Part shown: positions 1 to 38,615 of the stretch, one piece after another
Numbering within the stretch: position 1 is the stretch's first letter
Layout of the letters: each line of letters starts with the position of its first letter
Source: a virus
Virus record (IMG/VR): IMGVR_UViG_3300033145_001804
Span: 1-38,615 of that record
DNA: 38,615 bases
Strand: one strand, 5' to 3'
The notes under the pieces: generated by a model
Databases searched by the model: none
Seen by the model: only the letters and a program-made list of their open reading frames with translations
Told to the model about the DNA's origin: nothing
Position numbers and translations under genes: made by a program

Positions 1-33
1 TATTCACCAGTTCGAATCTGGTTGCCGCCTCCA
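1..33 (+). tRNA. 3' end of a tRNA gene, probably tRNA-Cys (partial)
   Basis: The first bases contain a T-arm (ACCAG, loop TTCGAAT, CTGGT), a 7-base acceptor strand TGCCGCC, a discriminator T and an encoded CCA at 31-33. The 5' part lies outside the window. A T at position 73 with a GGCGGCA acceptor partner fits tRNA-Cys best; tRNA-Gly also has a T73 but usually a different acceptor. This is host sequence left of the prophage. Confidence 0.8.
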
Positions 34-40
34 GTAATTT

Positions 41-73
41 AAAAGGGTTAGCCTTTATAGGCTAGCCCTTTTT
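41..73 (+). terminator. Rho-independent terminator after the tRNA
   Basis: GGGTTAGCC pairs with GGCTAGCCC (one G-T wobble) around the loop TTTATA, with four A before the stem and five T after it. It ends the tRNA transcript. Confidence 0.85.
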
Positions 74-198
74 AACTATTTACCACTATTATTCTAAAAT
101 TTTTCCGAGGGGACTATGGGGAGGAGGTTATATTAAGATTAATGGTTGAGGGATTCAGATAGACTTTAAATAGACTATATTCATACTATTTAGGCAGT

Positions 199-298
199 TG
201 TGTGGAATGAGATTTTATTTTGACAAAAATTTTTAAAATCAGAAATATGGAAGAATTTCAGGAAAATATTCAGATTTTTGCAAGTAAACTAAGAAATT
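199..298 (+). other. Probable left prophage end with MuA-like binding sites
   Basis: TTTTTGCAAGTAAACTAAG at 275-293 matches the reverse complement of the 22-bp repeats at the right end (core TTTGCACGTAAACTCAG). Weaker matches lie at 254-274 and about 217-244. TGTGTGG at 199 resembles the TGTAGTGG that reads inward from 38510. The TG...CA logic and same-direction inward sites are as in Mu. I could not find a matching 5-bp target duplication, so the exact terminus is uncertain and could lie anywhere from about 140 to 250. Confidence 0.5.
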
Positions 299-325
299 TA
301 AAACGTGAAAAATTATAATAAAAAT

Positions 326-874
326 TTATTCATAAGCGTCAAAATTTTTCATATCAACAACGCGATTATTTTGAATAATAAACCAGTTTATATTACGGAC
401 ATATCCACCGAATGAATTTTTTCCACGATACTGACACCATACCAACCAGCCATCATTTTTATTATATACAACCTTACCCCACTTTTCAAACTTTAAACTT
501 TCAGGATCAACAGCCACCTCTTCTAGATATTTTTTAACACATCGCACAGAGCCGTCCCATGCGCTATTCTCTGGCGGTTCTCCATATACAGCGACGCGTG
601 TTTTACGAAGGTTTTCAGCCTGTTTTTCGGCGAGGGTTTTTTCAGCGGCCGGCTTTTGAGCCGGTGTTTTTATAATAGTCTCAGGCTTTTGTTTTACCGG
701 CTTATTTAAAGTATTAGAGATAGAAGTGTAGGCAATAGCGATCACAATAAGAACGAAAACAGCGCCGATACAGCTTATGTTGGTTTTTTTTTTAATCGGA
801 GTCCCACAAGACGGGCAATTACCAGCTTTTGAGCTGACAGTATTTCCACACTCTTTACATTTTTTTAAAGCCAT
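326..874 (-). CDS. Zinc-ribbon membrane protein next to the left end
   Basis: This 182-residue protein starts with a zinc ribbon made of two CxxC knuckles (KCKECG near residue 6, NCPSCG near 19). A basic stretch and one transmembrane segment follow (about residues 34-52, rich in V, I and A), then a P/K/A/E-rich linker and a C-terminal domain of about 85 residues with conserved-looking W, C and Y. The topology puts the zinc ribbon in the cytoplasm and the C-terminal domain outside. GAGG precedes the start. It is transcribed towards the left end, downstream of the repressor, and is probably a cargo gene expressed in the lysogen. I do not recognise the C-terminal domain. It could be host-derived if the prophage end lies further right. 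Confidence 0.75.
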   Translation of the reverse strand: MALKKCKECGNTVSSKAGNCPSCGTPIKKKTNISCIGAVFVLIVIAIAYTSISNTLNKPVKQKPETIIKTPAQKPAAEKTLAEKQAENLRKTRVAVYGEPPENSAWDGSVRCVKKYLEEVAVDPESLKFEKWGKVVYNKNDGWLVWCQYRGKNSFGGYVRNINWFIIQNNRVVDMKNFDAYE

Positions 875-886
875 AACAACCTCGCT

Positions 887-1120
887 TTAAATATGGTTAA
901 AAAAGGGTAATATTACTTAATTTTTAGTTGACACTTTCAAAATTAAAGCTTCAATTTAAGTATCAACCAATTTTTAAAGCATCAATCATATTGTTTATAT
1001 TATTATTTTAAATAGTTAAATAAAAATCAATATGAATCAATAAAAAATTAAGTATAAACCACTTTTTTAAAAAAAAGGTGAAAAGATGAACGACTTAGGG
1101 TTTAGTTATAACCTTTTTTA
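887..1120. repeat. AT-rich spacer with three direct repeats and an inverted repeat
   Basis: The gap between the zinc-ribbon gene and the repressor holds three related direct repeats with the core AGTATMAACC followed by a T-run and AAA, at about 959-978, 1052-1073 and 1101-1120. A perfect 12-bp inverted repeat, TACTTAATTTTT at 914-925 and its complement at 1043-1054, lies in the same stretch. An ATGGTTAA half-site at 893-900 resembles the operator at 1551-1584. These may be protein binding sites or iterons. AT-richness makes chance matches likelier. Confidence 0.4.
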
Positions 1121-1134
1121 AAAACGCAAATAAA

Positions 1135-1524
1135 TCACATTTTCATTTTTTTTAAATCACAGCCTGCTTCTAATTCAGGGTCATCATTTTCAAGCCGACA
1201 ACACCGCTTAATTTTATCCTGTATTTCTAAAATTTCCTTTTCAAGTTTATTTACCCGACCCTTTAAACTTTCTACCTTATATAAAGGAGTCTCCTCAGCA
1301 ACACATATCCCTTTTTTAGTTATTTCATCTTCGCCGGTTAAAAGCCAGTCTAAATTAACCTTTTCGGCAATTCCATAATTAATTATTAAGGGTAACAGGG
1401 TGCCCGATTTTTTTCGTTTACTAAAGTCTGGCGCAGAAAGGCCGAGCCTCGAGGCGAATTCTTTATCGGTCTTAATATCCTTTAGTGATTTTATCCGATC
1501 AACGATTTTAAATAAATTTACCAT
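1135..1524 (-). CDS. CI-like phage repressor, short form
   Basis: This 129-residue protein has an N-terminal helix-turn-helix of the bacteriophage CI type (about residues 8-63, including the stretch DKEFASRLGLSAPDFSKRK and the typical NLDWLLTGE ending). A charged coiled-coil-like C-terminal part with two Cys follows. It has no S24 peptidase domain, so LexA-like self-cleavage is not expected. It is divergent from the Ner-like gene at 1618, with an operator between them, exactly as c and ner are arranged in Mu. No clear ribosome binding site is visible. Its role is maintenance of lysogeny by repressing the rightward early promoter. Confidence 0.85.
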   Translation of the reverse strand: MVNLFKIVDRIKSLKDIKTDKEFASRLGLSAPDFSKRKKSGTLLPLIINYGIAEKVNLDWLLTGEDEITKKGICVAEETPLYKVESLKGRVNKLEKEILEIQDKIKRCCRLENDDPELEAGCDLKKMKM

Positions 1525-1540
1525 CTATGCAATTTTTTTC

Positions 1541-1584
1541 TTGACAAGTTAACCATTATGGAAATATAAGCGTTATAAATGGTT
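1541..1584 (+). promoter_or_regulatory. Early rightward promoter and operator
   Basis: TTGACA at 1541-1546 is followed after 18 bases by TATAAG at 1565-1570, a good sigma-70 type promoter reading towards the Ner-like gene. An inverted repeat covers it: AACCATTAT at 1551-1559 and ATAAATGGTT at 1575-1584, centred near the -10 box. This is the likely operator for the CI-like and Ner-like proteins. Confidence 0.7.
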
Positions 1585-1617
1585 TTATGAAAAAATAAAC
1601 ACAACCCAGGAGACCAT

Positions 1618-1857
1618 ATGACACCCGCCAAAATTCAATATGAGCTTAAAAAGCGCAAGATCACCCAGAAAAGCATAGCTGACCAGGAGGAGGTGCATCC
1701 GATATCCGTCTCAAAGGTTATCAATAGGCTGATAATATCGGACCGCCTCATGCGCGCTGTCAGTGAAAAAATCGACCGGGATCACCGCGCTGTATTTTCC
1801 GAGTATTACCTAAAACCGCCAAAGCGATCCACGTCAAAAGTTGCGCCGGTTGGTTAA
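1618..1857 (+). CDS. Ner/Cro-like DNA-binding regulator
   Basis: This 79-residue protein is almost entirely one helix-turn-helix domain (about residues 3-62, with ITQKSIADQEEVHPISVSKV as the core), plus a short basic tail. Size, fold and position as the first rightward gene after the repressor fit Mu Ner, which represses both the c and early promoters. AGGAGA upstream sets the start at 1618. Assignment to the Ner/Nlp family is from position and motif, not from a search. Confidence 0.8.
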   Translation: MTPAKIQYELKKRKITQKSIADQEEVHPISVSKVINRLIISDRLMRAVSEKIDRDHRAVFSEYYLKPPKRSTSKVAPVG

Positions 1858-1885
1858 TTAATAACTCATTTTTCAGGGGTGGTCA

Positions 1886-2383
1886 ATGTCTAAATCAAAG
1901 CGTAAAATCGACGATAAGCAGCTTACTATATTTGGTTATCTTAAAAGCCTTTCAGAGCAGCAAATCTCTCAACCCTCTCCATCCGAAGGCCAGTACCGCA
2001 TTATCGATCCGCTCAAAGCCTCTCTCAGGACAGCAATAAAAAACAGCCCTCTTTCCAGGCACCAGATAGCCGGCGAGATGTCGCACCTGGTCGATGATTC
2101 GATCTCAAAAGAAATGATAGATTCCTGGACCCGTGAGTCGGATGAAATCAACGGCCGGCCCGGGCGGCACATCCCCGCGGAATATTTACCGGCATTCTGC
2201 AAAGCCACCGGCGATAATGAACCGCTTATTATTATGGGAAAGATGGTCGGGCTTTTTGTTCTGCCGGGACCCGAGGCATTGAGGGCCGAGATCCAGAAAC
2301 TTGACGAGGAACATTTACGGATAAAGGCTAAAAAGAAAAAACGCATAATATTTTTAAAGGAAATGGAGCAACAAAAGCCATAA
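1886..2383 (+). CDS. Early phage protein of unknown function
   Basis: This 165-residue protein has a low-complexity N-terminus, a central region (about 45-130) that looks helical and could be a divergent helix-turn-helix (LSRHQIAGEMSHLVDDSISK), and a lysine-rich coiled-coil C-terminus. The preceding AGGGGTGG is the ribosome binding site. It follows the Ner-like gene by 28 bases in the early operon. Similar proteins occur early in Mu-like phages; I cannot name a function. Confidence 0.7.
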   Translation: MSKSKRKIDDKQLTIFGYLKSLSEQQISQPSPSEGQYRIIDPLKASLRTAIKNSPLSRHQIAGEMSHLVDDSISKEMIDSWTRESDEINGRPGRHIPAEYLPAFCKATGDNEPLIIMGKMVGLFVLPGPEALRAEIQKLDEEHLRIKAKKKKRIIFLKEMEQQKP

Positions 2384-2428
2384 GGCTGGGAAGCCTGAAG
2401 GCTGGAAGGCTGAAGGTAGAGGAGAAAT
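2384..2428 (+). repeat. Purine heptad repeat (family B), single arm
   Basis: Tandem variants of GGCTGAAG fill the gap after the preceding stop codon and run directly into the AGAGGAGAA that acts as ribosome binding site for the next gene. Confidence 0.7.
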
Positions 2429-2432
2429 AATT

Positions 2433-2639
2433 ATGGGACGCAGGCAAAATCGTAAAAAAACGAGAAGGGTAAAAATGAAGGCTGCGCAACCGAGGATGGT
2501 TGCATGCGGCAAGCGTATTAACGGCATTGAAGACCGCAAGGTGGATTACAACTCTCTTTCTAAAATCGGCAAAGCAGCCCTGGACAATGTGATCCAGTTC
2601 ACCGGCCGGACAAAAGAGGAAATATTAAAAACAGGGTAA
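2433..2639 (+). CDS. Small basic early protein
   Basis: This 68-residue protein has a very basic first half (GRRQNRKKTRRVKMK) that could bind nucleic acid. The second half (LSKIGKAALDNVIQFTGRTK) is predicted helical. AGAGGAGAA upstream supports the start. It is flanked on both sides by purine repeats. No family is recognised. Confidence 0.6.
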   Translation: MGRRQNRKKTRRVKMKAAQPRMVACGKRINGIEDRKVDYNSLSKIGKAALDNVIQFTGRTKEEILKTG

Positions 2640-2683
2640 AGGTTGAAGGTAAAAGGCTGAAGGCTGAAGGCTGAAGGAGAATA
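2635..2683 (+). repeat. Purine heptad repeat (family B) supplying a ribosome binding site
   Basis: Repeats of AAGGCTG end in CTGAAGGAGAATAAAA directly before the next ATG. The repeat unit itself therefore provides the Shine-Dalgarno sequence. Confidence 0.7.
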
Positions 2684-2687
2684 AAAA

Positions 2688-3302
2688 ATGGAAGACCGGG
2701 ACAATTTTGAAATGACAGTCGCCGAGGTCGGCAGATTAGAGCAACTGGAAGGCATTATAGCGAAAAATTTTCAGGGGTTTTACGCGGTCGGGTGTGCGCT
2801 GGCTGAAATCAGGGCGGAAAGACTGTATCGAATGACACATAATACATTCGAGGATTATTGCCGGGCACGATTCGAGGTCGCCAGGCGGACAGCATACCAA
2901 TATATAGAGGCGGCATCCGTTATAGACAATGTGCGCCGTGGCGCACAAATTAAATTATTACCATTAAACGAGCGGCAGGCCAGGCCGTTAACCAGATTAG
3001 AGCCGGATGCCCAGGTCGAGGCATGGGAAAAAGTCGTGAAATCTGCCCCGTTCGACGGCGGGATCACAGCGCAGCATGTGAGCCATGTTGTGGATGATAT
3101 TATCGGCAAGCGGATTCAGAAGAAGGCTGACAATATCAAATCCAAAACCAGCGACAGTCCGGTTGTTTCAAAAGAATTCAAGGATGTCTCGTGGGCGCTG
3201 GTAGATGTCGTCAGAATTGAAGTATCAAAGCCGCTGAAAGTAAAGACAAAACAAATAATGATAGAAACCCTTCAGCGCATTATAAACCTGTTAGCGGAAT
3301 AA
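2688..3302 (+). CDS. ParB-like/DUF3102-like early DNA-associated protein
   Basis: This 204-residue protein contains a region (about 15-75) typical of phage and plasmid proteins with the pattern 'FxAVGxALAEIR...LYR...TFEDYCRARF...RRTAYQYIEAA'. That region is followed by NERQARPL as in ParB-family and DUF3102-like proteins. The C-terminus has a lysine-rich linker and a helical end. It lies just upstream of the transposase. A role in early regulation or genome handling is inferred, and the family name is tentative. Confidence 0.65.
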   Translation: MEDRDNFEMTVAEVGRLEQLEGIIAKNFQGFYAVGCALAEIRAERLYRMTHNTFEDYCRARFEVARRTAYQYIEAASVIDNVRRGAQIKLLPLNERQARPLTRLEPDAQVEAWEKVVKSAPFDGGITAQHVSHVVDDIIGKRIQKKADNIKSKTSDSPVVSKEFKDVSWALVDVVRIEVSKPLKVKTKQIMIETLQRIINLLAE

Positions 3303-3321
3303 ACGTCAGTGGAAAGCGGTT

Positions 3322-5631
3322 ATGGATAAAATTACGATCACAGCGCGAGAGCTTAAAGAAATTACCGGCAAATCCGTACAGGCAATACACAAGGCCGCCA
3401 TAACGGATGGCTGGGAATACAAAACCGTTTATGGCCGGGGCGGAGCCCAAAAAATATTTATGATCTCCCTTCTTCCCGAAGATATAAAAATTACCATAGC
3501 CTCTTATTATAAAAAACAACTCGTTCCTATTTCAGGTCCCTCCAATAAATACACTCCGGTTTTCCTTAGGCAAGAAAACCGGAGCCTGCCTGCCGGAAAA
3601 AGGCTGGATAAAGGCATGGCAAAAGCCGATTTACTCAGTCTGTATATGCAGGCCATAAAAAGAGCCGAACACGGCAGGAAAATACATACTCGCGATGAAT
3701 TCATGCGCGCATATAATTCCGGCATCGCATACCCTAAACTTTTTAAGCTCGTCGGCAAAGTATCGTGGAAAACCATCGAGGGCTGGAAGGTTAGAATCAA
3801 GATCACAAAAGAGACCTTTAATCTGTGTGACCGCCGCGGCTTTTGCAAACGCAAACAGCGAATATTGACAGACCAGCAAAAAGACATCTTATTAAAATGC
3901 GCTCTTCATCCGAACAAACCACTCATATCCGAAGCCATCCGCATGGCATGGGCGATAATGCACACAAAGGGAATTCCAAACGGTCATTCAGCATCCACAT
4001 ACAGACGATGGCTGCAGGACTGGGCATCAGTCAATCATCACATCTGGACATTTTCCCGCAAGGGCGCCAAAGCCTGGAACGATAACTGCGCAATGTATAT
4101 CGAGCGCGATTACAACCTGATTAATGTCGGGGATATTGTAGTCGCAGACGGCCATGTCTTGAATTTCGAGATCCTTAATCCCTGGACCGGCAAACCAAAA
4201 CGCATGACCCTTATCGTCTGGCTTGACATGAAGAGCAGCTACCCGCTTGGATGGGAAATCATGCCCACAGAAAACACGCAGGCAATATCCGCCGCCCTTC
4301 GCAGGGCCATAATCGCCCTGGGTAAATATCCGCAGGTCGCATACCTCGATAACGGCAAGGCATTCAAGTCACGCTTTTTTGCATCCACCGAATTTGACGA
4401 AGCCGGTTTTGAGGGGCTTTATAAACGATTAGGCATGAAGACGATATTTGCATGGCCGTATCACGGGCAGAGCAAAACTATTGAACGGTTTTTCGGAACT
4501 TTCGCGGAGCTGGAACGGTGGGCCCCGACATATTCAGGCACATCCATTGAAAACAAGCCCCCGCGGATGATGCGGGGCGAGAAATTACATCGCCGTCTAT
4601 ATAATAAGGTAGCAGGCGATAGTTGCCTGACAATGGAACAGGCCCACAGAGCGATCGCGGCATGGTTTGACCAGTATGCGCAGCGGCCGCAGCGAGGACA
4701 CCTGAAAGGCAGGGCGCCGGTTGATTTATTCCTGGAGGAAAAAGGACCGGGAGTCGATAAAGCCGAGCTGACATATTTAATGATGACCAGGACATCCCGC
4801 GCCATCCGTCAAAACGGCATAAATCTCCAGGGCGTAAATTATTACAACCCCGCCCTGTATGGCCGCAAACACATGGCAACGATAAAATATGATTTACAGG
4901 ACATGTCCGCGATATATGTATTTGACCAGCATAATGAATTTATCTGCGAAGCGACTCCGATTGAGAAAACTCATCCGGCCGCAAACATCCTGGGCACAAA
5001 AGAAGACCAGGAACGGCTGAAAAAACACATAGAATTAAAAAAACACCAGGAAAAAGAGGCCGGCTCCATCGCAAGGGAAATTCTGGAGCTGGAAGTGCTG
5101 CCTGCACACAGGCGGCAGATGGCCGAGATAACAGAGGCCGGGTCGGGCGCGGCGGGACACGCGGGCAAAAAGCCCGGTTCCGGCATAAGGCAAGTGCCGC
5201 GCCTGACGGAAACCGGCAAAAAACTCGAGAAGGAAATGGCTGCGCTTCTGCTGAAGCAGAGCGGGGAAAAGGCGGAGAAAGAAAAAGACACGCAGGCGCG
5301 CATAAAAGAAGGTATGCAGCAATATCATGAAAGCCTGGGCAAAACAATTTCCAGGCGGGATATAAACCCGGACGTTATACTCGAGCATGAAGATATCCTG
5401 GATGACTCGCCGGAGATCTGGAAAGTCCTGCCGGATATGCCGGAAAATCACAGGTATGAAAAACTGGTCGAGTTCGAGATCCGGGGCTGGGTAATCCCGA
5501 AACAATGGATGGCATTCATGAGTTATTTTGAGCAGACCCCGGAATACGCAGACCGGATTGATTATTACGAAGAGCACAGGGGCCGGGTTGTGGAGATGTA
5601 TCAGGTGGAAGGGAAAAAAGAGAAGAGATGA
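3322..5631 (+). CDS. Mu A-type transposase (DDE recombinase)
   Basis: This 769-residue protein is the strand-transfer enzyme that pairs the prophage ends and joins them to target DNA. Residues about 5-60 form the Mu-type winged-helix DNA-binding domain (LKEITGKSVQAIHKAA). Further DNA-binding helices follow to about residue 240. The RNase H-like core has D276 (VVADGH), D343 (YLDNGKAF) and E388 (KTIERFFG), giving a complete DDE triad. A beta-barrel-like region (about 490-560) and a charged C-terminal region follow; in MuA the latter contacts MuB. It is somewhat longer than MuA (663 residues). The last codon and stop run into a family A repeat, which supplies the TGA. Confidence 0.95.
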   Translation: MDKITITARELKEITGKSVQAIHKAAITDGWEYKTVYGRGGAQKIFMISLLPEDIKITIASYYKKQLVPISGPSNKYTPVFLRQENRSLPAGKRLDKGMAKADLLSLYMQAIKRAEHGRKIHTRDEFMRAYNSGIAYPKLFKLVGKVSWKTIEGWKVRIKITKETFNLCDRRGFCKRKQRILTDQQKDILLKCALHPNKPLISEAIRMAWAIMHTKGIPNGHSASTYRRWLQDWASVNHHIWTFSRKGAKAWNDNCAMYIERDYNLINVGDIVVADGHVLNFEILNPWTGKPKRMTLIVWLDMKSSYPLGWEIMPTENTQAISAALRRAIIALGKYPQVAYLDNGKAFKSRFFASTEFDEAGFEGLYKRLGMKTIFAWPYHGQSKTIERFFGTFAELERWAPTYSGTSIENKPPRMMRGEKLHRRLYNKVAGDSCLTMEQAHRAIAAWFDQYAQRPQRGHLKGRAPVDLFLEEKGPGVDKAELTYLMMTRTSRAIRQNGINLQGVNYYNPALYGRKHMATIKYDLQDMSAIYVFDQHNEFICEATPIEKTHPAANILGTKEDQERLKKHIELKKHQEKEAGSIAREILELEVLPAHRRQMAEITEAGSGAAGHAGKKPGSGIRQVPRLTETGKKLEKEMAALLLKQSGEKAEKEKDTQARIKEGMQQYHESLGKTISRRDINPDVILEHEDILDDSPEIWKVLPDMPENHRYEKLVEFEIRGWVIPKQWMAFMSYFEQTPEYADRIDYYEEHRGRVVEMYQVEGKKEKR

Positions 5632-5670
5632 ACATCGAACATCGAACGTCCAACATCGAATTTTGAATGA
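5628..5670 (+). repeat. Family A repeat (9-bp AACATCGAA units) at the end of the transposase gene
   Basis: It starts with GATGAACATCGAAC and includes the variant unit CGTCC. Its TGA (5629-5631) is the transposase stop codon. One of nine copies in the window, all in the same orientation. Confidence 0.85.
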
Positions 5671-5681
5671 AGGGGAAAAAT

Positions 5682-5840
5682 ATGTATTTAATAATATCAA
5701 AAGATGGTGGTTTTCATAAGCAGAGCGATATATCTGATGAAGATAAAATTGAATGCGAACAGTGTCGGCTTGATATTGTTGATATAGATGAACCAAGATA
5801 CCCGAAATATTACTCTGATGGTGAATGGTTCCATGTTTGA
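5682..5840 (+). CDS. Small acidic protein
   Basis: A 52-residue reading frame opens with ATG at 5682, preceded by AAGGGG with 6-7 bases spacing, and ends with TGA at 5838-5840. It is acidic, contains CEQC, and ends in SDGEWFHV. It fits neatly between the transposase and the next gene in the same direction. No family is recognised. Confidence 0.55.
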   Translation: MYLIISKDGGFHKQSDISDEDKIECEQCRLDIVDIDEPRYPKYYSDGEWFHV

Positions 5841-5853
5841 TCGCTAACAAGGC

Positions 5854-5917
5854 GGTTCAACGGTTCACGCCTGCCCGCCATCGCTCTCGCTCAGGCGAGT
5901 CGGGCGGGGTTCAACGG
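5854..5917. repeat. REP-like hairpin flanked by direct repeats
   Basis: CCCGCC (5874-5879) pairs with GGCGGG (5903-5908), and inside it CTCGC pairs with GCGAG around TCAG. The hairpin is flanked by direct repeats GGTTCAACGG at 5854-5863 and 5908-5917. This looks like a small inserted REP/MITE-type element with a duplicated target. Confidence 0.6.
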
Positions 5918-5935
5918 CTAAGGGATGGAGGAAAA

Positions 5936-6280
5936 ATGAACGATCAACAGAAAAAATGCTTTAAACTTGTTTATGATTTTATACATGATGAGCGAGTAAA
6001 TGCTGCGAACTTAATAGCTCTTATTGATATAAGATTTCCCGAAACAGACAGTGATATAAGTAAAACTTTACATGGAGCTGTCAAGCCATATTTAGAAATG
6101 AGGCATCGGCTTGGCGCGGCTACGATGGATCTGATGTATTCACTTAAACGAATTCTTGCGAACGAAAAAGAGGGTACGGACAAGCCGGCAAAAACAGAAA
6201 GCGATATGCCTGAGCTTTGCCCAAAATGCACAAACATAGGCGGTGTACTAAATACGCTGAATGGACCGAAGCGACTATAA
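5936..6280 (+). CDS. Small helical phage protein, copy 1 of a paralogous pair
   Basis: This 114-residue protein starts at ATG 5936 after GGAGG. An earlier in-frame start would run through the REP-like element and is rejected. Residues 1-75 are nearly the same as those of the gene at 10322 (shared VYDFIHDER, NLIALIDIRFPE, DSDIS, VKPYLE). The C-terminal tail is different and holds a CPKC motif. The helical pattern suggests a small regulatory or structural protein. I do not recognise the family. Confidence 0.7.
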   Translation: MNDQQKKCFKLVYDFIHDERVNAANLIALIDIRFPETDSDISKTLHGAVKPYLEMRHRLGAATMDLMYSLKRILANEKEGTDKPAKTESDMPELCPKCTNIGGVLNTLNGPKRL

Positions 6281-6289
6281 GGAGCGACA

Positions 6290-7003
6290 ATGATCGAAGT
6301 AAAACCTGTATTTGTTGAGAAGACTAAGAATGTGCGCAATTTGTGCGTGATGATGGACGGACTTGCCCTGGGGCGCGGCGAGGGTCGGCTTGGGATGGTT
6401 TATAGCCGCGCCGGTCGGGGAAAAACACGCACAACCCAGTGGTATCACGCTCATAATGGCGGCGTATTCCTTCGTATGCAGACCATCTGGCGGACGTCCG
6501 AGCTGGAATTTCTCAAGGCTCTTTGCCGGGAGCTCGGCATCATGTCGCCTCCCGGGCGAAAAGGTCCCGCATTTATGTCTATCGTAGAAACATTGATCTC
6601 CGATCCGAAACCGGTCTTCCTGGATGAGGTGGAAAAATTGCCCCGGTATTTTCTGGACGTAATCCGGGATCTGTCCGATCTCTCCACGGCGCCGATTGTA
6701 CTGATCGGAGAGGAAGAGCTGGTCAGTTATATGAAAATAAACAGGCGCGTATGGTCACGGACATATCAGTCCCTTGAATTTCTGCCGATCAGCAAGCCGG
6801 ACATTGTCGCATATATCCGCGAAGCATCCGGGCTGTCTGTTGACAGCCAGGTGGCAGGTGTTTTTCACGCCGCATCCGGCGGTGATTTCCGCATCGTGCG
6901 CAGGGGACTTTTATCTCTGGCACAGATAGCGAATGCGAAACAGACCGATCAGATCACAGTGGATATGGCGCAGGTTGCAGTAAAGACGGGGTTGAGGGCG
7001 TAA
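6290..7003 (+). CDS. Mu B-type AAA+ ATPase, target selection
   Basis: This 237-residue ATPase is expected to bind target DNA and activate the MuA-like transposase. The Walker A motif is AGRGKT at 41-46, and Walker B is VFLDE at 109-113. A sensor-like region (LIGEEEL) and a C-terminal helical bundle (about 165-235) follow. It is shorter than Mu B (312 residues) because it lacks the N-terminal helix-turn-helix domain, as is common in Mu-like relatives. It lies 9 bases after the previous gene; GGAGCGAC precedes the ATG. Confidence 0.92.
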   Translation: MIEVKPVFVEKTKNVRNLCVMMDGLALGRGEGRLGMVYSRAGRGKTRTTQWYHAHNGGVFLRMQTIWRTSELEFLKALCRELGIMSPPGRKGPAFMSIVETLISDPKPVFLDEVEKLPRYFLDVIRDLSDLSTAPIVLIGEEELVSYMKINRRVWSRTYQSLEFLPISKPDIVAYIREASGLSVDSQVAGVFHAASGGDFRIVRRGLLSLAQIANAKQTDQITVDMAQVAVKTGLRA

Positions 7004-7009
7004 GGGAAA

Positions 7010-7053
7010 AGATGAACATCGAACATCGAACGTCCAACATCGAACATCGAATG
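7010..7053 (+). repeat. Family A repeat
   Basis: AACATCGAA units with one CGTCC variant fill the spacer after the MuB-like gene. The repeat ends CGAATGAAAAAATG, directly at the start of the next gene. Confidence 0.85.
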
Positions 7054-7058
7054 AAAAA

Positions 7059-7586
7059 ATGAAAAATAATTTCACAAATAAAGTCAGAAACATTGTCAAG
7101 GCGCATGGCCGGCAGATGATCGGGGTCTCGGAGATAGCCGACAAGCTGGACCGGATATCCTATGCTGATAAGCGGCCTTTGTATGCCGCGCTTATAGAGT
7201 TGAAAAAAGCCGGTGAAATAAAACGGATCGAGCGCGGCAAATATATATGGGCAGGCAAAGAATCCGGCAAGCCGGAACTCCGGAAAGTTATGTGGCGTTT
7301 CTTCAGGTCGGAAAGAGTTGTCAGCGTGGAAGATCTGCAGGAGATCGCAGGCGCAAAAAGATCATATGTAAAAGAATGGCTCCAGATGCTTTGCCGCAAC
7401 GGCATAGCCGGGAAAAGAGGCAAAAAATATATCATGATCAAGGACCCGGTAATCATGCCGGATGACAATAAAAAAGCGGATCGCTTGAAAAAGATCAGGC
7501 AGCAAAAAAAGGAAGCGCTGGCAGCGCTGAGGGCGGCGGATCTGGCGATCAGGAAAGCAAGGGGAATGATAGAGGGGATAGGTTGA
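7059..7586 (+). CDS. Double winged-helix DNA-binding protein
   Basis: The 175 residues contain two winged-helix-like repeats. The first (about 8-65) has VSEIADKLDRISYADKRPLY and ends with a beta hairpin GEIKRIERGKYIW. The second (about 75-125) has VSVEDLQEIAGAKRSYVKEW and ends with GKRGKKYIMI. A basic coiled coil follows. It lies in the early block after MuB and is probably a transcriptional regulator, possibly of middle genes, since no Mor homologue is visible. Confidence 0.75.
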   Translation: MKNNFTNKVRNIVKAHGRQMIGVSEIADKLDRISYADKRPLYAALIELKKAGEIKRIERGKYIWAGKESGKPELRKVMWRFFRSERVVSVEDLQEIAGAKRSYVKEWLQMLCRNGIAGKRGKKYIMIKDPVIMPDDNKKADRLKKIRQQKKEALAALRAADLAIRKARGMIEGIG

Positions 7587-7680
7587 AGGTAGAAGGTTAA
7601 AGGCCGAAGGGCTGTCGGTATCCTCAATTTAAAAAAGGGGACTCCAAACAACCTTCAGTCTTCAGTCTAAAAACCTTCTA
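7587..7680. repeat. Composite family B element with 22-base core
   Basis: A purine arm (GGTAGAAGGTTAAAGG) is followed by the core GGGCTGTCGGTATCCTCAAT (7609-7628), a short spacer, and a complementary pyrimidine arm (CCTTCAGTCTTCAGTC...CCTTCTACCT). The arms can fold into a long hairpin. The same core recurs at 20585 and, inverted, at 12035. Confidence 0.75.
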
Positions 7681-7695
7681 CCTGGAGCGAAGCGA

Positions 7696-8118
7696 ATGAA
7701 AATAAATAACTCAAAAAAGGCTGTGATCCACATTGCCAAATCGCAGACCGGCATGTCGGAGGATGAATACCGTGGGCTGTTATCAAGCGTTGGCGTGAAA
7801 TCATCCCGGGATCTGACTTATAAAAAATTCAAGGCCGTGATGGATGAATTCAAGAAGTTAGGCTTCATTACAACATCTAAAATAAAGACGAAAAAACAAC
7901 GCATCAAGGTGCCGGAATCAAAAGAGCTGCTGACGGGAAAAATCAAGGCAATACTGGGAGATCTTAATCTCTCTTTATCATATGCCGACGGCATGGCGAA
8001 AAAGATGTTCAAGATAGATTTTTTTGAGTGGGCGGACCCGGATCAGCTTCGCCGGCTTGTGGCGGCATTAATGTATCATAAAAAAAGGATTCAAGGGGTC
8101 AAGGGTTCAAGGGGTTAA
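7696..8118 (+). CDS. GemA/gp16-like regulatory protein (DUF1018)
   Basis: This 140-residue protein matches the DUF1018 family, to which Mu GemA (gp16) belongs. It has the N-terminal pattern 'IHIAKSQTGMSEDEYRGLLSSVGV..SSRDLT', a central 'KAVMDEFKKLGF', and the C-terminal 'FFEWADPDQLRRLVAAL'. Mu GemA affects gyrase and host gene expression; the function here is inferred. The last nine residues are encoded by a GGATTCAAG repeat, so the native C-terminus has been extended by the repeat. GAGCGAAGCGA precedes the ATG; no canonical ribosome binding site is seen. Confidence 0.85.
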   Translation: MKINNSKKAVIHIAKSQTGMSEDEYRGLLSSVGVKSSRDLTYKKFKAVMDEFKKLGFITTSKIKTKKQRIKVPESKELLTGKIKAILGDLNLSLSYADGMAKKMFKIDFFEWADPDQLRRLVAALMYHKKRIQGVKGSRG

Positions 8119-8138
8119 GGTTAACAGAAGGGAGCATC

Positions 8139-8282
8139 ATGGAAACGATTATTCAGATAATTCACATGATCAGCGACAACCGGTTCTGGATAGGGCCGAT
8201 ACTGGTAGTTGTCCTGCTGGCCATGCTGGTTATTGTGTTCGGGGAAATTTTCAAAGCCATGTCGGAAGAGATAGATGGATAA
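8139..8282 (+). CDS. Small single-span membrane protein
   Basis: A 47-residue frame starts with ATG at 8139 after AAGGGAGC and stops at 8280-8282. Residues about 18-38 form a transmembrane helix rich in V, L and I, followed by an acidic tail. The context between the GemA-like gene and other small genes supports a real gene. Function unknown. Confidence 0.6.
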   Translation: METIIQIIHMISDNRFWIGPILVVVLLAMLVIVFGEIFKAMSEEIDG

Positions 8283-8293
8283 AGGCAGGCAGA

Positions 8294-8386
8294 ATGAAAG
8301 ATAAAATATCTAACATGATTCTTCTCTGGCTATGCTGTGTGTTGTGGGTAGAGATGGTGCTTATAGTGTGGATTAAAGTTTTTTAG
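8294..8386 (+). CDS. Tiny hydrophobic peptide
   Basis: A 30-residue frame from ATG 8294 to TAG 8384-8386 encodes a single hydrophobic helix (ILLWLCCVLWVEMVLIVWI). AGGCAG is a weak ribosome binding site. It directly follows the preceding membrane protein gene. Its small size makes it uncertain. Confidence 0.4.
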   Translation: MKDKISNMILLWLCCVLWVEMVLIVWIKVF

Positions 8387-8425
8387 CCCTTGAACCCCTG
8401 AATCCTGGAATCCTTGAATCCTGAA
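8387..8425 (+). repeat. Family C repeat (GAATCCTTG units)
   Basis: Tandem variants of CTTGAATCC follow the stop codon of the tiny peptide gene and lead into the GCGACCAAAGGGAGCGAC leader box before 8449. Confidence 0.75.
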
Positions 8426-8448
8426 CAAAGCGACCAAAGGGAGCGACA

Positions 8449-9052
<604 letters not shown>

Positions 9053-9063
<11 letters not shown>

Positions 9064-9787
9064 AGATCTCGGGGTAGATTCCAAGACAGGCCATCACAAC
9101 AAAACCCTGACGCATACGGAAAACAGCTTCCTCGGGCTGTTATGGATAGATCATATTGGCGAGGGTAATAAAATCAGCGCTGATGAACTGGCGCTGAGAT
9201 TTCATTTTGCCAGATCCGACCGTAAGATTCGCCCCTGGATCTTCCGCAATCTTATGATGAGTTACAAAAAAAACAATCCGAAAAAGCTATCCATTTTAAA
9301 AAGGGATGTACGGCGCATACACAATCACCTGCTCACGCAGCACGATCACACGCCGATTTTATCAAAGGCCGGACATGGCGGAGGATACTGGATTGCAGAC
9401 AGTGAGGAGGAGGCGGCTGAATTCTATAATACTTTCAGGCAGCGCGGATTGACAGGGCTGGTTAAGGCATCCCGCGGCAAAAAGGCGGTCATTGTAGAGA
9501 TGATGTCGCAGCTTTCTTTTGAGTTTGAAGATCTTGTGGATAAATCAGGGGTCAGGGATCAGGGACCAGGGATCAGGCGTCGGGGATCGGAGGATGGCGC
9601 GCCCGCCGCCATTGCTGTGGTGGATGCGTTTTTAGAGAGAATGCTCAGGAACCCTGAGCAGTATTCGGAAGATCTAAAGAAAATCGGAAAAAAATTCGGA
9701 TCTGTTCTACTGCCGAAAGATCAGGTCGCCGCAATGCAATTAAAAGCAGCGGAACTCAAAGAGATCCTGGAGGGGTTGACGGGATGA
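9053..9787 (+). CDS. Early/middle phage protein of unknown function
   Basis: The protein has 244 residues. The N-terminal part (about 20-120) looks like a replication or regulatory helix-turn-helix region (ISADELALRFHF, RRIHNHLLTQ, GGGYWIADSEEEA). A GGGATCAGG-type repeat (about 9549-9592) is read in frame as GVRDQGPGIRRRG near residues 166-182, separating it from a helical C-terminus. It overlaps the genes on both sides (11 bases and an ATGA), so it is translationally coupled. No function is assigned. Confidence 0.7.
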
Positions 9788-10017
9788 GCCTGTCGGAGAA
9801 TAAAACGGAAGAGTGTCTGACAGAAGAGCAGTTTTTCAGCACGGTCAGCCTTATTGCGAGCAAGCATGGCTGCCGGATAGTTGATATAAATATGGACAGG
9901 CATATAATCGAGTTTAAAGGCCCGACTGAAAACGAGATGGCCTGTTCGATGGAACTGGATAACGCACTGCACAAATATATAGCACCCCGGGAAATTGAAC
10001 TATATATTCGGAGATAG
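9784..10017 (+). CDS. Small hypothetical phage protein
   Basis: This 77-residue protein overlaps the previous stop by ATGA. It has a mixed alpha/beta pattern (EEQFFSTVSLIASKHGCRIVDINM) and no recognised motif. Coupled translation supports it as a real gene. Confidence 0.65.
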   Translation: MSLSENKTEECLTEEQFFSTVSLIASKHGCRIVDINMDRHIIEFKGPTENEMACSMELDNALHKYIAPREIELYIRR

Positions 10018-10020
10018 GCA

Positions 10021-10332
10021 ATGATTATGGAAGAAATTTATAAAATGCTTTTAAAAAAACTTGAGACAGGGCAGCAGGATCTTCCCTTGCTGGAGAATAA
10101 AAGAGACAAGATCTCGCGGCTGGTCAAGGGTATGGTTATCCCCGCGGGCGAAGCATTAAACGCCCTGGGTCATTATCGTGATATTGATGTCTCAAAAACA
10201 GAGGGCGAGCATCTGGATCTGATCAGAAAGAAAGCGATTCAGACCGGCGCAATGGCGATAAGGCTGTTGGAAGAAATAGGTGGAAGGCTAAAGGCGAAAG
10301 GCGAAAGGCTGAAAGGAAAAAATGAACGATAA
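10021..10332 (+). CDS. Small helical hypothetical protein
   Basis: This 103-residue protein starts at 10021 or at the second ATG (10027). The first 85 residues are helical. The last ~17 (GGRLKAKGERLKGK) are encoded by a family B purine repeat, an in-frame extension. Its end overlaps the next gene by 11 bases. No family is recognised. Confidence 0.6.
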   Translation: MIMEEIYKMLLKKLETGQQDLPLLENKRDKISRLVKGMVIPAGEALNALGHYRDIDVSKTEGEHLDLIRKKAIQTGAMAIRLLEEIGGRLKAKGERLKGKNER

Positions 10333-10591
10333 ACAAAAACAATGCTTTAAGGTGGTTTATGATTTTATACATGATGAGAGATCAAATGCTCAGAACTTAA
10401 TAGCTCTTATTGACATTAGATTTCCTGAAATAGACAGCGACATAAGCAGAGCTTTACATGAAAACGTCAAACCATATTTGGAGTTAAGGCGGTCTCTGGG
10501 CGCAACTACGATGGAACTGATGTATTTGCTTAAGAGCTTGGAAAAAGAAATTAATACTGGTGATACTAAAGAAAAAAGGGCGAATGGCTAA
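10322..10591 (+). CDS. Small helical phage protein, copy 2 of a paralogous pair
   Basis: This 89-residue protein is closely similar over its first 75 residues to the gene at 5936 (shared VYDFIHDER, NLIALIDIRFPE, VKPYLE), even at the DNA level. It lacks the CxxC tail of copy 1. The ribosome binding site (AAAGGAAAAA) comes from the repeat inside the upstream gene. Confidence 0.7.
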   Translation: MNDKQKQCFKVVYDFIHDERSNAQNLIALIDIRFPEIDSDISRALHENVKPYLELRRSLGATTMELMYLLKSLEKEINTGDTKEKRANG

Positions 10592-10775
10592 GGGTAAAAA
10601 AGACACTCCCATCCCCTGCCCGATATGCGGCAAGCGGATTTGCGATGGCAACGGCAAACCGGAGGGTGATTTCGGGATTGAATTAAAATGTCCGGGATCT
10701 TGCGGGTATGTCTGGCTGAGTGCGAAATATATACAAAAACATCTTGCATTGCAAAATAAGGATGGGGTATCCTGA
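10584..10775 (+). CDS. Com-like zinc-ribbon protein
   Basis: The 63 residues hold two knuckles, CPICGKRI and CPGSCGYVW, about 25 residues apart, like the Mu Com family. Mu Com binds mom mRNA and frees its translation start. ATG 10584 overlaps the previous stop. An earlier start at 10560 is possible but lies in the paralogue's tail. If it works like Com, its target could be the structured leader of the methylase gene at 37553. That link is inference. Confidence 0.65.
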   Translation: MAKGKKDTPIPCPICGKRICDGNGKPEGDFGIELKCPGSCGYVWLSAKYIQKHLALQNKDGVS

Positions 10776-10780
10776 AAAAT

Positions 10781-10896
10781 AACTAAAATTTAATCAGCGA
10801 GAGCGGCCTGGGAGCTGCCATCTCGGAAATGAGACGCTGAGGTAAAACAGAGGTCCAGGGAGGCTCATTGCGAATATTCGCAATGGGCCTTTTTTT
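10781..10896 (+). ncRNA. Structured RNA with pseudoknot and terminator, copy 1
   Basis: Predicted folds: P1 TCAGCG (10794-10799) with CGCTGA (10835-10840); P2 GCGGC (10803-10807) with GCTGC (10814-10818) and loop CTGGGA; P3 TCTCG with TGAGA and a GAAA tetraloop. A pseudoknot joins the P2 loop CTGGG to TCCAG near 10854-10858. A 12-bp terminator hairpin and T-tract follow. A second copy at 28235 differs at several paired positions yet keeps the pairs. It lies between the early/middle block and the lysis genes. I recognise no named RNA family. Confidence 0.75.
10862..10896 (+). terminator. Strong Rho-independent terminator within RNA copy 1
   Basis: GGCTCATTGCGA pairs with TCGCAATGGGCC (one G-T), followed by seven T. 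It would end early/middle transcription unless bypassed. Confidence 0.85.
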
Positions 10897-10904
10897 ATTG
10901 GAAA

Positions 10905-10962
10905 AGATTGAGGGGTCCGACAACCCTTCAGCCTTTTACCTTCAACCTGACAACCTAAAAAA
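10905..10962. repeat. Family B repeat, pyrimidine arm with variant core
   Basis: TTGAGGGGTCCGACAACCC, a variant of the inverted 22-base core, is followed by CCTTCAGCCTTTTACCTTCA. It lies between the RNA element and the lysozyme-like gene. Confidence 0.6.
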
Positions 10963-10975
10963 GAGCGGAGCGACC

Positions 10976-11443
10976 ATGTCCTTCGACAAAGAACAGTTCC
11001 AGGATCTGATTGAGCGGACGTTGAGAAATCTGGACATGTATTCGGATTCTGCGGTGAAGCTTCTATTAGGTACCGCCGCCCAGGAGTCGCATTTCGGGAC
11101 ATATCTCAGGCAGGTCGGAGGCGGTCCGGCTCTGGGCGTATTTCAGATGGAACCGGATACTGAGATAGATATCTGGAGCAACTACCTTCACCGCAAGCTG
11201 AAGGTCGCCTGCAGGCTTGAGGTCTATACCAGCGTGGGGTGTTCATCCGTGATCGCACTCGAGGGCAACCTGCCCTATCAGATCCTAATGGCGAGGCTTC
11301 ATTATCTCAGGGTCCCGGAGCCTCTGCCCGATGCAGAAGATGTTGAGGGCCTTGCGCGATATTGGAAACAGTACTGGAATACTCCTTGTGGAAAAGGCTC
11401 GGAAGAAGAGTTTATTGAGAATTATAAAAGGCATATAAAATAA
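10976..11443 (+). CDS. Lysozyme/transglycosylase-like endolysin
   Basis: This 155-residue protein begins at ATG 10976 after GAGCGGAGCGACC; a longer in-frame start would run through repeats and is rejected. AAQESHFG puts a likely catalytic Glu at residue 37, as in lysozyme-like and soluble lytic transglycosylase folds, with GALGVFQME-type residues after it (about 51-60). It would cleave peptidoglycan at lysis. Followed by a holin-like gene, it opens the lysis cassette. It has no signal peptide, so it needs a holin. Confidence 0.75.
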   Translation: MSFDKEQFQDLIERTLRNLDMYSDSAVKLLLGTAAQESHFGTYLRQVGGGPALGVFQMEPDTEIDIWSNYLHRKLKVACRLEVYTSVGCSSVIALEGNLPYQILMARLHYLRVPEPLPDAEDVEGLARYWKQYWNTPCGKGSEEEFIENYKRHIK

Positions 11444-11522
11444 AAGGATTCAAGGGGTCAAGGATTCAAGGGGTCAAGTGCTTTCACTCGAATCCTCGAA
11501 CCCTCGAATCCTCGAATCCTTA
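11443..11522. repeat. Family C composite, inverted arms
   Basis: GGATTCAAGGGGTCAAGG units are followed by complementary CGAATCCTCGAACCC units around GTGCTTTCACT. The arms can fold into a hairpin after the endolysin stop codon. Confidence 0.75.
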
Positions 11523-11547
11523 AAATAGCGACCGAAAGGAGCACATC

Positions 11548-11937
11548 ATGGAGATACTTCAAGAACTTGCAGCCACCATACTGCCGACAATCATTACTAT
11601 GCTGTCAGGTCTGTTTTCCTGGGGGATGGTAGAGCTGACCAAATACATCCGTACAAAAACAAAAAACGAAGCCATAAACGATGCTGTCTCGCACATCTGC
11701 CACACGGTTGACACTACTGTCAAAGAGATCGCTCAGACCACAGCCAAAGAATATAAAAAATCACGCGGCAAACTGTCCTTTGAAGCTACACAGCGCCTGA
11801 AAGCTCTGGCTGTATCGAAAGTTAAAGCACAGATCCCGGCCGCAATTAACAAAATAGCAGGCATGGCAGTCAATGATGTTGGCAATTTTATCGAGGCAAA
11901 GATCGAGAAGGCGGTGCTGGAGTTAAAAAACAGGTAG
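11548..11937 (+). CDS. Holin, LL-H type
   Basis: This 129-residue protein has one N-terminal transmembrane segment (about residues 10-30, IITMLSGLFSWGMVEL). A long helical cytoplasmic part follows (KNEAINDAVSHICHTVDTTV, then KAQIPAAINKIAG), the pattern of superfamily 6 (LL-H) holins. It would form the lesion that releases the endolysin. ACCGAAAGGAGCACATC is the leader box and ribosome binding site. Confidence 0.75.
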   Translation: MEILQELAATILPTIITMLSGLFSWGMVELTKYIRTKTKNEAINDAVSHICHTVDTTVKEIAQTTAKEYKKSRGKLSFEATQRLKALAVSKVKAQIPAAINKIAGMAVNDVGNFIEAKIEKAVLELKNR

Positions 11938-12130
11938 AAGGTTAAAGGTAAAAGTATATAGGTAGAAGGTGGAAGGTAGAAGACTGAAGGGAATAAAAAC
12001 AGGTAGAAGGTAGAAGGTAAAAGACTGGAGGTAAAAATTGAGGATACCGACAGCCCTTCAGCCTTCAGCCTTCAGCCTTCAACATAAACCCCTTTTTAAC
12101 CCTTCAGCCTTCAGCCTTCAGCCTTCAGCC
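11938..12130. repeat. Composite family B element, inverted core
   Basis: Several purine heptads (GGTAGAAG) are followed by the exact reverse complement of the 22-base core at 12035-12056, then pyrimidine heptads (CCTTCAG) repeated to 12130. The core is opposite in orientation to the copies at 7609 and 20585. Confidence 0.75.
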
Positions 12131-12156
12131 TAATAAGCGACCGAAGGGAGCGACTT

Positions 12157-12513
12157 ATGGATGGGATGATCACTTTCGGAGTTTTAGGGCAATTGCTTCA
12201 GGCATACGGGCCTTTTGGCATCATTGTTGTGGTCTGGTACTTCGACATCAGGGCTATGAGAAAACAGAACGAGCAGTATGTCAAAGACATGGCGGATGTC
12301 ATGAACAAGCATGAGAAATATATGGAAGAAATCCGCGTCATGTATAAAAACAACGTCAAATTGGTTGAGGGCTATGAGTCGCTTGCAGGTGATTTGAAAT
12401 CTATCATTGTAATGAACACGGAGGTAATCACCACGCAGACAGAGGCCATTAAGCAAAATCAATTCTGCCCGTCACAGCGGGTAGAGAAAAAGAATATTCA
12501 GGTAGAAGGTTAA
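12157..12513 (+). CDS. Membrane-anchored coiled-coil protein of the lysis cassette
   Basis: This 118-residue protein has one transmembrane helix (about residues 17-32, YGPFGIIVVVWYF) and then a long coiled coil. Position after the holin and this topology fit an inner-membrane spanin, but no partner lipoprotein spanin gene is adjacent. The last residues (IQVEG) come from a family B repeat. The leader box GCGACCGAAGGGAGCGACTT precedes the start. Confidence 0.6.
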   Translation: MDGMITFGVLGQLLQAYGPFGIIVVVWYFDIRAMRKQNEQYVKDMADVMNKHEKYMEEIRVMYKNNVKLVEGYESLAGDLKSIIVMNTEVITTQTEAIKQNQFCPSQRVEKKNIQVEG

Positions 12514-12600
12514 AGGTAAAAGGCCGAAGGTAATAAAAGCAGGGGTCGGGGATCAGGAAGGAACTTGAATCCTTGAACCCTCGAATCCTTGAATCCTTAA
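12503..12600. repeat. Mixed repeat island (families B, E and C)
   Basis: GTAGAAGGTTAAAGG, then GGGGTCGGGGATCAGG, then CTTGAATCC/CTCGAATCC units occupy the whole spacer before the leader box at 12602. Confidence 0.7.
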
Positions 12601-12622
12601 CAGAGCGACCGAAGGGAGCAAC

Positions 12623-12871
12623 ATGAACGAAAGATTAAAATTTCAAGGCAGGCTCGTGGTCAAAGATAAGGAAGCAAAGCGGCTTAAGATCCGCATAGAA
12701 AGCAATCGTGACAGCTTGCGGGAAGCGCTTGACCCGACCGCTCCGGTTAATGAACTCGAAGAGAGCAGAATATCTACATTAGGCATTACGCTGGCCGGTC
12801 AGATTGTCGAATATAATAATATTCTTGCCGAGATGAAGGCGATTGAAAAAGCGCTGGGGACAGACGGGTAG
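12623..12871 (+). CDS. Small helical phage protein before terminase
   Basis: The 82 residues are almost all helical and charged, with a coiled-coil pattern. Similar small proteins often precede the small terminase gene in Mu-like phages. The leader box GCGACCGAAGGGAGCAAC lies directly before the ATG. No function is assigned. Confidence 0.65.
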   Translation: MNERLKFQGRLVVKDKEAKRLKIRIESNRDSLREALDPTAPVNELEESRISTLGITLAGQIVEYNNILAEMKAIEKALGTDG

Positions 12872-12930
12872 AAGGTCGAAGGGCCTTTGAATCCTTGAAC
12901 CCTCGAATCCTCGAATCCTTGAATCCTTAG
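12868..12930 (+). repeat. Mixed repeat island (families B and C)
   Basis: GTAGAAGGTCGAAGGG is followed by five variants of CTTGAATCC. A degenerate leader box with GAGCGTAGCGAAGCGAGCGA leads to the next ATG. Confidence 0.7.
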
Positions 12931-12955
12931 ATGGAGCGTAGCGAAGCGAGCGACA

Positions 12956-13537
12956 ATGAAAGAAATATCATGGGAATTGAGAGAGCAGGCGGAAGAGCTG
13001 TATATCCTTGACGGCAAAACACACGAGGAGATTGCCGGGATTACGGGGATCGCTGTCCAGACGCTGAAGGGCTGGTCCGCCGATGAAGGGTGGACGGAAA
13101 AACGCAGGGAATACCGGCAGCAGATTGCGGATATCCGGCGGGATACGGTCAGGCTCAGGAGTGGGTTGCTTAAACAGGCACTGAACAGCCTGAACCCCCA
13201 GCACGTTTACGCTTTTACAAATATCGAGCAGATGGCTGTGAAGGCTGCAAGGGAAGAAATACCGGCAGCTCCCCTGGCGGTCGATCCAAAAACAATAAAA
13301 ACACCGGAAGATGCCATTGATGCTCTTCAGGATCTTATAGAGAACAAGCTGAACGCCATGCTGACCATGCCGGGCGCAATAAGCCTGGCTAAAATAAAGG
13401 AAATAAAACAGGCGCAGGAGCTGATCGATAAGATGAAAAAGAAATATAAACCTGAAACAAGAGAAAAAGAATCTGCGACCGAAGAGGATAAACAGCGGCT
13501 GATAGATGAAGTCGACAGAATTTTAGGAGTGAGATGA
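12956..13537 (+). CDS. Terminase small subunit
   Basis: This 193-residue protein has an N-terminal helix-turn-helix (about 1-50, HEEIAGITGIAVQTLKGW, with DEGWTEKRREYR after it) typical of small terminase subunits. A helical middle and a charged C-terminal part for oligomer or large-subunit contact follow. Its stop overlaps the large subunit start (ATGA), so the two are translationally coupled. In Mu-like phages it recognises DNA for headful packaging. Confidence 0.8.
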   Translation: MKEISWELREQAEELYILDGKTHEEIAGITGIAVQTLKGWSADEGWTEKRREYRQQIADIRRDTVRLRSGLLKQALNSLNPQHVYAFTNIEQMAVKAAREEIPAAPLAVDPKTIKTPEDAIDALQDLIENKLNAMLTMPGAISLAKIKEIKQAQELIDKMKKKYKPETREKESATEEDKQRLIDEVDRILGVR

Positions 13538-15033
13538 AAGAAAGCGCATACTTTCTGCCGTATCAAATAGCCTGGCTGAACGATAACTCCAGGCGCAAAA
13601 TCTGGGAAAAGTCCAGGCGGATCGGTGCGACCTATGTTCAGTCTTATGAGGATGTCAGGGATTGCGTAAAAAGTCCCGGCCTTCCGGTATGGTTTTCCTC
13701 CGCTGATGAATCAGCAGCAAAGGAATACATTATTTACTGCGAACAATGGGCAAAGATATTCAAGGCGGCCGGCCAAATTCTGTCTATAAAAGAGGAAGTC
13801 CTGGACGAAAAGAACGGGGTCAAGGCCCTTATTATCCGATTCGCAAACGGTTCCAGAATCCACGGCCTCTCAAGCAATCCGACAGCTTTCAGATCAAAGG
13901 GCGGCAAAACAAACCTTGACGAATTCGACTGGCATAAAGATCAGCCGAAAATGTATGCGGCCGCAAAACCATGCGTAACATGGGGCTATGATCTGCGGAT
14001 TCTGAGCACTTATCAGTCAAGCGCAAGCTTGTATGCGCAATTTGTCAAAGACTCAAAAAAAGCCGTAGCAGACGGCAGGAAACCGACATTTTCCCTGCAC
14101 ACGGTCACAATATTTGATGCAGTTGAGCAAGGGCTTCTCGACAAGATCATGGGCCGCAAGACCACAAAAGAGGAACGGGAAGCATGGCTGGCCGAAGAAA
14201 GAGAAGCCTGTGGAGATGAAAACATATGGCTTCAGGAATATTGCTGTATTCCGGTCAGTGAAAACGACGCATTCCTGACCTGGGATATGATCCGGCCATG
14301 TGAAGATGACAATGCAGGCAAACCCGAACTCGCAGGAGACGGCACGTTCTATATCGGCAATGATATCGGCAGGCGTCACGATCTGGCTGTGTTCTGGGTG
14401 GACGAGAAGGTCGGTGATGTATTCTGGACAAGGGAAGTTGTGAAGCTGAAAGGCGCTTCTTTTGCTGCACAGGATGATGAACTTGACCGGCTTGTAGATG
14501 TTTATAATCCGAAAAGGATCTGTATGGATCAGACCGGCATGGGCGAAAAACCGGTTGAGGATGCAAAAAAAAGATACGGGGAATACAGAGTCGAAGGTCT
14601 GCTCTTTACCGGCCCGGTCAAACAGGAGCTTGCATTCGGGTTGCGCCGCCGGTTTGAAGATCGCCAGGTACGAATACCTGTAGATCAGGACATCCGCCGC
14701 GCGCATCATGCAGTTAAAAAGACTGTTACCGCGGCCGGTAATGTCAGATTTGATGCGGACAGAACTGACAAGGGCCACGCAGATGAATTCTGGGCACATG
14801 CCCTGTCCGTTCATGCCGGTACAGATTCGATTGGACCGGCCGTATGCCTCGGTAGAGATCCGGAAAAAAGAGAAACAATGAGCGGTCGTAAATCGGGGAT
14901 CAGGCGGCTGGGTATGGGAATCAGGGGGCGAATAAGGCAAGGAAGGGATGAACATCGAACATCGAACATCGAACATCCAACGTCGAATAAAGAAACAAAT
15001 AACCGGAGCGAAGCGAATGAGCGGAATATTTGA
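13534..15033 (+). CDS. Terminase large subunit (packaging ATPase and nuclease)
   Basis: This 499-residue protein pumps DNA into the prohead and cuts it. The ATPase has a deviant Walker A (KSRRIGAT, 26-33) and Walker B NLDE (127-130). The nuclease acids are likely D277 (GNDIG), D332 (CMDQTG) and D417 (GHADEF). The C-terminal ~45 residues are encoded by GGGATCAGG-like and family A repeats (DEHRTSNIEHPTSN) and read on into the portal gene, overlapping it by 17 bases. This extension is probably not part of the core fold. Confidence 0.93.
   Translation: MKESAYFLPYQIAWLNDNSRRKIWEKSRRIGATYVQSYEDVRDCVKSPGLPVWFSSADESAAKEYIIYCEQWAKIFKAAGQILSIKEEVLDEKNGVKALIIRFANGSRIHGLSSNPTAFRSKGGKTNLDEFDWHKDQPKMYAAAKPCVTWGYDLRILSTYQSSASLYAQFVKDSKKAVADGRKPTFSLHTVTIFDAVEQGLLDKIMGRKTTKEEREAWLAEEREACGDENIWLQEYCCIPVSENDAFLTWDMIRPCEDDNAGKPELAGDGTFYIGNDIGRRHDLAVFWVDEKVGDVFWTREVVKLKGASFAAQDDELDRLVDVYNPKRICMDQTGMGEKPVEDAKKRYGEYRVEGLLFTGPVKQELAFGLRRRFEDRQVRIPVDQDIRRAHHAVKKTVTAAGNVRFDADRTDKGHADEFWAHALSVHAGTDSIGPAVCLGRDPEKRETMSGRKSGIRRLGMGIRGRIRQGRDEHRTSNIEHPTSNKETNNRSEANERNI
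14948..14990 (+). repeat. Family A repeat inside the terminase gene
   Basis: AACATCGAA units run in frame in the terminase C-terminus. They could also be read in another frame as a longer portal start, which I reject. Confidence 0.8.
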
Positions 15034-16651
15034 ATACATTGCCAGGATGATGGCGCCGGGGCTTAAAGATGATGATCAGATCCGGGAGATAATTGCGGAG
15101 GAGATTAAGCAGGCAAAGATGGCTTTGCCGATCAGCGCCAATTATGACCCGAATAATGACGGGTACAGGCGGCTGTCAGACGCAGATCAGAGGCGGCGTG
15201 ATTTAATGCCCATCGCGCAGGATCGGATGTTTGAGATCATCTATTTTATGTGGGATTCGTCTGCCATGATGCGGCGATTAGCGATCATGGACAGGAGCTT
15301 TCTGTTCGGCGGCAAAGTTAAGGTTACGTCTGACGATGATGAAGTACAAAAAATTATAGACCGGTTCTGGAAAGACCCTGAAAACCGGATGGATATAGAT
15401 TTTCCCGATATGGCAATGTGGCTCGGTCTGTTAGGCGAGCAATGCTGGCCTGTGAATGTAAATGAAATTAACGGTCATGTGAGGCTGGGATACGTGGACC
15501 CGACTAATATCGCGGACGTATATGTCAACCCCATGAATGTAAAGCAGGTCATGCAGGTGAAGATGCAGGGAAGCGCGGGGCGCGAAGGAAAACGATACGC
15601 GGTGATCAGAAAAGATTACAACATGCGATCAAAATCTTATGACCGGCTGGTCGGTGACTGCTTCTTTTTCTCCATCAACCGGCCGTTGAATTCCCCACGG
15701 GGGAGATCTGATTTTCTGACGCTGGTGGACTGGATAGACGCTCTGGAACGATATGGATTCAATTTTCTGGAACGGGCGGAATTGCTGAATAATTTTATAT
15801 GGGATGTGCAGTTGAAGGGGATGGATGAAGAGCAGATGAGGGCATGGCTGAGGGATAACCCTCCTCCTGAGCCGGGATCTATGAGGGCGCATAATGAAAA
15901 TGTGGAATGGAAGGCAGTGGCGCCGGACCTGAAATCAACAGACGCATCAAAGGGTTTTGACATGGGGAAGGCTTTTGTCATGGGCGCGGCCGGACGGCCT
16001 CCGTCATGGTTCGGCGAGGGTGGAAAAGCATATCAGACAGAGGCGGATCAGTTCGGCCAGGTACCTGTAATGGATCTGGAACAGCGCCAGGGATACCTGA
16101 CGCACATCCTGGAGATGGTTATTCAGTTTGTCATCGATCAGGCGGTGATCGCAAAAAGGCTTACACCGGCTGCGGCTGAGGCCGGGTTCTCGGTCAATAT
16201 GCCCGAGATCTCGAAAAAGGATCTCACAAAACTGGTGAACGGAGTGCCGCAATTAACAACAGCACTGACGATGGCGGAGCAGAGCAAGTGGATTACCAGG
16301 GATACGGCAACTAATATTTTTGCGTTTGTGAGCAGCAATCTTGGCTTTGAGATCGATGTGCAGGCACAGATTGATGCGGCGGGGGAAGCGGTACCTGATG
16401 ATGAAATAGATTATGAAGAAAAAGATGTGGTTCTTGAAAACGAGACCGGCGAAATAGCTAAGGTGTCGTTGAACGGCGCGCAGATCGCATCGCTGTTAAA
16501 GATCGTTCAGTCGGTCGCGGCCGGAACGCTGGAGCGAGCTTCAGCGCTGCAGATAATCACGACTGCATTCCCGATTGATACCGAAGCTGCTGAAAAAATT
16601 ATGGGCGGCGCCGGCAGAGGTTTTAAAATTAAAGAGGCGGAAAAGGTTTAA
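15017..16651 (+). CDS. Portal protein
   Basis: This 544-residue protein lies directly after the large terminase gene. The N-terminal half has features seen in portal proteins (WDSSAMMRRLAIMDRSFLFG; GLLGEQCWPVNV; GYVDPTNIADVYVNP). The C-terminal part is helical. I chose ATG 15017 because the reading upstream is a repeat; GGAGCGAAGCGA precedes it. It does not look like the Mu gp29 (DUF935) family, which suggests head genes from another lineage. It forms the dodecameric ring for DNA entry and tail attachment. Confidence 0.85.
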   Translation: MSGIFEYIARMMAPGLKDDDQIREIIAEEIKQAKMALPISANYDPNNDGYRRLSDADQRRRDLMPIAQDRMFEIIYFMWDSSAMMRRLAIMDRSFLFGGKVKVTSDDDEVQKIIDRFWKDPENRMDIDFPDMAMWLGLLGEQCWPVNVNEINGHVRLGYVDPTNIADVYVNPMNVKQVMQVKMQGSAGREGKRYAVIRKDYNMRSKSYDRLVGDCFFFSINRPLNSPRGRSDFLTLVDWIDALERYGFNFLERAELLNNFIWDVQLKGMDEEQMRAWLRDNPPPEPGSMRAHNENVEWKAVAPDLKSTDASKGFDMGKAFVMGAAGRPPSWFGEGGKAYQTEADQFGQVPVMDLEQRQGYLTHILEMVIQFVIDQAVIAKRLTPAAAEAGFSVNMPEISKKDLTKLVNGVPQLTTALTMAEQSKWITRDTATNIFAFVSSNLGFEIDVQAQIDAAGEAVPDDEIDYEEKDVVLENETGEIAKVSLNGAQIASLLKIVQSVAAGTLERASALQIITTAFPIDTEAAEKIMGGAGRGFKIKEAEKV

Positions 16652-16652
16652 G

Positions 16653-16730
16653 GGATGAACGTCGAACATCGAACGTCCAACATCGAACATCGAATGAAAA
16701 AAACCTTCAGCCTTCAGCCTAAAAACCTTC
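16653..16730 (+). repeat. Family A repeat followed by a family B pyrimidine arm
   Basis: GATGAACGTCGAACATCG units (to 16697) are followed by CCTTCAGCCTTCAGCC and CCTTCAACCT, between the portal and gpF-like genes. Confidence 0.8.
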
Positions 16731-16746
16731 AACCTTGAGCGAAGCG

Positions 16747-17583
16747 ATGACTGCTAAAGAACGAGCATTTAATAAAAAAGTAAAAGAGCTGATCAAAAAG
16801 GCGAACAGCATGGAGGATGCCGCTGTGAAGCGGGCTGTTAAATTATTAGCCAGTGCGCGCAAGGATGTGGCGGCTGCTGTGGCGACAACCGAGTGGGAGG
16901 CATACAGGCTGCCTGAGTTAAAAGCGGCGATAGATCGGACGATGAGGGAGTTTGGAGCTAAATACGGCGTGGATCTGAGAGATGCGCAGATGGAATTCTG
17001 GAATCACGGGATCGATATGGTGGATGCTCCGATCAGGAAGGTCGGGATATATGCGGTGATCCCCGAAATCGATATGACGGCGCTTGGAATTATGCAGGAT
17101 TTTTCAGCCGACCTGGTTGTTAATCTTGGCAAGGACGCGGCGCGCAAAATCAGCAATGAAATGAGCATGGGAATTATCGGTCAGAAATCTCCATATGAGG
17201 TCATGCAGGCGGTGGGCCGGAATTTGAAAGATAAGAGCATTTTTAAAAGCATTACTGCCAGGGCGGAAATGATTACCAGGCAGGAGACCGGCAGGGTGAT
17301 GGAAATGGCAAGTCAGGCAAGGAGAGAACGGGCTGCTGAGGTTGTGCCGGGGCTTGGAAAAGAATGGAAGCACGGCGCATTGTCAAAGGTCCCGAGGATA
17401 TCGCACCTTGCGGCTGATGGTCAGACAAGAAAGGTAAATGAGGATTTTAATGTGGGAGGAGAGGAGCTTTCCTTTCCGCGAGATCCTAAAGGGTCGGCGA
17501 AGAATACGATCGGATGTAATTGTTATTCGGTGCCCTGGCATCCGAACTGGGATGAGGCGGTTAAGCTGCAAGAAGCAGCTTGA
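16747..17583 (+). CDS. Phage Mu gpF-like head morphogenesis protein
   Basis: The 278 residues have a helical N-terminal two-thirds. The C-terminal gpF-like/minor head protein domain has MITRQETGRV (near residue 180), HGALSKVPRISHLAADGQTR and a final GCNCYSVP zinc-like end. I chose ATG 16747; a TTG at 16735 is in frame. The protein is a minor capsid component placed after the portal, as in Mu and SPP1-type heads. GAGCGAAGCG before the start is a degenerate leader box without a clear ribosome binding site. Confidence 0.85.
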   Translation: MTAKERAFNKKVKELIKKANSMEDAAVKRAVKLLASARKDVAAAVATTEWEAYRLPELKAAIDRTMREFGAKYGVDLRDAQMEFWNHGIDMVDAPIRKVGIYAVIPEIDMTALGIMQDFSADLVVNLGKDAARKISNEMSMGIIGQKSPYEVMQAVGRNLKDKSIFKSITARAEMITRQETGRVMEMASQARRERAAEVVPGLGKEWKHGALSKVPRISHLAADGQTRKVNEDFNVGGEELSFPRDPKGSAKNTIGCNCYSVPWHPNWDEAVKLQEAA

Positions 17584-17587
17584 AGGG

Positions 17588-17679
17588 ATGAACATCGAAC
17601 ATCGAACGTCCAACATCGAATTTTGAATGGAAAAAATAATTAATAATCAATAATCAATAATTAATTGTTAATTGAGGAG
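17588..17679 (+). repeat. Family A repeat followed by an AT-rich TAATCAATAA repeat
   Basis: A family A copy (to about 17630) is followed by AATTAATAATCAATAATC and an inverted AATTAATTGTTAATT, which ends in GAGGAGG, the ribosome binding site of the next gene. Confidence 0.75.
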
Positions 17680-17687
17680 GAAAAATC

Positions 17688-18005
17688 ATGGACCCAAAAA
17701 CACCGGAACAAATTGCGAAAGAGAAAGCAGCGGCCGAGAAAGCAGCGGCCGAGAAAGCAGCGGCCGAGAAAGGTTTAAAAGGTCAGGCTTTGATTGACAA
17801 AGCTTGCGAAGAGTATGGCATTGCGCCGGAATATGTTTTTGCGAGCCGGGTGGATGGGAATACGGCTATTGTGCTGACGAATGGCGGGAGCCGCGTGAGA
17901 TATAAGGCGGGCGATAAGGTTGAAAAGCTGGGCGATATCGCTGTCACCGGCATTAATCCGGCGTTGAAAAAACGCAAGGTGATTGCGGGGAAGAAGAAGG
18001 GATGA
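17688..18005 (+). CDS. Small basic protein with AAAEK repeats
   Basis: This 105-residue protein has three tandem AAAEK units (about 13-27), likely one long helix, then a compact domain (about 30-95). It lies between gpF and the capsid gene and may be a head accessory or scaffold-like protein; not recognised. The stop codon TGA is contributed by the family A repeat that starts there. The GAGGAGG ribosome binding site is strong. Confidence 0.65.
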   Translation: MDPKTPEQIAKEKAAAEKAAAEKAAAEKGLKGQALIDKACEEYGIAPEYVFASRVDGNTAIVLTNGGSRVRYKAGDKVEKLGDIAVTGINPALKKRKVIAGKKKG

Positions 18006-18081
18006 ACATCGAACATCGAACGTCCAACATCGAATGTTGAATGAAAGGAATTCCCCCTTTAAAGGGGGGGTAAGGGGGATG
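18002..18081 (+). repeat. Family A repeat followed by a G-rich hairpin repeat
   Basis: A family A copy (to about 18045) is followed by CCCCCTTTAAAGGGGGGG and TAAGGGGGATG, a hairpin-forming repeat whose AAGGGGGA probably serves as ribosome binding site for the capsid gene. Confidence 0.75.
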
Positions 18082-18088
18082 TTAACCG

Positions 18089-20524
18089 ATGAAAAAAGAC
18101 GAAAAAAACAAAAAAAGCGCGCAGGCTCAGGAGGTGTCTCTGGATCAGATACGGGACCTGCTTTATTCCGCGCTTCGTGAACGGAATAAGGACTTCTGGA
18201 TCACTGAAGTTTTCGGCTCATATATCATTTACAGGGACGATGCAGAGTCGAAATATTACAAGCTTGCTTATTCCATCATGGAGGGCGAAGTGCAGCTTGG
18301 CAGCGAGCCTGTTGAGGTGGAAAAAGCCTGGGTCGATGCCAAGTCGCAGATGAGTGAGACAGATGATGAAATGTCTGTCGTGGTCAAGATGGGGGCCGCA
18401 AAAAACCCGGAGGGGACTGAGTGGGAAGTGACTATTTGCGAGCCGGGGTTTACGAAAAACGGCTGGTATAATTCCGACAAGGTTCTTAAGGCAGCGGCTG
18501 ATGAAGGCGTATTCGAGAATGTGGATGTCAATTTATATGAGTTTAAAGCCGGCGATCCCGGCCATCTTCCTGAAAGTCTTTTTGATATCAAGAAGCTGCT
18601 CGTAAGAAACAAGGTGGGCTGGATTGATGGCGTAAAACATGTTGCCGGTGAAGGGCTGAAAGGCGTCCTGCATTTTATTGAGTCGGCAAAATGGCTCGGC
18701 CAGAACATGCTTACAGCTATGCAGGACGGAAAAAAAATTTACGGGCTTTCTTACGATGCGCTTGTGCGAGCCGCTAAGGACACAATCGACGGCAGAAAGG
18801 TTTTTAATACGCTCAAGTTTAAAGTTGCAGATAGTGTGGATATAGTGTCTCGTCCGGCGGCGGGCGGGAAATTTAATCGGGCAGTGGCTTCGATGCCGGC
18901 CCATAGCAAGGAGGATGAAATTATGAAGAAGAAGGATTTGTGGGAGATGATTTCAAAAGCAAGGCCGGACCTCCTTACGGGTAAAGAGCTTGACTCTATA
19001 TCCGATGAGGATATTGAAGGGCTGGCAAGGATGGCAATGGAACCAGTGAAAACAGGGGCCGGGGAACAGGGGACAGTCGTTATTGAAGACCCCGAAGATC
19101 CGCCTGCTGTAACGCAGGATGATTTAAAGGCTTTTCGCTGCGGAATGGCACTGGATAATAAACTGGACGCAAGCGAGCTTCCTGATTTTCTGCAGAAAGG
19201 TATCCGCGCGAAGTTTGAAAACAAGATTTTTGAGACAACGGATTTAGATACTGCAATCGGTGAGGCTAAAGATTTTCAGGCGAAAATGTCTGAGCCTCCT
19301 GAGGGAACGCCTGTTCCCGGATCTGATATCCGCGTGGGTATCGGGACCATCGAAAAAGCGCAGATGGCGGTTGATCGGATGTTCGGCATGGGAAAAGACG
19401 ACATGATCGAGCTGGCCAGGATGGAACGTCTGGACAATCAGCCGTTTTTCGAGGACATGAGAAGCGTGCAGGATTATGACAGCTTCGACGATGTTCCTGC
19501 ATTCAGAGGGCTGCGGGACATGTATGTTTTCCTTACGGGTGATTCAGAAGTGACCGGCAGGTATAACCGGGCGGCCATGTCACGGGATATGATCGCAAAA
19601 ATGGACATCACGTCCAGCACATTTACCTATATGCTCGGCAATACCCTGGGGCGCCGGCTGGTAAAGCAATATAAATCTTACAAATATCTTGAAGATTTAA
19701 TTGTTTCAGTCAAAAAATCGGTCAAGGATTTCAGGCAGCAGGAAGCTGTTCTTGTGGGTGGATTCCCGGACATTGAAGATGTTGATCCGGAGTCAGGCGA
19801 TTATCAGGAAATCGAAGGCGTTACCGACGAGGAAAGCACCTACACGATAGGGCAGAAAGGTAACTTGCTGACGATCACGCGGAAAACAATCATCAATGAC
19901 GACATCACGATTATCCGCAGGCTCGTTGACGGTCTCAGCCGTGCAGCCAGGCGTACCCATGCTAAATACATATGGAGCATCTATATTGATAACGATAATT
20001 GTTCGGACGGCACGGCGGTATTTACAAACGGGCACGGGAATCTTGGCGCAACTGCCCTGTCACATGCGACAGCCCTGGTAGCGTGGAAAGCCCTGGCCGC
20101 AATGACGGAAAAAGATTCAGGTGAATATTTAGGGCTTTTGGATGACGCTGATATAAAAGTTAACCTTATAGGACCGCCTGCGCTGATAAACCTGATCGGG
20201 CGGATTGAAAAAGAAGAGTTCTATTATTCATCCAACGATCTGACAACCAAACTGCCGAATCCTCTGGTCAATCGGGTGAAGGGGCATACACTGTCTATGC
20301 TTGCCGGTGATGCAAACGACTGGCTGATGCTTCTGCCTCCCAACGCGATCGATATGATCGAGATGGGGTATTTGAACGGCAGAGAAGAGCCCGAGATGTT
20401 CGTGGCGGATACACCGCAGAGTGAGCAGGTGTTTGTCGCTGATAAGGTGAGATATAAGATCCGGCATGAATATGCAGGCGCGGCAATCGACTACAGAGGC
20501 AGTTATAAGGCTGAAGTAACGTAA
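18089..20524 (+). CDS. Prohead protease fused to major capsid protein
   Basis: This 811-residue polyprotein contains three parts. Residues about 95-270 look like a herpesvirus/HK97-type prohead protease (likely His159 in GDPGHLP and Ser221 in IYGLSYDA, ending DSVDIVSRPAAGGKFNRA). Residues about 280-400 are a scaffold-like charged region. About 440-811 is an HK97-fold major capsid protein of the Mu gpT type, ending in MFVADTP, VADKVRYKIRHEYAGAAIDY. A strong internal start at 18923 can make the scaffold-capsid part alone. The protease would mature the head by cutting the scaffold. Confidence 0.88.
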   Translation: MKKDEKNKKSAQAQEVSLDQIRDLLYSALRERNKDFWITEVFGSYIIYRDDAESKYYKLAYSIMEGEVQLGSEPVEVEKAWVDAKSQMSETDDEMSVVVKMGAAKNPEGTEWEVTICEPGFTKNGWYNSDKVLKAAADEGVFENVDVNLYEFKAGDPGHLPESLFDIKKLLVRNKVGWIDGVKHVAGEGLKGVLHFIESAKWLGQNMLTAMQDGKKIYGLSYDALVRAAKDTIDGRKVFNTLKFKVADSVDIVSRPAAGGKFNRAVASMPAHSKEDEIMKKKDLWEMISKARPDLLTGKELDSISDEDIEGLARMAMEPVKTGAGEQGTVVIEDPEDPPAVTQDDLKAFRCGMALDNKLDASELPDFLQKGIRAKFENKIFETTDLDTAIGEAKDFQAKMSEPPEGTPVPGSDIRVGIGTIEKAQMAVDRMFGMGKDDMIELARMERLDNQPFFEDMRSVQDYDSFDDVPAFRGLRDMYVFLTGDSEVTGRYNRAAMSRDMIAKMDITSSTFTYMLGNTLGRRLVKQYKSYKYLEDLIVSVKKSVKDFRQQEAVLVGGFPDIEDVDPESGDYQEIEGVTDEESTYTIGQKGNLLTITRKTIINDDITIIRRLVDGLSRAARRTHAKYIWSIYIDNDNCSDGTAVFTNGHGNLGATALSHATALVAWKALAAMTEKDSGEYLGLLDDADIKVNLIGPPALINLIGRIEKEEFYYSSNDLTTKLPNPLVNRVKGHTLSMLAGDANDWLMLLPPNAIDMIEMGYLNGREEPEMFVADTPQSEQVFVADKVRYKIRHEYAGAAIDYRGSYKAEVT
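18908..20524 (+). CDS. Internal start: scaffold-capsid product
   Basis: AAGGAGG at 18908-18914 lies 8 bases before an in-frame ATG at 18923 (codon 279 of the fused gene). This would give a 533-residue scaffold-capsid protein without the protease. The ribosome binding site is better than that of the full-length start. It mirrors nested scaffold genes (lambda C/Nu3, Mu I/Z) and would provide capsid in excess over protease. Coordinates include the ribosome binding site; the coding part is 18923-20524. Confidence 0.7.
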   Translation, partial: KEDEIMKKKDLWEMISKARPDLLTGKELDSISDEDIEGLARMAMEPVKTGAGEQGTVVIEDPEDPPAVTQDDLKAFRCGMALDNKLDASELPDFLQKGIRAKFENKIFETTDLDTAIGEAKDFQAKMSEPPEGTPVPGSDIRVGIGTIEKAQMAVDRMFGMGKDDMIELARMERLDNQPFFEDMRSVQDYDSFDDVPAFRGLRDMYVFLTGDSEVTGRYNRAAMSRDMIAKMDITSSTFTYMLGNTLGRRLVKQYKSYKYLEDLIVSVKKSVKDFRQQEAVLVGGFPDIEDVDPESGDYQEIEGVTDEESTYTIGQKGNLLTITRKTIINDDITIIRRLVDGLSRAARRTHAKYIWSIYIDNDNCSDGTAVFTNGHGNLGATALSHATALVAWKALAAMTEKDSGEYLGLLDDADIKVNLIGPPALINLIGRIEKEEFYYSSNDLTTKLPNPLVNRVKGHTLSMLAGDANDWLMLLPPNAIDMIEMGYLNGREEPEMFVADTPQSEQVFVADKVRYKIRHEYAGAAIDYRGSYKAEVT

Positions 20525-20668
20525 AAACAGGTAGAAGGTTAAAGGAATAAAAGACAGGTGGAAGGTAGAAGGTGGAAGGCCGAAGGGCTGTCGGTATCCT
20601 CAATTTAAAAAAACGGGGGTTCCGAACAACCTTCAGCCTTCAGCCTAAAAACCTTCAACCTAAAAAAA
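20525..20668. repeat. Composite family B element with 22-base core
   Basis: Purine heptads, the core GGGCTGTCGGTATCCTCAAT at 20585-20604 (identical to 7609), and a complementary pyrimidine arm (CCTTCAGCCTTCAGCC, CCTTCAACC) form one hairpin-capable unit between capsid and cement-like genes. Confidence 0.8.
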
Positions 20669-20680
20669 GGAGGAAATATA

Positions 20681-21166
20681 ATGAATATGCTTAGAAGGTT
20701 GAAAATACCAGGAATCCTCGCAGTTATTTTCGCGCTGCTTGCGTTGCTGGTCGTGTCACAGGCAAACGCCGCGGAATACTGGAAGCAGAAATTTGAATAT
20801 TTTTCAGCAGAAGCCGGCGAGGCTCTTGTGGTTGGCGACGTTGTATGCGTAAAGCCTGCTGACGGAGAAATATACAAAGCCGATGCCGATGATGGAGACC
20901 TGAGACCGGCGATCGGTGTTATCGGAGAAGGTGGAGCTGCAGATACGATCGTGCAGGTAGTAACAAGAGGTATCCTGGCAGGTCAGACATCCGCATCGCC
21001 GGGCAGTAGATTATATCTGTCGGAAACGGCTGGAGCGTTTACCACAACGCAGCCGACAAATCCTCAATGTCTTGGATGGGTGCTGCCTAACTATACGGCA
21101 TCAAATGCATCGGATGAGTATTTCCTTGACATAGAACCGTCCGGCGGAACCGGGCCTGGTTATTAA
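20681..21166 (+). CDS. Cement/decoration-like protein with a signal peptide
   Basis: This 161-residue protein has a basic N-terminus (MLRRLKIPG), a hydrophobic helix (about 11-26) and an ANA-AE signal peptidase site near residue 31. The mature part resembles DUF2190-like capsid decoration proteins (EALVVGDVVCVKP; GVIGEGG; SRLYLSETAGAFTTTQ; LGWVLP). A decoration protein after the capsid gene is expected, but a Sec signal on one is odd. GGAGG upstream sets the start. It ends TAATG, overlapping the next gene. Confidence 0.7.
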   Translation: MNMLRRLKIPGILAVIFALLALLVVSQANAAEYWKQKFEYFSAEAGEALVVGDVVCVKPADGEIYKADADDGDLRPAIGVIGEGGAADTIVQVVTRGILAGQTSASPGSRLYLSETAGAFTTTQPTNPQCLGWVLPNYTASNASDEYFLDIEPSGGTGPGY

Positions 21167-22314
21167 TGCGAGGATTTGAACGAATACTGCTTTTTGCGCT
21201 GGCAGGGTTGATGTTTCTGTTCTTTTTATCACCAACTCCTGCCGGCAGCAGATTTTCATGGCAGATCGTCTCTATATGGCTGGCAGGAGCGGCTTTTATA
21301 TCCATTCTGTCAAACCTGTGGCTTATGATATTCTTTTTTCTGGCGATGGTTCAGGTAGTGGTATATGGCCCGATCATCCTGTCGTATATTTCACTGTTTA
21401 TGATCGGGATTTTCATAAGCGCAATAGAGGGGTACATGAAAATGCCGGCGCAAAAAATCATGGACTGGATGGCATGCGGCGCGTTGATTCTTGTTGCCTG
21501 GAAGTGTTGTCAGATGGCTGGAATTTTATCTGGCTTTAACCTGGGCGAATCTGCTGCCGGACCGTTCAACCGGATCTCGGCAAGCATATATTTAGGGGCC
21601 AGCCTGCCGGCTTTTTTCAGGGGGAGAATAATCAGGCGGGATGCCTATAAAGTGTTGTGGTTTCAACGGGCACGACCTTTATGCTGGTATCATTTACTGC
21701 CGATCGTGGTGTTCGGGGTTTTTATTTGCAAATCGACCACCGGATTTATGACAGCAACCGCAGCGGTGTCGGCATACTCGCTTCTTGGAGCTAACATATC
21801 GGGCAAGAAAATTATCGCAGGCATAGCAGCGGTGGCAGTTTTATCAGGTATTTTTTTCATCAGGTTTGACCCGGCGGAAAAACTTGGCAACGATCCGCGC
21901 TTACACGTCTGGAAGCGCGTTGTGTGGACTTACGGATCAGAGGCCAGAGGTCGAGGACTTGGATCTTTTTCGCAGATTTTCCCGCGATTTACGGCATCTG
22001 ATAAAGAAATGACAGCTCATGGGACATGGCGGAATGCACACAATGAATACCTGCAGGTCGGGTTTGAGATGGGATTCCAGGCAATTGTGCTGATTATTTT
22101 ATTTTTAGGACACATAGCACGGCAGGCATGGCAAAATCGAAAAATTCTGACACAATGGCAGAAACAGGCTGTCGCCGGTGTAGCAGCAATCGCAACAGCA
22201 TGTATGGGGTTTAATATGTTTCATATTGAGCCGCTGGCGTTATTAGGCTGCGCGTGGATAGGGATGTGGATGAAGGGAATGAAAGAAGGTAAAAGGCTGA
22301 AGGCTGAAGGCTGA
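21166..22314 (+). CDS. O-antigen ligase/polymerase-like membrane protein
   Basis: This 382-residue protein has about ten hydrophobic segments. A large loop (about residues 245-300) carries the O-antigen ligase (Wzy_C) signature: RLHVWKRVVW, GRGLGSFSQIFP and AHNEYLQVGFEMG. Such enzymes act at the periplasmic face of the inner membrane to polymerise or ligate polysaccharide. A phage copy could change the host surface and block superinfection. It is coupled (TAATG) to the cement-like gene within the structural operon. The end (GKRLKAEG) is encoded by a family B repeat. Confidence 0.8.
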   Translation: MRGFERILLFALAGLMFLFFLSPTPAGSRFSWQIVSIWLAGAAFISILSNLWLMIFFFLAMVQVVVYGPIILSYISLFMIGIFISAIEGYMKMPAQKIMDWMACGALILVAWKCCQMAGILSGFNLGESAAGPFNRISASIYLGASLPAFFRGRIIRRDAYKVLWFQRARPLCWYHLLPIVVFGVFICKSTTGFMTATAAVSAYSLLGANISGKKIIAGIAAVAVLSGIFFIRFDPAEKLGNDPRLHVWKRVVWTYGSEARGRGLGSFSQIFPRFTASDKEMTAHGTWRNAHNEYLQVGFEMGFQAIVLIILFLGHIARQAWQNRKILTQWQKQAVAGVAAIATACMGFNMFHIEPLALLGCAWIGMWMKGMKEGKRLKAEG

Positions 22315-22358
22315 AGGTAGCTTGAATCCTCGACCCCTTGAATCCTTGAATCCTGAAT
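22287..22358 (+). repeat. Repeat island (families B and C)
   Basis: AAGGCTGAAGGCTGAAGG overlaps the end of the ligase-like gene; CTTGAATCC variants follow up to the leader box at 22360. Confidence 0.75.
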
Positions 22359-22382
22359 TAGAGCGACCGAAGGGAGCGATTA

Positions 22383-22583
22383 ATGGCTAATGGAATTGTG
22401 AAATGGTTTAACGACCAGAAAGGTTATGGTTTTATTGAGCAGGAAGACGGTCCGGATGTATTTGTTCATCATTCGGGTATTAACGCATCCGGCTTCAGGT
22501 CTCTTAATGATGGGGATCGTGTTACCTTTGACATCGAGCAGGGGCAAAAAGGTACTGCCGCCGTGAATGTGACGGTGGTGTAA
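22383..22583 (+). CDS. Cold shock protein (CspA family)
   Basis: The 66 residues form one complete cold shock domain with RNP1 KGYGFI (13-18) and RNP2 VFVHH (26-30), plus IVKWFN at the start. It binds single-stranded RNA or DNA and can act as an RNA chaperone or antiterminator. The leader box GCGACCGAAGGGAGCGATTA precedes it. It is an unusual passenger in a structural operon and might melt phage RNA structures such as the two-copy element; that is inference. Confidence 0.92.
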
Positions 22584-22655
22584 AAGAAGGGCGAAAGGCT
22601 GAAGGCTGAAGGTAGCTTGAACCCTTGAACCCTTGAATCCTTGAATCCTGAATAG
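22584..22655 (+). repeat. Repeat island (families B and C)
   Basis: GAAAGGCTGAAGGCTGAAGG is followed by four CTTGAACCC/CTTGAATCC units before a leader box at 22655-22689. Confidence 0.75.
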
Positions 22656-22689
22656 AGCGAAGCGAAAAGGCGACGAAGGAGCGAGCAAC

Positions 22690-22833
22690 ATGGGCTATTC
22701 AAGAGAATTTTTAAAAGTCGTTATATGGGTGCTTTCAGGCATCCTGATGGTGGTTGTCGCGGCAACGTATAGCAGGACGATATCCGATTTTTTTGAAATG
22801 GTCATAAAGAATTATTCACGGGGTTTATCATGA
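22690..22833 (+). CDS. Small membrane protein
   Basis: A 47-residue frame from ATG 22690 to TGA 22831-22833 has one transmembrane helix (VVIWVLSGILMVVVAATY). A GAAGGAGCGAGCAAC leader precedes it, and it overlaps the next start by ATGA. Function unknown. Confidence 0.6.
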   Translation: MGYSREFLKVVIWVLSGILMVVVAATYSRTISDFFEMVIKNYSRGLS

Positions 22834-22961
22834 TAGAGAAACGCAGTTTAACAAATCGTTTTTGGGACAATGAAAATTTAGTATTACTGCTGATTGCGTT
22901 TATTTTTCTTGTCGGCGGGGTCTGTGGCACGTTGGTATTGATAGCAACGAATATTCTATAA
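22830..22961 (+). CDS. Small membrane protein, coupled to the previous gene
   Basis: A 43-residue frame from ATG 22830 to TAA 22959-22961 has one transmembrane helix (LVLLLIAFIFLVGGVCGTL). The ATGA overlap implies translational coupling. Two adjacent single-span proteins may work as a pair, but no function is recognised. Confidence 0.6.
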   Translation: MIEKRSLTNRFWDNENLVLLLIAFIFLVGGVCGTLVLIATNIL

Positions 22962-22975
22962 CAAGGTGGTATAAA

Positions 22976-23614
22976 ATGGCATTAATTAAAGGTTCACAAA
23001 CCACACTGGACGAATGGGCGGTAACGGCCAATGCTGCTGTAAGACTTGGAACAGAGCTTGATGTAAGTTTAGCGTATTCTTGCACTTTGCATATTAAAGC
23101 TGCATTGGGCGAGGCTGTCGCAAGTACCGGACAGCCTGAAGTCATAATACAGATTACAGGCGAGGCTTCACCGGCAAAAGATGACTGGACAAATTATATG
23201 CGCCTTGTCGGGCCATCAGGCACACCTAAAGTCCCGACCCTGAATGCTACCGAACCGGCAGGAGAAACCAGCCTTGCCACATTAAATCCGGCAACGGCAG
23301 GTATTGATAATGACGGGAAGTTCAAGTTTCTGCGTCATGCGACCATTGCAAATTCCGAGGTAGTATTTCAGACAGCTAACAGTGGAGATGGCGGAGATAC
23401 AATTACAATATTAGATGGTCTTGCGAACGAACAGAACACGAATACAATAGTTGTTGATTTTGATGATGCGAGGGTTGAGGCAGTATCTCAATGGACGATT
23501 ACGATAGATTGTATTGCATTAAGCAGGATTAGGATTATCTATAACGCTGATTACGATACAGACGGCCCAGATGTAGTTTGTCATTCAGCCTACACGCTTA
23601 ACACAGGTATCTAA
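22976..23614 (+). CDS. Putative virion surface protein
   Basis: This 212-residue protein starts after AAGGTGG. It is beta-rich with many Thr, Ala and Gly and no signal peptide. It is followed by a LamG-like gene with a TAATG overlap. GC content is lower than in the flanking head and tail genes. Probably a decoration or adhesion protein, inferred from context. Confidence 0.6.
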   Translation: MALIKGSQTTLDEWAVTANAAVRLGTELDVSLAYSCTLHIKAALGEAVASTGQPEVIIQITGEASPAKDDWTNYMRLVGPSGTPKVPTLNATEPAGETSLATLNPATAGIDNDGKFKFLRHATIANSEVVFQTANSGDGGDTITILDGLANEQNTNTIVVDFDDARVEAVSQWTITIDCIALSRIRIIYNADYDTDGPDVVCHSAYTLNTGI

Positions 23615-24561
23615 TGGCGACATTCCTTAGACATAGTTATAATATACCAACAAATCGTTGGGGCAGCGATGCTGATATTCGATATGCCTTAAAGGAGAAT
23701 TGCGAGAAGATATTTGGTATAAATTATGAAAATCTTGTTCTTGCAATGCCTATGTTTAATCAGACTTGGAACAGGCTAAAGGATTACAGCAATTCTAAAA
23801 ATGATGGCGTTCCTCATGGTGGGAATTGGACTCAATTAGGATTAACCCTTGACGGAACAGACGATTATGTTGACCTTGGAATATCCGGCGGAAATTTAAT
23901 CGAAGGTACCGCTTATACTTTAACCATTAATTTTCATCCTTATACTTGGGCTCAAAATTACGAGGGGGTAATTACTAAAGATCAAAACTCCCCTTGGTCT
24001 TTCTCTTTAAGAAAAAGCGGTGTTACAGGAGGCATTCAGTGGGAAATGAATGGGAGTTCATTACAACTCGGTAATATTTGGGAAGCTTGGGATTATATTA
24101 TAACCCTTGCGTTTGATGCTTCGACTGGAAGAGAGGGCTATGTTAACGGCGTTTTGGCGAATAGTGATGCCTACAAAACACAGGTTACTTCAAATAACGA
24201 TTTTTTATTTATTGGAACGGATTATTGGTTCGATACCGCAAGACATTTTGACGGTCATATAAAAGGAGTTTCCATTTTTGATGTGGCTTTAACACCCGAT
24301 CAAATAGCTCTATTAAACGACTTGCCATACGCTTTATACCAGCCGATATCAAGACCGATTTATTTCTCTATACCTGCAAGACATATAAAAGCATTGGCCG
24401 ATACAATAAATCTATCAGATGCCGAGATAAACATTCTTATCAGTCCGTTATGCGCGTTTGCGGCGGCAAATAAAACTTTTAATTTTAACGCTAAATCAAA
24501 AGACTTTAATTTTAACGCAAGTCTGAAAACATTTAACTTCACAGCAAGGATAAAACCATGA
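23614..24561 (+). CDS. LamG/concanavalin-like virion adhesin
   Basis: This 315-residue protein has an N-terminal part of about 70 residues, then a LamG/concanavalin A-like fold (about 70-230: LTLDGTDDYVDLG, YTLTINFHPYTW, GREGYVNGVL, HFDGHIKGVSIFDVALTPDQ). The C-terminus has three FNFNA/FNFTA repeats. Such domains bind sugars. It overlaps both neighbours by 1-4 bases. AT-rich compared with the capsid genes, which suggests recent acquisition. Confidence 0.75.
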   Translation: MATFLRHSYNIPTNRWGSDADIRYALKENCEKIFGINYENLVLAMPMFNQTWNRLKDYSNSKNDGVPHGGNWTQLGLTLDGTDDYVDLGISGGNLIEGTAYTLTINFHPYTWAQNYEGVITKDQNSPWSFSLRKSGVTGGIQWEMNGSSLQLGNIWEAWDYIITLAFDASTGREGYVNGVLANSDAYKTQVTSNNDFLFIGTDYWFDTARHFDGHIKGVSIFDVALTPDQIALLNDLPYALYQPISRPIYFSIPARHIKALADTINLSDAEINILISPLCAFAAANKTFNFNAKSKDFNFNASLKTFNFTARIKP

Positions 24562-25070
24562 TTAAAGACGGAATGAGAATTACAGACGAGATAAGGTTTC
24601 AGGCCGGCAAGGGTTTTTTTGATGCGATCGGCATGAAAGGAATAATGGTCGCGGAGCTTTTTGATAGCGATGGCGATTTAAAAGATCGCAGGGAAGTTCA
24701 TAATACCGTTACGACTCTTGCCCACAAGATGGCGGCGGATCAACTTCTGGCATCACCGGCGGTAGTAACTCCCGGATGGATGGAAGTCGGTACAGGCAGC
24801 GGTCAGGGCGCAGGTGATACTATTCTTGATGCTTATATTGCCGGTTCAAGAACCGCGCTGGATTCAAAGACAAGGGGCGGAGCGGATGCGATCATCACGA
24901 TGGTTTGCACTATCCCTGCAGGCACGGGAACCGGAGCGATCACGGAAGCCGGCACATTTAATGTCGTCACACAGAATACAACCGATCTGATTACATACGC
25001 CGATTTTTCGGTCATTAACAAGGGCGCCGCCGACAGCCTGGTCATAACGTGGACTTTGACTTTTGCATAG
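24558..25070 (+). CDS. Putative virion structural protein
   Basis: This 170-residue protein has a pattern common in phage structural proteins (WMEVGTGSGQGAGDTILDAY, followed by beta-rich ITEAGTFNVVT). It overlaps the LamG gene by ATGA. Probably a decoration or fibre-associated protein. Confidence 0.65.
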   Translation: MIKDGMRITDEIRFQAGKGFFDAIGMKGIMVAELFDSDGDLKDRREVHNTVTTLAHKMAADQLLASPAVVTPGWMEVGTGSGQGAGDTILDAYIAGSRTALDSKTRGGADAIITMVCTIPAGTGTGAITEAGTFNVVTQNTTDLITYADFSVINKGAADSLVITWTLTFA

Positions 25071-25130
25071 GGGAGGTTTTTACCTTGAGCCTTGAGCCTT
25101 GAGCGGAGCGACCAAAGGGAGCGACATGAC

Positions 25131-25481
25131 ATGAAAGATTCATTTCAGGGAGTCGAGTCAATAATATTACAGCCCGGATCAGAGACCGTTCCGTATACAT
25201 TTACCTTTGCGGCAGCATCGAGCGCAACGGCAAACGATGGTTCAATACCTTACGGCTCGACAATTTCCGGAGCCGATGTGACAGCGTTTGACAAGGACGG
25301 CGCTGACAGGACTTCCGAGATGGTTGTATCGGAAACCAACACGACCACAGTCGTTACCATTAGTTTAAAATATCCGGCAACCACAGGCAACGGCCGCTAT
25401 TCGCTTGAGATTGTTTTGACGTTATCGACAGGGGCGAAAATGGAGTTTGATTTTAACCGCGTGTACGCGAGGGATAAGTGA
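25131..25481 (+). CDS. Small beta-rich structural protein
   Basis: The 116 residues form a likely Ig-like/beta-sandwich domain (about 20-110: GADVTAFDKDGADRTSEMVV, TTTVVTISLKYPAT). ATG 25131 is chosen; ATG 25126 is out of frame and the longer in-frame start runs through the leader box. GCGACCAAAGGGAGCGACAT lies before it. Confidence 0.65.
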   Translation: MKDSFQGVESIILQPGSETVPYTFTFAAASSATANDGSIPYGSTISGADVTAFDKDGADRTSEMVVSETNTTTVVTISLKYPATTGNGRYSLEIVLTLSTGAKMEFDFNRVYARDK

Positions 25482-25572
25482 AAGGACAGGCTGAAGGCTG
25501 AAGACTGAAGGAAAAAATAAAAATTAAGGTTTCAAACAGCCCCTTAGCCTTCAGTCTAAAAACCTTCAACCT
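25482..25572. repeat. Composite family B element
   Basis: GGCTGAAGGCTGAAGACTGAAGG, an AAAAATTAAGG core-like stretch and the complementary CCTTAGCCTTCAGTC...CCTTCAACC arm fold back on each other. Confidence 0.7.
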
Positions 25573-25593
25573 GCGACTGAAAGGAGCATAATC

Positions 25594-26286
25594 TTGAGTA
25601 CCAGATTTGATTATATGGACGCGATTGACGGCTTTGTCGGGGGAGACGTCCCGCTCAAAGATCCGGAGAAAATCATAGCGATCGGCCTGGCAATGAAAGA
25701 ACATTCCAAGCAAAGGCCGCTGGTTAAGGTTGAGGATGAGGACGGAGACGGCGGGTTTGATTACGCTGTGACGGATCTTGAATTCTGGTCGGACGGGTTT
25801 TCCGTGATCAAGACGGTGGAATATCCTGTGGATGATGCCGATGAGACCCCGGATGTGCTTCAGGATAACGCATGGCGGATGTATGAAACGCCGGACGGGA
25901 ATTTTCTAAGGTTTTTAGAGAATGCGCCGTCGAGTGACGAGGATTTCCGCGTGGCATATACGGCCCTGCATACCTGTACTGATACGGCATGTACGGTTAA
26001 GGATTTTGACGAGGAGGCTGTTCAGGCGCTGGCTGCGGGTCATTTCTGCAACCTGCTGTCAACTTATTACGCGCAGACACAGGACAGCACGATAAACGCG
26101 GACAGTGTGGATCACGGCTCAAAAGGCCGGGAATATGCGGCCAGGGCAAAGACTTTCCGGGCTGTATATTTTAATCATATCGGGATTAAAGAGGGGCAGG
26201 CGGCGGCGGCATCGGTTACAAGGGATCAGGATGTAAAGCCGTCATGGCGCGGAGATGGACTGACGCATCCGAGGAGGAACAGATGA
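25594..26286 (+). CDS. Head-tail connector-like protein
   Basis: The 230 residues start at TTG 25594, which follows ACTGAAAGGAGCATAATC. The C-terminal half (AVQALAAGHFCNLLSTYYAQ, GREYAARAKTFRAVY) is helical and resembles head-tail adaptors. The N-terminal half has acidic loops (DEDGDGG). Position before the gp10-like and tail terminator genes supports a connector role. The stop codon is supplied by the family A repeat. Confidence 0.65.
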   Translation: MSTRFDYMDAIDGFVGGDVPLKDPEKIIAIGLAMKEHSKQRPLVKVEDEDGDGGFDYAVTDLEFWSDGFSVIKTVEYPVDDADETPDVLQDNAWRMYETPDGNFLRFLENAPSSDEDFRVAYTALHTCTDTACTVKDFDEEAVQALAAGHFCNLLSTYYAQTQDSTINADSVDHGSKGREYAARAKTFRAVYFNHIGIKEGQAAAASVTRDQDVKPSWRGDGLTHPRRNR

Positions 26287-26325
26287 ACATCGAACATCGA
26301 ACGTCCAACATCGAATTTTGAATGA
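26284..26325 (+). repeat. Family A repeat
   Basis: Its first TGA (26284-26286) is the stop codon of the connector-like gene. It contains the CGTCC variant and ends TTTTGAATGAAGG, giving the next ribosome binding site. Confidence 0.85.
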
Positions 26326-26335
26326 AGGAAAAAGA

Positions 26336-26596
26336 TTGAAAAAGATATCACTCATAATGATGATCGTATTTATGCTGGCTGGCTGCGGGGTTAAAACCGT
26401 TATAACAGATCCGGAGGGAAAGCAGTGGGTTGTGCGAAGCAAGTCTGATGCGCGAGTCATTATAATGCAGGATAAAACACAGAATAAAACGACGCTTGAA
26501 GTTAACAACCAGGGCAAGACGAACTGGGTGGAAGGCTTGATGCAGTATATTCTGGCAAAGCCGGATATTACACTGTCGAATAAAGAGGGAAGATAA
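26336..26596 (+). CDS. Small lipoprotein
   Basis: The 86 residues start at TTG 26336 after AAGGAAAAAG; a TTG at 26318 is also in frame. A lipobox MLAGC follows a short hydrophobic helix, so it should be lipidated and exported. The mature part is small and beta-like (EGKQWVVRSKSDARVIIM). It could be an outer-membrane spanin or a superinfection exclusion lipoprotein; it sits between connector and neck genes, far from the lysis cassette. Confidence 0.65.
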   Translation: MKKISLIMMIVFMLAGCGVKTVITDPEGKQWVVRSKSDARVIIMQDKTQNKTTLEVNNQGKTNWVEGLMQYILAKPDITLSNKEGR

Positions 26597-26597
26597 A

Positions 26598-26642
26598 AGA
26601 TGAACATCGAACATCGAACGTCCAACATCGAACATCGAATGG
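26598..26642 (+). repeat. Family A repeat
   Basis: The full form with CGTCC variant fills the gap between the lipoprotein and neck genes. Confidence 0.85.
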
Positions 26643-26648
26643 AAAAAA

Positions 26649-27149
26649 ATGCTTAAAACCAGAATCATGGTTGATTTGAGAGATCTTGAACGGCTGACGA
26701 TGATGTATCCTAAGATCTCGATGGATGTTCGTGAGTCTAAGCTGACCGAGGCAATGGCGCTTCTGGAACGTGCTGTAAAGCTGAAAACGCCTGAAGGAGC
26801 CGGGCCGATACATTTGAGGGATTCGATTCACCCGAAAGTGAGCATATCGGGCAAGAAGGTCAAGGGCTTATTAGGCACGCCGCTGGCGCATGGCGAGCCG
26901 AGAGAATTCGGCACAAAGCCGCATTTCCCACCGATCGGGCCGATACAGCACTGGGTGGAAAAGAAGCTGGGCAAATCAGGGGATGAGGCCAAATCGATAG
27001 CATTCGCGATAGCGATCACGATTGCGCGGCGCGGCACAAAGGGCGCGCATATGTTTGACAAGGGTTTTGAGGAAAACGAGGCGCAAGTCAAGCGGATACT
27101 GGAAAGCATACCGGCAGAAATAATTACAAGGCTAAGAAAAAACAGGTAA
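26649..27149 (+). CDS. HK97 gp10-like neck/tail completion protein
   Basis: This 166-residue protein matches the HK97-gp10-like family: EFGTKPHFPPIGPIQHWV (about 83-100), RRGTKGAHMFDKGFE near 127-141. It is also like Mu gpG virion morphogenesis proteins. It acts at the head-tail junction. It has no strong ribosome binding site; the repeat ends CGAATGGAAAAAA before ATG. Confidence 0.85.
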   Translation: MLKTRIMVDLRDLERLTMMYPKISMDVRESKLTEAMALLERAVKLKTPEGAGPIHLRDSIHPKVSISGKKVKGLLGTPLAHGEPREFGTKPHFPPIGPIQHWVEKKLGKSGDEAKSIAFAIAITIARRGTKGAHMFDKGFEENEAQVKRILESIPAEIITRLRKNR

Positions 27150-27285
27150 AAGGTAAAAGGTAGAAGACTGAAGGTAGTAAAAGCAGGTAGAAGGTAAAAG
27201 GTAGAAGACTGAAGTAAAAGATAAAAAATAGAAAATCAAGGGATTCAAACAGCCCTTCAGCCTTCAGCCTTCAACCTAAGCCCCT
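27147..27285. repeat. Composite family B element
   Basis: Two runs of purine heptads (GGTAAAAGGTAGAAG) and a pyrimidine arm (CCCTTCAGCCTTCAGCCTTC) fill the spacer, followed by the leader box GCGACCAAAGGGAGTAAACC. Confidence 0.75.
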
Positions 27286-27312
27286 TAATTAAGCGACCAA
27301 AGGGAGTAAACC

Positions 27313-27759
27313 ATGAGCGAGGTATTGATCAGGGCGCAGGTTAAAGCAATTCTTTCCGGCGTTTCCGGCATCGGCGTTGTGCATGATTATGAGCGGTGGG
27401 CGACTAACTGGACTAAGTATCTGGAGCTTTTCAGCACCGGGGGGCGGATTAACGGCTGGCAGATTACGCGCAAAAAGACTTCTGCAGTAACCGCATCCGT
27501 AACGCATGATTCCCGGAAACATACGTTTTTAATCCGGGGGATCTACGGGCTGAAAGACAGTGAAGCTACGGAGATCACATTTCAGGCTCTTATAGAATCT
27601 GTTTGCGCGGCGTTCAGATCTAAATATCAACTCAATGATACAGCCGATAATACCGAGCCGGTGCAGGTTGACCTGGTGGAAAACAGAGTGTTCGGGAATG
27701 TGCTCTGCCATTTTTGCGAGCTGACACTGATCGCTGAAGAATACGAAAACTGGAGTTAG
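27313..27759 (+). CDS. Tail terminator protein
   Basis: This 148-residue alpha/beta protein lies between the gp10-like and tail tube genes, where tail terminators (lambda gpU, HK97 gp-like) are found. N-terminal helix RAQVKAILSGV, beta strands (KHTFLIRGIYGL) and ITFQALIESVCAAFR fit this fold. It caps the finished tail tube. The assignment is by position and pattern. Confidence 0.65.
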   Translation: MSEVLIRAQVKAILSGVSGIGVVHDYERWATNWTKYLELFSTGGRINGWQITRKKTSAVTASVTHDSRKHTFLIRGIYGLKDSEATEITFQALIESVCAAFRSKYQLNDTADNTEPVQVDLVENRVFGNVLCHFCELTLIAEEYENWS

Positions 27760-27765
27760 ATAAAA

Positions 27766-27872
27766 AGCAGGTAGAAGGTTAAAGGTAAAAGGCCGAAGGC
27801 TGGAGGAACCCTTCAATTAAAAAAAGAGGATTCCAAACAACCTTCAGCCTTCAGCCTTCAACCTAAACCCCT
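27766..27872. repeat. Composite family B element
   Basis: Purine arm GGTAGAAGGTTAAAGG, GAGGAACCCTTCAATT core variant, and pyrimidine arm CCTTCAGCCTTCAGCCTTC, then a leader box. Confidence 0.75.
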
Positions 27873-27897
27873 AATAAACGACCGAAGGGAGCGACAC

Positions 27898-28137
27898 ATG
27901 ATACCATGCAGGGGAATACATGAAATCAGTTGTACGAGAAAAAGCGGATGTCTGCGCAATCTAAAAGCAAAAAATGTGCAGCCGGAATGTATGAGCTGCC
28001 CGGATGCACTGACGCAGATCCTCGATCTTGAGGGTAAGGTTATTTATGAACACAAAATCGGAAAAAAAGTCTCACGCAAAGGCGCAAAGGCGCAGTTGCC
28101 GGAAGAAAAGGTTGAAGGGAAAAAACAGGAAAAGTGA
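27898..28137 (+). CDS. Small cysteine-rich protein
   Basis: The 79 residues include six Cys (near 4, 12, 18, and CMSC near 31-34), probably zinc-binding. The C-terminus RKGAKAQ is encoded by a CGCAAAGGCG repeat and EKVEGKK by a family B repeat, so only about 60 residues are native. It sits just upstream of structured RNA copy 2, as the Com-like gene does for copy 1. Confidence 0.6.
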   Translation: MIPCRGIHEISCTRKSGCLRNLKAKNVQPECMSCPDALTQILDLEGKVIYEHKIGKKVSRKGAKAQLPEEKVEGKKQEK

Positions 28138-28228
28138 CAACAGGTAGAAGGTAAAAGGTAGAAGACTGAAGGAAAAGATTAAGGATTCAAAAAACCCTTC
28201 AGCCTTCAGTCTAAAAACCTTCAACCTG
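28138..28228. repeat. Composite family B element
   Basis: GGTAGAAGGTAAAAGGTAGAAG and the complementary CCCTTCAGCCTTCAGTC...CCTTCAACC arm lie upstream of RNA copy 2. This and the RNA explain the 332-base gene-free stretch 28138-28469. Confidence 0.75.
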
Positions 28229-28234
28229 ATAAGA

Positions 28235-28349
28235 AACTAAAATTTAATCAGCGAGAGCGGCCTGGGAGCTGCCTTCTCGGAAACGAGGCGCTGAGGTAAA
28301 AGGAGGCCCAGGGAGGCCCATTGCGGATATTCGCAGTGGGCCTTTTTTT
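28235..28349 (+). ncRNA. Structured RNA with pseudoknot and terminator, copy 2
   Basis: It is about 90 percent identical to copy 1 and folds the same way: P1 TCAGCG/CGCTGA, P2 GCGGC/GCTGC with loop CTGGGA, P3 TCTCG/CGAGG with a GAAA tetraloop, and a pseudoknot CTGGG/CCCAG. The terminator GGCCCATTGCG/CGCAGTGGGCC follows with seven T. Changes relative to copy 1 at paired sites (U-A to U-G, G-U to G-C, U-G to C-G) keep the pairs. It lies before the tail tube genes. Confidence 0.75.
28315..28349 (+). terminator. Strong Rho-independent terminator within RNA copy 2
   Basis: GGCCCATTGCG pairs with CGCAGTGGGCC around GATATT, followed by seven T. Confidence 0.85.
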
Positions 28350-28360
28350 ATTGGAAAAGA

Positions 28361-28452
28361 CTAAAGGCGAAAGGCAAATGGCGAAAGGCAAAGGGTAAAA
28401 AAAGGGATACAAAAACCTTTAGCCCTTAGCCCTTAGCCTTTAGCCTTCAACA
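28361..28452. repeat. Family B variant element
   Basis: GGCGAAAGGCAAATGG units are followed by complementary CCTTTAGCCCTTAGCCC units, forming a hairpin before the tail tube gene. Confidence 0.7.
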
Positions 28453-28469
28453 CAAAGGAGGATTAAACG

Positions 28470-28904
28470 ATGGCTGGAAACACGACACCGATACACGGCA
28501 AAGTATGTCGCACGGCGAAAGGCACGGCTGGAAGCGGAACCAACATCGACTTCACAGAGGCATGGAATATCGACGTTTCGCTGGACATGGCGGACATTTC
28601 GCGACAGGGGCAGCACTGGAAAGAGGCATTGCCGGGCCAGGCTGGATGGGGCGGATCGTTTTCAGGGCAGTTGGTGCTGGGGAATACGGAGCAGAAAGCG
28701 ATATATGACAATCTGGTTACTGCCACACCGGGGACAAAATTAACAGGAGCCGCCGCGCTGGCGTTTCATCTGGAAGATACCGGTGATTATCTTACCGGAG
28801 ATGTATATATAACCGGCGTAGCTATTAGCCCGGGTCTCGGCGACAAGGTTGCCTTTTCTGTTAATTTCCAGGGAACCGGAGCTCTGAGCTTAACCGCAGG
28901 ATAA
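28470..28904 (+). CDS. Tail tube protein, short paralogue
   Basis: The 144 residues share the block WNIDVSLDMADISRQGQHWK...LPGQAG with the next gene. The rest is beta-rich with GSFSGQLVL and SVNFQGTGALSL, as in siphovirus tail tube proteins. AAAGGAGG precedes the start. It forms stacked rings through which DNA passes. Confidence 0.8.
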   Translation: MAGNTTPIHGKVCRTAKGTAGSGTNIDFTEAWNIDVSLDMADISRQGQHWKEALPGQAGWGGSFSGQLVLGNTEQKAIYDNLVTATPGTKLTGAAALAFHLEDTGDYLTGDVYITGVAISPGLGDKVAFSVNFQGTGALSLTAG

Positions 28905-28965
28905 TAAAAAGCAGGTGTCGGGGATCAGGGATCAGCTTGAATCCTTGAATCCTTGAATCCTTGCG
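28905..28965 (+). repeat. Repeat island (families E and C)
   Basis: CAGGTGTCGGGGATCAGGGA is followed by CTTGAATCCTTGAATCC units, then the leader box GCGACTGAAAGGAGCATAAA. Confidence 0.7.
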
Positions 28966-28984
28966 ACTGAAAGGAGCATAAAAA

Positions 28985-29890
28985 ATGGCATCTCCATCAA
29001 CTCCCACGCATGGGAAATTTGGGGCTTTATACCGTCTCAGGCCGAATGGTTTCAAGGGTAACGGCCTGAATGATGTTACATGGGGCACTGGTTTTTCCGA
29101 CACTGATTCTGCGTATTTTGAGGCCGTGATCGACAGCGAGCTGGGCGGCACCGCAGGGGTCGATACATTCAAGTGGCGGAAGGACGGCGGGGCCTGGACT
29201 GAGAATGTTGATATTACCGGCTCGGCTCAGACGCTTTCCGATTCGCAGACGATTACATTTGCTGCTACAAAGGAACACACACTAACCGATCAGTGGGTTG
29301 TCGGCAATCTGAAAGATGAGCCGTGCACGGAATCTTCAGCGACAGCGCAAATCACAGATGTATTAATGCACCTGCTCAATCCGAATGCTCCGCCGACGTT
29401 TACCGATGCTGGAGGGAAGACGGTTTTGACGCTAAATTACACGAACGGCACGGCTGTATTCACTGACAATGTCGGGGAGGTGACTGTCACCGGCAATAAT
29501 GGCTATATCCCGTCATCCACCCTGGAAAAAGTCGGCTATCTGATCGACTGGAATCTGGACATCACTCTGGACATGGCCGAGATTTCCCGCATGGGTCAGA
29601 AGTGGAAGGAATTTCTCCCCGGCCAGGCCGGCGGGTCCGGCGGAGCGAACGCGTATTTTATCGGATGTGATACATTCTTCGCGGACATCGAGGACAATAT
29701 CGACGGCACTCAGAAATATTTCCTCCTGGAGCTGTTCAATTATGATCCCGACCAGGACCAGACCGGCGATCATACGATCTGCTGGGTGACGTTTAACAGC
29801 TGGAATGTGAACGCGCCGATCAACGATGTGGTGAAAGAAGCAATCGGTTTTCAGGTGCACGGGATGATTTCGTTTAAGGCAAATGCGTAA
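28985..29890 (+). CDS. Tail tube paralogue with an inserted domain
   Basis: The 301 residues begin with TPTHGKFG, like TPIHGKV of the previous gene, and contain WNLDITLDMAEISRMGQKWK...LPGQAG near residues 190-215. Between them is an extra ~150 residues of beta-rich sequence (FKWRKDGGAWTENVDI; LTLNYTNGTAVFTDN). It is probably a second tube subunit or a decorated tube variant. Both genes are preceded by repeat islands. Confidence 0.75.
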   Translation: MASPSTPTHGKFGALYRLRPNGFKGNGLNDVTWGTGFSDTDSAYFEAVIDSELGGTAGVDTFKWRKDGGAWTENVDITGSAQTLSDSQTITFAATKEHTLTDQWVVGNLKDEPCTESSATAQITDVLMHLLNPNAPPTFTDAGGKTVLTLNYTNGTAVFTDNVGEVTVTGNNGYIPSSTLEKVGYLIDWNLDITLDMAEISRMGQKWKEFLPGQAGGSGGANAYFIGCDTFFADIEDNIDGTQKYFLLELFNYDPDQDQTGDHTICWVTFNSWNVNAPINDVVKEAIGFQVHGMISFKANA

Positions 29891-29983
29891 AAAGACAGGG
29901 GTCAAGGATTCCAGGATTCCAGGATTCAAGTGAAAGAAATTTACCTCGAACCCTCGAACCCTCGAACCCTTGAATCCTTAGTT
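29891..29983. repeat. Family C composite, inverted arms
   Basis: GGATTCCAGGATTCCAGG units and complementary CTCGAACCCTCGAACCC units flank AAGTGAAAGAAATTTACC, then the leader box GCGACTGAAAGGAGCGATA. Confidence 0.75.
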
Positions 29984-30005
29984 AGAGCGACTGAAAGGAG
30001 CGATA

Positions 30006-30389
30006 ATGAGTTTCATTGAAATCGTGGAAGAAGAGGAAGAATTCAGGCTTGATATAGGTGAATCGTTTTTTATTTTGCGGCGGTTTGACTCTGCTGTTTA
30101 CAGGCGGATTGAAAAGAAACACACAACAAAAAAGAAGAATTTCCGCTCAGGAGAAACGATTGCCACGGTAGATGACCATGCTGTTAATGAAGACCTGCTG
30201 GATTATATGATTACCGGCTGGGGCAACATCAAGTCGCCGACTACCGGCGAAGACGTGCCCTGCGAAAGATCGAATAAGTTCAAACTTCCGGGCAGTGTAA
30301 AGGTGCAGATCACCGAGGCGTGTGATTCAGAGTCGATTACGTGTGATTTGACTGAAAAAAAAACCTCGAAGAATTCGAGCGATACGTAG
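30006..30389 (+). CDS. Tail assembly chaperone, unshifted form (gpG-like)
   Basis: This 127-residue protein lies between tail tube and tape measure, where G/GT chaperones occur. It starts with an acidic stretch (EIVEEEEEFRLD) and a beta-like region (SFFILRRFDSAVYRRI). The last codons read through a run of nine A (30355-30363), the slippery site for the longer product. The unshifted frame ends at TAG 30387-30389. Confidence 0.8.
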   Translation: MSFIEIVEEEEEFRLDIGESFFILRRFDSAVYRRIEKKHTTKKKNFRSGETIATVDDHAVNEDLLDYMITGWGNIKSPTTGEDVPCERSNKFKLPGSVKVQITEACDSESITCDLTEKKTSKNSSDT

Positions 30390-30685
30390 AGACGCAAATA
30401 ACAGGCATTGACCCGTGCGAGCTTTGCAACAAAAAACTTAAAGACGGCTTTATTACAGAACAGAATTGCGAAACCTGCCCTGACAATATTGATATATCGC
30501 CGGGCGATCAGCTTGCCCTGGATATTTACGAGAGGATTAACACCCGGCTTGTGATTGATTTTCAGGCAATAGGGCTGGTTTTTCAGACGTTTTTGCACGG
30601 CATGGAATTCACTAAGACCGAGGCGATCGAGCTGATAGACAATCTGATTTTGATTCATTCGATAGTTTATAAGAAAAAGGAATAA
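30006..30685 (+). CDS. Tail assembly chaperone, -1 frameshift form (gpGT-like)
   Basis: Slipping back one base on A AAA AAA (30356-30362) joins the first 119 codons to a second frame that continues as NLEEFERYVETQ and ends at TAA 30683-30685, giving about 226 residues. The second frame opens just before the slip (TGA at 30353-30355), has no usable start of its own, and is followed by a 6-bp stem CTCGAA/TTCGAG (30365-30379). Its part holds CELC and CETC motifs. GT binds the tape measure and recruits tube subunits. Confidence 0.78.
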
Positions 30686-30687
30686 GG

Positions 30688-30757
30688 GCAGGTAGAAGGT
30701 AGAAGGCTGAAGGGAAAGAACTTGAACCCTCGAATCCTTGACCCCTTGAATCCTTAA
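30688..30757 (+). repeat. Repeat island (families B and C)
   Basis: GGTAGAAGGTAGAAGGCTGAAG, then CTCGAATCCTTGACCCCTTG, then a degenerate GAGCGAAGCGAA leader box. Confidence 0.75.
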
Positions 30758-30771
30758 CGGAGCGAAGCGAA

Positions 30772-33700
30772 GTGGCAGATAAGATGTTCATAACCCTTGA
30801 AGTGGACGACAAGGGCAGTGCTGTGGTTAAAAAGTTTGACCACAATACCCAGGCTGCGTTCGACAAGGTAAAGAAAAATTCCACTGCCGGGGCAACTCAG
30901 GCCGGTAAGATGGCCAGAAAGTGGAACAGCGCAATCGACAGCATAAAAAACAAATGGAAGACCTATTCCGCAGTCGCGGGCGTGGCGATGGCAGCCACTA
31001 TTGCAGCCGTCACCGCGGGCGCAAAGAAATTCCTTGCTTCAGCATCCGACCTTCAGGAAGTGCAAAGCAAATTTGATGTGGTTTTTGCCGGGCAGGAGGC
31101 AAGAGCGGAGTCCTGGGCGCTGACTTTAGTCAACGCTTATGCCATGTCAACCCGCGAGGCAAAACAATACCTTGCATCTGTTCAGGATCTGCTTGTACCT
31201 ATGGGTATGGACGCCAAAGCGGCAGGCGTGCTTTCAAACGAGATTGTAAAACTATCCGCAGACCTCGGCTCTTTTAACAATCTTCCCACCGCTCAGGTAA
31301 TGGAAAACATTCAATCAGCCCTGACCGGCGAATATGAATCCATGAAAAAGTACGGCATTGTTATTAATGCCACCACTGTCCAGCAAAAAGCCCTGAACAT
31401 GGGCCTGGCCGCCACAAAAGATGAGCTTACAGCAGGCATGAAAGCCCAGGCAGCTTATGCGTTAATGGTCGAAGGATCTACCGCTGCAATCGGCGATATG
31501 TCACGGACAATGGGCGGCGCCGCAAACCAGGAAAAACAGACAAAAGCGCTTTTGGAAGACATATCCGTCCTGTTAGGCAAGACGCTTATTCCATATTATC
31601 AGGAAATACTAAAATTAACTAACAAATGGCTGAAAGCTAATAAAGCTATAATTGAACAAAATCTGCCCGAATATATTCAAAAAGTCGGGAGCGTTGTTGT
31701 AAATCTCGGTGACGCTGTGCGGTTTCTTCACAATGCTTGGGCGGGCATTGGCTTACTTGCTGCGGCACAAATTAATGCGATTAGTGTTAGTGTTGATGGT
31801 TTAGTCGCTTCATTGCGATTTGTTCTCCTGCCTTTGGACTTGATTTTTAAAGGGCTTGAGAAAATAGGTCTAATCGATGCGAATCCATTTGACCAGCTTC
31901 AAGAGGGCACTCGTGATCTTATAGTTTCCAGTTTAGAAGCTACCGCAAGCATCCTGGCTGAGATCGAAAAAACCAACCAGGCATATGATTCCGTCATAGC
32001 CAAAGTCGAGGGTTGGAAAAAGAAGATCGCCGAGGCCCCTGTCGAGCAGGTAAAAGCATCTGAAGAAACAATAAAACAGATAAAAAAGCAAGAGAGCGCT
32101 GTAGAAGAACTTGGATTATCAAATGATGAAGTCAATATAGAATATTTAAAATCACTCATAGCTCAACGAAAAGAGGAAAACCGGGCCGCAAAAGAAGCAG
32201 AAAAGCTCTATGGGGACAGAGCTAAAGCCGCCCGTGATATGTATGGTGATCTTGATGATAGTTCTCTTGATTATTTCAAAGAACAGAAAAAGCTACTTAA
32301 GATTCAAAGAGATGACTATATCGAACTTACGGGTGATAAAGCCCTTGCCGAGGCTTGGTTTACAGATCAGAAAGAAAAACTGGATGACCAAAAACTGTTA
32401 TCAAACGGCAACTTTGTTGACGGCATAAAGCTCGGATATAAAGAAATGACCAGGGAAACCAAGACATGGGCCGAGCGCGGGAAGGGTTTTGCAAGAGACG
32501 TGGCGGACAATTTTAACCGTGCGACAGATGACATTATCGATAAATGGATAGCCGGCGAAAACAAGAAGGTCAGCGTATCTGAGGCCGCGGGGGATATGCT
32601 GAGAGACACCGCCGGAAGTGCCGCTAAAATGATGAAGGACGCGGCCATTGGTGAAGTCATGGGTATGATTGGAGCTTGGCTCGGAAACGCTACGGCTCAG
32701 GCTGGTTCAGAAGGTCCTACATGGCAAAAAAGACTTATCAATGCTGGCCTATATCTTGCCGGAGCTACTACGATTATTTTAGGTTCGCGGGCTGTTGGAA
32801 AGAAGTTTAAGGCCCAGGGTGGCTGGATAGAAAATCATCCTATGGGCGGCCCGATTAATGAAGGAAGTAGAATTAAAGATGACGTATATCTCACCTCTAC
32901 TCCGGGCATAAATCACTGGGGTATGGGTGGTGAATTTGTAGTGAATCGACAACAGACGGCAAAACATTATAATCTCATTGATGACATAAACAGCGGGCGG
33001 ATAGACTCACTTGGTTCACGAAAGCCGTTTGCCTTCCGGACTTTGTGTGACGGCCCATGTGGACAAGGACATGCCAAAGGCGGGCCGGTAGGAGACTGGA
33101 AAGACACGGCCGACAAACTGCATCAAGCCGGCGCCGCAACATTTTATACGAAATGGAAGATGACCGGTAATATATGGTCTGCTATTGCGGATGCCGTAAT
33201 ATATTATTCCGGCCTTGTTGCGACATCATACGGCGCAAAGAAAAAAGGCGATTCAATGCTCGGCGATTTATTCTTTAATCAAGGCGGTGTTGTTGGCGCA
33301 GAAAATGTTGGATATGGTTGGGGCAGTAAACTATGGAAAAAATTCAAGAGAGAAGTTTCACGGCCGTTTAAAGCTCCTCAAAAATTAATCAGTGATCCGC
33401 TGGCATTTTTTTCTGGCGAAAAAGAAAACATATCGGAATGGCTCAAAAGCCAGAAAGATAACAACCTTAGTCAATGCATTCGTGAAATTCACGACCCCAC
33501 TAAGATCTGGGATGATATTAAAGGTTCTTTAAGAACTCTGATTAAGCCATTTGTAATATCTTTACTTACGCCGAATGATTATTCAGCATGGAAGTCCGGT
33601 GTATGGGATGACTGGGGCAAGGGCTGGAAAGACTACTATAAAGACAAGTTCAAACGATGCGCCGGGGTAAAAACCGATGACATAAAAAGCTCTATGCCAC

Positions 33701-33954
33701 CGATTCCGGGCTTTGGACAGGGCACTGGCCTTCAAGGACTTCCGCGGACAGGTTTTTTTCGTGGCCATAAAGGCGAGATCGTAAAGAGTCCATCAGAAAG
33801 CGAAATGGAGAGGCGTGGTGGATCAGGACGGCCCCTTATAGTGAAGGTGTATGTCGGGAACGAGGAGTTTGACGGTCATATTCGTAAGGTTTCGGACGAT
33901 GTGTGTGTCGTGAGGGCCTCCCGGAGCATGGGGACGCGAAAGGCTTACAGTTAA
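30772..33954 (+). CDS. Tape measure protein
   Basis: The 1060 residues define tail length. The N-terminal third is helical with a TP901-type tape-measure region (SADLGSFNNLPTAQVMENIQ, near 163-182; LTGEYESMKKYGI). Hydrophobic segments lie near 65-82 and 320-345. A coiled-coil region (about 390-560) and a glycine-rich region (about 680-870) follow, and the C-terminus reads GFFRGHKGEIVKSPSESEM. The start is GTG 30772 or ATG 30784; neither has a good ribosome binding site. Codons from about 31.6 to 33.8 kb are more AT-rich than the N-terminal part, suggesting mosaic exchange. Confidence 0.9.
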   Translation: MADKMFITLEVDDKGSAVVKKFDHNTQAAFDKVKKNSTAGATQAGKMARKWNSAIDSIKNKWKTYSAVAGVAMAATIAAVTAGAKKFLASASDLQEVQSKFDVVFAGQEARAESWALTLVNAYAMSTREAKQYLASVQDLLVPMGMDAKAAGVLSNEIVKLSADLGSFNNLPTAQVMENIQSALTGEYESMKKYGIVINATTVQQKALNMGLAATKDELTAGMKAQAAYALMVEGSTAAIGDMSRTMGGAANQEKQTKALLEDISVLLGKTLIPYYQEILKLTNKWLKANKAIIEQNLPEYIQKVGSVVVNLGDAVRFLHNAWAGIGLLAAAQINAISVSVDGLVASLRFVLLPLDLIFKGLEKIGLIDANPFDQLQEGTRDLIVSSLEATASILAEIEKTNQAYDSVIAKVEGWKKKIAEAPVEQVKASEETIKQIKKQESAVEELGLSNDEVNIEYLKSLIAQRKEENRAAKEAEKLYGDRAKAARDMYGDLDDSSLDYFKEQKKLLKIQRDDYIELTGDKALAEAWFTDQKEKLDDQKLLSNGNFVDGIKLGYKEMTRETKTWAERGKGFARDVADNFNRATDDIIDKWIAGENKKVSVSEAAGDMLRDTAGSAAKMMKDAAIGEVMGMIGAWLGNATAQAGSEGPTWQKRLINAGLYLAGATTIILGSRAVGKKFKAQGGWIENHPMGGPINEGSRIKDDVYLTSTPGINHWGMGGEFVVNRQQTAKHYNLIDDINSGRIDSLGSRKPFAFRTLCDGPCGQGHAKGGPVGDWKDTADKLHQAGAATFYTKWKMTGNIWSAIADAVIYYSGLVATSYGAKKKGDSMLGDLFFNQGGVVGAENVGYGWGSKLWKKFKREVSRPFKAPQKLISDPLAFFSGEKENISEWLKSQKDNNLSQCIREIHDPTKIWDDIKGSLRTLIKPFVISLLTPNDYSAWKSGVWDDWGKGWKDYYKDKFKRCAGVKTDDIKSSMPPIPGFGQGTGLQGLPRTGFFRGHKGEIVKSPSESEMERRGGSGRPLIVKVYVGNEEFDGHIRKVSDDVCVVRASRSMGTRKAYS

Positions 33955-33956
33955 AA

Positions 33957-33990
33957 AAAAGGCTGAAGGCTGAAGGCTGAAGGCTGAAGG
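33957..33990 (+). repeat. Purine heptad repeat (family B) supplying a ribosome binding site
   Basis: Four tandem AAGGCTG units end in GAAGGAATTAA before ATG 33997. Confidence 0.75.
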
Positions 33991-33996
33991 AATTAA

Positions 33997-34968
33997 ATGC
34001 TTTTAGTAGAGTTCACAATAAATTCAGTTTTGAACTATTTAAGCATAGATGGCGTGGACCTGGCTCACTTTTGGGACAGCCATGTGATAAGATTTGATGC
34101 GCCGCAGAGAAGCCTTGCTAAAAATCACGGCGGATACTGCAGCCTCGGATTCGGCGGCATATCTTTTTCTCACGACCTTTTTACTGATGACTGGCCGCCG
34201 CCTGTAAACGGGGTGATAACGGTCAAATATACGGCGACGACCGAAGCGGCAGCCGAAACGATATTTGAGGGGGTCGCCCACCTGTCAAAAATCAACAGGG
34301 AAGAGATCAGATACGAGCTTTACGGGCCATCATATACTGCAACCGTTAATGACGCCACAGCATATAACGACACGCTTGTGGCTGTGATGACCACACTTTG
34401 TGGGGTAGGCATCCTGAATTTAACTTTAGACTCTTCGGCCGCCAGAGGACCATCGCCGAACGTAACGCATACGGTCGATGGTGATCAGCTCGCAATAGAG
34501 CTGGCATCCGAGATATGCGCTTTTTATTCACACCTTTTTTATATTGTCGGGTCCACCCTGTACTTGGTGGATATGTTAGGCGATAACGGCACTCAGACAA
34601 TTACGGAATTTGATTTTTTCCCGTCGGACTATAATAATTTAGTGCCGGTAGCCCTGGCCAGGTCAGGGGATTATTCAAGAACATCCGCATATCCTTACGG
34701 AAACGAACTCAGCGTTGATCAGTATCATGACACAGAGGCTAATGTTAATACAGCTCTGGACAATATTATTGCCATCGAGAACAAAGCGAGGTGCGACTTA
34801 AAAATACCCCTGCTCGGCAGTCTTCCGGTCCCGGGCAAAAAGATTTCCTGGACGGACACTTCACTGGGCGTAGATACTGATATGTATATTCGAGCCAGAG
34901 CTTTGCGGTACGATTTTGACAACGAGGAAATAACCATCTCAGGAGAAGGTGAGATCTCAGCAGCATGA
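33997..34968 (+). CDS. Distal tail/baseplate-like protein
   Basis: This 323-residue protein lies directly downstream of the tape measure, where distal tail or tail-tip hub proteins lie. The sequence is beta-rich with an N-terminal AHFWDSHVIRFDAP region and a C-terminal strand-rich part (YIRARALRYDFDNEEITISG) typical of tail-hub proteins. It overlaps the next gene by ATGA. Confidence 0.7.
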   Translation: MLLVEFTINSVLNYLSIDGVDLAHFWDSHVIRFDAPQRSLAKNHGGYCSLGFGGISFSHDLFTDDWPPPVNGVITVKYTATTEAAAETIFEGVAHLSKINREEIRYELYGPSYTATVNDATAYNDTLVAVMTTLCGVGILNLTLDSSAARGPSPNVTHTVDGDQLAIELASEICAFYSHLFYIVGSTLYLVDMLGDNGTQTITEFDFFPSDYNNLVPVALARSGDYSRTSAYPYGNELSVDQYHDTEANVNTALDNIIAIENKARCDLKIPLLGSLPVPGKKISWTDTSLGVDTDMYIRARALRYDFDNEEITISGEGEISAA

Positions 34969-35741
34969 AGGTAATTTATCCAGACAGATCCATTACGGCC
35001 ACGGCTGACAAGGAAAATGCGAACTATCCTGCAGCCAATGTGCTGGATGAGCATCCGAAAAAGCTCTATAAGTCCACGGACAATACCGCTGTGCTTGAGG
35101 TGACAACGGGCGCCGGCTCAAACGGGTTTGCGGTATTTAATACAAATGCGGCATCCGTCTCGGCTATCGTAAAGAAGGGCGAGCCAACAGAATGGGCTTC
35201 AGGTACGGAGTGGGTTTCGGGCACGGAATGGCGGACCGCGGAAGACCCGTCTCCGGCAACAATATATGACCTCAACCCCGGAAGCGTGGGCGCTATGTGG
35301 GGCGAATACACACAGATTGACGTGCCCCATATTATCGAGCTGACATTTACAGCCGCGGCAGGAACAATACTCGAATGCGGTGTGGTGGTGCCCGGCACGG
35401 TCAACACTTTTGACGACCCTCGATACGGCGTTAAAGAGGGCCTGAGAGATTATTCAATCAGCAAAGAGCTGAATAACGGAGCTTTTTATTATCGCAAAAG
35501 GGACGTGGTCAGGATTTTTAATTTCGATTTAATAGAGGACGGCGACACGGATTTTTATACCTTTATGCACTCAATTGTTCAGCTTGTCGGTCCCGGTCCC
35601 CTGGCATGGCGGATATTGCACAGCGGCATGACCAACTGGGAGTGGGTTGTATATGCCAGAAATGACAGCATGCCTGCGGGCGATCACGGCTTCAGCAGGG
35701 ACAGCAGCCTGATATCGGTGTCTCTGGTTGAAAATATTTAA
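34965..35741 (+). CDS. Tail tip/baseplate-associated protein
   Basis: This 258-residue protein is coupled to the previous gene. It has a jelly-roll-like start (PAANVLDEHPKKLYKSTD, resembling carbohydrate-binding discoidin-type modules) and a short internal repeat EWASGTEWVSGTEW (about 75-90). The C-terminal domain (WRILHSGMTNWEWVVYARND) is like tail-tip proteins. Probably part of the receptor-binding end. Confidence 0.65.
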   Translation: MKVIYPDRSITATADKENANYPAANVLDEHPKKLYKSTDNTAVLEVTTGAGSNGFAVFNTNAASVSAIVKKGEPTEWASGTEWVSGTEWRTAEDPSPATIYDLNPGSVGAMWGEYTQIDVPHIIELTFTAAAGTILECGVVVPGTVNTFDDPRYGVKEGLRDYSISKELNNGAFYYRKRDVVRIFNFDLIEDGDTDFYTFMHSIVQLVGPGPLAWRILHSGMTNWEWVVYARNDSMPAGDHGFSRDSSLISVSLVENI

Positions 35742-35758
35742 CTGAAAGGATGGGCGGT

Positions 35759-36880
35759 ATGAAAAATACAACGTCAATATTTAAAAGGACACTTTTGAGC
35801 GTTTTTGTGTTCCTGTCGGTGCTCGCTTTTTCAATACCGGCGAATGCGACCAGGACTGTTTACACATTCCTGGAGCTGACAGGCGGCGGGGCTGATGCGC
35901 TGGATTTTATCGACGGCGCGGATCTGGCGGATGGCGATTTTGCGATCGGCCTGGATAGCGCCAGGGGCCTTGTTTATTTGCTGGACGATGATTCGGCGGC
36001 AGGAGAAAGTTCGCCGGACATAATAGCGATGGATACAAACGGAGGGGATAAACGGTGGATACTCCAGAAAGCATACGTTGACAGCGACCTGCTGGACGGT
36101 ACCCGGTATGCCGCGGATGCCGAGGCGTCCGATACTTATGTTATAACCCTTTCCCCCACCCCGACAGCATACTACGACGGCATGGTTATTGTTTTTATGG
36201 CCAACACCGCCAACACCGGCGCCTGTACTGTAAACGTAAATGGCCTTGGTGCTAAATCAATTAAAAAACTACATGATACAGATCCAGCAACCGGAGATAT
36301 TGAATCAGGGCAAATAGTAACAGCAATATATGACGGTACAAATTTTCAAATGCAAAGCCAAATCGCTGCTGCTACTCCGGGTTTAGCAGCTGACACTCTA
36401 TGGGCCGCTGCCGGTGATTTAGTTAAGGGGACAGGAAATGATACCGCCGACATTCTTTCCATAGGCTCGGCAAACGATAAACTATTTGTTAATGCAGCTG
36501 GAACCACAGTTGAATATGATCACGGTCTTTATGCTGGAAGTAACACTTATGATTTAACAACTGCATCAGGCACCCAAGCTATAACTGGTGTTGGGTTTAA
36601 GCCTTCTGCCATTCTTATTCAGGGCGCTATTATTAGTGTTGCTGACTTATTTTCTACGTCTTACCACCAAAACGGATCAACAGACGGTGGTATAGGACAG
36701 AGGGTTGAGGCGGCAGGAGTAAGAATGTCGGTTCATGCTGGTGTTGAAATACAAACTGCAGCAGGTAGTTATCAGTACGGTACGGTAACTGCTTATGGTG
36801 CTGATGGATTTACAATATCTTGGACAAAGGCAGGCACTCCAACGGGTACACTAACATACAAGTATATATGTTTTAGATAG
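35759..36880 (+). CDS. Tail fibre-like protein with a signal peptide
   Basis: AAAGGA (35745-35750) supports ATG 35759; ATG 35750 is in frame but overlaps it. The first ~25 residues form a signal peptide (SIFKRTLLSVFVFLSVLAFS, ANA-T site). The mature part begins like phage fibre shaft proteins (FLELTGGGADALDFIDGADL) and ends with a fibre tip-like domain (GVGFKPSAILIQGA; YGTVTAYGADGFTISW). The second half (from about 36.25 kb) is clearly more AT-rich, consistent with a swapped receptor-binding tip. Confidence 0.75.
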   Translation: MKNTTSIFKRTLLSVFVFLSVLAFSIPANATRTVYTFLELTGGGADALDFIDGADLADGDFAIGLDSARGLVYLLDDDSAAGESSPDIIAMDTNGGDKRWILQKAYVDSDLLDGTRYAADAEASDTYVITLSPTPTAYYDGMVIVFMANTANTGACTVNVNGLGAKSIKKLHDTDPATGDIESGQIVTAIYDGTNFQMQSQIAAATPGLAADTLWAAAGDLVKGTGNDTADILSIGSANDKLFVNAAGTTVEYDHGLYAGSNTYDLTTASGTQAITGVGFKPSAILIQGAIISVADLFSTSYHQNGSTDGGIGQRVEAAGVRMSVHAGVEIQTAAGSYQYGTVTAYGADGFTISWTKAGTPTGTLTYKYICFR

Positions 36881-36890
36881 GAGAAAACTA

Positions 36891-37394
36891 ATGAAAAAAA
36901 TATTATGCTTTTTAATCTTATTTTTTCTATCTTATTCAGCAGCTTACGCAGATATGAGGGTGTGTATTAATAAAGCTACGGGGAAGTTAATTGAGTCGCA
37001 AGGCGGGGGTGATAAACTGCATTCACATCAAGTATTAAAAACAATAAACGAGGCTTATAATATTAAATATAAAATAGAAAAACCTAAGAAAACAATAGGA
37101 AAACTTATTGTAGAATTTGCGCCTGAAATTGAAGCAGCCACCGAGGAATATAGACAGGCAAATCTCAATACACTTACTCAAAATGCGATTGGGCGGGGTT
37201 ATAAGGTAGAAGATATTGAGGTTAAATATGTAAGCGATGAGGAATTTAAAACGCTTTTAGACTTTACAACTGCCCCGACACCAGAAGAGGTTTTAAAAGC
37301 CGAACAGGAAGCTATGATTAAAGCTATGATACGACAGATAGCTATTGAACGGCTACAAGGAGAAGGAAAATTATTCGGTTATGATATTGAATAG
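36891..37394 (+). CDS. Exported accessory protein after the fibre gene
   Basis: This 167-residue protein has an N-terminal signal peptide (ILCFLILFFLSYSAAYA, cleavage after AYA), a short Cys-containing stretch and a long charged helical part. AGGAGAA supports the start. It is AT-rich like the fibre tip. It could be a fibre assembly or periplasmic helper; no family is recognised. Confidence 0.65.
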   Translation: MKKILCFLILFFLSYSAAYADMRVCINKATGKLIESQGGGDKLHSHQVLKTINEAYNIKYKIEKPKKTIGKLIVEFAPEIEAATEEYRQANLNTLTQNAIGRGYKVEDIEVKYVSDEEFKTLLDFTTAPTPEEVLKAEQEAMIKAMIRQIAIERLQGEGKLFGYDIE

Positions 37395-37406
37395 GAGTTT
37401 GTTTTA

Positions 37407-37512
37407 GAGGCCGCTCCTGTGGAAGGCGTAACTTCCCAGGAGCGAAAGGTTGTTCACAGCACAACCAGACATCTGTAAACAGACGGCCTCCTGCTCGGAC
37501 CCGAGCAAGAGG
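37407..37512 (+). ncRNA. Structured leader RNA of the methylase gene
   Basis: P1 GAGGCCG (37407-37413) pairs with CGGCCTC (37484-37490) and closes three hairpins: CTCCTG-GGAAG with CTTCC-CAGGAG (loop GCGTAA), GGTTGT with ACAACC (7-base loop), and TCTG with CAGA (loop TAAA). A further hairpin GCTCG/CGAGC follows. The 3' strand of P1 holds GCCTCCT (37486-37492), perfectly complementary to AGGAGGC (37543-37549), the methylase ribosome binding site. CCTC can also pair with GAGG (37509-37512). Alternative folds could therefore switch translation. Confidence 0.7.
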
Positions 37513-37552
37513 GTTTATAACATAGATGCTGGCATTAACACAAGGAGGCGCT

Positions 37553-38311
37553 ATGAACAGCCCATTCGCTTATATCGGTGGTAAATCAAAACTATCTGAT
37601 ACAATTATTAAAATGATTCCCGAGCATCGTGCTTACTGCGAGGTTTTTGCCGGTGCAGCCTGGGTATTCTTTAGAAAAGAGCCCTCAAAGTATGAGGCCA
37701 TTAACGACCTTGATAGTGAGCTGATCGCCTTTTACAGAGTGCTTCAGCATCATTTAGAAGAGTTTCTAAAACAGTTTAAGTGGCTGCTGTCCTCGAGAGA
37801 ATGGTTTTTTGACTGGAAGCGACAGCAGGAAGCCGGCGGACTTACCGACATACAGCGAGCGGCAAGATATTATTACCTGCAGCGGCATACATTCGGCGGT
37901 CGTGTGAAAAATCGGACGTTCGGGACCGCTCCAATGAGCCGGCCACGAATCAATCTTCTCCGCATGGAGGAGGAACTTTCAGAGGTTTATCTCCGGTTGG
38001 CCACTGTGGTGATTGAGAATTTGTCCTGGCAGGAATTTATACAGCGCTACGATCGGGAAGAGACGTTCTTTTATCTTGATCCGCCATATTACAAATTTCC
38101 ATATTATCAACACAACCTGGAGCTTGATGATTATCAGAAAATGGCTGAGATATTATCCGGAATTAAAGCTAAGTTCATACTTAGCATTAACGATCACCGG
38201 GAGATCAGGTCGATATTCAACTCGTTTAATATGAAACCTGTCAGCCTGAAATATACTGTCGCTGTCAAGAAAAGCAAAACAGGAAAGGAGTTGTTGATCA
38301 GTAATTTTTAG
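37553..38311 (+). CDS. DNA adenine methylase (Dam, D12 class)
   Basis: The 252 residues hold FAYIGGKSKL (5-14, motif X), VFAGAAWVFF (31-40, SAM-binding motif I) and DPPYY (176-180, catalytic motif IV), so it should methylate adenine at N6 in a short target, likely GATC-like. AAGGAGG at 37542-37548 sets ATG 37553 rather than 37526. It occupies the far right end of the phage, the place of Mu mom, and probably protects phage DNA from restriction. Confidence 0.93.
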   Translation: MNSPFAYIGGKSKLSDTIIKMIPEHRAYCEVFAGAAWVFFRKEPSKYEAINDLDSELIAFYRVLQHHLEEFLKQFKWLLSSREWFFDWKRQQEAGGLTDIQRAARYYYLQRHTFGGRVKNRTFGTAPMSRPRINLLRMEEELSEVYLRLATVVIENLSWQEFIQRYDREETFFYLDPPYYKFPYYQHNLELDDYQKMAEILSGIKAKFILSINDHREIRSIFNSFNMKPVSLKYTVAVKKSKTGKELLISNF

Positions 38312-38327
38312 CGGTTGTTAATCGATT

Positions 38328-38355
38328 AATCGATCGTCAGATCGGTCGATTTTTA
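38328..38355 (+). terminator. Terminator after the methylase gene
   Basis: AATCGATCG pairs with CGGTCGATT around TCAGAT, followed by T-rich sequence. The stem contains one GATC and another lies in the loop region, so methylation by the upstream enzyme could touch it. Confidence 0.7.
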
Positions 38356-38378
38356 TATTAAATTCTTACTTAATTAAC

Positions 38379-38417
38379 CCTGTCAAATCGAACATCCTCG
38401 ATTTGAACAGGTTTTTT
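38379..38417 (+). terminator. Second terminator, near the right end
   Basis: CCTGTCAAATCGA pairs with TCGATTTGAACAGG (one bulge) around ACATCC, followed by six T. Confidence 0.85.
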
Positions 38418-38454
38418 ACGTCCTTAAAAATCAATCAAAATAATCCTTGTGAAT

Positions 38455-38510
38455 TTCTGAGTTTACGTGCAAATTATTCTGAGTTTACGTGCAAATTTAC
38501 AACCACTACA
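38455..38510 (+). other. Right prophage end with two MuA-like binding sites
   Basis: TTCTGAGTTTACGTGCAAAT occurs at 38455-38474 and again at 38477-38496, an exact 22-base period, as with tandem MuA sites at R1 and R2. The inward-reading complement matches the left-end site at 275-295. The terminus is probably a CA at 38500, 38504 or 38509. Confidence 0.7.
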
Positions 38511-38615
38511 TATTCTTACTTATTAATTGAAGAACCCTGTAGCGAGCTACAGGGAATCTTCGACCGTAAGGAAGTTAGCCATTTTTAGATTCGCTCGCTA
38601 ACCCCGCAGTAAGCT
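38511..38615. other. Host flank with a hairpin repeat
   Basis: CCCTGTAG (38535-38542) pairs with CTACAGGG (38547-38554) around CGAG. The following sequence ends with GCTCGCTAACCCCGCAG, which looks like the start of another dispersed hairpin. No gene is supported here. Confidence 0.5.

What the first reader, a model, noticed from the sequence alone, without database searches (positions are those of the whole stretch)
10781..28349. Two copies of a pseudoknotted RNA that ends in a terminator, at two operon boundaries
Copies at 10781-10896 and 28235-28349 share a three-helix fold, a GAAA tetraloop, a loop-to-downstream pseudoknot and a terminator. Differences between copies fall at paired sites and keep pairing: pseudoknot G-U to G-C, P3 U-A to U-G and G-U to G-C, terminator U-G to C-G and others. 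One copy precedes the lysis genes, the other the tail genes. A structured RNA directly before a terminator suggests attenuation or processive antitermination (as with HK022 put RNA), or a ligand-sensing switch. I know of no named family that matches.
Basis: partly seen in the sequence, partly recalled or inferred. Interest (0 to 1): 0.87.

Follow-up and report, generated by a model that had tools for sequence, protein, structure and literature searches.

The report
Com-type antitermination switch in phage leader
Two copies of a folded RNA in a Mu-like phage each carry a pair of hairpin loops matching the binding site of the phage protein Com, the second loop built into a transcription stop signal; a Com-like gene sits just upstream, so Com probably switches on the late genes by blocking that stop.

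Summary
Both copies are real (93% identical), unmatched in Rfam, and belong to a family found on contigs of 14 further phage lineages. The fold is well supported: 23 of 26 pairs vary on both sides. Instead there is a second hairpin whose 3' arm is also the terminator's 5' arm, so the two exclude each other. Its hexaloop and that of helix P2 share C-N-N-N-G-A closed by C-G, the published site of Com, a phage zinc-finger RNA-binding protein (PMC6483171). A Com-like four-cysteine gene ends 5 nt before copy 1. A search led by that protein gave 14 genuine loci; 14 of 14 carry the RNA, 5 on contigs not held before. Best reading: a terminator/antiterminator leader worked by a Com-like protein that opens the late operon, with a second checkpoint before the tail genes. 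It works like ANTAR dual-hexaloop switches but fails their loop rule (0 of 32). Binding and direction are inferred, not measured.

The parts
10584..10775 (+). Com-like four-cysteine protein, 63 aa; proposed RNA-binding antiterminator
   Evidence: homologues upstream of the element in the 15 main-family lineages; 14/14 in the protein-led test; distant relation to Com by PHROG/Pfam/hhalign of its family; AlphaFold model of four strands and a helix, mean pLDDT 81.9, read by me as a zinc ribbon
10744..10773 (+). weak promoter-like site of copy 1: TTGCAT-18-TATCCT, overlapping the 3' end of the Com-like gene
   Evidence: read from sequence; not significant for this copy (one search lists another site as best there); 13 of 14 relatives have TTGACA, TTGACT or TTGCAA upstream (read)
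10781..10896 (+). copy 1 of the leader RNA with terminator
   Evidence: R1 56.0 bits, E 1.8e-14
10794..10840 (+). copy 1 three-way junction: P1 10794-10799/10835-10840, AGA linker, P2 10803-10807/10814-10818, P3 10821-10825/10830-10834
   Evidence: covariation
10807..10814 (+). Com-type hexaloop 1, C[CUGGGA]G
   Evidence: motif from PMC6483171
10852..10865 (+). antiterminator hairpin HP2 with Com-type hexaloop 2, C[CAGGGA]G; its 3' arm is the terminator 5' arm
10862..10896 (+). intrinsic terminator (stem 10862-10889, T-run 10890-10896)
10976..11443 (+). first gene after copy 1, perhaps a lysozyme (PHROG 3108, function unknown)
   Evidence: Pfam Phage_lysozyme2 only at E 0.057; holin follows at 11548
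28235..28349 (+). copy 2 of the leader RNA with terminator; the duplication does not include the sequence upstream of copy 1
   Evidence: (R1 56.7 bits, E 1.1e-14)
28261..28268 (+). copy 2 Com-type hexaloop 1, C[CUGGGA]G
28305..28318 (+). copy 2 antiterminator hairpin HP2, loop CAGGGA
28315..28349 (+). copy 2 intrinsic terminator
28470..28904 (+). major tail protein, first gene after copy 2
   Evidence: PHROG 1407, E 1.1e-15

Best explanation
The element is a leader RNA with a terminator/antiterminator switch worked by a Com-like protein. Without the protein the terminator forms and transcription stops ahead of the late genes. The Com-like protein, encoded just upstream at the end of the early genes, binds the P2 hexaloop (held out by the three-way junction) and the same type of loop in HP2. 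Holding HP2 keeps its 3' arm from entering the terminator, so polymerase reads into the late genes. Copy 1 acts at the early/late boundary; copy 2, a duplication of the leader alone, is a second checkpoint before the tail genes. SHOWN: fold, covariation, shared arm, match of both loops to the published Com motif, linkage to a Com-like gene. INFERRED: that this protein binds this RNA, that binding causes readthrough, the timing, and the promoter.
For: (1) 16 aligned elements: 23 of 26 pairs change on both sides, 96.5% of cells paired vs 70.1% shuffled, 0/500. (2) HP2 96.9% paired; the shared strand keeps partners on both sides (triples G-C-G, C-G-C, A-U-G). (3) Loops are C-N-N-N-G-A in 31 of 32 cells; the other is L135, whose HP2 loop has an extra C. 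This fits the published Com site. (4) The two loops of one element resemble each other: 11 mismatches vs 21.2 when reshuffled, p 0.0002; p 0.002 after collapsing one clade. (5) Window, both strands: 4 hairpins with this loop and at least 4 bp, all in the two copies; the 2.7 kb Mu com-mom stretch has 1, in the region PMC6483171 names as the Com target. (6) Protein-led search: 14/14 Com-like loci carry the RNA; 9 lie on contigs already held, 5 (lineages L127, L128, L135, L136) were first found this way. (7) In 80 terminase-anchored sources the RNA (R1, E<1e-12) and the Com-like protein (A9 profile, E<1e-20) occur in the same six; two of the six trained R1, and A9 was built from the same proteins. 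(8) Paired loops plus T-run: 0 hits in 109 loci without Com, 2.7 Mb of strand sequence. (9) L111, L123, L161 and L033 carry Com relatives and other leaders with Com-type loops at a terminator. (10) A gene within 700 nt downstream is an endolysin, of six PHROG families, in 8 of 10 lineages tested. (11) Mor/C: 0 of 16 element-bearing records vs 13 of 27 others.
Against: No binding or expression data. The protein family is distant from Com: the window protein has no Com match of its own at E<1, and hhalign against known Coms only gives 53%, E 1.4e-4. HP2 conservation is partly by selection: six lineages came from patterns that fix part of its loop and L073 from a descriptor that requires it; the P2 loop was in none of these. 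R1 was built from three members and A7 was fitted to its structure. L098 closes P2 with G-C; L136 has an A-A mismatch in P2. HP2 of copy 1 is weak alone (-1.2 kcal/mol). Promoters: only 4 of 15 lineages are individually below p 0.05; copy 1, copy 2 and L097 have no convincing one. Hairpins of this kind also occur by chance: 2.9 on average in random sequence like the window, 5 in all of Mu. Relatives L010, L012, L015, L016 show neither the element in the held stretch (L016 only a weak match) nor Mor, so other late switches exist. Com relatives in one bacterial order mostly lack such a leader. Lima et al., as told in PMC6483171, saw Com bind an RNA duplex, not the hairpin.
Confidence: 0.77

Rival explanations
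1. The RNA acts directly on RNA polymerase in cis (like HK022 put) and needs no protein; the Com-like gene is a neighbour with another job, such as controlling a DNA-modification gene.
For: Two hairpins in a leader; strong intrinsic fold; Com's known role is at mom (PMC6483171).
Against: put-type elements act on terminators downstream (recalled); here the second hairpin lies inside the terminator itself. Conserved loop letters fit the Com motif, and the RNA was present in 14/14 protein-led loci.
Confidence: 0.07
2. A different protein or a host ANTAR regulator works the dual hexaloops.
For: Same architecture: two hexaloop hairpins, the second overlapping the terminator (PMC8934654).
Against: A1/G4 rule met by 0 of 32 loops. 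No ANTAR match in 20 of 20 phage records, but no control genome rang, so this shows little.
Confidence: 0.05
3. Com-like binding lowers late expression (stabilises termination, or the short leader RNA titrates the protein) rather than causing readthrough.
For: The direction is not measured; the short terminated transcript would carry at least the P2 site.
Against: HP2 and terminator share an arm, so holding HP2 should hinder the terminator; in Mu, Com binding is held to melt an inhibitory structure (PMC6483171).
Confidence: 0.08
4. A ligand-binding riboswitch with the junction as receptor.
For: A junction before a terminator is a common riboswitch layout (recalled).
Against: Stems and P3 loop vary; the conserved letters sit in two hexaloops and the AGA linker; downstream genes are mostly phage lysis genes of several families.
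Confidence: 0.03

Closest known systems
Com/mom translational control of phage Mu (PF10122, PHROG 6417)
   Same: Small four-cysteine zinc protein; loop motif CC(N)2-3GAG in a hexaloop closed by C-G; site lies beside and partly over an inhibitory RNA structure (PMC6483171).
   Different: There the site lies at the start of a DNA-modification gene and translation is controlled; here paired loops sit at a transcription terminator ahead of late genes. The protein family is only distantly related in sequence.
ANTAR dual-hexaloop antitermination (EutV/eutP)
   Same: Two hexaloop hairpins, the second overlapping the terminator stem; protein binding prevents the terminator (PMC8934654).
   Different: Loop letters C1, G5, A6 instead of A1, G4 (0 of 32); first loop sits in a three-way junction and the linker is longer. 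An ANTAR gene was not seen, but that search had no positive control.
HIV Tat-TAR
   Same: PMC6483171 points out that the TAR loop fits the Com motif; its listed residues C30 to A35 are the same six letters as the window P2 loop.
   Different: Eukaryotic elongation control through Pol II factors; no terminator hairpin, no homology claimed.
Late-operon antitermination by lambda Q at pR'/tR' (recalled)
   Same: An early-encoded protein lets polymerase pass a terminator just ahead of the lysis genes.
   Different: Q binds DNA at the promoter and loads on polymerase; here an RNA hairpin exchange is proposed.
HK022 put RNA (recalled)
   Same: Two-hairpin phage RNA linked to antitermination.
   Different: put works without a protein on distant terminators; here the hairpin is part of the terminator.

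Membership tests
Com (PF10122 / PHROG 6417) protein | two cysteine pairs of a zinc ribbon | tested here: met
   four cysteines invariant in the 15 aligned relatives, CxxC and a second pair of varying spacing; zinc binding itself not testable
Com (PF10122 / PHROG 6417) protein | profile match above the curated cut-off | tested here: not met
   best Pfam match 21.0 bits vs cut-off 22.9, for L111, outside the main family; 5 of 13 members match at E<1, not the window protein. PHROG 6417 matches 7 of 13 at E<1, best 2.7e-5, not the window protein. So filed as Com-like, not as Com.
Com (PF10122 / PHROG 6417) protein | nearby RNA with CC(N)2-3GAG hexaloop | tested here: met
Com (PF10122 / PHROG 6417) protein | gene overlaps or precedes a mom or methylase gene and controls its translation | tested here: not met
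   next gene lies beyond a terminator and belongs to the late block; function not measured
ANTAR dual-hexaloop leader | A at position 1 and G at position 4 of each hexaloop | tested here: not met
   0 of 32 loops
ANTAR dual-hexaloop leader | second hexaloop overlaps the terminator stem | tested here: met
ANTAR dual-hexaloop leader | ANTAR-domain protein in the system | tested here: inconclusive
   0 of 20 phage records, but no control genome rang; a host protein cannot be excluded
any Rfam 15 family | covariance-model match | tested here: not met
   nothing at either copy at E<5
HK022 put RNA | protein-independent processive antitermination | not testable with these tools
   -

The most novel reading that the evidence does not exclude
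Com-family proteins are in general phage transcription antiterminators: a prokaryotic counterpart of Tat-TAR in which a zinc-ribbon protein reads a CNNNGA hexaloop built into a terminator. mom translation control in Mu would then be a side branch, and in these Mu-like phages the Com leader stands in for Mor/C as the late switch.
Probability: 0.38. Interest if true: 0.88.

Novelty: new variant of a known kind. Interest (0 to 1): 0.83.

Why it matters
It would give a role in transcription to a protein family known (to me, and in the paper read) as a translation activator, suggest how a group of transposable phages without a detectable Mor/C gene turns on late genes, and add a second kind of protein to the dual-hexaloop antiterminator design that I know only from ANTAR proteins. 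The parts are small (63 aa and about 116 nt), so the idea can be tested directly in an E. coli reporter or a purified transcription system, and it may offer an orthogonal genetic switch.

Tried and rejected
Pseudoknot P2 loop to downstream CCAGG: rejected, complete only in the window copies. CsrA site (GGA in a hexaloop; recalled): rejected, since L013, L114, L116 and L128 have GAGA in both loops. ANTAR: loop rule fails. Rfam member: no match. Phage collection with the RNA, with the window protein and with the L123 protein: no match. First viral pattern: 3 hits, all unrelated. Genome pattern scan: 5 hits, none of the main family. R1 in 395 genomes of one phylum: 6 weak matches, best 28.8 bits (members 47.9-124). 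One of them, L148, has a single CNNNGA hairpin at about the place of its match, none has two there, and none has a Com relative in the held stretch at E<0.1; taken as chance. A9 in the same genomes: 2 weak matches inside long open frames, not followed up. Weak R1 matches in L016 and L029 lack paired loops and were dropped, as were the other R1 matches that score below 25 bits (L161, 22 bits, was kept for its loops; a few, such as L107, L106, L113, L122 and L121, have E<0.01 by the model). L138 and L139, returned by the protein-led search, were set aside by eye as other proteins; L139 still scores E 0.0025 with A9. Com relatives in the order of the Paenibacillus genome of L106 (9 of 296 genomes, 10 loci): 4 loci (L162, L167, L168, L169), alike in sequence, have a CUUAGA/CUAGA/CAAGA loop at a terminator 10-380 nt after Com, but the stem has an A-C mismatch; L163 has one weak candidate, the other 5 none within the held 1.5 kb. 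So the link is not universal in the wider Com family. Fold searches with the protein model: nothing at E<0.001 in PDB or BFVD. PDB by sequence: best 0.0031, a consensus zinc finger. The first version of the loop-resemblance test had a parsing fault; one search replaces it. The 'no Com' set wrongly held 17 loci with other Coms; one search repeats it without them.

Literature: searched for Com with antitermination or antiterminator in phages (one unrelated paper each; 109, 119: none), Mu-like late antitermination (2 papers) and related terms (12 papers), put RNA (none). These were seen as listings only and none describes this as far as the listing tells; subscription journals are mostly not held. 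Opened: PMC8934654 (passages) and PMC6483171 (outline, abstract, passages, first part of the Discussion).
Full report
OBSERVATION. The window is a 38.6 kb virus record of a Mu-like phage: transposase 3322-5631, DNA-transposition protein 6290-7003, GemA 7696-8118, holin 11548, terminase 13534-15033, portal 14948, major tail 28470. The two copies (10781-10907, 28235-28361) are 93% identical, fold better than all 200 shuffles and have no Rfam match at E<5. Over 127 nt they differ by 8 substitutions and one internal gap; the sequences upstream of the repeat do not align.

FINDING RELATIVES. Terminase relatives (79 loci) and tail-protein relatives (9 loci) were searched with a profile of the two copies; L013, L014, L051 and L055 showed matches at E<0.01, 2.2-2.9 kb upstream of the terminase, the place of copy 1. 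L073 came by a structure descriptor. Pattern scans of IMG/VR added L097, L098, L100 (9 of 9 hits genuine) and L114, L116, L120 (23 stretches, of which 15 main family, 2 divergent L111/L123, 6 unrelated). A covariance model R1 from three members (L051, L055, L100) finds the others at 47.9-65.6 bits, including both window copies at E about 1e-14. In 395 bacterial genomes of one phylum its best score is 28.8 bits. No second copy was found at the tail genes of relatives (L088-L096).

ANATOMY. A7 aligns 16 elements of 15 lineages, of which L114, L116, L127 and L128 are near relatives. P1 (6 bp), AGA, P2 (4-5 bp with hexaloop), usually CA, P3 (variable), P1', a linker, HP2 (4 bp with hexaloop), terminator. 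Of 26 pairs 23 have two-sided changes; 96.5% of cells pair, 70.1% in shuffles, and every slid version drops to 36-46%. The alignment was fitted to the model, which favours the structure. HP2, which was not in the model, pairs in 96.9% of cells, with G-C, C-G and A-U at one position. Its 3' arm also pairs with the terminator 3' arm, and the triple positions change together (G-C-G, C-G-C, A-U-G). The C-G-C form is confined to the four near relatives, so these are few independent events. The pseudoknot fails.

THE LOOPS. Both hexaloops read C-N-N-N-G-A (31 of 32 cells; the other is L135, whose two loops both have an extra C). P2 is closed by C-G in 15 of 16, not in L098. The two loops of an element match each other more than those of other elements (p 0.0002; 0.002 with three near relatives left out), as expected of one shared partner. 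Bias to note: fixed part of HP2 in seven lineages; the P2 loop and the four protein-found lineages are free of it.

THE PARTNER. A small four-cysteine ORF ends at 10775, 5 nt before the copy 1 repeat. Homologues lie upstream of the element in all 15 main-family lineages: next to it in 14 (stop codon from 31 nt before it to, in L097, 63 nt inside it), 1.25 kb away in L120 (as L134). Among the window and 79 terminase loci the RNA and this protein occur in the same six sources; two of the six trained R1, and the protein profile was built from the same proteins. A search led by the protein alone (A6, itself made of element-linked proteins) returned 16 loci, 2 of them set aside as other proteins; 14 of 14 remaining carry the RNA. 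Nine lie on contigs already held; five are new (lineages L127, L128, L135, L136; a later RNA pattern, also met L127 and L128). The protein family is Com-like: PHROG 6417 'translational regulator' matches 7 of 13 members at E<1, best 2.7e-5; Pfam Com 5 of 13, best 2.2e-4 for L111, below the cut-off; hhalign 92%, E 6e-7 against Coms including L111/L123 but 53%, E 1.4e-4 against known Coms alone. The window protein itself matches neither profile. L111 and L123 are 32-37% identical to Mu Com and have a simpler leader with two such loops.

Independently, PMC6483171 (abstract, passages and first part of the Discussion read) reports that Com binds CC(N)2-3GAG in a hexaloop closed by C-G, that 868 of 999 selected RNAs carried a two-part motif, and that GA is crucial. 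The window, both strands, holds four hairpins with that loop and a stem of at least 4 bp: the four of the two copies; random sequence of like dinucleotide content gives 0-6, mean 2.9, so the number is not unusual but the places are. The Mu com-mom stretch holds one, in the region the paper names as the Com target, though all of Mu holds five. B3, JD024 and UMP151 have one 26-32 nt before their modification genes, among 4, 7 and 7 in all; Chuche has none. Paired loops with a T-run: no hit in 109 loci without Com (2.7 Mb of strand sequence) nor in 17 loci with other Coms, against 35 of 41 loci with the element or a divergent leader (many of the 41 repeat the same contigs or were found by RNA patterns).

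OTHER ARCHITECTURES. L161 has three tandem loops before a terminator, with a weak Com match (E 0.0029 over 140 loci) about 1.5 kb upstream. L033 has a Com-like ORF (E 2.3e-7) followed by two CAGAGA loops with 3-bp stems and a terminator (read by eye). In the order of a Paenibacillus genome, 4 of 10 Com loci, alike in sequence, have a single weak-stemmed loop at a terminator.

CONTEXT. In 10 of the 14 relatives I chose one gene within 700 nt downstream; 8 are endolysins of six PHROG families, L013 matched head proteases, L100 nothing. Mor/C is absent from 16 of 16 element-bearing records and present in 13 of 27 others, Mu included (Fisher 0.0006), but many records are fragments, two lineages are counted twice, and relatives without the element also lack Mor. 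Upstream, 13 of 14 relatives have TTGACA, TTGACT or TTGCAA (read); the summed best promoter score of 15 lineages exceeds all 400 random sets (135 vs 121.6 +- 3.0), but only 4 of 15 are below p 0.05 alone. In L051 and L073 the hexamer is kept although read in different codon frames (read). Copy 1 has a weak version, copy 2 none that convinces.

MECHANISM. Terminator -17 to -30 kcal/mol against HP2 -1.2 to -5.6: HP2 forms first in the growing chain but should lose to the terminator unless held. A protein bound at P2 and HP2 would hold it. Copy 2 would act on transcripts arriving from upstream. This resembles what ANTAR proteins do at eut (PMC8934654, passages read), but the loop rule does not fit.

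VERDICT. Classed as a new variant of a known kind, because protein-held dual-hexaloop antitermination is known; the protein family, loop code, junction and late-phage setting were not met in the searches named here.

Noticed in passing
window, about 2630-34000, many intergenic gaps: Many intergenic gaps are filled with short tandem or inverted repeat units (for example GAACATCGAACATCGAACGTCC and AGGTAGAAGGTAAAAGG). Origin and role unexplained.
   Followed up: no
window 5932-6147 and 10318-10533: An 81% identical 216-nt DNA repeat links gene 5825-6280 with gene 10322-10591, just upstream of the Com-like gene.
   Followed up: no
window 27898-28137: Small cysteine-containing protein just before copy 2, conserved in L088, L089 and L090, in which R1 finds no convincing leader RNA.
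   Followed up: partly
L106, L162, L167, L168, L169: Com relatives of Paenibacillus kin followed by a terminator whose first arm overlaps a CC(N)2-3GAG loop; possible single-site version.
   Followed up: partly
L161 reverse strand 5474-5530: Three tandem Com-type loops before a terminator with a good promoter-like site upstream.
   Followed up: partly
L097 upstream of the element: A direct repeat (GAGAAAACTGGTACACTACGAAACAAT) in place of the usual TTGACA/TTGCAA.
   Followed up: no
L010, L012, L015, L016, L019-L021: Relatives by terminase with no confident R1 match in the held stretch and no Mor/C match; their late switch is unknown.
   Followed up: no

Follow-up and report, generated by a model that had tools for sequence, protein, structure and literature searches.

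To our knowledge, mom of phage Mu is the main case in which the timing of a phage's modification of its own DNA is understood in detail. In translational riboswitches, competition between the closing helix and a downstream partner leads to masking of the start site. The start (TIS) of the Mu mom mRNA is concealed in the resting fold, which has to be opened (PMC6483171). The DNA analysed here (the window) is the whole 38,615-nucleotide stretch of virus record IMGVR_UViG_3300033145_001804, which encodes a Mu-type transposase (phrog_310, 9e-90). Close to the right end, an ORF that ends at 37394 is separated by a leader RNA of about 120 nt from a D12 methylase gene that starts at 37553.

This locus resembles Mu com-mom in carrying a phage DNA-modification gene at the right end, with a start that is predicted to be hidden by the resting mRNA fold; moreover, relatives of the window RNA precede com-mom in phages JD024 and PAN70. 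It differs from Mu in that the window has no com (PF10122, the Com family, had no match in the window genome) and only the RNA separates the upstream ORF from the methylase, in that the gene encodes a D12 Dam (PF02086) and not Mom, which has an acetyltransferase fold, and in that a junction RNA of 120 nt within the leader forms the putative switch. Neither of our covariance models R1 and R2 has a match in Mu. As in a translational riboswitch, competition between helix P1 and an element beyond hairpin P5 is predicted to be coupled to start masking, but the leader matches no Rfam riboswitch. The name of another Rfam family, RF02950 (D12-methyl), also refers to D12 methylases; however, its 64-position model had no match in the window at E <= 1, and its only matches in 11 other records were four weak ones that stayed under the cut-off and lay away from the leader. 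We consider the window best filed not as a com-mom system but as a new RNA family with a known kind of logic. This overlooked family heads the modification operons of the studied phages B3, KS9, KS5, VP882, phiHAP-1 and JD024, and likewise those of many uncultured phages; from the sequences compared, it looks like a common switch with which phages control the marking of their own DNA. A concrete candidate switch is now placed on phage modification genes, and its trigger becomes a direct question.

The leader and its predicted folds

The region 37407-37514 folds at -50.6 kcal/mol (z -4.9; 0 of 200 shuffles equally good), with helices P1, P2, P3 and P4 around a four-way junction and hairpin P5 standing separately (Table 1). 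The original prediction had placed a structured four-way-junction leader before a Dam-type gene at the right end, and both this fold and the PF02086 match bear it out. In the minimum-energy fold of the full leader, the junction is predicted to be open and the start codon to be blocked by the P3 arm: GGUUGUUCA (37448-37456) would pair with UGAACAGCC (37554-37562), and AGC (37458-37460) with GCU (37550-37552), a duplex of -16.9 kcal/mol with an ensemble probability of 1.00. CCTC (37487-37490) in the P1 3' strand has a predicted alternative partner beyond P5, GAGG at 37509-37512. The post-P5 box has the family consensus TATATCACA (alignment A3). No terminator-like site was found on the + strand within the leader.

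Table 1. Coordinates of the leader elements and of the adjoining gene in the window.
Feature	Position	Strand	Basis
Leader RNA core (P1-P5 and conserved 3' element)	37404..37524	+	covariance model R1 match
P1 5' strand GAGGCC	37407..37412	+	pairs with 37485-37490; two-sided changes at all 6 pairs
P2 hairpin, 7 + 5 pairs around a bulged base	37413..37443	+	covariation in 10/12 pairs
Invariant GCGAA	37442..37446	+	invariant columns, alignment A3
Putative anti-start element (P3 5' strand and loop)	37447..37460	+	duplex energy, swap test, ensemble
P3 3' strand ACAACC	37461..37466	+	local alternative partner for 37448-37453
P4 hairpin TCTG/CAGA	37472..37483	+	cells paired 96.7%; covariation in 3/4 pairs
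P1 3' strand GGCCTC	37485..37490	+	pairs with P1 5' strand
P5 hairpin TGCTCG/CGAGCA	37492..37507	+	covariation in 5/6 pairs
Post-P5 element: GAGG mimicking P1 5' strand, then conserved TATAACA	37509..37524	+	swap test; alignment A3
Shine-Dalgarno AAGGAGG of the methylase gene	37542..37548	+	sequence
D12-class N6-adenine DNA methyltransferase (Dam-type), putative regulated gene	37553..38311	+	PF02086 7.4e-32; phrog_56 4e-82

A family of leaders before dam, com-dam and com-mom

With the methylase as query we collected 28 viral loci, later 80 genome and 80 viral loci; the close ones with named hosts came mainly from Desulfobacterota, some from spirochaetes. Most leaders of these loci share the same architecture. 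The comparative search for covariation that had been proposed with the original prediction gave a positive answer: in the 32 class A leaders, 27 of the 33 pairs show two-sided changes, with a covariation score of 0.437 against 0.173 for shuffled alignments and at most 0.137 for slid partners. Class B, a second class divergent in sequence, scored 0.390 (vs 0.138) and com-type leaders 0.397 (vs 0.129); the class A model matches five class B loci, with E down to 1.7e-9. A model match was found upstream of 74 of 91 methylase loci (R1 43 and R3 35, five of them shared, plus L150 by R2), about 60 of these 74 rows having gone into building the models. The match lies directly upstream in 73 of them, and in L150 com intervenes between the R2 match and the methylase. 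Over 291 Desulfobacterales genomes, the class A model gave 22 matches in 17 genomes, 21 of which precede dam (one dam, in L318, is broken); the remaining match, at 24.6 bits the weakest of the 22, looks false. Exact-pattern scans of viral contigs yielded no new members, mostly chance matches, or one new member among chance matches.

The window leader has the P1-P5 architecture and covariation, a model match directly before the first gene (113 bits against R1, of which it is itself one of the 32 model rows), and a P3 arm complementary to the first-gene start (-16.9 kcal/mol). No tested leader had a gathering-score match among the 4227 families of Rfam 15; the best sub-threshold match in the leader was a snoRNA family (14.7 bits, gathering 35), and loose thresholds brought up nothing credible. 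The RNA is not described in the literature that we searched, whose coverage leaves out most subscription journals. On these comparative grounds, the leader is a member of a large, widespread phage RNA family absent from Rfam 15. Two methylase genes (L024 and L120, upstream of 3001) are preceded by the 3' part of the leader only (GGGGGAGATACCAAG... and CATACCACA..., respectively), the junction being lost; these are natural deletions.

The RNA directly precedes a D12 dam in phages of Desulfobacterota and spirochaetes and in VP882, phiHAP-1, KS9 and others; it heads com-dam operons in B3, UMP151 and KS5, and com-mom operons in JD024 and PAN70. In Pseudomonas phage UMP151, the class A model match (E 8.6e-7) lies between the preceding gene and a com ORF that is unannotated and overlaps dam. 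A search with a Com alignment gave 80 viral loci, with the RNA in 26 non-redundant leaders, where com is followed by dam in 24 and by an uncharacterised gene of about 120 aa in two. The com-type model R2 matches VP882, phiHAP-1, KS9, KS5, Lodos, AM106, Phi06_2974B and S1, and further Bise, TJ1, MuM16-1, Leptolyngbya JY19 and several class A/B leaders; Mu, PseuP_222, POA1180, Bacillus ZY1 and pAEv1818 had no R2 match, nor had the more distant Acinetobacter and Firmicutes dam genes. The idea that the RNA substitutes for com, the two never occurring together, was rejected, the B3-type order being RNA-com-dam. Nor is the RNA likely to serve Dam autoregulation in general, given its place before com-mom in JD024 and PAN70.

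Unannotated C4 zinc-ribbon com ORFs are present in UMP151 (L320 716-904), JD024 (L326 1643-1858), PAN70 (L327 1639-1854) and Bise (L322 672-872). Shewanella phage MuM16-1 has the RNA directly before dam, and a C4 zinc-ribbon nucleic-acid-binding gene 3' of dam (L324 1816-1992). The order in Komp_PAO1_1 is RNA-com-(ATPase/acetyltransferase-like gene), the last encoding a protein that resembles, by eye only, an ATPase fused to an acetyltransferase (L328 1894-3015). In L365, L366 and L368, downstream of 1601, the RNA and com are followed by a protein of about 120 aa (MALTPEQIEVTKALVSSIW...) that is neither Dam nor Mom; this gene is possibly a further Com-controlled modification or anti-restriction gene.

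Predicted pairing of the P3 arm with the first-gene start

We used a swap test, in which the duplex energy of an element pair within its own leader is set against the energies obtained when the partners are exchanged between leaders; shared ancestry inflates such tests, and control region pairs reached z -2 to about -3. The expected helices scored z -10 (P1), -14.5 (P2) and -8.8 (P4). The P3 arm and the start region paired at -12.8 kcal/mol in their own leaders and at -9.9 when swapped (z -7.1; 0/20000), and still at z -5.2 when the codons after the AUG were left out. In com leaders the arm tracked the com start (z -4.4). In 18 held-out leaders, arm and start paired at -16.9 vs -11.8 kcal/mol (z -7.0), and the 12 named phages gave z -5.0. 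Because the pairing tracks dam, com and held-out starts, the arm appears to follow whichever gene comes first, which is what a translation-initiation switch predicts. Local P3 pairing gave a z of about 0 with short arms and -3.4 with aligned blocks, and pairing of the P1 3' strand with the post-P5 element z -7.0.

Individual leaders illustrate the range. L034 has a 12 bp anti-start pairing over the AUG, the coding start ATGCATGGCC of L311 faces the arm GGCTATGCA, and L124 pairs arm and start as GAGACATT/AATGTCTC; the fit is poor in L036, L058 and L317. Class B leaders pair only weakly with the start region; in its place they seem to use a local hairpin upstream of the SD. In the predicted ensembles, the ext-P5 pairing exceeds 0.5 in 89% and the anti-start pairing in 79% of leaders. 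The open fold is the prevailing one, and about 8 kcal/mol must be paid to force P1. Forced P1 raises the predicted accessibility of the start region only from 0.44 to 0.50 (p 0.03), and the window itself gains none (0.47 vs 0.44); P1 and the anti-start helix might coexist as a pseudoknot, which the programs used cannot score.

A putative switch and its alternatives

Comparison of the leaders shows a structured RNA at a constant position ahead of the first gene in DNA-modification operons, with covarying P1, P2, P4, P5, P3-arm/start and P1-3'/post-P5 pairings. On this basis, the leader is probably an RNA switch that acts in cis on the initiation of phage methylase translation. In the resting fold, the P3 arm would pair with the start codon and its flanks and thereby mask the start, and the P1 3' strand would pair beyond P5, leaving the junction open; closure of the four-way junction by P1 would draw the P3 arm into P3 and free the start. 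We infer the masking from the sequences, and likewise the mutual exclusion of the two folds in the cell, their effect on translation and the sign of the switch. With the open fold prevailing and P1 about 8 kcal/mol more costly, the ON state would need either something external that stabilises the junction or folding as the RNA is transcribed. A host factor, a metabolite or co-transcriptional folding is a likelier trigger than a phage protein, because the RNA is carried by unrelated phages, and neither gene, com or dam, occurs in every one of them. A bolder and more tentative extension is that one riboswitch-like RNA family in unrelated temperate phages may sense a host cue and time the modification operon (dam, com-dam or com-mom), replacing or preceding control by Com.

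The original prediction proposed instead a mom-like switch in which P1 blocks the SD through its CCTCCT, the start being opened by a Com-like zinc ribbon encoded at 10584. GCCTCCT (37486-37492) is exactly complementary over 7 bp to AGGAGGC (37543-37549), an ORF for a C4 zinc ribbon is present (10584-10775), and the RNA family does head com operons in other phages. However, a run of at least six such pairs occurs in 1 of 38 homologous leaders, the window alone, and is absent from the other 37, an outcome that the original prediction had itself named as counting against it, with a swap test at z -0.9; nor is the zinc ribbon the Pfam Com (no PF10122 match at E <= 10), its homologues being found in 2 of 31 other related records, or 3 of 32 with the window. 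We regard an anti-SD relieved by Com as highly improbable. What survives of the mom-like switch is a conserved leader with competing folds, in a family that heads com-mom and com-dam operons. The alternative folds exist, the full leader opening its junction, but the predicted block falls on the start codon and comes from the P3 arm, not on the SD from CCTCCT; with this change of blocker, the proposed logic of a closed junction freeing the start and an open one blocking it finds support in the compared sequences.

The same pairings may be read as one static object, in which the junction and the P3-arm/start helix form a single pseudoknotted OFF structure that a trigger melts, so that the closed junction would mean OFF. 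The strong conservation of P1 fits this, as does the contrast between P3, which hardly covaries (z 0.4; third pair broken in 15 of 32 leaders), and the arm/start helix, which does. Yet a static structure would have no need of the conserved alternative pairing of the P1 3' strand beyond P5 (z -7.0), and we think this arrangement unlikely. Still less probable is that the RNA is mainly a separate product (a small, processed or packaging RNA) or a transcription attenuator, its adjacency to dam or com being secondary: a stable, strong structure in an intergenic gap and a conserved TATATCACA box with no assigned role would suit such an RNA, but it directly precedes the first gene of the modification operon, its arm tracks the start of that gene, and the + strand of the leader is free of terminator-like sites.

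Two observations concern the surroundings of the leaders. In L014, Rfam RT-17 RNA has a match at 281-367 (42.8 bits), some 2.5 kb before the leader. The window carries the direct repeat TTTACGTGCAAATT at 38462-38475 and 38484-38497, 22 bp apart and close to the phage right end; the repeat has no copy within 2 mismatches at the left end, and its two copies are possible transposase-binding sites.
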